DNA of 64,000 nt from Chloranthus sessilifolius (taxonomy: Eukaryota > Streptophyta > Magnoliopsida > Chloranthales > Chloranthaceae), in assembly GCA_021018995.1 (NCBI GenBank), contig CM037588.1, forward strand, positions 86,587,765-86,651,764, read 5' to 3'. Of this stretch, positions 1 to 64,000 are shown piece by piece (within the stretch, counting starts at the first letter, position 1; every line of letters starts with the position of its first letter). The position numbers were made by a program, and so were the translations under genes. The notes beneath the pieces are model-generated. The model was not told the DNA's origin. It was given only the letters and a program-made list of their open reading frames with translations, and ran no database searches.

Positions 1-1167
1 ATCGCACATATGCATCGATTGACGCATTTCCCAAAGAGCTGCTATCCTATCTAAGTCCCCGAAAAACCCCCGAGAGAAAATCAGACCACATAGGAGAGGT
101 CTCGCCACACAAGGCACATGCTGAGTATAGCCGAATTAGCATTGCACCCGAGATGAGAAGTAATGAGTACTGTCAGTCAAACCTAGAAGGGTGATACCCT
201 CATAATCTCTAGATCGAACTATCGGGAAAGTACCGTCAAGCCATGGAAGCCTCTATACTAGCTCAGTCTCAGTCAACCAAAGACACAACTCACATGTATT
301 CCCCTAAGACAACTTTGAACATCGGCCCAAAAAGCAACGAGCTACCTCTTTTCGGACCACATAAAAGCGGGGCACGGATCCCAAAATAGTAAGATGCTCC
401 CCAAGCCAGACCTAAAGAAGAGTAGAGCATCCCCTGAAGCACTCCACCTTGCCCAAGGCAAAGCCATCAAGACCACGGTAAAGCTCGGCCAGTACAAAAT
501 GCATCACAGAGCGGCTCCTTTCATGCTCCTCCAATACGTCACAGAGTGCAAGGGAGAAACTCTCTCCCCCCGTATGAAAGAGGACCCTCGAAAGAAGGCA
601 AAGGCCAAAAGCGTTCACGTTATGAATATTTCTGATCGGTAATTTTCGCAAACTTTCATCACCGAAAAGTTCTCTTAGGAATTTCATCGAACACTTGGTG
701 GGCCCGCCAGCAAAGCTCTTCTCATACTCACTTTTCTTTAGGCCCAAAATCGCGTGGACAATCTTGGCATAACCTAATTTTGGTACCACCTTAGCGGGAC
801 CACGATGTAACCTCAAACCCGACTAAACATAGAGTTCTTAAGGCGTCAGAGTCAGCTCACGGGTTCCAAAGCGGAAGACATGGGTTTCCGCATCCCAATG
901 AAAAATCGTCGCATGGATAAGATCCCAAAACAAGGGAACATCAAGGAAAGAGGAGAGACGAGCAAGCCCAAGTCGTTTAAGGAATCACGGCTTTGTATGA
1001 TCATGGACCTACTTCATAAACCCACGAGCTCACTCTTGTTCAAACTATCAACCAATGTTTCAAAAATTTGGGCCCTATACTCAAGGAGGGAAGTATAAAA
1101 ATTCCCCCCGGAGGGGTAGGGTTATGAAGTAGGTCCATGATCATACAAAGCGTTTTAAGGAATCACG
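1..1167 (-). pseudogene. DUF7745-like ORF, left copy (decayed, runs off the window)
   Basis: Read on the minus strand, this stretch matches the plus-strand copy at 62779-63993 along its whole length. Shared pieces in the same order include a start region near 1121-1151, a FRFGTREL-type motif near 830-880, LHRGPAKVV near 800, FAGGPTKCSMKFLRELFGD near 660-720, GGESFSLALCDVL near 550, and DLDRIAALWEM close to position 20. The pattern (an LTPTLEE-like motif in the sister copy, then FLRELFG, then a G-S-T/I-x-Y-x-P-S motif) is that of plant DUF7745 proteins, a family without a known biochemical role that often lies in or beside retroelements. The longest open stretch is 412-816. The frame is broken several times and the gene continues beyond base 1. 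Its palindromic upstream boxes (1303-1413) are shared with the right copy. The family assignment rests on remembered motifs; the homology between the two copies is seen directly. Confidence 0.7.
974..1167. repeat. 31-bp inverted repeat bounded by 16-bp direct repeats
   Basis: Positions 990-1020 and 1121-1151 are reverse complements at about 30 of 31 positions, separated by 100 bp. Outside the arms, CGTTTAAGGAATCACG (974-989) and GTTTTAAGGAATCACG (1152-1167) are direct repeats. The right arm matches the start region of the other DUF7745-like copy (near 62765-62795), so the left arm is probably an inverted secondary copy of it rather than a transposon terminus. The layout resembles a template-switch event or a very small fold-back insertion. 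Confidence 0.75.
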
Positions 1168-1302
1168 ATTCGATGTAGGACAATGGACCCACCCTCAGGA
1201 AGAAAAGACAAAAAATTGGAGCAAAAATTCAAAACCCAACTTAAAATGAAGAAAAAGGAGTGCATTCTCGGGCCTTATAGGCCCACCACTGTCCGAAAAA
1301 TA

Positions 1303-1413
1303 CTTAGCGTGTATAAAATACACGCTCGTTCAAAAATACCCAGAAAATACCTAGTGTGTATAATATACACGCTAGACCAAAAAATGCCTAGCGTGTATAA
1401 TATACACGCTAGA
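1303..1413. repeat. Three palindromic boxes with a GTGTATAATATACAC core
   Basis: Three near-copies of a dyad, TAGCGTGTATA-ATATACACGCTA, lie at about 1303-1329, 1356-1379 and 1387-1411. The last two are separated by a direct repeat of AGACCAAAAAAT. The boxes sit about 140 bp upstream of the minus-strand DUF7745-like copy. Boxes with the same design but a GGCGTATATA arm sit upstream of the right copy (62386-62597). No function is known; a hairpin or cruciform is what the symmetry would allow. Confidence 0.8.
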
Positions 1414-2830
1414 CCAAAAAATTTTAAAAAAAGAGGGAGAACAGCGAGAGAGAAATAAAGATTGTTTTTCCCTGTCCTTTGGACCAATCCACCTGCACAT
1501 AATAAACTTTATTTTTTCTTAACAGATGGCACACCCAGACCGTGAGCTGGGAAACCTAAGTTCACCACTTAACTTGTTTTATACTTTCTTTTTTTTTACA
1601 GGTACCATACTCACAACAAATGAAGGAGGAATACATGAACCTTGGCCATTTCAGCCAATGCACAACCTGGGGGTTAGTTCCCCATTTTCCAAACTCATAG
1701 CCTCTCCTGTAAAAGAGTGAGACGAGGTGATGGGTCCCATTTTAAGCATGGTCGAACCCGTGGTAAGGATCTTTACCAAGGTCGGAACGTCCATCTCTTT
1801 GGATTGAATCAACCTTTTATCCTTACCTCGGGCTATGTGTTTGTAGGTGTGGTCTAAAGATCTACATGATCAATACCTGATTTGAACTAACATGAGTGGC
1901 CCAGTTGGCGACCAGATAACCCAAAAATGTAACCAAGGGAGTAACTAATTTTCTTTCTTCTTTTTTTCATTTCTTTTAACCTTTTACTCACAACACCTAA
2001 GATGGGTTTTCACCATGCCCATCATTGCCCTCTTTTTTACCCGGTAGTGCTCTTTTGGGTTTCCACTATGTTCATGGGTATGCACTTTGAACTCAAGTGC
2101 CTTTTCAGGTTTTCACCTAGTTTGCACAAGCTCGCCCTTTTTACCCGCAGTGCCATTTCGGATTTTTATCGCGTCGTTTTTGCTTTGAGCCTGTATATAT
2201 ATATATATATATATATATTTTATTTTCTTTTCTTTTCATTCATTTTTTCAAAGACCACGACATGGACGTTGATTCCGTTATAGCTAACTGGATGGAGTTA
2301 TGTGTTGTCTCTCAGCTTGATTTGCTCTGACTTAACGAATATTGTGACTGCTCATAGACCTTAAAGAGGGCTTTCTCTCGGGATTAATTATGGCCACGGG
2401 TTGAAAGGGGTGGGTTAGGAATTTTGAAGGTATACTTGGGTTAAAAGGTTTCCTGGATAGGATTTCAGTTGCCGTAATACAGTTCTTCCTTGAGAGATTT
2501 TTACTGTACACACCCCATAATTTTTTTTTATCTCTTTTCTTTTCTATTTTTTTGTTCTTTTTACTTTGTTTAGACATCCCTTTTTTGGAATTTTGCTTTT
2601 CTAATTTTTTTGGATTTTGATGGTAACTCTTTTTCTCTTTTTTTTTGTATGATATATACACTTTTTTCTTTTTCTGGGAGGGGTTAATGAAAGAAAGGCC
2701 ATTGGCTCTAATTGGGTAGCAAAGAGTACGAGCATTTAGGGATGCTTTTTTAGCTGTGGCTATGAAATGATGACCTCTTTTTTGGGGTCCTTAAGTAGTC
2801 ACATATCCATTTTATCGATACTTACCTTGC
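1414..2830. other. Non-coding stretch between integrase end and palindromic boxes; TA microsatellite
   Basis: I see no gene here. A run of about 13 TA units lies at 2193-2218. Several pyrimidine-rich and T-rich tracts are present (for example 1950-1980, 2219-2250 and 2520-2660). The phrase GGGTTTTCACCATGCCC and related pieces (2003-2160) recur in degenerate form, which fits the repeat-prone 3' untranslated region described for Tat-lineage elements. Short open frames here are composition effects. Confidence 0.5.
2193..2218. repeat. TA dinucleotide microsatellite
   Basis: About 13 uninterrupted TA units beside a T-rich tract, in the 3' region of the left Tat-type fossil. Confidence 0.95.
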
Positions 2831-2834
2831 TGTG

Positions 2835-4010
2835 GGAGACTTACGAGTAGAATTGTCATACGCATCCAACGTTGATGGGCTCGAGAAAATGATCTCCATC
2901 CATGGTGGGGAGGCAAAGCACTTTTTCAGGGAGTACTTCTTGGATGACATAAGGTCCTTCCAAGTTGGACTTAAATTTTCCTCTCGAATCGGCATGGAGA
3001 GACGGGAAGATTTTCTTGAGTATCGTGTCACCTACTCTCAAATCTTGAATGCGAACACGCTTATTATAAGCACGTGCAATTCTTCCTTGGTAGACCTGAG
3101 TGTAACGTAAGGCTAGGAGCCTTTTCTCATTGAGGAGGTTCAGCTGTTCGAAACGATCTCTCTCTCTCTCTCTCGGCTTCTGGTAGATCAATCTTGATGA
3201 GGATACAGAGGGAGGGTACTTAAACCCCAATTGATAGCACAACCTCGGTTACGTACACAAGGGAAAATGGTGTTGCCCCTGTAGCAGTACGGATTGACAT
3301 TTGGTAGGCCTATAGTGCAAATGGTAACTTTTACTCCAATCTCGGTATGTGACAACCATCTTCTCAAGGATTCAGACGATTGTTTTGTTAGCCACTTCTA
3401 CGACTCCATTGGTTTGTGACCGATATGGTGACAAACAATGATGTTTGATCTTGTACTGCTCGCATAAGGCTCTAATGCGCTTGTTCTCAAAGTTGATGCC
3501 ATTATCTGTGATGATGTCCTTGGGCATACCGAATCGACAAACAATGTTATTCTTGACAAATTTCTCAACGTGACTGGCCGTGATGTTTATATAGGATGCT
3601 GCCTCTATACATTTGGTAAAGTATTCAATGGCGATGAGGATGAATTGATGCCCGTTAGAAGCTTTTGGAATGACCTTTCCGACGACGTCGAGGCCCAATG
3701 TGGCGAATGGCCATGTAATGGTCATGCTGTGCAGATCTATGGCGAGAGCATGTATTAGATTGGAGTGTTCTTGGCATTTGTAGTACTTTTAAACATGCTT
3801 GCAACAGTTAGCTTCCATGGTGGTCTAAAAATACTCTTGTCGCAAGATCTTGGCGAGCATGTGCCCATTGACGTGGGCCCCACATACTCCCTTGTAGATC
3901 TCTTTCATGATGTTGGTTGCCTCACCTTCAGTTAGGCATCTAAGCAGGATATTATTCTATGATCGCTTGTAGAGGCATTCACCACAAATGACATAGTTCG
4001 CCATTAAACG
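2835..4010 (-). pseudogene. Integrase region of the Tat-type fossil
   Basis: The N-terminal zinc-binding region (minus strand, near 4000-3780) keeps GECLYKRS, GAHVNGHML and a CxxC-like piece. The catalytic core at 3725-3372 shows all three DDE landmarks: GLDVVG, ITDNG and NGVVEVANK. The C-terminal part (3242-2856) has the conserved DLRVGDTILKK and LEGPYVIQEVL motifs typical of Ty3/gypsy integrase tails. A short CT-rich run at about 3154-3174 encodes an Arg/Glu run. In a live element this enzyme joins the cDNA to the host genome. This copy is broken. Confidence 0.85.
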
Positions 4011-4039
4011 TTGGATGGTCCGCCTGTCCATCTTGGAGG

Positions 4040-4660
4040 TACCTTTAGGGAAAGCTCATGTTTTGAGGAAATTCTTAATATATGAGAACTAAGGTGGCTC
4101 ATCATCTGTATCTATGGATCTCTCAATCTGGAGGCAGAAGGATGACTCATTTATTTGCTCAATCATGATAGGCTTCATGTCGATGCCATTAGAAATTTTG
4201 ACCATTGATGCCAACGTTGCTAAGGCATTGATAAATTGATTTCTAGCTCATGGGACATAGGAGAAGGTGACATCATCGAAGCACGCGATTAGATCTTCAA
4301 GGTTCTCATGGCACGGGATCAACTTCTCATCCCTCGTCTTCCAGTCTCCGTTTGTTTGGCATATGATAAGCTGTGAGTCACTGAATACTCTGAGATGAGT
4401 TATATTCAGGTCGAGAGCTGCTTGTAGGCCAGCTACGCAGGCTTCGTACTAGGCCATATTATTGGTGCAAGAGAAGTTGAGCTTGATGAATACTAGTATA
4501 TGGGACCCTTTTGGCGAGATTAGAATAACGCTGACTCCTTGACCTTTGGCATTTGATGTCCCCTCAAAGTGCATTACCCAAGACTCCTCTGCCTCTTCTG
4601 TGTCATCCTCTGTCATGAACAAGATGTCCTTATCAGGGAATTCTGTTCTCAAAGGTTCGT
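4040..4660 (-). pseudogene. Second RNase H (aRNH-type) of the Tat-type fossil
   Basis: After the first RNase H comes a second RNase H-like domain with WVMHFEGTSNAKGQG (the first acidic residue is replaced by Glu-context in this motif), ILISPKG, a TNNMA motif, YEACVAGL and LRVFSDSQLI. In living Tat and Ogre elements this extra domain sits between RNase H and integrase. Its presence is the best single reason for placing the fossil in the Tat lineage. The copy is interrupted. Confidence 0.8.
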
Positions 4661-4699
4661 AATCAGGTAAAAGATTTTTAGAAAGATGATCAGCGAGTG

Positions 4700-5080
4700 C
4701 TTGCCCTTTGATTGACTTCTAAGTGACATAGATATCAAATTCTAATCAGAGAAGTTGCCAACATGCAGTTCGACCCATGAGAGCCGGCTTTTCGAATAGG
4801 TACTTCAACGGATCCATTTATGCCAGAAGGAGGATGACTTGATACAATAAGTAATGACCAAGCCTCTGTGTAGCCCATACGAGAGCCATGAATGCTTTCT
4901 CCAGATGAGAGTAGCGTGTCTTGTAATTAGTGAACTTCTTGCTCAGATAGTAGATGTCCTTCACTCTTCTTTTGATTTCGTCGTGCTTTCCTAGGACACA
5001 TCCCATCGAGAATTCCATTGTTGAGAGATACATTAGGAGTGGCCTCCCAGGTACTAGTGGACCAAAAATGGTGGGTTGAG
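4700..5080 (-). pseudogene. First RNase H of the Tat-type fossil
   Basis: Minus-strand reading shows YLSTMEFSMGCVLG, IYYLSKKFTNYKTRYSHLEK and LVWATQRLGHYLL. This is the usual Ty3/gypsy RNase H pattern (strand 1, then YYxSK, then YSxxEK, then the hydrophobic helix). It directly follows the reverse transcriptase, as expected. The frame is broken. Confidence 0.75.
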
Positions 5081-5099
5081 AACATAACCTTTGATTTTA

Positions 5100-5960
5100 T
5101 CAAATGTTGCTTGAAAATCGTCATTCTATTCAATAGGCGAGTCTTTCCTCAATAACTTGAAGATCGATATGCAGATAAGAGTTAATTGTGCAATGAACAG
5201 ACTGATGTACTAAATTCTACCCAAGAAGCCTCTGACCTCTTTCTCTTTAGACATCGGTGGCACTTCGATGATAACTTTTACTTTCACCAGATCGACTTCA
5301 ATGCCCCTTCTACTAACAATGAAGCGTAGTAGCTTTCCTAATATGGCGCCAAATATGCATTTATGAGGGTTAAGATGTAGCATGTATTTCCTTAGTCTCT
5401 CAAATAGCTTTTGGAGGTTCACCAGATGATCACCTCTCTCCTAAGACTTGGCTATCATGTCGTCGACATACACCTCGATTTCTTAGTGCATCATGTCATA
5501 AAAGAGTGCCGTCATTACCCTCTGATATGTTGCCCCAACAGTTTTCAATTCGAATGACATGACTCAGTAGCAGAAGGTTCCCCATGGGGTGATGAATGTT
5601 ATCTTTTCTCGGTCTGCCTCTGTCATTTTGATCTGATTATAATCAGAGAATTCGTCCATGAATTAGAGCATCCTATGCCTAGCAGTATTATTGACCAAGA
5701 TGTCGATGTGTGGCAAAGGGAAGTTATCTTTTGGGCTTGCCTTGTTAAGATTTTTGAAGTCGATGCACATGCGAACCTTTCCATCTTTCTTTGGTACCGG
5801 GACTATGTTGGCTAGCCAGTGCGAGTATTTGGAGACTATGAGGAAACCCACGTTGTACTGCTTGATGACTTCATCCTTTGCTTTCAACATTCATTCTGGC
5901 CAGAGACGTCTCAGCTTCTGTTTGACTGGCTTAACGTCGGGATATAGCGATAGCTCATGC
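5100..5960 (-). pseudogene. Reverse transcriptase of the Tat-type fossil
   Basis: Clear reverse-transcriptase motifs read on the minus strand: WLANIVPVPKKDGKVRMC, DFKNLNKASPKDNFPLPHID, a TPWGTFCY-like block, and the active-site box EVYVDDM near 5455-5475. They are followed by the LNPHKCIFG and GFLGRI motifs of the thumb region near 5220-5370. The order and spacing match Ty3/gypsy. Immediately upstream (5891-6238) is the usual linker ending KPVKQKLRRL. The gene is broken in several places. Confidence 0.88.
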
Positions 5961-6838
5961 TCGACCAAATCGGTATCCAAATCAGGCATATCCTCGTATG
6001 ACCATAAAAAGATGCCTTGGTATGATCGAAGGGAATTAATCATGCTTTTTCTTTCCTCGAGAGACAGTGACGTTGCAATTTTAGTGATTCTAGAAATCTC
6101 ATCGGTACCTAGATTGACATCTTCAATATCTTCAACGATCGGGGTAGGGCCATGCTCAAAATTGGCATATCGTTCAAGGAGCTCATTGGGATGCTCCTCG
6201 ATTAAGTCCTTGCTATCCAAATCCGTGACTCCTACCAACCACTTCTTGTATTTCTACAAGAAGGAGGTCAACTTCACGTTGGGGGGTTCTTCTACTAAGG
6301 TATTATTTTTCTTACTTTTTTTAGAAATTTTAAAAGACAATATTTTTAGAATTTTTTCTATATTTTTTATTTTTTTATGGTTTTTCTTTTCTTCGGAGAT
6401 GGGCCCTTGGCAAGGTGAGTCTTTATATACATATGATATTGCCTGGCAAGAGCTAATCTCACTTTTTATAGGTTTTTTTTTTGAGAAGCTGATACCGTAT
6501 TTACGATCACTTGATGCTTCCAGAGTTAGGAGCATTGATACCCAATTCCTTACCTACGGTGTCGCACCTTTACTTGGTTTGATGGAGGAGGCTGATTGAA
6601 ATGGCCTTTGAGAGTCAGCCTCCATCATATTTATCATTGGTTTGTTTGGGACTCGGTCCTCAAACATTAACAAGAGTTTGTCGTGGTTTATGGCTGAGGT
6701 TGGTATTGATGGGGGTACTTCCTCCTCAAAAAGGGATAGGGAGGCCAAGTCTATTTCCATATCGGGAGGGATGATTCGTGGGTTGGTTAGGTGGACAGTG
6801 GCTGCCGGTTTGTGTGGGGTCAGCTGTGTTGCCCCATT

Positions 6839-7123
6839 CTAATCAATTTTTATAACCCCTATGCTTACAAAGGTTCTTTGGATGTGAGGTCTCGGACGGG
6901 TTTCATCTTCCAGGTCTATCCCCCTTGATTTCACTATGGCAGTGGTGCGAGCCCTCTCTTTGGCCTCCTGAACCTCCTCTTCGGTAGGCTTGTAGCCTAA
7001 GCCGAATCTGATCTGCTGTCCGTCCTTGGCCCTGATCGGGTCTCTTCTTCCTTGCAGGCGAGGACCTAAACCCTTTCCTTTCTGGTAGCCCCATTTCTGG
7101 AGTATGGAAACTGCTATAGCCAT
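6839..7123 (-). pseudogene. G-patch domain of the Tat-type fossil
   Basis: The minus-strand open frame contains ILQKWGYQKGKGLGPRLQG, the glycine-spaced core of a G-patch, followed by FGLGYKPTEEEV, which regularly follows the G-patch in Tat/Ogre polyproteins. G-patches bind RNA or helicase partners in cellular proteins; the role in these elements is not settled. It lies between protease and reverse transcriptase, the position known for Tat/Ogre. The stretch 6254-6838 beyond it is low-complexity linker with T-rich DNA and no recognisable domain. Confidence 0.8.
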
Positions 7124-7129
7124 TCCACC

Positions 7130-7830
7130 TCATGTACTTGAGGAGACTCTTCCGTGGGGATTAGGTGCCACTGCCGAGACATCATATTGAAAACTATGAA
7201 GATTCGTGTCTTCATCTAAGTGTGGCACATCCAATAGCTTAAGGTTCTTGATGCTGTGTGTGACCTTTTCTCCTTCCTCCCGTCCTTCATCGAGAATGGT
7301 GATGACCTTCTGATCTGATACAAATCTGAGCTTTTGGTGCAAGGTTGAAGGTATTGTCCCAATTTTGTGTAGCCAAGGGCGTCTCAGCAGTAGATTGAAG
7401 GTAGATTTGATGTCCATAACTGGAATGAGATGGAGGAGGTCATTGTCCCAAAGGTGAGCTCAAGATCGACTTCTTCGATTATTTCCCTCCTTGTGTTATC
7501 GAATCCTCTTGCGCTTGTTCTGATTGGCCTGAACGTGGAGGGATCAATCCCTATCTTGGTTATAGTTCTTAGGGGGCACACATTTAATGCCGATCCATTG
7601 TCTATCAGCACTAATGGGATCACCAAGTCTCCTGCTTCTACTGTGATGTTGAGGGGCTTGGAATGATTATTTTCCTCATTCAAAAGATCGACGTTTGAAA
7701 ATGAGATGGCGTTAGGAGCCAATACTTGCCCGATTATCTGCCCTACCTCATTTGAGGACACTTTAATGGATACATGTCCGTCTTTCAATGCTCCCATTAG
7801 AGCTTGGTAGTGGAGCAGAGACGTCATTAG
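7130..7830 (-). pseudogene. Aspartic protease region of the Tat-type fossil
   Basis: Minus-strand frames show VLIDNGSALNVCPL, an active-site-type loop (family consensus D-S/T-G with SALN following), then RGFDNTRREIIEEVDLEL, then FNLLLRRPWLHKIGTIPSTLHQKLRF. This string of motifs is highly typical of plant Tat/Ogre proteases. The domain would cut the polyprotein in a live element. The copy is decayed. Confidence 0.85.
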
Positions 7831-9600
7831 CAGGTCCCAGACAGTGATGTGAGCCCGCGCTCTTTTAAACTGTGTTTTCGATGCGTATTCTCAGCTCACT
7901 TTTTCAAATGAGTGCACTACTAGGGGTTCCTTTCTCTCTTCCGATTGGCCTGATACTGGTACTTCGGGTTGTTTAGAGACATTCTCAGATCATGTAATAA
8001 AATCAACTGCCCCCTCTTTGCTGCTGCCCACATTGATGTCTGTCTGATTGTAATTGAGTGAGATCTAGTAGGGGTCATAGGCCGACCCTAGGATCTGAAA
8101 CTGTTTAGATAAGGGTATCGGAGGCTCCTGGATTGGTGGCGCCGAATAACTGGATAAGACACGGTTAACTAACGCTAGAGGTGGATAGGTTGGAGGAGCG
8201 GTAAAAGTGGGCCAAATGGTAGCTAATCGGTGCCGGAGGGGGTAATGGTGAAATATCAGGCATCAAGTAATTGGAGGGGGTTGGTGTTGTATATGGTTGA
8301 TATGGAGATAAGCTAGAGTGGACATAATTGACGGGAGATGGTATTAGGAAATACATCCTTAGATCTAAGGGCTTTGCTTGGGGTGTTGGATTGGGGAAGT
8401 AATCAGCCAAGTTTAAAAGCTCAAATACTCCTATGATTCCATCCTCTCGATTTCCTTGCCTTAGTGCTATGAAGTTCTCCCTGACACTGATATATTATGA
8501 AGGATCAAACTCTTTCCCGTTTTCTTTTATCATGTTGATAGTGGGCCTTGGGCTCGTTCCTCCTGGTGGATGCACTGACAACAGAACTTGATGGATGTTT
8601 GCATGCTGGTTTGCCTGAGAAAGAGCCGGAGGGATGATTTTCTCGGTTTTTATTAGATCCTGTATTGCATGCTTCAAGGGAAAGCATCGGTCAATCGGGT
8701 GTCCCGACCCTTAGTGGAAATTACAATGAGTATTAGGATCAAAATTTCTTGAGATTGGGTTTGGCGGTGGGCACGATTGGAAGGGCGTAACAAGAGCTTT
8801 TTCAACCAACAGTGGTAAAAGGATGTTCAAGGATTGCCCCAATGGCATAAAAACTTGATTGAACGGGACCCTTCTTTGTTCTGGGATCATCAGTGCCCCT
8901 TGCCCATTTCCTATTCTCTGTACTGGTTCGACTCGTGTTGAGGCTGACTGTGCTGCCTTGAACTGGAATGGGCCTATACTGGTGCTGGGCTATGTATTTA
9001 AGATTGTCTGTACATCTGCCCTGATTCTTCTATCATTCCTCTGCTCTGTGAACTTGCGGACCCTGCTAGTTATGATTTTGTTTAACCGCCTCTCTCTTAT
9101 TGCATCCTTGCAAAGATTGTCATTCCTTATCAAGTCAGTAAAGCTAGATTGCTGCGGTATACCAAGAAATATGAGATGACTGGTAGAGTGATTTTCTAGA
9201 TCATCTCGATTTGCTCATCGTTGGGTATTCGGTTTCTTACTTAGGCTGCCAAGGCTCTCCATCTCCCCAAGTAGTTGCTGAATGTTTCATCAGGCTTCTA
9301 CTTTAGCCGAGCTAGATCATATTTGCAGGGCTCGATGTCTATGTTGTAGATATACTGTTCTTGGAATAGGAGGGGTTAGATCTTTCTAAGTTTTAATCAT
9401 AGATGGTTCAAGGGAAGTGAACCTTCTCAAAACTGGGCCCATGGGGCTCTTTTGGAACACTTTGATGATGAGTTATTCGTTTATGCGGTATGGCACATGC
9501 CCCCATAGTAAGACTTGAGGTGTGCAATAGGGTTACCCATGCCATTATACTAGTTAAATGTTGGCATGTTGAATCTTAGGGGTAAAGGTACCTCTGCAAA
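7831..9600 (-). pseudogene. Gag remnant of the Tat-type fossil, truncated at the array
   Basis: Reading the minus strand from the array, the gag core starts within MPTF and GMGNPIAHLKSYYGGM motifs (near 9500-9570). It continues with DLARLK, KPDETFSNYLGRWRALAA and RNRIPNDEQIEMI (near 9200-9330), the standard plant Ty3 gag helix pattern. Near 8640-8740 come a histidine-bearing NTHCNFH element and GHPIDRCFPLKHAIQDLI, the typical C-terminal motif of Tat gag. A proline-rich spacer (near 8165-8410) leads to the protease. Residues that normally precede the core are absent because the satellite array begins there. Many interruptions are present. Confidence 0.8.
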
Positions 9601-12600
9601 ATTCACATTCAAGCGTGTTACTATCTATCAAGGATTCACGTTCAAGCATTCATGTTCAAGCATTCACGTTCAAGCATTCATGTTCAAGCTTTCACGTTCA
9701 AATATTTAGGTTCAAGCATTCCCGTTCAAGAATTCACGTTCAAGAATTCACACATTCAAGCATTCACGTTCAAGGGTGTAACAATCTATCAAGCATTCAC
9801 GTTCAAGCATGTCACTATCTATCAAGCATTCACGTTCAAGCATTTGTGTTCAAGCATTCACGTTCAAGTTTTCACGTTCAAGCAATCACGTTCAAGCATT
9901 CAGGTACAAGCATTCACGTTCAAGCAATCACGTTCAAGCATTCATATTTAAGCATTAACGTTCAAACATTCACGTGTAAGCTTTCATGTTCAAGCATTCA
10001 CGTTTAAGCATGCCACTATCTACCAAGTATTCACGTTCAGGCATTCACATTCAAGTATTCACGTTCAAGCATTCACGTTCAAGCCCTCACATTCGAGTAT
10101 TCAAGTTCTAGCAATCACATTCAAGAATTCAGGTACAAGAATTTATGTTCAAGCATTCACATTCCAGCATTCACGTTCTAGCAAGTAACTATCTATCAAA
10201 CATTCTTTTTTAAGCATTTAGGTTTAAGAATTCACATTCAAGTATTCATGTTCAAGCATTCATGTTCGATCATTCACGTTAGAGCATTCACGTTCAAGCA
10301 TTCAAGTTCAAGCATTCAGGTTCAAGAATTTAGCATTAAGCTTTCATGTTCAAGCATTCATGTTTGATCAGTCACGTTTGAGCATTCATGTTTCAACATT
10401 CACGTTCAAGAAATCACGCTCAAGCATTCACGGTCATGCATTCAAGTTCAAGCATTCACGTTCAAGCAATCACGTTCAAGCATTCATGGTCATGCATTCA
10501 GGTTCAAGCATTCAATTTCCAGCATTCACGTTCAAGCATTTCACTATCTCTCAAGCATTCATATTCAAACATTCAGGTTCAAGCATTCATGTGCAAGCAT
10601 TCACGTTCGAGCATTCACGTTCAAGCATTCGCGTTCAAGCATTCACATGTTCAAGCATTCACACGTACAATCATTCACGTTCAAGCGTGCCACTATCTGT
10701 CGAGCATCCATGTTCGAACATTCACATTCAAGCATTCATATTCAAGCATTCACGTTCAAGCATTCACACATTCAAGCATTCACGTTCAAGTGTGTCACTA
10801 TCTGTTGAGCATTCACGTTCAAGCCTTCATGTTCAAGTATTCATGTTCATGCATTCACCTTCAAGCATTAACGTGCAAGCAATCACGTCCAAGCATTCAC
10901 GTTGAAACATTCACATTTAAGCATTCACGTGCAAGTAGTCATGTTCAAGCATTCAAGTTTAAGCGTGTGACTATCTATCAAGCATTCACGTTCAAGCATT
11001 CATGTTTAAGCGTGTGACTATCTATCAAACATTCATGTTCAAGCATTCACGTTCAAGCATTCACGTTCAAACATTCAATCTATGCATTCACATTCAAGCA
11101 TTTACGTTCGAGCATGCCATTATCTATCAAGCATTCATGTTCAAGCATTCATGTTCGAGCATTCACATTTGAGCATTCAGGTTCATGTCACTATCTATCA
11201 AGCTTTCATTTTTAAGCATTCATGTTCAAGCATTCATGTTCGAGCATTCACGTTCGATCATTCACGATCAAGCATTCACGTTCAAAAATTCATGTTCAAG
11301 CATTCATTTTCAAGCAATCAGGTTCAAGCATTCATGTTCAAGCATTCATGTTCAAACATTCACGTTCAAGCATTCACATTCAAGCATTCATGTTCAATCA
11401 TTCCCGCTAAAGCGTGTCACTATAAATCTTGCATTCATGTTCAAGCATTCATTTTCAAGCATTCATGTTCAAGCAATCACGTTTAAGAATTCACATTCAA
11501 GCATTCATGTACAAGCATTCACGTTCAAGCGTGTCACTATCTATCAAGCATTCACGTTGAAGCATTCAGGTTAAAGCATTCATGTTCAAGCATTCATGTA
11601 CAAGCATTCACGTATAAGCATTCATGTTCAACCATTCACGTTCAAATATTTAAGTTTAGGCATTCACGTTCAAGAATTCACACGTTCAAGCATTCATGTT
11701 CAGGCCTTCATGTTCAAGCTTTCACGCTCAAATATTTAGGTTCAGGTTCAAGCATTCCTGTCCAAGAATTCACGTTCAAGAATTCACATGTTCAAGCATT
11801 CAAGTTCAAGCATTCACATTCAAGCATTCATGTTCAAGCGTGTGACTATCTATCAAGCATTCACGTTCAAGCATGTCACTATCTATAAAGCATTCACGTT
11901 CAAGCATTCACGTTCAAGCATTCCCATTCAAGAATTCAAGTTCAAGTATTCACGATCAAGCAATCACGTTAGAGCATGCAGGTACAAGCATTCACGTTCA
12001 AGCATTCATGTGAAAACTTTCATGTTCAAGCAATCACGTTGAAGCCTGTCACTATCTACTAAGCATTCACATTCAGGCATCCACGTTCTAGTATTCACGT
12101 TCAAGCCCTCACATTCAAGTATTCACATTCTAGCAATCACGTTCAAGAATTCAGTTACAAGAATTTACGTTCAAGCATTCACGTTCCAACATTCACGTTC
12201 AAGCATGTCACTATATCAAGCATTCATCTTCAAGCATTCACGTTCGAGCAATCATGTTCAAGCATTCATGTTCGATCATTCATGTTCGAGCATTCATGTT
12301 CAAGCATTCACGTTTTAGCAATCACGTTCAAACATTAAAGTTCAAGCATTCAGTTTAAGCATTCAACTTCAAGTTTCATGTTCAAGCATTCATGTTCGAT
12401 CATTCATGTTCGAGCATTCATGTTCAAGCATTCACGGTCCAGTAATCCCGTTCAAGCATTCAGGTTCAGGCATTTACGTTTAAGCATTCACGTTCAAGCA
12501 ATCACATTCAAACATTCACGGTCATGCATTCAGGTTCAAGCATTCAATTTCAATCTTTCACATTCAAGCATTTCATTATCTCTCAAGCATTCATTTTCAA

Positions 12601-14037
12601 GCATTCATGTTCAAGCATTCAGGTTTAAGCATTCACGTTCCAGCATTCATGTTCAAGCATTCATGTAGGAGCATTCACGTTCGAGCATTCACCTTCGGGC
12701 ATTCATGTTCTAGTATTCACGTTCAAGCATTCACGTTCAAGCGTGTCACTATCTATCGAGCATTCATGTTCAAGCATTCACACGTTTAAGCATTCTCATT
12801 CAAGTGTGTCACTATCTGTCAAGCATTCATGTTCAAGTATTCATGTTCAAGTATTCACATTCAAGCATTCAAGTTCAAGCAATCACGTCCAAGTATTCAC
12901 ATTAAAGCATTCACGCTCAAGCATTATGTGCAAGCAGCCATGTTGAAGCATTCAAGTTTAAGCGTGTGACTATCTATCAAACATTCACATTTAAGCGTGT
13001 GACTATCTATCAAGCATTCACGTTCAAGCATCCATGTTCAAGCATACACGTTCAAGCATTCATCTTGGAGCATTCATGTTCAAGCATTCGTGTTCAAGCA
13101 ATCACGTTCAAGCATTCAGGTTCAAGCATTCAATTTAAGCATTCACATTCAAGCATTTACATTCGAGCATGTCACTATCTATCAAGCATTCATGTTCAAG
13201 CATTCACATTCAAGCATTCATGATCAAGCATTCAAGTTCGAGCATTCAAGTTCATGTCACTATCTTTCAAGCATTCATTTTCAAGCATTCATGTTCAAAC
13301 ATTCTTGTTCAAGCATTCATGTTCAACCATTCATGTTCGATCATTCACGATCAAGCATTGACATTTAAGCATTCATGTTCAATCATTCATTTTCAAGCAA
13401 TCAGGTTCAAGTATTCATGTTCAAGCATTCACGTTCAATCATTCACATTCAAGCATTCATGTTCCAACATTTAGGTTCAAGCATTCCTGTTAAAGCGTGT
13501 CACTATAAATCTTGCATTCACGTTCAAACATTCATTTTCAAGCATTCACGTTCAAGAAGTCATGTTCAAGAATTCATGTTAAAGCATTCACGTTCAAGCG
13601 TATCACTATCTATCAAGCATTCACGTTGAAGCATTCAGGTTAAAACATTCACGTTCAAGCTTTCATGTACTGACATTCACGTACAAGCATGCATGTTCAA
13701 ATATTTAAGTTTAGGCATTAACATTTAAGAATTCACACGTTCAAGCATTCAAGTTAAAGCATTCATGTTCAAGCATTCATGTAGAAATATTCAAGTTTAA
13801 GCATTCCCGTTCAAGAATTCACACGTTCAAGCATTCACGTTCAATCATTCTCGTTTAAGCGTGTAACTATCTATCAAGCATTCACTTTTATGCATGTCAG
13901 TAACTATCAAGCATTCTCGTTCATGCCTATATGTTCAAGCATTCACGTTCAAGAATTCACGATCAAGAAATCATGTTCAAGCATTCAGGTACAAGCATTC
14001 ACGACCAAGCATTCACGTTCAAGCATTCACGTTCAAG

Positions 14038-14103
14038 CATTCACGTTTATGTGTGTCACTATCTACCAAGCATTCACGTTTATGTGTGTCACTATCTACC
14101 AAG
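14038..14103 (+). repeat. Exact 33-bp tandem duplication (14+19 module pair)
   Basis: The pair CATTCACGTTTATG plus TGTGTCACTATCTACCAAG occurs twice without a difference (14038-14070 and 14071-14103). It shows one 14-mer plus one 19-mer being copied as a unit. Confidence 0.95.
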
Positions 14104-17100
14104 CATTCACGTTAAGGCATCCACGTTTAAGTATTCACGTTCAAGCCCTCATGTTCGAGTATTCACGTTCTAGCAATCACGTTCAAGAATTCAGGTACAA
14201 GAATTTACATTCAAGCATTCATGTTCAAGCATGTCACTATCTATCATGCATTCATTTTCAAGCATTCATGTTCAATCATTCATGTTCAAGCATTCTTGTT
14301 CGATCATTTAGGTTCAAGCATTCATGTTCAAGCATTCACGTTCTAGGAGTCACGTTCAAGCATTCAAGTTCATGCATTCAGGTTCAAGCATTCATGTTCA
14401 AGCTTCCATGTTCAAGCATTCATGTTCGATCATTCACATTCTAACATTCATGTTTAAGCATTCACGTCCCAACAATCACGTTCAAGCATTTAGGTTCAAG
14501 CATTCACGTTCCAGCATTCACGTTCAAGTATTCTCGGTTAGGCATTCAGGTTCAAGCATTCACGTTCAAGCATTTCACTGTCCCTCAAGCATTCATTTTC
14601 GAGCATTCATGTTCAAGCATTCAGCTTCAAGCATTCACGTTCTACCATTCATGTAAGAGTATTCATGTTCGAGCATTCATGTTCACACATTCACGTTTAA
14701 GCATTCACGTTCGATCATTCACGTTCAAGACTTCACGTTCAAGCATTTATTTTCAAGCAATTAGGTTCAAGCATTCACATTCAAGCATTCGTGTTCAAGC
14801 ATTCACGTTCAAACATTACATTCAAGCATTCATGTTCCAACATTTATGTTCAAGCATTCCCATTAAAGCGTGTCAATATAAATCTTGCATTCATGTTCAA
14901 GCATTCATTTTCAAGCATTCACGTTCAAGCAATCACGTTCAAGAATTCACGTTCAGGCATTCATGTTAAAGTCGTCACGGTCAACCGTGTCACTATCTAT
15001 CAAGCATTCACGTTTAAGCATTCATGTGCAAGCATTCACGTACAAGCATTCACGTTCAAGCATTCATGTACAAGCATTCACGTATAAATATTTATGTTTA
15101 GGCATTCATGTTGAAGAATTCACTCGTTCAAGCATTCATGTTCAAGCATTCATGTTAAGGCATTCATGTTCAAGCATTCATGTTAAAGCATTCATGTTCA
15201 AGCAATCATGTTCAAGCCCTCATGTGTAAACATTCACGTTCAAGTGTGTCACTATCGATCAAGCATTTATGTTCATGCTTTCACGTTCAAGCATTTACGT
15301 TCAAGCGTGTAATTATATATCAAACATTCACCTTCAAGCATGTCACTATCTATCAAGCATTCACATTCAATCATTCATGTTCTAGCACTGACATTCAAGA
15401 ATTCATGTTAATGTATTCACATTCAAATATTAAGGTTCAAGCATTCCAGTTCAAGAATACACATTCAAGAATTCACACGTTCAAGCATTCGCGTTCAAGC
15501 ATTCACGTTCAAGCGTGTAACTGTCTATCAAGCAATAACGTTCATGAATGTCCCTATCTATCCAACATTCACGTTCATGCATTCATGTTCCAACATTCAT
15601 GTTCATGAGTTCACATTCAAGTATTCACGATCAAGCAATCACGTTCAAGCATTTAGGTACAAGCATTCACGTTGATGCAATCACGTTCGAGCATTCACGT
15701 GCAAGCATTCATGTTTAAGTGTGCCACTATCTATCAAGCATTCATGTTCAGGCATCCACGATCAAGTATTCACGTTCAAGCCCTCACTTTTAAGTATTCA
15801 TGTTCAAGCAATCAAGTTCAACAATTCAGGTACAAGCATTCACGTTCTGGGATTCACTTTCAAGCATTCATGTTCAAGCGTGTCACTATCTGTCGAGCAT
15901 TCACGTTCAAGCATTCATGTTCAAGTATTCATGTTCAAGCATTCACAATCAAGCATTCACGTTCAAGCAATCATGTCCAAGCATTCGCGCTCAAGCTTTC
16001 CTGTGTCAGCAATCATGTTCAAGAATTCACGTTTAAGTGTGTGACTATTTACCAAGCATTCACGTTCAAGCAGTCATGTTCAAGCCAGTCAAGCATTCAT
16101 GTTCAAGCATTCATATTCATGCATTCAAGTTCAAGCGTTCACGTTCAAGCATGTAGCTATCTATCAAGCATTCATGTTCAAGAGTGTCACTATCTATCAA
16201 GCATTCACATTCAAGCGTTCATGTTCAAGCATTCATGTTCAAGCATTCACGTTCAAATATTCAGGATCAAGCATTCCCATTCAAGAATTTACACGTTCAA
16301 GCATTCACGTTCAAGCATATAACTGTCTATCAAGCATTCACGTTCAAGCGTATAACTATCTATCAAGCATTCACATTCAAGCATTCACGTTCAAGCATGT
16401 CACTATCTATCAAGTATTCACGTTCAGGCATTCACATTCAAGCATTCACGTTCAAGAATTCACATTCAAGAATTCAGCATTCATAATCAAGAAATGGCAT
16501 TCAAGCATTCAGGTACAAGCATTCACATTCAAGCATTGACATCCAAGCAATCACGTTCAAGCATTCACATTTAAGCGTGTGACTATCTATCAAATATTCA
16601 CGTTCAGGCATCCATGTTGAAGTATTAATGTTCAAGCATTCACGTTCAAGCTTTCACTTTCAAGCCATCACATTCAAGTATTCACGTTCAAGCAATCTTG
16701 TTAGAGCATTCACATTCAAGCATTCAATTTCTAGAATTTATGTTCAAGCATGTCACTATCTATCAAGCTTTTATTTTCAAGCATTCAGGCTTAAGCATTC
16801 ACGTTGAAGCATTCATGTTCATGCATTCACGTTTGAGCATTCATGTTCGAGCATTCACGTTCTAGGAATCACGTTCCTGCATTCAGGTTCAAGCATTCAC
16901 GTTAAAGCAATCACGTTCAAGCATTCATGTTCAAGCATTCAATTTTAAGCAATTCACTATCTCTTAGCATTCATGTTCAAGCATTCATGCTTAAGCCTTC
17001 ATGTTCGAGCATTCACATACGAGCATTCATGTTCAAGCATTCGCGTTCAAGCATTCACACATTCAAGCATTCACGCTCAAGTGTGTCACTATCTGTCGAG

Positions 17101-17707
17101 CATTCACGTTCAAGCATTCATGTTCAAGTATTCATGCTCAAGCAATCACATTCAAGCATTCACGTTCAAGCATTCACGTTCAAGCATTTATGTTCAATCA
17201 TTGACGTGCAAGGAGTCCTGTTGAAGCATTCATGTTTAAGCGTGTGACTATCTATCAAACATTCATGTTCAAGCATTCACGTTTAAGCGTGTGACTATCT
17301 ATCAAGCATTCACGTTCAAGCATCCATGTTAACATATTTACGTTCAAGCATTCATTTCATGCAATAACATTCAAGCATTCAGGTTCAAGCATTCAATTTC
17401 AAGCATTCATGTTCAAGCATTCACGTTCAAGCATTCACATTCAAGCATTCACGTTTAAGCGTGTAACTATCTATGAAGCATTCACGTTCAAGTATGTCAC
17501 TATCTATCAAACAGTCACGTTAAGGCATTCATGTTTAAGCATTCTCGTTCAAGCATTCACGTACAAGAATTAACGTTCAAGCATTCACGCTCAAGTATTC
17601 AAGGTCAAGCAATCACGCACAAGCATTCTGGTACAAGCATTGACGTTCAAGCATTGACATTCTCGCAATCACGTTCAAGCATTCACGTGCAAGCATTCAT
17701 GTTCAAG

Positions 17708-17773
17708 CATTCACGTTAAAGCGCATCACTATCTATCAAGCATTCACGTTAAAGCGCATCACTATCTATCAAG
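17708..17773 (+). repeat. Exact 33-bp tandem duplication (14+19 module pair)
   Basis: CATTCACGTTAAAG plus CGCATCACTATCTATCAAG is repeated exactly (17708-17740 and 17741-17773). The variant CGCATC is rare elsewhere, so this is a young local event. Confidence 0.95.
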
Positions 17774-20700
17774 CATTCACGTTCAGGCATCCATGTTCAA
17801 GTATTCATGTTCAAGCATTCATGTTCAAGCATTAACGTTCAACCCTTCACATTCATGTATTCACGTTTAAGCAATCACACTCAAGCCTTCAGGTACAAGC
17901 ATTTATGTTCAAGCATTCACGTTCCAACATTCACGTCCAAGCATGTTAGTATATATTTAGCATTCATTTTCATGCATTTAGGTTTAAGCATTCACGTTCA
18001 TGCATTCATGTTCAAGCATTCATGTTCGATCATTCACGTTTGATCATTCATGTTCAAGCATTAACGATCTAGCAATAATGTTCAAGCATTTAGGTTCAAG
18101 CATTCACTACCAACATTCACGTTCAAGCAATGACGTTCAAGCATTCACATTCAAGCATTCAGGTTCACGCATTCAATTTCAAGCATTCACGTTCAATCAT
18201 TACACTATCTCTCAAGCATTCATTTTCTAGCATTCATGTTCATGCATTCAGGTTCCAGCATTCACGTTCAAGCATTCATGTTAAAGCATTCATGTTCGAG
18301 CATTCCCGTTCGAGCATTCACATTCGAGCATTCATGTTCAAGCATTCACATTTAAGCATTCATGTTAAAGCATTCACATGTTCAAGCATTCCCGTTCGAG
18401 CGTGTCGCTATCTGCCGAGCATTCACGTTCAAGCATTCATGTTGAAGCATTCTCGTTCAACCCATCACATTCAAGTAATCATGTTCAAGCAATCACACTC
18501 AAGCCTTCAGGTACAAGCATTTACGTTCAAGCATTCACGTTCCAGCATTCACGTCCAAGCATGTCAATATCTATTTAGCATTCATTTTCATGCATTCAGG
18601 TATAAGCATTCACGTTCAGTCATTCTCGTTCATGCATTCATGTTCAAGCATTCATGTTCGATCATTCACGTTCGAGCATTCATGTTCAAGCATTCATGTT
18701 CTAGCAATAACGTTCAAGCATTCACATGCTAACATTCACGTTCAAGCAATGACGTTCAAGAATTCAGGTTCACGCATTCAATTTCAAGCATTCAAATTCA
18801 AGCATTTCACTATCTCTCAAGCATTCATTTTCTAGCATTCATGTTCATAAATTCAGGTTCAAGCATTCATGTCAAAGCATTCATGTCCGACCATTTACAT
18901 TCGAGCATTCAAGTCCAAGCATTCACGTTCAAGCATTCATGTTCAAACTTTCACACGTTCAAGCATTCCCGTTCGAGCGTGTCGCTATCTATCGAGCATT
19001 CACCCTCAAGCATTCATGTTCAGGCATTCAAGTTCAAGCGTGTCATAATCTATCAAACATTCACGTTCAAGCATTCATGTTCAAGTAATCATGTTCAAGC
19101 ATTCACATTCAAGCATTCACGTTCAAGCAAGCACGTCGAAGCATTCACGTTCAAGCATTCACGTGCAAGCAGTCATGTTCAAGCATTCACATATAAGCGT
19201 GTGACTATCTATCAAGCATTCATGTTCAAGCATTCACGTTCAAGCATTCATGTGTAAGCAGTCATGTTCAAGCATTCACGTTCAAGCATTCACGTTTAAG
19301 CATGTAACTATCTATCAAGCATTCACGTTCAAGCATTCCTGTTCAAGTATTCATGTTCAAGCATTCACATTCAAGAATTCACGTTCAAGCATTCACGTTC
19401 AAGTATTCACAGTCAAGCAATCACGTTCAAGCTTTCAGGTACAAACATTCACGTTTAAGCAATCATGTTCAAGCATTCATGTTCAAGCAATCACGTGTAA
19501 TATTTCATGTTCAAGAATTCACATTTTTGCACGTCACTATCTATCAAACATTCACGTTCTGACATCTACGTTCAAGTATTCACGTCCAAGCATTCACGTT
19601 CAAGCATTCTCGTTCAAGCCTTCATATTCAAGTATTCACGTTCAAGCAATCACATTCAAGCATTCCAACACAAGCATTCAGGTTTAAGCATTCACGTACA
19701 AGCTTTCATGTTCGAGCATTCATGTTAAAGAATTTACGTTTTAGCAATCACATTCAAGCATTCGGGTTCAAGCATTCACGTTTCAGCATTCACATTCAAG
19801 CAATAATGTTCAAGCATTCACGTTCAAGCATTCAGGTTCAAACATTCAATTTCAAGCATTCACGTTCATGCACTTCACTATATCTCAAACATTCATTTTC
19901 AGGTATTCATGGTCAAGCATTCAAGTTCAACCATTCATGTTCGAGCATTCACGTTCAAGAATTCACCCGTTCAAGCATTCACGTTCATGCATTCGTGTTC
20001 AAGCATTCACGTTCAAGCATTCATGTTCAAGCAATCACGTTTAAGACCACACATGCAAGCATTGACGTTCAAGCATGTCACTATCAATCAAGCATTCATG
20101 TTCATGCGTTCACGTTCAAGCATTGACGTTTAAGCGTGTAACTATGTATCAAGCATTCACATTCAAGCGTGTCACTATCTATATAACATTCACATTCAAG
20201 CGTGTCACTATCTATAAAGCATTCACATTCAAACTTTCATTTTCAAGCATTCACGCTCAAGCAATCATGTTTAAGCATTCATGTTCAAGCATTCACTTTC
20301 AAATATTCAAGTTCAAGCTTTCCTGTTCAAGAATTTAGGTACAAGAATTTACGTTCAAGCATTAACGTTCCAACATTCACGTTCAAGCATGTCACTATCT
20401 TTCAAGCATTCATTTTCAAGCATTCAGGTTTAAGCATTCACATTCAAGCATTCATGTTCAAGCATTTATGTTCGATCATTCATGTTTGAGCATTCATGTT
20501 GAAGCATTCACGTTCTAGCAAGCATGTTCAAGCATTCTAGTTCAAGCATTCAAGTTCAAGCATTCAACATCAAGCTTTCATGTTCAAGCATTCATGTTTG
20601 ATCATTCACATTTGAGCATTCATGTTCCAGTAATCATGTTCAAGCATTCAGGTTCAAGCATTCAGGTTCAAGCATTCATGTTCAAGCAATCTCGTTCAGG

Positions 20701-23700
20701 CATTCATGGTCATGCATTCGGGTTCAAGCATTCAATTTCAAGCGTTTCACTATCTCTCAAGCATTCATTTTAAAGCATTCATGTTCAAACATTCAAGCAT
20801 TCTCGTTCAAGCATTCATGTTCAAGCATTCATGTACGAGCATTCACGTTCGAGCGTTCACGTTCAAGCATTCACACGTTCAATCATTCATGTTCAAGAAT
20901 GCCACTATCTGTCAAGCATTCACGTTCCAACATTCACATTCAAGCATTCATGTACAAGCATTCATGTTCAAGCATTCACGTTCAAGCATTCACACGTTCA
21001 ACCGTGTCACTATCTGTCGAGCATTCACGCTTAAGCATTCATGTTCAAGTATTCATGTTCAAGCATTCACATTCAAGCATTCACGTTCAAGCAATCACGT
21101 CCAAGCAATGACATCCAAGCAATCACGTCAAAGCATTCACGTGTAAGAAGTCATGTTCAAGCATTCACATTTAAGCATGTGGTTATCTATCAAGCATTCA
21201 TGTTTAAGCATCCATGTTCAAACATTCACGTTCAAGCATTCACGTTGAAGCATTCACGTTCAAGCATTCATGTTCAAGCAATCACGTTCAAGCATTCAGG
21301 TTCAAGCATTCACATTCAAACATTTACATTCGAGCATGTCACTATGTATCAAGCATTCATGTTCATGTATTCATGTTCGAGCATTCACGTTCGAGCATTC
21401 ATGTTCATCTCACTATCTATCAAGTATTCATTTTCAAGCATTCATGGTCAAGCATTCATGTTCGAGCATTCATGTTCAAGCATTCACGTTTGATCATTCA
21501 CGATCAAGCATTCACAATCAAGCATTCTTGTTCAAGCATTCATTTTCAAGCAATTAGGTTCAAGCATTCACATTCAAGCATTCATGTTCAAGCATTCATG
21601 TTCAAGCATTCTCGTTTAAGCATTCACATTCAGGCATTCATGTTCCAACATTCATGTTCAAGCATTCCCGCTAAAGCATGTCACTATAAATCTTGCATTC
21701 ACGTTCAAGCATTCACATTCTAGCAATCACGTTTAAGAAATCATGTTCTAGCATTCATGTTAAAGCATTCACGTTCAAGCGTGTCGCTATCTATCAAGCA
21801 TTCATGTTCAGGCATTCATATTCAAGTATTAACGTTCAAGCATTCACGTTCAAGCCATCACATTCAAGTATTCACGTTCAAGATATCTCATTCAAGCATT
21901 CATGTTCAAGCATTCAGTTTCAAGCATTCAATTTCAAGAATTCACGTCCAAGCATGTCACTATCTATCAAGCTTTCATTTTCAAGCATTCAGGCTTAAGC
22001 ATTCAAGTTCAGGCATTCAGGTTTAAGCATTCATGTTCGAGCATTCACGTACGAGCATTCACGTGCAAACATTCTCGTTCAAGCATTCACATGTTCAAGT
22101 ATTCGTGTTCAAGCATGTCACTTTTTGTCGAGCATTCACGTTTAAGCATTCATATTCAAGTATTCATGTTCAAGCATTCACATTCAAGCATTCACGTTCA
22201 AGTAATCACGTCCAAGCATTCACGTTCAAGCATTCATATTCAATCATTCACGTGCAAGGAGTCCTGTTCAAGCATTCACGTTTAAGCATGTGACTATCTA
22301 TCAAACATTCATGTTCAAGCATTCACAATCAAGCAGTCATGTTCAAGCATTCACATTTAAGCGTGTGACTATCAATCAAACATTCACGGTCAAGCATCCA
22401 TGTTCAAGTATTTACGTTCAAGCATTCACGCTCAAGCATTCATATTCATGTAATAACGTTCAAGCATTCAATTTCAAGCATTCATGTTCAAGAATTAATG
22501 TTCAAGCATTCATGTTAAAGCATTCACGTTCGAGCATTCATGTTCATGTCACTATCTATCAAGCATTCATTTTTAAGCATTCAAGTTCAATCATTCATGT
22601 TCAAGCATTCTTGTTCAACCATTCATGTTTGACCATTCACGATCGAGCATTCTCGTTCAAGCATTCATGTTCAAACATTCATGTTCAAGCATTCATGTTA
22701 AAGTGTGTCAGTATCAATCTTGCATTCACGTTCAAGCATTCATGTTCAAGAATTCACGTTCAAGCATTTATGTTCAAGAATTCATATTCAAGCATTCTTG
22801 TTAAGGCATTCACGTTCAAGCATTTATGTTCAAGCATTCACGTTCTAGCATTCATGTTCAAGCATTCATGTTCAAACATTCATGTTCAAGCATTCATGTT
22901 CAGGCAATCATGTTCAAGCCCTCACGTGCAAGCATTCACGTTCAAGCATGTCACTATCAATCAAGCATTCACGTTCAAGCATTCATGTTCATGCGTTCAT
23001 GTTCAAGCATTGCCGTTCTAACATTCATGTTCAAGCATTCAAGCATTCACATAAAAGCGCCGTCACATTAAAGCGTGGAACTATCTATCAAGCATTCACA
23101 TTAAAGCGTGCCACTATCAATCAAGCATTAACATTCAAGCATTCATGTTCAAGCAATCACGTTCAAGAATGGATGATCAAGCATTCAAGTTTAAGCATTC
23201 ATGTTCAAGCATTCACGCTCAATAATTCAGGTTCAAGAATTCACACATTTAATCATTGAAGTTCAAGCTTTCACGTTCAAGCAATCACGTTCACACGTGT
23301 AACTATCTATGAAGCATTCACGTTCAAGCATGTCACTATCTATCAAACATTCATGTTCAAACCTTCACATTCAAGTATTCAAGGTCAAGTAATCACGTTC
23401 AAGCATTCTGGTACAAGCATTGAAGTTCAAGCATTCACGTTCAAGTAATAATGTTCCAGCATTCACGTGCAAGCATTCATGTTCAAGCATTCACGTTTAA
23501 GCGTGTCATTGCCTATCAAGCATTCATGTTCGAGCATTTTCGTTCAAGCCACATTCAAGTATTCACGTCCAACCATTCATGTTCAAGCATTCTCGTTCAA
23601 GCCTTCACATTCAGGTATTAACGTTCAAGCAATCACGTTCAAGCATTCAGGTACAAGCATCCAGGTTTAAGCATTCACGTACAAGAAATCATGTTCGAAC

Positions 23701-26700
23701 ATTCATGTTCAAGAATTTATGTTTCAGCAATCACGTTCAAGCATTCTGGTTCAAGCATTCACGTTCCAGCGTTCACGTTCAAGCAAAAATGTTCAAGCAT
23801 TCAGGTTCAAACATTCAATTTCAAGCATTCATGTTCATGCATTTCACTATCTCTCAAACATTCATGTTCAAGCATTCAGGTTTAATTATTCACGTTCAAG
23901 CATTCATGTTCAAGAATTCATGCTCGAGCATTCACGTTCGAGCATTCACGCTCGAGAATTCACACGTTCAAGCATTCACGTTCAAGCATTCATGTTCAAG
24001 CATTCACGTTCAAGCATTCATGTTCAAGCAATCACGTTCAAGCCCTCACATGTAAGCATTCATGTTCAAGTGTGTCACTATCAATCAAGCATTCACGTTC
24101 AAGCATTCATGTTCATGCGTTCACGTTCAAGCATTGACCTTCAAGCGTGTAACTATTATCAAGCATTCACATTCAAGTGTGTCACTATCTATAAAGCATT
24201 CACATTCACGCTTTCATGTTCAAGCATTCACGTTCAAGCATTAATGTTTAAGCATTCACGTTCAAGCATGTCACTATCTATCAAGTATTCTTTTTCAACC
24301 ATTCAGGTTTAAGCATTCATGTTCAAGCATTCATGTTCAAGCATTCATGTTCTATCATTCACGTTCAAGCATTCATGTTAATGCATTCACATTCTAGGAA
24401 TCACATTCAAACATTCAAGTTTAAGCATTTAGCATCAAGCTTTCATGTTCAAGCATTCATGTTTGATCTTTCACGATTGAGCATTCATGTTCAAGCATTC
24501 ACATTCCAGCAAACACGCTCAAGCATTCCAGTTCAAGCATTCAGGTTCAAACATTTAGGTTCAAGCATTCACGTTTCAGAATTCGCGTTCAAGCAATCAC
24601 GTTCAAGCATTCACGGTCATGCATTCAGGTTCAAGCATTCAATTTCAAGCATTCATGTTCAAGCATTTCACTATCTTTCAAGCATTCATTTTCAATCATT
24701 CATGTACAAACATTCAGGTTTAAGCATTCACGTTCAAACATTGACGTTCAAGCATTCATGTACGAGCATTCACATTCGAGCATTCATGTTCAAGCATTCA
24801 CATTCAAGCAATCACACGTTCAATCATTCACGTTCAAGCGTGTCACTATCTGTCGAGCATTCACGTTCCAACATTCATGTTCCAGCATTCATGTTCAAGC
24901 ATTCATATTCAAGCATCCACGTTCAAGCATTCACATTCAAGCGTGTCACTATTTGTTGAGCATTCATGTTTAAGCATTCATGTTCAAGTATTCATGTTCA
25001 AGCATTCACATTCAAGCATTCAAGTTCAAGCAATCACGTCCAAGCATTCACGATCTAGCATTCACATGCAAGCAGTCATGTTCAAGCATTCAATTTTAAG
25101 AGTATGACTATCTATCAAGCATTCACGTTTAAGCGTGTGACTATCTATCAAGCAATCATATTCAAGCATTCACGTTTAAGCATTCATGTTCCATCAATCA
25201 CGTTCAAGCATTCAATTTAAGCATTCACATTCAGGCATTTACAGTCGAGCATGTCACTATCTATCAAGCATTTATGTTCAAGCATTCATGTTCGAGCATT
25301 CACGTTCGAGCATTCATGTTCATCTCACTATCTATCAAGCATTCATTTTCAAGCATTCACGATCAAGCATTCATGTTCGAGCATTCATGTTCAAGCATTC
25401 ATGTTTAAGCATTCACGTTCGATCATTCATGATCAAACATTCATGTTCAAGCATTCATTTTCAAGCAATCAGGTTCAAGCATTCAGTTCAATCATTCACG
25501 TTTAAGCATTCATGTTCAAGCATTCACGTTCAAGCATTCACATTCAAGCATTCATGTTCCAGCATTCATGTTCAAGCATTCCCGCTAAAGCGTGTCACTA
25601 TAAATCTTGCATTCACGTTCAAGCATTCATTTTCAAGCATTCACGTTCATGCAATCACGTTTAAGAATTCACGTTCAAGCCTTCATGTTAAAGCATTCAC
25701 GTTCAACCAATCTCGTTCAAGCATTCAGGTTCAAGCATTCAGGTTCAAGCATTCAATTTCAAGAGTTCACGTCCAAGCATGTCACTATCTATCAACCTTT
25801 ATTTTTCAAGCATTCAGGCTTAAGAAATCATGTTCAAGCATTCATGTGCAAGAATTCATGTTCAAGCATTCATGTTCATGCATTCACGTTCTAGCATTCA
25901 TGTTCAAGCATTCACGTTCTAGGAATCACGCTCTTGCATTTAGGTTCAAGTATTCACGTTCCAACATTCACGTTGAGGCGATCACGTTCAAGCATTCATG
26001 TTCAAGCATTCAATTTCAAGAAATTCACTATCTCTCAAGCATTCAAGTTCAAGCATTCATGTTCAAGCATTCAGGTTTAAGCATTCATGCTCGAGCATTC
26101 ATGTTCGAGCATTCATGTTAGAGCATTCACGTACGAGCATCCACGTTCAAGCATTCACGTTCAAGCATTCACACGTACAAGCATTCGTGTTAAAGCGTCT
26201 CACTATCTGTCGAGCATTCACATTCAAGCATTCATGATCAACTATTCATGTTCAAGCATTAACATTCAGACATTCATGTTCAAGCAATCACGTCCAAGCA
26301 TGCACGTTCAAGCATTCACATTCAATCATTCATGTGCAAGGAGTCCTGTTCAAGCATTCACGTTTAAGCGTGTGATTATCAATCAAACATTGATGTTCAG
26401 GCATTCACAAGCTAGCAGTCATGTTCAAGCATTCTCGTTTAAGCGTGTGACTATCTATCAAGTATTCACGATCAACCATCCATGTTCAAGTATTTATGTT
26501 CAAGCATTCACGTTCATGCATTCATGTTCATGCAATCACGTTCAAGCATTAGGTTCAAGCATTCAATTTCAAGCATTCACGTTCAAGCATGTCACTATCT
26601 ATCAAACATTCATGTTCAAGCATTCATGTTAAAGCATTCACGTTTGAGCATTCATATTCATGTCACTATCTATCAAGCATTCATTTTCAAGCATTCATGT

Positions 26701-29700
26701 TCAAGCATTTATGCTCAAGCATTCATGCTCGACCATTCCCGATCAGGCATTCACGTTCAAGCATTCATTTTCATGCATTCATGTTCAAGCGTTCACGTTC
26801 AAGCATTGATGTTCAAGCATTCACATTGAAGCATTCATGTTCCAGCATTCATGTTCAAGCATTCATGTTAAAGTGTGTAAGTATCAATCTAGCATTCACG
26901 TTCAAGCTTTCATTTTCAAGCATTGACGTTCAAGAATTCACGTTCAAGCATTCATGTTATAGCATTCACGTTCAAGCATGTCACTATCTGTCAAGCATTA
27001 ATGTTCAAGCAATCACGTTCAAGCCCTCACATGCAAGCATTCACGTTCAAGTATGTCACTATCAATCAAGCGTTCACATTCAAGAATTCATGTTCTTGCA
27101 TTCTCATTCAAGCATCGACATTCTAGTATTCATGTACAAGCGTTCAAGCATTCAGATTAAAGCATGTCACTATCAATCAAGCATTCACATTCAAGCATTC
27201 ATGTTCAAGCATTCACGTTCAAGCATAGATGATTAAGCTTTCACGTTCAAGCATTCCTGTTCAAGCATTCACGTTCAATTATTCAGGTTCAAGAATTCCC
27301 GTTCAAGAATTCACACGTTCAAGCGTGTAACTATATATGAATCATTCACGCTCAAGTATGTCACTATCTATCAAGCATTCATGTTCAAGCATTAACATTC
27401 AAGCATTCATGTTCAAGAATTAATGTGAATGCTTTCAAGAAATCACGTTCAAGTATTCAAGGTCAAGCAATCATGTTCAGGCATTCTGGTACAAGCATTG
27501 ATGTTCAAGCATTCACATTAAATCAATCACGTTCAAGCATTCCTGTGCAAGCATTCATGTTCAAGCATTCACGTTTAAGTGTGTCACTATCTATCAAGCA
27601 TTCACGTTCAGTCATCCATGTTCAAGCATTCGCGTTCAAGAATTCACGTTCATGCATTCATGTTCAAGCATTCATGTTCGATCATTCAAGTTTGAGCATT
27701 CATGTTCAAGCATTCACGTTCTAGCAATAACATTCAAGCATTCAGGTTCAAACATTCAGGTTCAAGCATTCACGTACCAACATTCACGTTCAAGCAATGA
27801 CGTTCAAACATTCACGTTCAAGCATTCAGGTTTACGCATTCAATTTCTAGCATTCAAGTTCAAGCATTTCACTATCTCTCAAGCATTCATTTTCTAGCAT
27901 TCATGTTCATGCATTCAGGTTCGAGCATTCACGTTCAAGCATTCATGTTAAAGCATTCACGTTCGAGCATTCATGTTCGAGCATTCACGTTCGAGCATTC
28001 ATGTTCAAGCATTCACACGTTCAAGCATTCCCGTTCGAGCGTGTCGCTATTTGTCGAACATTCACGTTCAAGCATTCATGTTCAGGCATTAACGTTCAAG
28101 CGTGTCATAATCTGTCTAGCATTCACGTTCAAGCATTCATGTTCAAGTACTCATGTTCAAGCATTCACATTCAAGCATTCACGTTCAAGCAATCACGTCG
28201 AAGCATTCACGTGTAAGCAGTCATGTTCAAGCATTCAAATATAAGTGTGTGACTATCTATCAAGCATTCACGTGCAAGTAGTCATGTTCAAGCATTCATG
28301 TTTAAGCATATAACTATCTAACAAACACTCACGTTCAAGTATTCCTGTTCATGCATTCACGTTCAAGAATTCACAGTCAAGCAATCATGTTCAAGCATTT
28401 AGGTACAAGCATTCACGTTCAAGCAAACATGTTCAAGCATTCACGTGCAAGCTTTCATGTTCAAGCATTCACGTTTAAGTGTGTCACTATCTACGAAGCA
28501 TTCACGTTTAGGCATTCAAGTTGAAGTATCCACATTCTAGCATTCATGTTCAAGCCCTCACATTCGAGTATTCAAGTTCTAGCAGTCACATTCAAGAATT
28601 TAGGTACAAGAATTTAAATTCAAGCATTCATGTTCTAGCATGTAACTATCTATCAAGCATTCTTTTTCTAGCATTCAGGTTTAAGCATTCACGTTCAAGC
28701 ATTCATGTTCAAGCATTCATGTTCGATCATTCACGTTCGAGCATTCATGTTCAAGCATTCACGTTTTAGCAATCACGCTCAAGCATTAAAGTTCAAGCAT
28801 TCAACTTCAAGTGTCATGCTCAAGCATTCATGTTCGATCATTCATGTTCTAGCATTCATGTTCAAGAATTCATGGACTAACAATCCAGTTTAAGCATTCT
28901 GGTACAAGCATTGACGTTCAAGCATTCACGTTCAAGTAATCACGTTCCAGCATTACCGTGCAAGCATTCATGTTCAAGCATTCACGTTTAAGCATGTCAT
29001 TGTCTATCAAGCATACACGTTCAGGCATCCACGTTCAAGTATTCATGTCCAAGCATTCACGTTCAACCATTCTCGTTCAAGCCTTCACATTCAAGTATTC
29101 ACGTTCAAGCATTCAGGTACAAGCATCCAGGTTTAAGCATTCACATACAAGCAATCATGTTCGCGCATTCATGTTCAAGAATTTACGTTTTAGCAATCAC
29201 GTTCAAGCATTCTGGTTCAAGCATTCATGTTCCAGTGTTCATGTTCAAGCAAAAATGTTCAAGCATTTACGTTTAAGCATTCTGGTTTAAACATTCAATT
29301 TCACACATTCACGTTCATGCATTTCACTATCTCTCAAACATTCATGATCAAGCATTCAGGTTCAAGCATTCACGTTCAAGCATTCATGCTCGAGCATTCA
29401 CGTTCGAGCATTCACGCTCGAGAATTCACACGTTCAAGCATTCACGTTCAAGCATACATGTTCAAGCATTCACGTTCAAACATTCATGTTCAAGCCCTCA
29501 CGTTCAAGCCCTCACGTGCAAGCATTCATGTTCAAGCGTGTCACTATCAATCACGCATTCATGTTCAAGCATTCATGTTCATGTGTTCACGTTCAAGCAT
29601 TGACGTTCAAGCGTGTAACTATGTATCAAGCATTCACATTCAAGCATGTCACTATCTATAAAGCATTCACATTCAAGCTTTCATGTTCAAGCATTCATGT

Positions 29701-32053
29701 TCAAGCATTCATATTTAAGTATTCACGTTCAAGCATTCATGTTCAAGCTTTCATGTTCAAATATTCAGGTTCAACCTTTCCCGTTCAAGATCCAGGTATA
29801 AGAATTTACGTTCTAGCATTCACGTTCAAGCATGTCACTAGCTATCAAGCCTTCATTTTCAAGCATTCACGTTCAAGCATTCATGTTAACGCATTCACAT
29901 TCTAGCAATCACGTTCAAGCATTCAAGTTCAAGAATTCAGGTTCAAGCATTCAGCATCAAGCTTTCATGTTCGATCTTTCACGTTTGAGCATTCATGTTC
30001 AAGCATTCACGTTTCAGCAATCACGTTCAAGCATTCCGGTTCAAGCATTCAGGTTCAAACATTCAGGTTCAAGCATTCACGTTCCAGAATTCGCGTTCAA
30101 ACATTCAGTTCAAGCATTAACGGTCATGCATTCAGGTTCAAGCATTCAATTTCAAGCATTCACGTTCAAGCATTTTACTATCTCTCAAGCATCCATTTTC
30201 AAGCATTCTTGTACAAACATTCAGGTTCAAGCATCCACATTCAAGCATTGATGTTCAAGCATTCATGGATGAGCATTCACGTTCGAGCATTCACATTCGA
30301 GCATTCATGTTCAAACATTCATGTTCAATCATTCACACATTCAATCATTCACGTTCAAGCGTGTCACTATCTGTCGAGCATTCACGTTCAAACATTTATG
30401 TTCAAGCATTCACGTTCAAGCGTGTCATTATATGTCGAGCATTCACGTTCAAGCATTCATGTTCAAGTATTTATGTTCAAGCATTCACATTCAAGAATTC
30501 ACGTTCAAGCAATCACGTCCAAGAATTCACACTGAAGCATTCACGTTCTAGCATTCATGTGCAAGCAATCATGTTCAAGCATTCAATTTTAAGAGTGTGA
30601 CTATTTATCAAGCATTCACATTTAAGCGTGTGACTGTCTATCAAGCATTCTCGTTCAAGCATTCACGTACAAACATTCACGTTCAATCATTCATGTTCTA
30701 GCAATCACGTTCAAGCATTCATGTTCTAGCAATCACGTTCAAGCATTCAGGTTCAAGCTTTCAATTTAAGTATTCACATTCAGGCATTTACCTTCGAGCA
30801 TGTCACTATCTATCAAACATTCATGTTTGAGCATTCATTTTCAAGCATTCATGGTCAAGCATTCATGTTTGAGCATTCATGTTCAAGCATTCACGTTCGA
30901 TCATTCATGTTCAAGCATTCTTATTCAAGCATTCATTTTCAAGCAATCAGGTTCAAGCATTTACGCTCAATCATTCACGTTCAAGCATTCATGTTCATGC
31001 ATTCACGTTCTAGCATTCATGTTCAAGCATTCACGTTCTAGGAATCACGTTCATGTATTCAGGTTCAAGCATTCATGTTGAAGCAATCACGTTCAAGGAT
31101 TCATGTTTAAGCATTCAATTTCAAGCAATTCACTATCTCTCAAGCATTCATTTTCAAGCATTCATGTTCAAGCATTCAGGTTTAAGCATTCATGCTCGAG
31201 CATCTTATTCGAGCATTCACGTTAGAGCATTCACGTACGAGCATCCATGTTCAAGCATTCACGTTCAAGCATTCACACGTACAAGCATTCGCGTTCAAGC
31301 GTGTCACTATCTGTCCAGCATTCACGTTCAAGCATTCATGTTCAAGTATTCATGTTCAAGCATTCACATTCAAGCATTCATGTTCAAGCAATCACGTCCA
31401 ATCATTCACGTTCAAGCATTCACATTCAATCATTCACGTGTAAGGAGTCCTGTTCAAGCATTCACGTTTAAGCGTGTGACTATCTATAAAACATTGATGT
31501 TCAAGCAATCGCAAGTAAGCAGTCATGTTCAAGTATTCACGTTTAAGCTTGTGACTATCCATCAAGCATTCACGTTCAAACGTCCATGTTCAAGTATTTA
31601 CGTTCAAGCATTCACGTTCAAGCATTCATGTTCATGCAATCATGTTCAAGCATTCAGGTTCAAGCATTCAATTTCAAGTATTCACGTTCAAACATTAACA
31701 TTCAAGCATGTCACTATCTATCAAACATTCATGTTTAAGAATTCACGTTCAAGCATTCATGTTAAAACATTCTTGTTTGAGCATTCATGTTCATGTCACT
31801 ATCTATCAAGCATTCATTTTCAAGCATTCAAGTTCAAGCATTCATGTTTAAGCATTCATGTTCGACCATTCACGATCAGGCATTCACGTTCAAGCTTTCA
31901 TGTTCATGCATTCATGTTCAAGCATTCATGTTCAAGCATTGACGTTCAAGCATTCACATTCAAGCATTCATGTTCCAACATTCATGTTCAAGCATTCATG
32001 TTAAAGCGTGTCAGTATCAATCTAGCATTCACGTTCAAGCATTCATTTTCAAG

Positions 32054-32203
32054 CATTCACGTTCAAGAATTCGCGTTCAAGCATTCATGTTAAAGCATTC
32101 ACGTTCAAGCATGTCACTATCTGTCAAGCATTCACGTTCAAGAATTCGCGTTCAAGCATTCATGTTAAAGCATTCACGTTCAAGCATGTCACTATCTGTC
32201 AAG
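32054..32203 (+). repeat. Exact 75-bp tandem duplication (4x14 + 19)
   Basis: Four 14-mers followed by CATGTCACTATCTGTCAAG are present twice in succession (32054-32128 and 32129-32203) without a difference. The unit includes the unusual AATTCGCGTTCAAG variant. Confidence 0.95.
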
Positions 32204-32399
32204 CATTCACGTTCAAGCATTCGTGTTCAAGCATTCACGTTCAAACATTCATGTTCAAGTGTTCATGTTCATGCAATCACGTTCAAGCCCTCATGTGCAA
32301 GCATTCATGTTCAGGCATTCACATTTAAACATTTAAGTTTAAGAATTTACATTCTAGCAATCATGTTCAAGCATTCACGTTCTATCAAGCATTCATGTT

Positions 32400-35300
32400 C
32401 AAGCATTCCCATTCGAGTGTTCGTGTTCAAGCTTTCATGTTCAAGCAGATCTCTATCTGTCAAGCGTTCACATTCAAGCATTCATCAAGTAATCATGCTC
32501 ACACATTCTTGTTTAGGCTTTCACGTTCCATCACTCACATTCAAGCCGTCACGTTCAAGCATTCAGGTTCAAGCATTCACAGTCAAGCATTCCGGTTCAT
32601 GCATTGAGGTTCAAGCATTCACGTTCAAGCATTCATGTGCAAGCATTCACATTTTAGCATTCATGTTAACGCATTCATGCTCTTGCATTCCCGTTCAAGC
32701 ATTCAAGTTCTATCATGCACGTTCAAGCATTTCACTATCTTTCAAGCATTCAAGTTCAAGCATTCATGTTCAAGTATTCACGTTCAGGCATTCACGTCAA
32801 ATTGTGTGACTATCAATCAAGTGATCACATTCAAGCATTCACGTTCAAGCATTGTTTAAGCATTAATGTTCAAGCAATCAGGTTCATGCAATCACGTTCC
32901 AGCATTCATGTTCAAGTATTCACGTTCGGGCATTCACGTTAATGAGTGTCACTATCAATCAATCACTCACGTTCAAGCATGTCACTTTGAAGCTTGTCAC
33001 TATCAATCAAGCATTCACGTTCAAACATTCTTGTTCAAACATTCACGTTCAAGCAATCAGGTTCATGCAATCACATTCTAGCATTCATGTTCAAGCATTC
33101 ACGTTCAGGGATTCACGTTAAAGCATGTCACTATCGATCAAGCATTCACGTTCGAGCACTCACGTTCAAGCATTCATGTTTAAGCATTCACGTTCAAGCA
33201 ATCAGGTTCATGCAGTCACGTTCTAGCATTCATGTTCAAGCATTCACGTTCAGGCATTCACGTTACAGTGTGTCACTATCAATCAAGCATTCACGTTCAA
33301 GCATTCATGTTCAAGCATTAACGTATAAGCAATCAGGTTCATGCAATCACGTGCTAGCATTCATGTTCAAGCATTCCTATTTGGGCATTCACATTAAAGC
33401 GTGTCACTATCAATCAAGCATTCACATTCAAGCATGTCACTATCAATCAAGCATTCACGTTCAAGTATGTCACTACCGATCAAGCTTTCACGTTCAAGCA
33501 TTCATGTTCAAGCATTCATGTTTAAGCATTCAAATTCAAGAATTCACTTTCAAGCATTCAAGTTCAACCATTTACGTTGAAGCATTCACGTTCTCTCAAG
33601 CCTTCATGTTCAAGCATGTCACTTTAAAGCGTGTCACTATCAATCAAGCATTCGCATTCAAGCATTCATGTTCAAGCATTCAAGCTTACGTATTTATATT
33701 GAAGCATTCATGTTCTATCAAGCATTCATGTTCAAACATTCACGTTTAGGCATTCATATTCAAGAATTGAAGATCAAGCTTTTGCGTTCAAGCATTCAGG
33801 TTCAGGCATTCATGTTCGAGCATTCACGTTCAAGCATTTGTGTTAAAGCATTGACGTTCAAGCATTCACACGTCCAAGTTTTCTTTTTCAAGCATTCACG
33901 TTCAAGCATGTAAATTTCAGTCAAGATTTCACGTTCAAGCATTCATGTTCACATATTCATGTTCGAGCAATCACATTCTTGCATTCACATTCAAGCATTC
34001 ACGTTCGAGCATTCAGGTTCAAGCATTCACGTTCAAGCATTCACATTACAACATTCATGTTCATGCATGCACATTCTAGCATTCAAGTTCATGCATTAAC
34101 GTTCAAGCGTTCAGGTTCAAGCATTCAAGTTCTAGTAGTCACGTTCGAGCATTTATGTTCAAGCATTCACGTTCGAGCATGTAGGTTCAAATATTCACGT
34201 TCAAGCATTTAGGTTCAAGCATTCATTTTCAAGCATTCACGTTCAACCATTCATATTCTAGGATTCATGTTCAAGCATTCACATTCAAGCATTCATGTTC
34301 AAGCATTCACGTTCAAGCATGTCACTATCTGTCAAGCATTCACATTCAAGAATTCCTGTTCAGGTATTCATGTTCAAGCTTTCACGTTCAAGCATGTCAC
34401 GTTCTGTCAAGCATTCACGTTCAAGCCTTCACTTTCAAGCATTCACACTAACGCAATCACATTCAAGCTAAAGCAATCTCATTCAAGCATTCATGTTCAA
34501 GCATTCACATTCAAAGCATACGCCTGCTGCTAGCGTTCAAGCATTCTTATTCAAGCATTCACGTTCAAGCTTTCACGTTGCAGCATGTCACTATCAATCA
34601 AGCATTCATCTTCAAGTATTCACCTTCAAGTATTCATGTTCAAACATTCACGTTCAACATTCACATTCAGGCCTTCATGTTCAAGCATTCACGTTAAAGA
34701 ATTCATGTTCAGGAATTCACGTTCGACCGTTCACATTCTAGAGTTCACATTCAAGCATTCACATTCGAGCATTCAGGTTCAAGCATTTACATTCAAGCAT
34801 TCACGTTCAAGTATTTCCGTTCAAGCATTCATGTTCAAGCATTAAATTTCAAGCATTCACGTTCGAGCGTTCAGGTTCAAGCCTTCAAATTCTAGGATTC
34901 ACGTTCATACATTCTAGTTCCAACATTCACATTCAAGCATTCATGTTCAAGCATTCACGTTCAAGCATTTAGGTTACAACATTTACATTCAAGCATTTAG
35001 GTTCAAGTGTTCACATCGAAACATTCATATTCTAGAATTCATGTTCCAGCATTCACGTTAAAGAATTCATGTTCTTGTATTCACTTTCAAGCATTCACGC
35101 TCTAACAATCGCATTCAGGCATTCACGTTCGAGCATTCATGTTCAAGCAGTCACGTTCCAACATTCACGCTCTAGCATTCATGTTCAAGCATTCACGTAT
35201 AAGGATTTAGGTTCAAACATTCATGTTTTAGCATTTAGGTTCAAGCTTTTCCGTTCAGGCATTCTAATTCAAGAATTCACGTTCAAGCATTCTTGTTCAA

Positions 35301-38300
35301 GCATTTACGTTCAATCACTCAAGTTCAAGAATTTACACTCTAGCATTCATTTTCAAGCATTCATGTTCTATCAAGCATTCACGCTCGAGCATTCCCATTC
35401 GAGCATTCATGTTCAAGCATTCACATTCAAGCAGGTCACTATCTGTCAAGCATTAACGTTCAAGCATTCATCTTCAGGTAATCATGTTCACGCATTCACG
35501 TTCCAGCATTCAGTTTCAAGCATTCAGGGTCAAGCATCCGGTTCAAGCATTCAGGTTCAAGCATTCAGGTTCAAGCATTCATGTTCAAGTATTCACGTTC
35601 TAGCATTCCCGTTCAAGAATTCCTGTTCTAGCATTCCCGTTCAAGCATTTCACTATCTGTCAAGCATTCACATTCAAGCGTTCAAGTTCAAGGATTCGCG
35701 TTCAGGCATTCATGTCAAAGAGTGTCACTATCAATCAAGCGTTCATGTTCAAACATTCACGTTCAAGCATTCATGTTCAAGCATTCACGTTCAAGCAATC
35801 AGGTTCATGAAATCATGTTCTAGCATTCATGTTCAAGCATTCACGTTCAGGCATTCATGTTAGAGAATTCATGTTCTAGCATTCACGTTCAAGCATTTCA
35901 ATATCTGTCAAGCATTCATGTTCAAGCAATCAGGTTCATGCAATCACATTCTAGCATTCATGTTCAAGCATTCACGTTCAAGTATTCATGTTCTAACATT
36001 CACATTCAAGCATTCGAGTTCAAGCCTTCACATTCAAGCATTCATGTCCAAGCATTCACGTTAAAGAATTCATGTTCGAGCATTCAGGTTCAAGCATTCA
36101 CGTTCAAGCATTCATGTCCAAGCATTCACATTCAAGTGTTCATGTTTAACCATTCAAGTTCCAACATTCACATTCAAGCATTCTTGTGCGAGTATTCACG
36201 TTGAATCGATCACAATTGAGCATTCATTTTCAAGCATTCCCGTTCAGCTTTTAGGTTAAAACATTCACGTTCAAGCATTTTGGTTCAAGTATTCATATTC
36301 AAGCATTCACGTTCAAGCATTCATATTCTAGCATTCATGTTCAAGCATTCACGTTAAAGAATTCATGTTCAAGCATTCACGTTCTAGCATTCACATTCAA
36401 GCATTCACGTTCTAGCATTCACTTCAAGCATTGAAGTTCGAGCATTCCCGTTCAAGAGTTAACGTTCCAGCATTCACGTTCTTGCATTCATGTTCAAGCA
36501 TTCACGCTCGAGCATTTTGGTTCAAACATTCATGTTCTAGCATTTAGGTTAAGCATTCACGTTCAAGCATTCATGTTCAGGCATTCACATTTAATCATTT
36601 AAGTTTAAGAATTTACATTCTAGCAATCATGTTCAAGCATTCATGTTCTATCAAGCATTCATGTTTGAGCATTCATGTTCGAGCATTCCCATTCGAGCAT
36701 TCGTGCTCAAGCATTTACGTACAAGCGGGTCTCTATCTATCAAGTATTCACATTCAAGAATTCATCAAGTAATCATGTTCAAGCTTTCACGTACCATCAC
36801 TCACGTTCAAGCCGTCAGATTCAAGCATTCACAGTCAAGCATTCAGGTTCATGCATTAAGGTTCAAGCATTCACATTCAAGCATTCATGTTCAAGCATTC
36901 ATATGCAAGAATTCACATTTTAGCATTCATGTTAATGCATTCACGTTCTAACATTCCCGTTCAAGCATTCAAGTTCTATCATACATGTTCAAGCATTTCT
37001 CTATCTGTCAAGCATTCAAGTTCAAGCATTGATGTTCAAGTATTCACGATCGAGCATTCACATTCAAGCATTCACGTTCGGGCATTCAGGTTCAAGCATT
37101 CCCATTCAAGCATTCACGATCAAGCATTCAAGTTCAAGCATTGATGTTCAAGCGTTCAGGTTCAAGCATTCAAGTTCCGGCATTCATTTTCAAACAATAA
37201 AGTTCATGCAATCACGTTCTAGCATTCATGTTCAGGCAATGACGTTTAATCATTCATGTTCAAGAATTTACATTCTAGCATTCATGTTCATGCATTCATG
37301 TTCTATCAAGCATTCATGTTCAAGCATTGATGTTCGAGCATTGACCTTCGAGCATTCCCATATGAGCATTCGAGTTCAAGCATTCACGTTCAAGCGGGTC
37401 CTTATCTTTCAAGCAGTCACGTTTAAGCATTCATCTTCAAGAAATCATGTTCACGCATTCACGTTCAAGCATTCACATTCCACAATTCACATTTTAGCAA
37501 TCACCTTCAAGCATTCAGGTTTCAGCATTCCGATTCAAGCATTCACGTTCTAGCATTGGAGGTCAAGCATTCATGTTCAAGCATTCATGTTCAGGCATTC
37601 ACGTCAAAGTGTGTCATTATCAATCAAGCGTTCAAGTTCGAGCACTCACGTTCAAGCATTCATGTTCAAGCATTCACGTTCAAGCAATCAGGTTCATGCA
37701 GTCATGTTCTAGCATTCTTGTCCAAGCATTCACGTTCAGGCATTCACGTTAAAGTGTGCCACTATCGATCAAGCATTCACGTTCAAGCATTTTACTTTGA
37801 AGCATGTCACTATCAATCAAGCATTCACATTCAAGCATTCATGTTCAAGCATTAACGTTTATGTAATCAGGTTCATGCAATCATGTGCTAGCATTCATGT
37901 TCAAGCATTCTCGTTCAGGCATCCACGTTAAAGCGTGCCACTATCAATCATGCATTCACGTTCAAGCATGTCACTTTAAAGCGTGTCACTATCAATCAAG
38001 CATTCACGTTCAAATATGTCACTACCTATCAAGCATTCAAGTTCACGAATTCACTTTCAAGCATTCATGTTCTATCAAGCCTTCATGTTCAAGCCAGTCA
38101 CTTTAAAGTATGTCAATATCAATCAAGCATTCATGTTCAAGAATTCATGTTCAAGCATTCACATTCAGGCATTCACGTCAAAGAGTGTCACTATTAATCA
38201 AGAGCTACCATTCAAGCATTCATGTTCAATCATTCACATTCAAGCAATTAGGTTCATGCAATTACATTTAGCATTCATGTTCAAGCAATCAAGTTCATGC

Positions 38301-38600
38301 AATCATGTTTAACATTCATGTTCAAGCATTTACGTTCAGGCATTCATGTTAAAGCGTATCACTATAAATCAAGCATTCACGTTCAAGCATGTCGCTTTAA
38401 AGCTTGTCACTATCAATCAAGCATTCACATTCAAGTATGTCACTACCTATCAAGCTTCCACGTTCAGGCATTCATGTTCAAGCATTCACGTTCAAGCATT
38501 CATGTTCAAGCATTCAAATTAAAGCATTTACGTTGAAGCATTCGCATTTTATCAAGCATTCATGTTCAAGCATTCACGTTTATGCATTAATGTTCAACAT
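32400..38600 (+). repeat. Array transition section, mostly 14-mers
   Basis: From about 32.4 kb new module types appear: CTATCAATCAAG 19-mers, CAATCAGGTTCATG 14-mers, and a 15-bp CATGTCACTTTAAAG-type spacer (first near 32985). Between about 33.9 and 36.6 kb, 19-bp modules become rare and 14-mers dominate, with many TTCTAG-ending variants. A short stretch at 34513-34534 (containing ACGCCTGCTGCTAGC) does not fit either module. No gene is seen. Confidence 0.7.
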
Positions 38601-41600
38601 TCAGGTTCAACCATTCATGTTCAAGCATTCACGTTCGAGCTTGCACGTTTGAGCATTTGTGTTAAAGCATTGACGTTCAAGCATTCACACATCCAAGCTT
38701 TCTTTTTTAAACATTCACGTTCAAGCATGTCAATTTCAGTCAAGAATTCATGTTCAAGCATTCATGTTCAAGTATTCATGTTAAAGCATTCACATTCTTG
38801 CATTCACATTCAAGCATTCACGTTCGAGCATTCAGGTCCAAGCATTCCCATTCAAGCATTAACATTCAAGCATTCACGTTCAATCATTCAAGTTCAGGCA
38901 TTGACGTTCAAGCATTCAGGTTCAAGCATTCAAGTTCCAGCATTCACGTTTGAGCATTCATGTTCACGCATTCACGTTTGAGCATTTAGGTTTAAACATT
39001 CACGTTCAAGCATTTAGGATCAAGCATTCATATTCATGCATTCACGTTCAACCATTCATATTCTAGGATTCATGTCCAAGTATTCACGTTCAAGCATCAC
39101 GTTCAAGCATTCCCGTTCAAGCATTCGCATTCAAGAATGTCACTATCTGTCGAGCATTCACGTTCAAGCATTCATGTTTAGGTATTCATGTCTAAGGTTT
39201 CACGTTCAAGCGTGTCACTATCTAAATCATTCATGTTTAGCGTGCCACCATGTTCAAGCATTCACATTCAAGTATTCATGTTCAAACATTCATGTTCAAG
39301 CATTCACATTCAAGCATTCACATTCAAGCCTTCATGTTTAAGCATTCACGTTAAAGAATTCATGTTCCAGCATTCACGTTCTAGCATTGACATTAAAGCA
39401 TTCTTGTTCGAGCATTCAGGTTCAAGCATTCACATTCAAGCATTCCCGTTATGACATTCACGCTCAAGTATTCTCGTTCAAGCATTCACATTGAGCATTC
39501 AATTTGAAGCATTAACGTTCAAGCGTTCAGGTTCAAGCATTCAAATTCCAACATTCACGTTCAAGCATTGTTATTTCACGTTGAAGCATTCACGTTCAAG
39601 CATTCATGTTCAAGCGTTCACATTCAAGCATTTTGGTTCAAACATTCCCGTTCAAGCAATCATGTTCAGGCATTCCTGCTCAAGCATTCAAGTGAAAGCA
39701 TTCATGTTCAAGCATTCAAGTTAAAGCATTTACATTGAAGCATTCACGTTCTATCAAGCATTCATGTTCAAGCATTCACGTTTAAGCATTCATGTTCAAG
39801 AATTGCAGATCAACTTTTCACTTTCAAGTATTCAAGTTCAAGCATTCATGTTCGAGCATTCACGCTTAAGCATTCACATTTGAGCATTTGTGTTAAAGCA
39901 TTGACGTTCAAGCATTCACATGTCCAAGCTATCTTTTTTAAGCATTCACGTTCAAGCGTGTCAATTTCAGTCAAGAATTCACGTTCAAGCATTCATGTTC
40001 AAGTATTCATGTTCAAGCATTCACATTCTTGCATTCACATTCAAGCATTCACGTTCGGGCATTCAGGCTCAAGCATTCACGTTCAAGCATTCAAGTTCAA
40101 GCATTGATGTTCAATCATTCAGGTTCAAGCATTCAAGTTCCAACAATCACGTTCAAGCATTCATGTTCAAGCATTCACGTTCAAGCATTTAGGTTCAAAC
40201 ATTCACGTTCAATCATTCATGTTCAAGAATTTACATTCTTGCATTCATGTTCATGCATTCACGTTCTACTAAGCATTCATGTTCAAGAATTCATGTTCGA
40301 GCATTGACCTTCTAGCATTTCCATTCGAGCATTTGTGTTCATGCATTCACGCTCAAGCGGGTCCCTATCTTTCAAGCAGTCACGTTCAAGCATTCATCTT
40401 CAAGAAATCATGTTCATGCATTCTCGTTCAAGCATTCACGTTCAAGCAGTCACGTTCAAGCATTCAAGTTCCAGCATTCATGGTCAAGTATTCTGGTTCA
40501 GGCATTCAGGTTCAAGCATTCACGTTCAAGCATTCATGTTCAGTCATTCATATGTAAGCATTCATGTCCTAGCATTCATGTTCAAGCATTCACGTTCTAG
40601 CATTAGCTTTCAAGCATTCATGTTCTAGCATTCACATTCAAGCGATTCACTATCTATTAAGCCTTCATGTTCAAGCATTCATGTTCAAGCATTCACGTTC
40701 AGGCATTCACGTCAAAGCGTGTCACTATCAATCAAGTGTTCACGTTTGAGCACTCACGTTCAAGCATTCATGTTCAAGCATTCACGTTCAAGCAATCAGG
40801 TTCAGGCAGTCACGTTCTAGCATTCTTGTTCAAGCATTCACGTTTAAGCATTCATGTTAAAGCGTGTCACTATCAATCAAGCATTCACATTCAAACATGT
40901 CACTTTAAAGAGTGTCAGTATCAATCGAGCATTCACATTCAAGCATTAGCGTTTAAGCAATCAGGTTCATGCAATCACGTGCTAGCATTCATGTTCAAGC
41001 ATTCCCGTTCAGGCATTCACATTAAAGCGTGTCACTATCAATCAAGAATTCAAGTGCAAGCATGACTCTTTAAAGCGTGTCACTATCAATCAAGCATTGA
41101 CGTTCAAGTATGTCACTACCTATCAAGCTTTCACATTCAAGCATTTGTGTTCAAGCATTCATGTTCAAGCATTCACATTCAAGCATTCAAGTTCAAGAAT
41201 TCACTTTCAAGCATTCAAGTTCAACCATTTACGTTGAAGCATTCACGTTCTATCAAGCTTTCATGTTCAAGCATGTCACTTTAAAGAGTGACACTAGCAA
41301 TCAAGCATTCACGTTCCAGCATTCATGTTCAAGCATTCATGTTCAGGCATTCACATCAAAGAGTGTCACTATCAATCAAGCGCTAACATTCAAGCATTCA
41401 CGTTCAAGCAATCAAGTTCATGCAATCACGTTTAGCATTCATGTTCAACCATTCACGTTCAGGCATTCATGTTAAAGCATATCACTATCAATTAAGAATT
41501 CATGTTCAAACATGTCGCTTTAAAGTTTGTCACTATCAATCAAGCATTAACGTTCAAGTATGTCACTACCTATCAACCTCTCACTTTCAAGCATTCATGT

Positions 41601-44018
41601 TCAAGCATTCCTGTTCAAGCATTCATGTTCAAGCATTCCTGTTCAAGCATTCAAGCATTCAAGTTACAACATTTGCGTTGAAGCATTCACGTTCTATCTA
41701 GCATTAATGTTCAAGCATTCACGTTTAAGCATTCATGTTCAAGAATTCAAGATCAACCTTTCGCATTCAAGCATTCAAGTCCAAGCATTCATGTTCGAGC
41801 ATTCACACTCGAGCATTCATGATTGAGCATTTGTGTTAAAGCATTGACGTTCAAGCATTCACACGTCCAGGCTTTTTTTTTTAAGCATTCACTTTCAAGC
41901 GTGTCAATTTTAGTCCCGAATTCACGTTCAAGCATTCATGTTCAAGTATTCATGTTCGAGCATTCACATTCTTGCATTCACAATCAAGCATTCACGTTCG
42001 GGCATTTAGGTTCAAGCATTCCCATTCAAGCATTCACGTTCAAGCATTCAAGTTCAAGCGTTGATGTTCAAACATTCAGGTTCAAGCATTCAAGTTCCAG
42101 CATTCTTTTCAAATAATCAGGTTCATGCAATCACATTCTAGCATTCATGTTCAGGCATTCACGTACAATATTCATGTTCAAGAATTTACATTCTAGCATT
42201 CATGTTCATGCATTCACGTTCGATCAATCATTCATGTTTAAGCATTCATGTTCGAGCATTGACCTTCGAGCATTCCCATTCAAGCATTTGTGTTCAAGCA
42301 TTCACGTTCAAGCGGATCCCTATCTTTCAAGTAGTCACATTTAAGCATTCATCTTCAAGAAATCATGTTCATGCATTCACGTTCAAGCATTCATGTCCCA
42401 CAACTCACGTTCAAGCAGTCACATTCAAGCATTCACGCTCAAGCATTCCGATTCAAGCATTCAGGTTAAAGCATTCATGTTCAAGCATTCACGTTCAAGC
42501 ATTCATGTTCAAGCATTCACGTTCTAGCATTCATGTTCAAGCATTCACGTTCTAGCATTGGCATTCAAGCTTTCATGTTCTAGTGTTCACATTCAAGTGA
42601 TTCACTATCTGTCAAGAATTCACGTTCAAGCATTCATGTTCAAGCATTCACGTTCAGGAATTCATGTCAAAGTGTGTCACTATCAATCAAGCGTCCATGT
42701 TTGAGCACTCACGTTCAAGTATTCATGTTCAAGCATTCACGTTCAAGCAATCAGGTTCATGCAGTCACGTTCTAGCATTCATGTTCAAGCATTCACGTTC
42801 AGGCATTCACGTTAAAGCGCGTCACTATCAATCAAGCATTCACGTTCAAGCATGTCACTTTAAAGCGTGCCACTATCAATCAAGCATTCATATTCAAGCA
42901 TTAGCGTTTAAGCAATCAGGTTCATGCAATCACGTGTTACCATTCATCAAGCATTCCCATTCAGGCATTCACGTTAAAGCGTGTCACTATCAATCAAGCA
43001 TGTCACTTCAAAGCGTGTCACTATCAATCAAGCATTCACGTTCAAGTATGTCACTACCTATCAAGCTTTCATGTTCAAACATTCATGTTTGAGCATTCAC
43101 ATTCAAGCATTCAAGTTCAAGAAATCACTTTCAAGCATTGAAGTTCAGCCATTTACGTTGAAGCATTCACATTCTATCAAGCCTTCATGTTCAAGAATGA
43201 CACTTTCAAGCGTGTCACTATCAATTAAGCATTCACGTTCAAGCATTCATGTACGAGCATTCACGTCAAAGAGTGTCACTAACAATCAAGCATTCACGTT
43301 CAATCATTCATGTTCAAGAATTCAAGTTCAAGCAATCAGGTTCATGCAATCACGTTTAGCATTCATGTTCAAGAAATCAGGTTCATGCAATCACGTTTAG
43401 TATTCATGTTCAAGCATTCACATTTAGGCATTCATGTTAAAGCGTATCACTATCAATCAGGCATTCACGTTCAAGCATGTCGCTTTAAAGCTTGTCACTA
43501 TCAATCAAACAATCACGTTCAAGTATGTCATTACCTATCAAGCTTTCACTTTCAAGCATTCATGTTCAAGCATTCACATTCAAGCATTTAAGTTAAAGCA
43601 TTCATGTTCTAGCATTCAAGTTAAAGCATTTACATTGAAGCATTCACGTTCTATCAAGCATTCATGTTCAAACATTCACGTTTAAGCATTCATGTTCAAG
43701 AATTGAAGATCAACCTTCCACGTTCAAGCATTCAAGTTCAAGCATTCATGTTCGAGCATTCATGTTCGAGCATTCACGTTTGAGCATTTGTGTTAAAGCA
43801 TTGACGTTCAAGCATTCACACGTCCAAGCTTTCTTTTTTAAGCATTCACGTTCAAGCGTGTCAATTTTAGTCAAGAATTCACGTTCAAGCATTCATGTTC
43901 AAGTATTCATGTTCGAGCATAAACATTCTTGCATTCACATTCGGGCATTCAGGTTCAAGCATTCCCATTCAAGCATTCACGTTCAAGCATTCAAGTTCAA
44001 GCGTTGATGTTTAAGCAT

Positions 44019-45395
44019 TGAACGTGAATCCGTTGAATGCTAGGCATTGTTCATGAACGATTGTTTTGAAAAGAATGCCATCAACATCAATTTGAAATTG
44101 AATGCAACTTGAATGGTTGAGCGTGAATGCTTGAACATTCATGTGAATGCTTGAATGTTCAAATGAATCTCACATGAATCAACATGAATTAGCGTGATTC
44201 TTGACTAAAATTCAAGCATTCATGCTTATTCGTCAAATGCTTCATCATTCTTTAACACATGCTCAAGCGTGAATTCAAGCATTGTTCCATGTGCTTGAAC
44301 TTGAATCTTGAACATGAAAGGTTGATCTTCATTCTTGAACATGAATGCTTAAGCGTGATTCTTGAAGCATTCATGAACGTGAATGCTTCAAGCATCATTC
44401 AATCAAGCATGCTTTCATGCATTGAATGCTTCATTAGTGAAAACATTGTTCCACGTCAAGCATTCACTTGATGATGACAAACTTTAAGCATGCATGCAAG
44501 CATTGATAACATGAATGCACGAACATGAATGCTTGAACATGAATGCTAAATGTGATGCATGAACATTTCAACATTGAATGCTAAGTGATTCATGAACATC
44601 ATTTTGAATCAACATGAATGATTGAGCGTGAATGCATGTTAGCATTGATAGTGTTACTCTTTCGTGAATCACCGTGAATGATTCAACTTTCGTTAATGCA
44701 TTCATGACGCGCTTTAAAATTCAACGTTGAAGCGAAAGAATTGAATTTCAATGTAATGAACTTGATCAAGTGAATTCTTGAACATTCATGTTCACATGAA
44801 TGCTTAAATGTAGCTTGATTTGACATACTTGAGCGTGAATGCTTGATTGATAGTGACATTCGTGAATTGATTGATAGTGACGCTTTAGCGTGAATCTGAA
44901 TGCTTGAACATGAATTCAACGTGATTCATGAACACATTCTTAAACACGTCAACATGAATGCTTGAATGTAGCTTGATTGATAGTGACATGCTTCATGAAT
45001 GCTTGAACGTTTTAAGCGTTCATCTTTGTTCAATGTGAATGTTTGAACATTCAATGCTTGAATGTGAGCATTTCAATGTGAGCGGCATTGATAGTGACAT
45101 TTGATGTGAATGCAAGCGTATGCTGAACGTGCTTCGTGAATGCATTGCATCTTGAATGTGAATGCTCATTAATGCATTGAATTAATGCTAGAATGAATTC
45201 TTGAACATGAATGCATTGAACGTTCAACTTGAATGCATGTTGACCGCTCTTGAACGCTCTGAATATTATCTAGCACGTGCGTGAACATGTTCTTGAAGAT
45301 GAATGCTTCGCTTCAAAGATAACCGGCAATGATGAACACATCAATAATGCTCAAGTCAATTCAACATGAATGCTTGAACATGAATTTAAGCAATA
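44019..45395 (-). repeat. Inverted and heavily eroded higher-order unit inside the array
   Basis: Here the modules run on the minus strand (GAATGCTTGAACATGAATGC and similar), with irregular spacing and many short gaps. Its reverse complement shows the section-B landmarks in the correct order: a CGGTTATCTTTGAAGC-like version of the CGGGTCCC box (near 45320), CACTATCAATCAAGC (near 44870 and 44985), GAAGATCAACCTTTC (near 44315), ATTTTAGTCAAGAATC (near 44205), and a TTTTCAAAACAATC block (near 44085). The distance from first to fourth landmark is about 1115 bp, against about 1556 bp in the neighbouring forward unit. A minus-strand open frame at 44683-44919 encodes the same SLSIKHSRSS-type peptide as the forward array, confirming the inversion. 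Confidence 0.85.
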
Positions 45396-47294
45396 ACGAA
45401 TTCACGTTCAAGCATTCATGTTAAAGCATTCACGTTCAGGCATTCACATCAAAGCATGGCCTATTAATCAAGCATTCACATTTGAGCACTCACATTCAAG
45501 CATTCAAGTTTAAGCATTCACGTTCAAGCATTTAGGTTCATGCAGTCACGTTCTAGCATTCTTGTTCAAGCATTCACGTTAAAGCGTGTCACTATTAATC
45601 AAGCATTCACGTTCAAGCATGTCACTTTAAAGCATGTCACTATCAATCAAGCATTCACATTCAAGCATTCATGTTCAAGCATTAGCATTTAAGTAATCAG
45701 GTTCATGCAATCACATGCTAGCATTCATGTTCAAGCTTTCCCATTCAGGCATTCACGTTGAAGCATGTTACTATCAATCAAGCATGTCACTTTAAAACGT
45801 GTCACTATCAATCAAGCATTCACGTTCAAGTATGTCACTACCTATCAAGCTTTCACGTTCTAGCATTCATGTTTGAGCATTCACGTTCAAGCATTAACGT
45901 TCAAGCATTCAAGTTCAAGAATTCACTTTCAAGCATTCAAGTTCAACCATTTATGTTGAAGCATTCACGTTCTATCAAGCCTTCATGTTCAAGCATGTCA
46001 CTTCAAAGCGTGTCACTATCAATCAAGCATTCACGTTCAAGCATTCATGTTCAGGCATCCACGTCAAAGAGTGTCACTATCAATCAAGCACTAACATTCA
46101 GGCATTCACGTTCAATCATTCATGTTCATTCACGTTCAAGCAATCGGGTTCATGCAATAACATTTAGCATTCATGTTCAAGAAATCAGGTTCATGCAATC
46201 ATGTTTAGCATTCATGTTCAAGCATTCACGTTCAGGCATTAATGTTAAAGTGTATCACTATCAATCAGGAATTCACGTTCAAGCATGTCACTTTAAAGCT
46301 TGTCACTATCAATCAAGCTTTCACGTTCAAGTATGTCACTACCTATCAAGCTTTCACTTTCAAGCATTCCTGTTCAAGCATTCACATTCAAGCATTCAAG
46401 TTAAAGCATTCATGTTCAAGCGTTCAAGTTAAAGCATTTACGTTGAAGCATTCATGTTCAAGCGTTCAAGTTAAAGCGTTTACGTTGAAGCAGTCACGTT
46501 CTATCAAGCATTCATGTTCAAACATTCACATTTAACCATTCATGTTCAAGAATTGAAGATCAACCTTTCACATTCAAACATTCAAGTTCAAGCATTGATG
46601 TTCGACCATTCATGTTCGAGCATTCACGTTTGAGCATATGTGTTAAAGCATTGACGTTCAAGCATTCACACGTCCAAGCGTTCTTTTTTAAGCATTCACG
46701 TTCAAGTGTGTCAATTTTAGTCAAGAAATCACGTTCAAGCATTCATGTTCAAGTATTCATGTTTGAGCATTCACATTCTTGCATTCACATTCAAGCATTC
46801 ACATTCGGGCATTCAGGTTCAGTCATTCACGTTCAGGCATTCACGTTTTAGCATTCCAGTTCAAGCATTGATGTTCAAGCGTTCAGGTTCAAGCATTCCA
46901 GTTCCAGCATTCATTTGCAAACAATCAGGTTCATGCAATCACATTCAAGCATTCATGTTCAGACATTCACGATCAATCATTCATGTTCAAGAATTTACAT
47001 TCTAGCATTCATGTTCATGCATTCACGTTCTATCAAGCATTCATGTTCAAGCATTCATGTTCGAGTATTGACCTTTGAGCATTCCCATTCGAGCATTCGT
47101 GTTCAAGCATTCACGTTCAAGCGGGTCCCTATCTTGTAAGCAATTACATTCAAGCATTCATTTTCAAGAAATCATGTTCGCGCATTCACGTTCCACAATT
47201 CGCGTTCAAGCAGTCACGTTCAAGCATTCACGGTCTAGCATTCAGGTTTAAGCATTCAGGTTCAAGCATTCACGTTCAAGCATTCATGTTCAAG

Positions 47295-47528
47295 CATTCA
47301 CGTTCTAGCATTCATGTTCTAGCATTGGTGTTCAAGCATTCATGTTCTAGCATTCACATTCTAGCGATTCGCAATCTGTCTAGCATTCACGTTCAAGCAT
47401 TCACGTTCAAGCATTCATGTTCTAGCATTCATGTTCTAGCATTGGTGTTCAAGCATTCATGTTCTAGCATTCACATTCCAGCGATTCACAATCTGTCTAG
47501 CATTCACGTTCAAGCATTCATGTTCAAG
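47295..47528 (+). repeat. 117-bp tandem duplication (7x14 + 19)
   Basis: Two successive blocks (47295-47411 and 47412-47528) share the rare CATTGGTGTTCAAG 14-mer and a CGATTCGCAATCTGTCTAG-type 19-mer, with a handful of differences. It lies within the section-B higher-order repeat. Confidence 0.9.
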
Positions 47529-50500
47529 CATTCACGTTCAGGCATTCACGTCAAAGCGTGTCACTATCAATCAAGCGTTCACGTTCGAGCACTCACATTC
47601 AAGCATTCATGTTCAAGCATTCACATTCAAGCAATCAGGTTCATGCAGTCACATTCTAGAATTCATGTTCAAGCATAGACATTCAGACAGTCACATTAAA
47701 GCGTGTCACTATCAATCAAGCATTCACGTTCAAGCATGTCACTTTAAAGCGTGTCATTATCAATCAAGCATTCACATTCAAGCATTCATGTTCAAGCATT
47801 AACGTTTAAGTAATCAGGTTCATGCAATCACGTGCTATCATTCATGTTCAAGCATTCCCTTTTAGACATTCACGTTAAAGCGTGTCACTATCAATCAAGC
47901 ATTCATGTTCAAGCATGTCACTTTAAAGTGTGTCACTATCAATCAAGCATTCACGTTCAAGTATGTCACTACCTATCAAGCTTTCATGTTCAAGAATTCA
48001 TGTTCAAGCATTCACGTTCAAGCATTTACGTTCAAGCATTCAAGTTCAAGAATTCTCTTTCAAGCATTCAAGTTCAACCATTTACGTTGAAGCATTCACG
48101 TTCTATCAAGCCTTTATGTTCAATCATGACACTTTAAAGCGTATCACTAGCAATCAAGCATTCACGTTCCAGCATTCATGTTCAAGCATTCAGTTCAGGC
48201 ATTCACATCGAAGAGTGGCACTATCAATCAAGCACTAACATTCAAGCATTCACGTTCAATCATTCATATTCAAGCATTCACGTTCAAGCAATCAGGTTCT
48301 TGCAATCAAGCTTAGCATTCATGTTCAAGCAATCGGGTTCATTCAATCGCGTTTAGCATTCATGTTCAAGCATTCACATTCAGGAATTCATGTTAAAGAG
48401 TATCACTATCAATCAAGCATTCACGTTCTGTTCAAGCATTCATGTTCAAGCATTAAAGTTAAAGCATTTACATTGAAGCATTCATGTTCAAGCATTCACG
48501 TTTAAGCATTCATGTTCAAGAATTGAAGATCAACCTTTCACGTTCAAGCATTAAAGTTCAAGCATTCATGTTCGAGCATTCACGTTCGAGCATTCATGTT
48601 TGAGCATTTGTGTTAAAGCATTGACGTTCAAGCATTCACACATCCAAGCTTTCTGTTTTAGGCATTCACGTTCCAGTGTGTCAATTTTATTCAAGAATTC
48701 ACGTTCAAGCATTCATGTTCAAGTATTCATGTTCGAGCATTCACATTCTTGCATTCACATTCAGGCATTCATGTTCAAGCATTCCCATTCAAGCATTCAC
48801 GTTCAACCATTCAAGTTCAAGCATTGATGTTCAAGCATTCAAGTTCCAGCATTCAATTTCATACAATCAGGGTCATGGATTCATGTTCTAGCATTCATGT
48901 TCAGGCATTCACGTTCAATCATTCATGTTCAAGAATTTACATTCTAGCATTCACGTTCTATCAAGCATTCATGTTCGAGCATTGACCTTCGAGCATTCCC
49001 ATTCGAGCATTCGTGTTCAACCATTCACATTCAAGCGGGTCCCTATCTTTCAAGCAGTCACATTCAAGCATTCATCTTCAAGAAATCATGTTCACGCATT
49101 CATGTTCAAGCATTCACGTTCCACAATTCATGTTCAAGTAGTCACGTTCAAGCATTCATGGTCAAGCATTCACATTTAAGCATTCATGTTCAAGCATTCA
49201 TGTTCTAGCATTCATGTTCAAGCATTGGCATTCAAGCATTCATATTCTAGCATTCACATTCAAGCGATTCAGTATCTGTCAAGCATTCACGTTCAAACAT
49301 TCATGTTCAAGCATTCATGTTCAGGCATTCACGTCAAAGCTTGTCACTATCAATCAAGCGTTCACATTCAAGCATTCATATTCAAGCGTTTATGATCAAG
49401 CAATCAGGTTCATTCAGTCACTTTCTAGCATCCATGTTCAAGCATTCACGTTCAGGCATTCACGTTAAAGTGTGTCACTATCAATCTAGCATTCCCGTTC
49501 AAGCATGTCACTTTAAAGCATGTCACTATCAATCAAGCATTCACATTCAAGCATTCATGTTCAAGCATTAACGTTTAAGCAATCAGGTTCATACAATCAT
49601 GTGCTAGCATTCATGTTCAAGCATTCCCGTTCAGGCATTCACGTTAAAGCGTGGCACTATCAATCATGCATTCACATTCAAGCATGCCACTTTAAAGCAT
49701 GTCACTATCAATCAAGCATTCACATTCAAGTATGCCCCTACCTATCAAGCTTTCACATTCAAGCATTCATGTTCATCCATTCACGTTCAAGCATTCAAGT
49801 TCAAGAATTCACTTTCAAGCATTCAAGTTCAACCATTTACGTTGAAGCATTCATGTTCTATCAAGCCTTCATGTTCAAGCTTGCCACTTTAAAGCATGTC
49901 ACTATCAATCAAGCATTCATGTTCAAGCATTCACGTACAGGCTTTCACGTCAAAGAGTTTCACTATCAATCAAGCGCTAATTAGAAAAAGGGGTTGAAAG
50001 AAGAATTGAAATGGTTTGGTAAAATAAGCAGAAAAATAGAGAAGTAGGCTGTGAGGGGCTAAATTTTACTGCAAACAGCAATGTAAAATAGAGTAAGAGT
50101 TGGATCTACAACAATCCTTCATTTGGCTATAAGCATAAATACAAGGAAGAAGAATCCAACTCAACCCTAAGATATGGATTAGTCTTAGGGCTATAGCTTG
50201 TCCACTCAAATAGTCATAGGCTATCCCATGGATATAATCCAGTCATGGGGGTTAAAGATGAAATAATAAAATCACTGCAGACACTATGTTTGCAAGGCTA
50301 CAAGCTCATGCAGGTGCATAAAATCCAAAAACATCTAATGAAAATCACAAGAGATTACAAATTAAATGAAACATTAAAACCAGGTAGTCATTGCTAAAAA
50401 GAAACTTACAATGATACAACTCTCAAATTTACAGTCTCTGCAAGACTCCAAACTCTTCACAATGTTATTACAAAGCAGTCTACAATAAAACTAGCCCTAA

Positions 50501-50640
50501 CTACTACAAAGATTTAGCTAGACATGTTGAACTAAGGAGAGAAGAAGAATAACAAGGAAGATGACCTAAACCCTAAAAATATGACCTAAACTGCTGTGTT
50601 GTCTGGCGTGATCCCCCCTCATTCTACATTCTTTACATGG

Positions 50641-50648
50641 TATTTATA
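50641..50648 (-). promoter_or_regulatory. TATA box, minus strand, in LTR-like remnant
   Basis: TATTTATA on the plus strand reads TATAAATA on the minus strand. It is about 900 bp from the inferred LTR start at 51543, a reasonable U3/R position. Confidence 0.5.
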
Positions 50649-50889
50649 CAATCCACATAGTTACTTTTTGTTCTGGCCAATCAGAGGGGAGGAGAATCAA
50701 AATAGTTAGGATCTGCTAACGTGGCTCAATTGCAACCAAGTATTGACCCCATTCTATTAGGAAAAGCACAACACACTCAGACAGGTGTCCCATGTGTTGT
50801 GATAGTTCCAAATATGCCCCTGAAGTCCATAAATATCTGTTGGGTCCCGAGTTTCAAGAGGATGTCATACTTTTGCAGGTTGCTCAATA

Positions 50890-51200
50890 GGCTAGAGTGT
50901 TGAAGCCTTGGTCTGCTCGAGTAGATGGATCTTGAAGGATATTCTGAAAGATAGTTCTAAAGGTTTCTTGAGAGGACTCGAGAGGATAGGCTTCTGTCTG
51001 AAGACTTCTTGAGTGGATGACTTCTGAAGGCAAAGAGCTGCTCGATGGGTGCTCGAAAATCTGGTCTTGAAGGTTCTTGACTGCTCGAGAGGCTAGCTTC
51101 AGCAGAGATTTGAACTGCTCGAGAAGAAGATCTGAAGGTGTGGTCTGCTCGAGACAGCTCGAGAGGCTAGATCTTAGGATTTCAGATCTACTCGAGATTG
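50890..51200. repeat. Cluster of CTCGAG hexamers
   Basis: Within about 300 bp the palindrome CTCGAG, usually as GCTCGAGA or CTCGAGAGG, occurs about eight times, along with degenerate GCTCGA versions. The spacing is irregular. It lies in the presumed U3 part of the LTR-like remnant, so it may be a repeated regulatory box or simply a decayed short tandem repeat. Confidence 0.6.
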
Positions 51201-51543
51201 CTCAAGCTGAGATTTCTGCTTCTCAACTGGTTTGTCTATTCTGTTGTAGCACTCCTTTAGGCATGGGTCCCACTTGTCTCTCATTGCAGCACTTCTAGGG
51301 GTTCAAAGCATGCTGAACAACCCATATGATGGTGACCACTATGGTTCAATCTCTGTATTTCCATCAGCTCCAATGCTTGACTCTAATTCCTTTCTTCTTG
51401 GCACTTGTTACATGGATTGTTGCACCAATCTATAGATTATTGCTAACTACAAAACCATACTCAAAAATCAATTATTAAATAGCTCTAAGGTCTAGTAAAG
51501 GCTAAGTTAAGAGGTGGAAAGTGGCATAATTTAGTGATTAACA

Positions 51544-51726
51544 CACCCCCAAACTTAATCTTTGCTAGTCCTCGAGCAAAGGAAGGATTAAATAGTTATT
51601 CTAAAAATTAAATGCCACTTTCGTAGGGAGCACAGATGCATTTAGCCTATGCATCAAGCCTTTTAAACCCCTAAGTGATCCCTAGTAGAGGAGTGAAGTC
51701 TCCTGAGGATTTTTAGTGAAGACAAA
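51544..51726 (-). mobile_element. 3' internal end of a retroelement, with polypurine tract
   Basis: The minus-strand sequence ends AAGTTTGGGGGTG (51544-51558), a polypurine-tract candidate directly before the LTR-like remnant. The rest is non-coding. It stops at 51726, where a different LTR begins. Confidence 0.45.
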
Positions 51727-54163
51727 TGTGATAGCCCGGATTTCGACATCCCAAAACCTGTGCCATCCACACGACCCTTGAGGTTGTGCCCCAAATAGTA
51801 CGCGGAACACTTGGTACATCCCCATATAAATAGATAAAACATAGATACAAGCTAATGCAGAACTAAATTTCCAGTTCTACAATATATCGTCAAAATAGTT
51901 AATCCAAAAGATCATTCTAATCCCATATTTCGGTATGGGCAAAAGAACCAACCCGAGCCATCAGTGCTGTAACTACGGTCACTCGAGATGGTTCGGCAAA
52001 AGAATATTACATGAACCATTATCCTTACAAAACATGGTTGGACGTACCAAGCCAAAAATATCTCTCTCAAAATAACGTCAAAGCACAGAGAGGGTCTTCT
52101 AAAAGAACCTCTCAGGAGGGGGCGCAGACTCCTCCCCTGGAATATACTCTGAGTCATCGGGATCAACCTTGCCAGAAGCTGCTCCTAACTCTGCACCTGT
52201 GACGTATAGTCGAAGGGTGAGCTACATCCTAGCTCAATAGGGATAATATCTGAACATGTACATCTTTCTTACTCACATACATTTCGTGACATAAATAACG
52301 CATGAATACGTCAATATAATTTAATTTGAAAGTAGTTTGAGATGCAGTAAAAATAAACAACATACTTTTGTTACTCTACTCATGACATCAGATGTTCTTG
52401 TTCACTAGTTCTCTTAATGATAACAAGGCTGGTCTCTTGACTTAAAGCAATTAACTTAAATAATCCCTGAGCAATATAGCATCGAGCCCTGATAGAATTC
52501 CCTCCATCGTCATCTAATCAGACTATTTTTCATTCAAACTAACCCACGTCCCTTTCACATAGGCGACGGGTACATAGCTACTACACATCCCTGGGATGTC
52601 TACTGGTGTACGGATTGGCCACCGTACCGATCACAGATATCCTGCAGAATTAGTCACGGGTATACCGCCACGTCGGTTGGGTATTCTACAAACCTTAAAT
52701 CGATTGTACACTATATATAGTTATTAACTGTGTGAATGTGCTAAATACATACTGATTCTCAGCCTGTTCAATCCCATTCATGGACCTTCTATTTCATGGA
52801 TCTTTACATCCACCGTACATCCCTGGGATGCCACATATTCTGTTGCATCCTTTAGATGCCCATAGCACATATGCATCCCTGTGATGGTTGAATTTTTTTA
52901 CTCGTTAATTTCCTCATTTATCTGTGTATGCACACACCATTTCTTACTACTACTACTTTAAAATTTTACATTTTAACTTCACTTTAAAAGAAAACATGTT
53001 TTGATTTAAACCTTTAAAGAAATAAGCATTCATATACTATCATCACATACATGTTCTCATAATTAAGGGTACAAGTTCAGATATTCCCCACTTTACACGC
53101 AATGTGATTCCAAGGATTCTCTAATCCTAGCTAGGGCTTAACCATCCTTAGGTTCGGCATAAACTAGGCCTGGTCAAACACACATAACACATCGTTATAT
53201 GTATAAGACATTGGGGTTAGAAGCCTAATCCCAACAAAAGTACAACCCATAGTAAAAACCCAACAAAAGCCTGTATTTCTCCAAATTGATCGAACGATTT
53301 GGAAATCGATCGAACGAAATCCAAAATCGATCAAACGATTTTATTTCGTTCAATTGATTTCCTCAGAAATCCATTCCATCACATTTTTGTCCCTTAGTAA
53401 ACCGATTGAACGATTTTTACATCATTCACACAGGTTCTCAAATCGATCGAACGATTTCTAAAATCGTTTGAATGATTTCTTCAGAATTCATTTTTTTCAC
53501 CTTATTTCTTCATTGGTCAAAATCGATTGAACGAATTCTAATTTCGTTCGATTGATTTTGCCCAGTCTCATATCCGAACGTGTTCTATCTAGATCCCATC
53601 TCATCATCATCCACACCATTCTTCATCCATTTCTCATACAAAATAGTTTAAATTCTCTAACTAATAACTAAACAAACTTGAAATAGTGGATCTTACCATA
53701 TCAAATGGTTGGATTTCCTTTGCTCCAAGCTTTAGTTCACTAGGGTTTCATAAACCCCCAAATCTCTACTCTCACCTCGATCCCGAGCTCGATCCGCTAG
53801 CTTTCCGAGCCAAGATCAATTATTTGCATTCAATGCACTCTTCTCAATTTCACATAAAAATTATACTCTCATTTACTCTCTTTTATCTCTTCTCACCAAC
53901 CCTATCTAAGAGAAATAAATTCTCTTCCCCTTTTCTTTATAACCTAAATTTTATATTAGGTGTTAAGCTTATATAGTTAACAAATGTGTGTGTGCACATA
54001 TATCTTTGGACACGTAGTCTAACTAAGTGGTTTTTATCATACAATTTATCTCACATGTGATCTACTAAGTCAACCAAGTCAATGTTGACCCGGTCAAAGA
54101 TGTGACCAGTCGGTCCTCTTCCCTAGGTGTACTATTTAAGCACGGAATTTTTGGGACATTACA
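51727..54163 (-). mobile_element. Del/Tekay-like LTR, minus strand, ~2.4 kb
   Basis: On the minus strand this begins TGTAATGTCCCAAAAATTCC and ends GGGCTATCACA, with TG/CA ends as LTRs have. An internal stretch (52200-52250) reads, on the minus strand, TATTGAGCTAGGATGTAGCTCACCC, a phrase I associate with Del/Tekay chromovirus LTRs. Just outside the start, AAGGACGGGTGAA could be the polypurine tract, so this would be a 3' LTR with only a little of its internal region left. The flanks (ACAAA and TTCAC) do not form a target duplication, so it is not a simple solo LTR. No protein-coding region is evident in it. Confidence 0.6.
53284..53570. repeat. Cluster of ATCGATCGAACGATTT boxes
   Basis: About nine variants of AATCGATCGAACGATTT, in both orientations, lie in less than 300 bp inside the Del/Tekay-like LTR (for example at 53287, 53303, 53324, 53400, 53443, 53521 and 53543). 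Each is partly self-complementary around ATCGAT. The spacing is irregular (about 17-60 bp). Confidence 0.75.
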
Positions 54164-54441
54164 TTCACCCGTCCTTGGGAATTTTCATCTGCAAAAATTA
54201 TACACAAGGGCCCCCCCCACACCTCGGCATGGGAGCCCACACACATCACATAGGTTAGCCATAATAATAGATTTTGCACAACAAAAACCATAGATTTGGG
54301 AGAATAAAACATAGCACATAATTGAGCTATGCAAACACCCAGCCTGTAAGAAACACATGCATTCTACAAACAACCACACACCCATACTATAGTGTACACC
54401 CAACAAAGTAAACGACCAACCATGGCCCATAGCAAAACATA

Positions 54442-54500
<59 letters not shown>

Positions 54501-54666
54501 TCATCCAAAAAGTTATGCACATAGTTCTGAGTGACAACCATGCCACGATTGTTCAAGAGGACCCATGGCCCCAAGTACCTGTGCTAGAATTTACAATTTG
54601 TTCCCAAAAAGAAGTTTTAGTTATCCAAAATATTACACCCCAACTAGCACTCTAAAGGAACAGCCC
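54164..54666. other. Non-coding stretch with AT microsatellite
   Basis: It holds a run of about 26 AT units at 54445-54497 and a run of nine C at about 54212-54220. The first bases may be leftover internal sequence of the Del/Tekay-like element. I see no gene. Confidence 0.6.
54445..54497. repeat. AT dinucleotide microsatellite
   Basis: About 26 uninterrupted AT units. It creates a spurious Tyr-Ile open frame on the minus strand. Confidence 0.97.
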
Positions 54667-55375
54667 TTAAGACTCCTCGTCGCCCAACAGATCTTCGCCA
54701 TCACCATGCTCTCTCGCACCCGAAGTCGACGCGTTCGGGACCCAGGCCTGCACTGCCGCCATACGCTGGAGATAGTCAACCGAATACATAAAGTGCATCT
54801 CCTCTGCATGAAATGTATCATAGTAATCCAGTCGTTGATTGAGAAGGCGGTTATTCTCAGCCATTTGGCACGTGTTGGCCTCCAACAAGGCATAAAGATC
54901 ACCAATAGTCGGCGCAGGAACTCCCTCAGGTGGTGGTGGTGGTACGTGCATCTGAGCACGACGCCTAGCAGGCTTCTGCAATGGAAAAGTAGTAGCAGGC
55001 TCATCGTGAATAAGGGTGTCATGTGCTGGCTGGTCTGGAGCTTGTGGTTCAAGTTGTGGTGGTTCTTGGACGAGCGGTTTCTTAATCAACTTTACGTAGG
55101 TTCAATTCCAGTCAACAATGGTGAACGGTTGAACATTACCCATTAGTCGTGGTTCATTCAGAGAGAGGGTGTATATATCTCCTCCTGCATAATCCTCGAC
55201 CATTAGGAAAATCAGTCGGGCATATGGCATGTAATCTACAGATTTCTTAACCTCTTCAAGCATATTTTTACGAGCATACTTCATCCCTTCAAGTACCATC
55301 TTGGGCGCATTAAACCACTGTGCGACCATGGATTCTCTCGAACCCGTCGCGGCGATGCACTCGCGATAGAATGGA
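54667..55375 (-). pseudogene. Transposon-type ORF fragment of unknown function
   Basis: One minus-strand frame runs through this stretch with little interruption. The N-terminal part (55375-55102) reads FYRECIAATGSRESMVAQWF, then KYARKNMLEEVKKSVDYMPYARLIFLMVEDY. The C-terminal part is proline-rich and charged (PPPPPEGVPAPTIGDLYALL, then a coiled-coil-like NNRLLNQRLDYYDTF, then an acidic end DGEDLLGDEES). The layout resembles the 'putative plant transposon protein' ORFs found with Athila-like elements, but I cannot confirm that. The LTR starting at 55376 cuts it at its N-terminal side, so it was probably the target of that insertion or is joined to it by recombination. Confidence 0.4.
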
Positions 55376-56037
55376 TGTAGAGTCGCCACCCGGAGCTTTT
55401 GGTGGCCCGCGAAACCTTTAAATCAATATTTTGAGCATCGAAGTGCTAAATATGACTCTGATTTACCAATTTTTGCCAAAGACTCTAGGGTAGGGGCTTC
55501 GGTTATCAATCGGGAAGGGTTTAGGCACTCGATCAACCCGCACGTAGCGGTCTCTATCTATGGCCAAAATAAAAAAAAAATGGGCGGAGCTTCCCCTTGC
55601 CCGAAGGCGATACGGTTCTATCAAGCTTTGAGCCAAATAAAAATTTCGGTGGCGTAACGGCTTGAATCCTTGGACGGAGGAAACACCAAGAAGGTAGAGG
55701 AAGAGAGGGGTGAGCCGGAGCTCACGGACCCTTGTTGCACCGTGGAAGACCTTCGCTTTGGCATGCTTCCGATGACTTTAAATGGCTTAAACGGTGGGGG
55801 AATGGATTCTAATGCTAGGATTCGGTAGATGGGAAGTGTAGGATGAAGCTAGGGACTAAGCTTGACTAAAAAGGGGTGATATAATGGTTGAAATGGATTG
55901 AAAGGGGTGAGCTAAGCATGCTGGAATTCTGGTTGAAGAATGCAAAATAAGATGGAACTTTCTCTCACTAGGGCTCTCTCTCTTAAGCTCTTTCAACCTT
56001 AATTTTTTTCAACCCTTTGGGAATAGGGGGGGCTCTC

Positions 56038-56045
56038 TATTTATA
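56038..56045 (-). promoter_or_regulatory. TATA box of the Tat/Ogre-type LTR
   Basis: The minus strand reads CTCTATAAATAGAGAG, a strong plant TATA box, about 900 bp from the LTR start at 56943. It supports the minus-strand orientation. CT/AG-rich sequence follows downstream. Confidence 0.65.
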
Positions 56046-56322
56046 GAGAAGAGGTGGGTTAGAGGGTTACTTAAGAGTTAATTAGTTTAGTAATTAGGTA
56101 ATCCTCCATCTAAGGTTTTCTAGGTTTTTAGGGTCCTAAGGGTTTGGGGAACTGATTTCAATGGCAGATGATGGGGTGAGACCATAGGTGACTTAAGGGT
56201 TGCATATAAGCTCAAAGGGGGTGCAACCAACCTTAAGACACCCACCTCAACCAATGGGATGGTCAAAAGGTCAAACCTGATGAAGGGATTTTAAGCATCT
56301 GATGACAGTTACTGTAGCTAAG

Positions 56323-56545
56323 CTGGGCGTATCTATTACATACGCCCAGTTTATGTACAGTGATTTCCATGAAAACTAGAGGAGACCTGAGAAGCTGGGT
56401 GTCCGCGGTGGGCCCTACCTATGCTGGGCGTATGTATTATGTACGCCCGACCAATTTTGGCCCAAAAATACCAGGTGTAAATAATATATACGCCTGATCA
56501 AAATGGGGCCAAATATGCTGGGTGTATCTAATACATACGCCTGAG
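56323..56545. repeat. Four palindromic boxes inside the Tat/Ogre-type LTR
   Basis: Boxes at 56323-56349, 56424-56449, 56471-56497 and 56517-56545 share the design CTGGGCGTATSTA-TTA-CATACGCCCAG with degenerate cores (TCTATTACA, TGTATTATG, AAATAATATA, TCTAATACA). Arms keep GGGCGTA/TACGCC while the core varies. Confidence 0.85.
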
Positions 56546-56943
56546 CAAAAGTCATGATTTTATGTAAAATGTCAATCAGCCATAACTTTTAAACAGTAAC
56601 TCCAAATTGATCTTTGGCTTGCTGGAAAGCTGGAGAAGTCCTCCTTCTAATGGTATGTGGCTCATCCTTGGCAGTGATTTGTTTAAAATTTTGTAGCTCT
56701 CCTCCCATCAAATGCTTAGAAGGGTTTAAGTTGAGTATGGGAAGGGATCCTAGGGTTTAGAGGTGATCTCTAAGGGTTGGGGGAATTTTTCTAAAGGGTT
56801 CATGGTGATTCCTAAAGGTTTGGATAGGTTCCTAAGGGTTCAGGGTGATTCCTAAGGGTTCAGGGGTGCCATCGGAAGCACAGGGGTACATCTCTCTCGG
56901 AGTACAGACTAATCGGGCCTTGGGACAAATTTGGGTGTCTACA

Positions 56944-56958
56944 GATGCCCCTCTTTAG
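56944..56958 (-). promoter_or_regulatory. Polypurine tract of the Tat/Ogre-type element
   Basis: The minus strand reads AAAGAGGGGCATC immediately before TGTAGACACCC. This is the plus-strand DNA primer site of such elements and marks the LTR as a 3' LTR. The element therefore extends towards the right end of the window. Confidence 0.75.
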
Positions 56959-59160
56959 TATTTGACCACTAATGATCGGATGCCAAAGATAAAAGACATC
57001 CGCAGAGGTCCAAGGCACGTTGGATGGGTCCACCTGGTTTAACTCGATTCTCAAACATTCATGGTGATGGTGAGTGTACGTAAGCCCTCTCATTTCGGGA
57101 TATCGTCCGTACCTCAATGCTAACAGTCCCCTGGCGCATTGCGACATTACTGGGCATAACTGCGATGATCATAAAAAGTGTAAGCCCGCTAGTGGGGATA
57201 TCGTCCACTTCCTGAGGGAAATTATAGATTTGTGATGTTGAGTATTAATTTGAACCAGACAGCTCCATGAAACGGGGTGATCGATCTATGCTTCGGAATC
57301 GACGCGAAGTACACAAGGCGAAGGCCTACAAATTGTGTCCAATCCTATGGGGTATCGACAGCTCCATTGGATTGGCCACGGGTGGCCTTACCTAGGTAAG
57401 ACTCGGAGTCCTTGGGCGAACCCATGAACCTCAAGGTTGCTTTAGCATGATTTACCCGTGTGGAGAAAATATTGATGTCGCAACACTTCTTGGGAATGCG
57501 TGCCCATTTTCAGAGTGAATTTTTGTGTGTTATTTTCAAATTTTATTTTATTTTGAGGCCTCTAAGCAAAGCTCAAGGACCTCTGGCAATTTTATTCTTG
57601 CACAACTCTTTAAGTGGATCAAATGCCAGTTGATACGCTTTAAGAGTGCGTGCGCTCTGTCGGGGATAGGTACACCTTGGGGATGTGCACGTTCTGGTGG
57701 TGAGGTGCTCCTGATTCACGCGAACTGGGGTGCCTTAACTCGAGAAAAAGCTGAAAAAGATCAGGCTAGGACCAAACATCCATCGAAAGAGATGGTCAAT
57801 TCTAGCCTCCATCCCTAATGAAATTATGTCTTACTAACTATGCACAGACAGACACCCATTAGGGGCGATAAGCAGCAAATAGGCGTGAATGGAAGCCTCA
57901 ACCCTAAGGTACAATTTACGAGGACAAACGACTATCCTGCGGATACCCAGATGCAAGTGTGTACATTCAATAGGGACACCATGCCTATACAGGTTTTAAG
58001 CCTGTGTAAAAGGAAGTAAAAGGGAATGAGCCCTTCGGTCTGTATGTTTGCACATAGTTTGGATGGTTGTAATTTTATTTTTGACGGGTCAGTTTCAACT
58101 GACAATAAACTTTTTGAATGGTCTGAAGTCAGGTGAACTCTTGGTCAACATAGATCCGAAGGTGGACGATCAGAGCCAAAGCTTGAAAGGTGGGGTCAAC
58201 CTACTCAGGATTTTAACTACATAACAAAAGGTTGTTATCCCGAACCTTCTCCTTCTCCCCCTTTTTTTTTTCTTCTTCCTTTTTTTTTTGCACATGTCAG
58301 TTTGAGACTTTGAGCATGCTCACACTATTTTTATTTTCGCATATATCCTTAGGCAGATCAACTTTCCATGTTGATACACCTCAAGGACGTGCGCATTCCG
58401 GTGATAGGTCCTTGGTTTGCTTGCCGGATCAGGTCTCACCTCCAGGGGATGCGTGGTCTTGGTCTTTAAACAAATTAAACCCAACTATCTTGTTTAGGAA
58501 AGTGGGTTCGGAAGCGGGTTCCTAATGACCAGGGGTAAACATGACTAGTATTTTGCCTGCCGGATCAGGCATGAGGTATCCCTGTGTAAAACAGGGTTTG
58601 AGAATTTTTGGGTGAACCCGGTCATTCTGAATTGATTTAACACGACTCTCGAAGTGGGGCAAACAAGCGTTGCAACGCTCTTTTGAGAACTAGTGTTGTG
58701 TTTCAGCATTTTTCCTTTTTCTCTCTTCTCTCTTTCTTTTTATGGTTGTTCTTTCATGTGAATCTCCCTCTTTTTTGTTTAGGTTTTATGCAAGATTTTT
58801 TATGATTTTATGATTTTATGGGAGCATTCAGCGGGCTCTTACAGATCTAGATCCATTATTATAGCACGGTCCCTTTGGGCCAATCGAAGGGAGCTCGAAG
58901 GGCCATTTGGGGATGCGTGCACGATCACCTGATGATATGGGGGCTTCTAAGAGGGGCCAGGCCTAGATCTGGGGCATACAAAGGGCCTGTAGGGTCATCA
59001 AAGCCAAAATTTGGCTAGGCGTATATAATATATACGCCTGGCAAATCTGCAACGAAAATGGCCAGGCGTATATATTATATACGCCTGACCAAAATCTAGC
59101 AATTTAAAAACTGCTCGAGCCTGAGTACAAAAGGGGCCCTCCTTTCAAATTCTATTTTCT
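56959..59160 (-). other. 3' region of the Tat/Ogre-type element, non-coding, degenerate repeats
   Basis: I see no gene on either strand. Two diverged copies of a block with GTGCGCxTTCxGGTGATAGGT lie near 57650-57700 and 58390-58415, and GGGATATCGTCC occurs twice (57097 and 57196). Two palindromic boxes are at 59014-59042 and 59061-59090. T-rich tracts lie at 58258-58290 and 58730-58810. Such repeat-bearing, fast-changing 3' regions are known for Tat-lineage elements. Confidence 0.5.
59014..59090. repeat. Two palindromic boxes upstream of the PMD-like gene
   Basis: At 59014-59042 and 59061-59090 there are near-perfect dyads with arms AGGCGTATATA/TATATACGCCT around a single central base, separated by 18 bp. 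They lie about 530 bp before the PMD-like start codon. Confidence 0.9.
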
Positions 59161-59622
59161 TTCCTCCTTCCTTCTCAAGTCCAGGACAGCCCCTTAGGGT
59201 TTTTGTGTTTGATTTTGCTTGAGTTCTACCATCGGGAGTTGCTCGTGCCGATTAAAAGCGTTCACTCTTCGCCGATTTTTAGATCTATTTCCTCCCCTAT
59301 TGAAGGTAATCACCACCCCTCTTTCATCTTTCCTTTAGATTTTGATAGTGTTTTTTTGTTTGAAATGCTTAATGTCTTTGTGGTGAAAGATTAATGCTTT
59401 TGATTTTCTTTCAAGTATATGTGATTCCTTATGCCTATGCTCCCCCTTTTTTTTCATTTTTTATTATATCATCATCATTCATCATTCATTTTTTCTTTTT
59501 TTTCTTTCATGATGGATTTGTGCTTTTCCCCCCTTTTTTCTCTTTTCTTGTTCTTCCTTATTTTGTTTTTTTTTTTTTCTTTAGCAACATTTCCTTATAC
59601 CGATGTGTTCCACCTTTTTAGG
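59160..59622 (+). other. Leader of the PMD-like gene, possible 5' UTR intron
   Basis: The stretch is pyrimidine-rich. A GTAATCACC donor-like site follows GAAG at about 59306, and a T-rich tract ends in TTTTTAG directly before ATG at 59623, which would suit an intron in the 5' UTR. No clear TATA box is seen. Confidence 0.35.
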
Positions 59623-61984
59623 ATGTCTGGCGACGAAGGGCAAGATCAACAGGAGGGGCCAGAGATGGCCTATGGTCCTCATGGGGAGCAGTTTATCATT
59701 TCTTAGCGCTCTTCTCAACCCTGGTAGGAAATGCACGGTGAAGTCGCCCACATTGGCCTCCTCCATTATCAGCACACCCATATCTCCAACTTCGGGATTG
59801 CTGGCCAGGTAAACCGATGAGTCCTTTTCTTTTCCTTCGATGCTTTGCTATACCATTTCACTCCTGTTCGATAGATTCCTTTTGTTTGTAGCCTTTACCT
59901 CATATCATGTTTCAGGGTGGCTGGTTTGATCTCCAGTGCCTCGTGCTCTATCTTCCCCCAGTGGTGAAGGACCTGCTTGCTTAAGCCGGTTTTGGGGATT
60001 TTATTTCGTGCCCCGCTGTGAGGGTCGACACGGCTTATGTGAAGGCCCTAATAGAGCGCTTCCACCCTGAGACCATGACATTTCATATGGTCGTTGTTGA
60101 GATGACCCTTACACCCGTGGACTAGTCCATGATCACTGGGGTTCGCATTGGAGGGGTGTCAGTGACACCTACCCGCACTCCTGATAGGGAGGAGGTGACT
60201 CGGCTGATAGGGGCCTACCCAACCTCAGGGAATGTTCACGGTTCTGAAGTCAAGTTATCCTGGCTGGTTAGTCTATTTGAGCCTCATGAGTTAATGGATC
60301 TGGGCCAGCCCGATGTGGCCATTTATCCCAAGCCAGAGCGTGCACTAATGCTGGCCCGTATTTCTCTGTTGTTCCTTTTGGGTAAGACTCTTCTTTCAAA
60401 TACCAGCGGAAGGCGGGCCTCATTGTCCCTTCTCAGTCTTATGGTGAACTGGGACAACGTGCATCGGTTTGATTGGGGCGGTGCTAGCTATGCGGTGCTC
60501 ATGTTTAGTCTGGCGCGAGCTGTACTTGGGGAGTCCAGTTCCATTGTGGGCTTTTGGCCCGCACTTGAGGTATTTTATCCCCTGGTCTCAGTTTGTCCAA
60601 CTTTTCCCTTTTATGGAATATTTTTTTTATCTGCTTGCCTTCTCAGGTTTGGGGGTATCTGCATTTCCAACCTGGTCGCCCTTTGCTTCTATCCGAAGTT
60701 CCTACGTTCCCCCTCATGAGCAATTGGCACTCGAACCGCCGTCGGGACGTAGGCATGAAGCACCTGGAGTTAGGGCTGCGCTCCCAGTTTGATCTGTTGA
60801 TCCCTGAGTAGGTATAACAATTTCTCTCTTTACAAATGTGATAGTTCTTTCGTGTTGTGGGTTCAAATGTATATATATCCCTCCTCTCTTTTTTTTTTTT
60901 TGAGCAGGTCATCCTTGATCCCTACGTCGAATCTCCCTTCTGAAACCTGGCTGTAGTGGGTCCTTCTCGCTTTTTGTTAGACTGATGTATCATTTTCTTC
61001 TAGGGGTCCTGGACTAGGGCCTATTACCTAGGAGAGAGGGTGGTTCATCAGTACCGCCCTCTTTTCGCTGTGCCCCAAGCTCCCCCAGCTGATGTGTTGG
61101 CTCTTGAAGGTTCCACCGAAGTGCTTACCGCTCGCTTCCTCCATCATGGGGTCCCCATTGATGATCTTCTTTTTTCAGGGGGATATCAGATGTGGTATGA
61201 GTCTCTGCCCTATCATTCTCTGCTGCCCCGGTTCGTGCCCGGTGCCAACTTTTTGGCTTTTGGCGGTCCGCGGTCTCAGTTAATGTTCTTTCCTCTTTTT
61301 ATTTAGCAACCTTCCTGTGATTGCCTTGATTGCCCTGCTATTTGAATAAAAACCATTTCTCTCTACAGTTTGGGCAGGGTGGTGACTCAGATGAGGGGAT
61401 GAGGCAGCTGCTCCTGATGAGGCTACAGGTGCTGGACCTTCTGACCCTTTCGGTGCTAGTGCTTCTGGCAGTTCACCAGCCGAGATCCAGGGGACCTTTA
61501 AGCACTTGGATGATGCTTTCCTGTCGCGTATGTGTGCCGATGTGGCTGAGAAGGCACGCATATCCGCTGAAGCTATTTAGATCCCACCTCCTGAGTTGAT
61601 CCCCAGGGTAATTTCTCCCTTGTTGCCTTTCTCTCTTTTTTTCTTGAACTATGCGGATGACCTGTGTGACTGACACCTCTTTTTCTTACTGTGCAGAATT
61701 ATGAGTCGGCCGTGAACTAAGCTGAATATTACCGCAACATCATCTGGCTTAGAGAGGCTGAGGTGGTGAGTGAATACTGACCAAACCTGATCATTTTCTT
61801 AATTACCTTTTGCTTGTTTCCCTACTTGATGGCCTCTGGTGTGCTCCTGCAACGTGCTCGTGAAAAGGAGTCGCGCTCTCTGCTCGGCCACATCTCACAG
61901 GCGTGGACTTGGGTGGGAGAGACTCGTACTTTTCAAAGTGCGACCCGACGTCGGAAGAAGTCGAAGGGGGCTGCCCAAGACTAG
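59623..61984 (+). pseudogene. Plant mobile domain (PMD)-like gene with introns, antisense to the Tat-type LTR
   Basis: The first exon starts MSGDEGQDQQEGPEMAYG at 59623 and ends near a GTAAAC donor at 59809. Coding resumes after TTTCAG at 59916 with WFDLQCLVLYLP, ALIERFHPETMTFHM, EMTLTP and ITGVRIGGVSVTP, the classic PMD N-terminal signature. It goes on with LLGKTLLSNTSG and WDNVHRFDWGGASYAVLMF, then after TTCTCAG (60646) VWGYLHFQPGRPLL and MKHLELGLRSQFDLLIPE. Later exons are less sure: about 61004-61305 (GERVVHQYRPLF) and about 61370-61580 (GTFKHLDDAFLSRMCADVAE). A basic end, ATRRRKKSKGAAQD, stops at 61982-61984. PMD proteins (MAIN/MAIL family in hosts) are also carried by MULEs and Tat-type elements. 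The frame is broken in places, so it is probably not functional. Exon borders are my inference. Confidence 0.7.
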
Positions 61985-62385
61985 TTTATTTCCTGAAATT
62001 TTGAAACATTGAAACAGTTTAGACTTTTATTTATTGAGGGAATATGTAATCTTTTAAACAACAAAATTTTTTTGAATGGTTTTATGATTTTTATGATTTA
62101 TATGAATGCTCTGTTTGGTTATCTCTCCGCTTTTATGGTTTCCTTTTCTTTAGCATGAAGCGGGCCAGAGCCCCTCCAATGATGGGGTTGGGCCGCATAT
62201 GATCCTTCGTATATGACCCACGGATACCGCGTCATCTGAGGATTTCCCATGGGCGCGTGAGCGTGCCTGCCTGTGGGTTGCCCCGAGATAAAAAAAGTAG
62301 GCAAAGCGAAACCCGTCCCTCTCTTGGGGGAAGTAAAAAAAAGGACCAATGCGAGGGGAGCCACACTTTCCTGCATTTTTAAGTG
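61985..62385. other. Spacer between PMD-like gene and palindromic block
   Basis: AT-rich sequence follows the PMD-like stop (61990-62100), suitable for a polyadenylation region although no strong AATAAA is seen. The rest is non-coding. Confidence 0.5.
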
Positions 62386-62597
62386 GGCGTATATATTATA
62401 TACGCCTGGCAAAATATTTAAAATTTTGCCTTGGCGTATATAATATATACGCCTGGCAAAATATTTAAAATTTTGCCTTGGCGTATATAATATATACACC
62501 TGGCAGAATATTTAAAATTTTGCCTTGGCATATATAATATATACGCTTGGCAAAATATGTACAATTTTGCCTTGGTGTATATAATATATACGCCACC
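62386..62597. repeat. ~47-bp tandem repeats with nested palindromes
   Basis: About 4.5 units of roughly 47 bp. Each unit has two dyads. One is GGCGTATATA, one base, then TATATACGCC; the other is GGCAAAAT, ATTTAAA, ATTTTGCC. The copies differ at only a few positions. The block ends about 180 bp before the DUF7745-like start. It could form alternative hairpins or a cruciform; no function is known. Confidence 0.92.
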
Positions 62598-62778
62598 TAT
62601 AACTGGGCTCAACGGGGTTCTTCATAACCCGAACCTGGCCCTCTTTGCCTCTCTTTTCATCCGGGCTTGGCATTTTTGCCCCTCCTTTTTTTCTTTCTTT
62701 TTCTCTCCTTTTTTTCTTTACAAGCGGATCCGTCGCCCTACATTGACTGATTTTTATAAAGAACATCTTTGTACGTAC

Positions 62779-63993
62779 ATGGACCCGCTTCCTAAAAAAA
62801 ACCCAAATTCTCATACAAGGGTTGGGGCTAGTATACTTCCTTGTTTGGATCCGGGGTCCAGTTTTTTGCAAAAATGGTGCGATAGCTTGGCTGAGGGCGA
62901 GCTCGCTGTTCTGGATCGCCTCGGGTTATCCCGCCTTTCCTCTCTCCTTGCTATTCCTCTGTTGCCCAACCTCCTGCAGGTGGCTTTGGCGTCATGGGAC
63001 CATAGGGCCCATGTTTTCAGATTTGGGTCCAGGGAGCTCACCCCGACCTTGGAGGAGCTAGCCTCTATTACTATCTTGAGGATGCATCGGGGACTTGCCA
63101 AAGTTGTGCTCAAACCAGGGTATGCAAAGGCGGTCCATGCGGTTCTCGGTTTGAAAAAGGGTGGGTATGAGAAGGGCTTCGCCGGGGGGCCCACCAGGTG
63201 CTCGGTGAAATTCCTGAGAGAACTTTTCGGCGACTCGAGTTCCCAAAAGTTGCCTATATAAGATCCTTTCAATGTAAAGGCCTTTGGCCTTTATTTGCTG
63301 TCGAAAGTTCTCTTCTTTATTGGGGGCGAGACATTTTCCCTCGGGTTATGCGATGTCTTGACCGAATTGGAGGGAGGTCGTTCACTGGTACACCTGGTCT
63401 TGGACGAGATGTATCGGGGCCTGGATGCCTCGGCCTCGGGCCAGGTCGGGATTCTTAGCAGGAGTCCACTCCTTATTTAGATTTGGCTAGGAGAGCATTT
63501 GGCTATCATGGGGCCCGTGCCGAGATTTTGCTTGGTAAGAGGGGATGTGGCTCGGGGCTTTCTGACCTGGTGCTCGAGACTGCCCCATGGGAGCATCGAG
63601 GAACTGAGCCTATGGCTATCTGACGCGGAGTTGATCTGGCAACTTCCCTGAATGGATGACACCTTTCCGATTGTCCGTTCTCAGGATTGTGAGGGTATCA
63701 TGCTTTTAGGGTTGACTGGTAGTACCTACTATTTCCCATCTCAGGTGCTCCGTCAATTCGGATATACCCAACACGTGTCGTGCACTGTGAGGCTGCCCTT
63801 GTGCTCTTTGATATTCTCTTGGGGTTCTCTCAGTGACCTAGACCGCATAGCAGCCCTCTGAGAGATCCACCAATCGGCGCACATGTGCAGCTTAGTTCAG
63901 GGGGGCGTTCTCTCTTCTGATTACAAGGTTTGGCTGGCATCTGAGGGCTTACTTACCCCTAACCCGATTTCGGTAGATGTGATAGAGCTGTGA
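62779..63993 (+). pseudogene. DUF7745-like ORF, right copy
   Basis: The start ATG at 62779 opens MDPLPKKNPNSHTR. The ORF continues with SSFLQKWCDSLAEGELAVLD, then HVFRFGSRELTPTLEELASI, then GLAKVVLKPGYAKAVHAVLG, FAGGPTRCSVKFLRELFGD, GGETFSLGLCDVL, LGLTGSTYYFPSQVLRQFGY and DLDRIAAL. The last recognisable piece, LASEGLLTPNPISVDVIEL, ends at 63990. LTPTLEE and the FLRELFG and G-S-T-x-Y-x-P-S motifs fit plant DUF7745 proteins. Function is unknown. It is homologous to the minus-strand copy at 1-1167 and follows the PMD-like gene on the same strand. The frame has a few interruptions, so I treat it as decayed; it is the better preserved of the two copies. Confidence 0.72.
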
Positions 63994-64000
63994 CCCTAGC

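Follow-up and report, generated by a model that had tools for sequence, protein, structure and literature searches.

A 40-kb tandem array of 14- and 19-bp modules in Chloranthus sessilifolius, a likely piece of an old heterochromatic satellite family

We analysed a 64,000-nucleotide stretch of the Chloranthus sessilifolius genome (the window) and found a single tandem array of 14-bp units extending from 9601 to about 49975. The array is likely a piece of an old heterochromatic satellite family with an unusually short unit, cut up by insertions; though well ordered, it is probably repeat DNA of an ordinary kind. Long head-to-tail arrays of one unit characterise satellite DNA, and the 40-kb array has this form. 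Its location may be pericentromeric, as clustering and gene avoidance suggest, and heterochromatic, as gene avoidance and CpG change suggest.

Table 1. Coordinates of the features in the window
Feature	Positions	Strand	Description
Left flank, decayed retrotransposon	2036-9600	-	Integrase core at 3372-3788, minus strand
Left part of array	9601-32000	+	14-mer CATTCAYGTTCAAG and 19-mer with TATCTATC; super-period ~145-173 bp
Right part of array	32001-49975	+	Mostly ATCAATC 19-mers and 15-mer CATGTCACTTTAAAG; younger higher-order repeats
~1.95-kb higher-order repeat	39658-49970	+	Copies 39658-41600, 41601-43556, 46408-48376, 48377-49970
Scrambled stretch	44019-45390	-	Mostly inverted satellite words, many indels and orientation switches
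Right flank	49976-64000	.	Other dispersed repeats, including ORF 60126-60719

Composition and internal order of the array

The sequence-only reading had described a 40-kb satellite of 14- and 19-bp modules, and this description was borne out by TRF on the window (9628-49950, period 14, 2787 copies, 69% matches, 8% indels, score 25174) and by parsing the array into units. The parse, which covered 9601-44000 and 45391-49980 and left out the scrambled stretch, yielded 2,688 units, comprising 2,398 14-mers, 266 19-mers and 24 15-mers, at a cost of 0.15-0.16 edits per base, compared with 0.53 for the shuffled array (8,000 bases). The final 19-mer-like unit placed the end of the array near 49975. 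Many plus-strand ORFs of up to 359 aa cross the array; a coding repeat was rejected on sequence, since a stop-free 14-bp unit yields such ORFs in all three frames. A search for structured RNA gave no Rfam match at gathering score and a search for tRNA genes found none, and the array is most likely a satellite without a coded product.

The array was not uniform. The left part contained 59 TATCTATC words versus 13 ATCAATC, while the right part contained 54 ATCAATC words versus 1 TATCTATC; the change was gradual, and the boundary at 32000 is approximate. Pieces of 400 bp from the left part matched others ~2.03-2.08 kb away at 78-87%. The 15-mers of the window lay mostly in the right part, which supplied 24 of the 35 15-mer units found in 23 sampled stretches, and the 15-mer therefore looks like a late local variant.

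Contrary to the irregular alternation of modules proposed from the sequence alone, adjacent 19-mer pairs were absent from the window (26.2 expected from unit shuffles), the strongest spacing excesses fell at 10 units, or 159 bp (19 versus 9.0), and 11 units, or 173 bp (26 versus 8.3), and the 14-mer preceding a 19-mer favoured C at position 7. Modest excesses were found at spacings of 1 unit (35 versus 24.0, matched by 13 of 1000 shuffles) and 4 units (25 versus 17.4, matched by 41 of 1000). Local duplications of 33, 75 and 117 bp had also been proposed; the first two were seen as TRF rows, but the spacing of 7 units (117 bp) showed no excess (12 versus 12.5), although 117 bp was among the higher autocorrelation lags. 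The super-period of ~145-173 bp, near nucleosome length, was shown by the arrays of chromosome 5 but not by the right part of the window; both this period and the avoidance of neighbouring 19-mers were clear only on C5.

The ~1.95-kb copies were located with an infix-distance scan, because self-BLAST was dominated by a background of 72-74%. They agreed pairwise at 89-90% with gap columns excluded, compared with 73-74% for the stretch just before them (37700-39657). Elsewhere in the family, repeat spacings near 7 kb were found. Among the 1.95-kb copies, CG sites changed about 3 times faster (C>T at 19/186 and G>A at 17/186, with ~3% for other C and G), the pattern that methylated DNA would be expected to show. 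At position 7, the difference between C and T was partly phase-linked; that portion is therefore inherited and did not come from simple decay.

It had been suggested that the 19-mer may have arisen by expansion of the 14-mer. The alignment of the two consensus sequences was better than most shuffles (matched by 356 of 20000 14-mer shuffles, ~0.018), in keeping with this suggestion, but the single-copy intermediate CACTATCAAG occurred 0 times in the 23 sampled stretches, and we regard such an origin as a weak possibility. The strings CATTCACGTTCAAG and GAACGTGAATGCTTG were not found in 5.39 million open-licence papers, a result of little weight because consensus sequences often stand in figures or supplements, and no matching 14-bp satellite was among the papers listed in literature searches.

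Spread of the family through the genome

Exact module words occurred on 13 of the 15 chromosome-sized contigs of the 2.17-Gb genome, in a few clusters on each. An exact two-unit word was found at 271 places and its reversed control at 0; three further exact words were found at 42, 111 and 49 places, with controls at 0. Contigs C3 and C10 showed no exact match for three words, and diverged copies are possible there. Both modules were present in the 23 sampled stretches, which came from C1, C2, C5, C14 and C15. We estimated the family roughly, from 1-6 words, at ~2-5 Mb, or about 0.1-0.25% of the genome; satellite made up 12% of the sequence in eight slices of 10 kb taken from C5 85.0-86.4 Mb.

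Among 151 neighbouring places separated by 3-300 kb, 124 agreed in orientation (55% expected; equalled in 0 of 5000 permutations), and the clusters on C1, C14 and C15 contained both orientations. Places on C14 were spread over 59-98 Mb, and the clusters on C6, C7 and C9 lay at 0.74, 0.82-0.85 and 0.18 of the contig, respectively. Gene avoidance was assessed with kinase matches (130 of 2608 candidates). Only 2 of 75 1-Mb bins with such matches fell within 10 Mb of a cluster, versus 13.1 expected, and the counts were 1 versus 7.8 within 5 Mb and 6 versus 17.7 within 15 Mb; the main cluster on C5 had one match 2 Mb away. Chromodomains were tried as a centromere marker and rejected, with PF00385 matches (150 scored of 23,753 candidates) on all 15 contigs, also far from clusters.

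Alternative explanations and a proposed history

An isolated minisatellite of one locus would account for two observations: predominance of the ATCAATC form was limited to two places, the window's right part and slice L017, the latter on a small count (6 versus 4), and a 37-bp word of this form had 2 genome places. For the family as a whole, the module words on 13 of 15 chromosome-sized contigs refute a single locus, which retains a negligible probability, and support a satellite family, as the sequence-only reading had it. That large parts of the array are assembly artefacts is hardly credible. The scrambled stretch, which occupies the place of ~476 bp in the third copy of the higher-order repeat (a difference of lengths), is disordered at fine scale, and a 43-base word from it had 1 genome place and none other within 3 mismatches; a DNA similarity search with this stretch (39 of 1377 candidates scored) did not have its own locus among the matches listed. 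The remainder, however, parsed at even cost, and copy divergence was graded elsewhere in the array.

The borders bear on whether a transposable element carried the array and spread with it. The left junction lies inside the retrotransposon of the left flank, which resembled copies in slices L029, L033, L036 and L037 at 69-82% and reads as Ty3 type; in the right flank, the ORF was plant-mobile-domain-like (PF10536, 32.1 bits, below the cut-off of 34.9). At several array borders the sequence resembles the edge of a retrotransposon. Some borders recur (L041 with L043; L020 with L024 and L026), with L003 resembling L007/L008 by eye. Against transport by an element, the 21 borders read were mostly different from one another, with few shared and no common element borders found at most loci. 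One recurring border word had 3 genome places, all at C1 111-113 Mb, which indicates local duplication, and orientation between places agreed over more than 1 Mb. We therefore consider such transport very unlikely.

A working centromeric satellite, with CENH3 nucleosomes on the arrays as on the Chio satellites, would fit the few clusters per chromosome, the gene avoidance and the lack of any other tandem array above ~0.6 kb in 20 slices through C5 76-87 Mb; very short centromeric units are described for plants in two reports (PMC10264360, PMC5895790). This role is nevertheless rather unlikely: by our rough estimate the family is small, it is interrupted by other sequence, C3 and C10 gave no exact match to the three words, and the clusters on C8 and C14 lie far apart. 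Occurrence on every chromosome is common, though not universal, among functional centromeric satellites. Nor was there a significant dyad. A hairpin role for the 14/19 junction (CACG-TTCAAG-CGTG) was rejected, as three consensus strings folded at z -0.96, -1.77 and -1.15, not significant, and stems showed no covariation (full stems 95/496 versus 96.4 in shuffles). Similarly, we think it improbable that the array is a present or former centromeric satellite of this 15-chromosome plant in which 19-mers every 10-11 units rebuild a nucleosome-length period (~159-173 bp, chromosome 5). If it were, the 14-bp unit would be shorter than those of the plant centromeric satellites whose descriptions we found, and selection or homogenisation would have fitted a sub-nucleosome unit to nucleosome phasing via its variants.

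For an old heterochromatic satellite, the following history may be proposed. Through slippage and unequal exchange, a 14-bp unit would have expanded to form long arrays. The 19-bp unit presumably arose before the family spread, because arrays on five chromosomes contain both modules. Larger blocks would then have been copied, perhaps via unequal exchange or gene conversion, giving the observed patterns: the phased surroundings of 19-mers, the 145-173 bp period (C5), the 1.95-kb copies and the ~7-kb spacings. Long one-direction arrays in gene-poor regions would later have been split by retrotransposons and other insertions, as suggested by neighbouring pieces being mostly co-oriented and several borders being retrotransposon-like. 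Any role would be that of bulk pericentromeric heterochromatin.

Comparison with known short-unit satellites

Very short satellite units are easily overlooked. Here a single assembly reveals both unit lengths, the phasing and the ages of the copies, so that the family can serve to test whether tiny units give rise to nucleosome-length periods and whether such arrays are old centromeres dismantled by retrotransposons. A 20-bp repeat of Astragalus sinicus, likewise a very short plant tandem unit, is said to be part of functional centromeres, reportedly from work by Tek et al. in 2011; the Chloranthus array has a candidate centromeric link only.

A large centromere-repeat survey excluded units below 50 bp from its Sanger/PacBio read pipeline (PMC4053949). 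Vicia faba also has short-unit satellites, some of them tied to centromeres, with three centromeric satellites of 44-50 bp and VfSat2 of ~26 bp (PMC5895790), all longer than 14 bp. The 60-bp Chama satellite of Chamaelirium luteum resembles the Chloranthus arrays in keeping a consistent orientation and in having higher-order repeats over long distances; unlike them, it is CENH3-bound, dyad-rich and without interspersed retrotransposons (PMC12722358). The closest described parallel is the 23- and 28-bp Chio1/Chio2 pair of Chionographis japonica, which is CENH3-bound, forms a cluster making up 16% of the genome, and has Mb-sized units and dyads predicted to form hairpins (PMC10264360). Likened by description, both systems have two very short variants ~5 bp apart, intermingled and with higher-order repeats, whereas the Chloranthus family occupies ~0.1-0.25% of the genome and is fragmented, without significant hairpin or covariation.

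Composition and order of the two modules

The window occupies C5:86587765-86651764 in an assembly of 2,168,743,587 bases and 32 contigs; among C1-C18 and C32, 15 contigs measure 96-199 Mb and the next largest 6 Mb. TRF detected a single array at 9628-49950 with a period of 14 and 2787 copies. Dynamic programming over 9601-44000 and 45391-49980, excluding 44019-45390, split the array into 2,398 14-mers, 266 19-mers and 24 15-mers at 0.15-0.16 edits/base, vs 0.53 in shuffled sequence. These results confirm the two-module tandem satellite proposed by the sequence-only reading.

That reading had also called the 14/19 alternation irregular. We compared 19-mer spacing in the window with unit shuffles and found no adjacent 19-mers (0/264 intervals vs 26.2; 0/1000 shuffles as low), while spacings of 10 and 11 units were over-represented (19 vs 9.0; 26 vs 8.3) and a spacing of 5 units was under-represented (3 vs 15.7). 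Six further C5 stretches were concordant (adjacency 1 vs 14.1; spacings of 10 and 11 units 14 vs 5.7 and 16 vs 5.1), contradicting the claimed irregularity. Eight C1 stretches (adjacency 4 vs 6.6) and seven stretches of C2, C14 and C15 (1 vs 3.2) exhibited neither clear avoidance nor a 10-11 peak.

In each of the four groups, 69-78% of the 14-mers immediately preceding a 19-mer carried C at position 7, vs 43-51% of units away from 19-mers (P = 7e-12, 8e-5, 4e-4 and 0.055; these values overstate significance, as copied blocks are non-independent). T at two units past the 19-mer reached 0.62 in the window and 0.63 in other C5 stretches and was lower elsewhere (0.47 and 0.50). The spacing and position-7 preferences indicate that the 19-mer tends to move as a member of a phased set.

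Both modules occurred together in eight C5 stretches (including the window's two halves), eight of C1, two of C2, three of C14 and two of C15, with 19-mers forming 2-11% of units. Loci retrieved with consensus words are biased to the consensus; the window and slices L041 and L043 are free of that bias, and L019 (C15) yielded four 19-mers by parse alone, without either exact core word. The 19-mer may derive from the 14-mer: the two consensuses aligned better than most shuffles of the 14-mer (a fraction of about 0.018 did as well), and no single-repeat intermediate was found in the stretches parsed.

In the left part of the array (9601 to about 32000) and in slices L041, L043 and L012-L014, excess self-similarity within 60-420 bp was greatest at 145-173 bp, corresponding to 9-11 units and one 19-mer (z 5.0-6.5 relative to 15 unit shuffles). 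These lags were present in slice L028 with z of only about 2, alongside 395-409 bp, and other lags led in the right part (32001-49975), C1, and the C2, C14 and C15 stretches. A nucleosome occupies a core of about 147 bp plus linker, and the C5 period is close to this length. Block duplication may have produced the period by accident; the nucleosome-length reading is testable.

Parsed on the reverse strand, 44019-45390 cost 0.40 edits/base, and with both strands permitted 0.38 with 34 orientation switches, compared with 0 switches in a control array stretch and 46 and 38 switches at 0.50-0.52 in shuffled and flank controls. A 43-base word from it had no second place in the genome at up to 3 mismatches. 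Unlike the remaining array, this stretch is scrambled, mostly inverted satellite in which orientation switches at fine scale and indels are numerous, and represents either a genuine rearrangement or a consensus error.

Distribution across the genome

An exact two-unit word occurred at 271 places (control 0), 100 of them listed by position, and three further words at 42, 111 and 49 places. Satellite words were located on C1, C2, C4-C9 and C11-C15, supporting the suspected satellite family over an isolated single locus. Neither C3 nor C10 held an exact place of the three further words among all positions of the 42- and 49-place words and 100 of 111 for the third, taken in contig order and reaching C15. 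The places listed formed few clusters per chromosome.

Clusters and spaced places of satellite words among the places listed, and short tandem repeats
Feature	Location	Detail
C2 clusters	34.2-34.9 and 41.8 Mb	
C5 clusters	76.1, 85.0-86.6 and 89.6 Mb	
C12 cluster	39.3-40.6 Mb	
C14 clusters	59-60, 79.5-80, 84.4-84.6, 97.7 Mb	most dispersed
C7 satellite words	C7:123351796, 123387462, 123422934	35.5-35.7 kb apart
Near-palindrome tandem repeat	window 62386-62594	47-bp period, 4.4 copies
Near-palindrome tandem repeat	window 56420-56550	
Near-palindrome tandem repeat	window 1340-1422	
24-bp tandem repeat TGGCCCAAACCTACCAAGGCCCAT	L036:2-449, L045:350-701 (C5 slices)	L045 includes reverse-complement-like form
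Perfect (AT)26 run	window 54445-54496	right flank

With kinase-domain matches as gene proxy (133 matches; 130 of 2608 candidates scored), 2 of 75 kinase-domain bins of 1 Mb lay within 10 Mb of a cluster vs 13.1 expected. Of 151 pairs of neighbouring places, 124 lay on the same strand (55% expected). The main C5 cluster had 43 places on the minus strand and 2 on the plus strand, both inside the window array, indicating that the window array runs in the opposite orientation to those around it. Satellite was present in 3 of eight slices across C5 85.0-86.4 Mb (12% of bases; L028, picked on a hit, was left out) and in 0 of 11 slices at 77-84.5 and 86.8-87.0 Mb. Extrapolation from 1-6 words across 49.6 kb puts the genome-wide amount very roughly at 2-5 Mb.

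Block copies, borders and insertions

The right part contained four blocks, each about 1.95 kb long, that were 89-90% alike in aligned columns (152-244 gap columns per pair), and the stretch preceding them was at background (73-74%). Left-part pieces about 2.03-2.08 kb apart were 78-87% alike by edit distance. At CG sites of three young copies, C>T reached 10% and G>A 9%, vs 3% elsewhere, as would be expected of methylated DNA. Among the 100 of 271 two-unit-word places listed, 11 of 81 pairs 1-12 kb apart had distances of 7000-7249 bp. The recurrent spacings of about 7.05 kb, about 5.5 kb between words on C15 and about 35.5 kb on C7 indicate that block size varies by locus. The C7 spacing, seen three times, points to a big tandem duplication.

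To the left of the array lies a decayed retrotransposon that contains an integrase core and is 69-82% like other C5 copies. The array starts within it, while the matching copies in slices L029 and L036 continue uninterrupted; at E 1e-10, these continuations matched nothing in the right flank. A plant mobile domain match in the right flank was below its cut-off, and the 'putative plant transposon protein' family accounted for 3 of 45 ORFs. Together with the karyotype, these repeat types suggest a plant genome.

Across the 21 array borders read, some were recurrent and others different. Slices L007 and L008 overlap a single locus, which L003 resembles by eye; the borders shared by L020, L024 and L026 reflect local duplication on C1; and L041 and L043 share an apparent LTR end. 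In L018 and L043, non-satellite sequence opening TGTGACA, a start typical of LTRs, stood at or near the border. Since most borders differ and few recur, carriage of the arrays by one element is hardly likely, and insertion into arrays fits better.

Three short tandem repeats outside the array were built on near-palindromes of type GGCGTATATAATATATACGCC; related pieces occurred near 59 kb, and they resemble small inverted-repeat elements.

Comparison with described satellites

The 14/19 satellite is a real, ordered, genome-wide, short-unit satellite, and it is old, broken up and located in gene-poor regions. A centromere reading is testable. No described 14-bp plant satellite was found in the open-licence papers searched. 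Centromeric satellites with units of 44-50 bp are described in Vicia faba (PMC5895790), and the nearest described case is Chio1/Chio2, with intermingled units of 23 and 28 bp that differ by a 5-bp deletion and one substitution, are CENH3-bound, make up 16% of the genome and contain dyads (PMC10264360). As described there, Chio differs in its dyads, none of which were found in the 14/19 satellite, and in its far larger amount, whereas its two-length design is like that of the 14/19 satellite.
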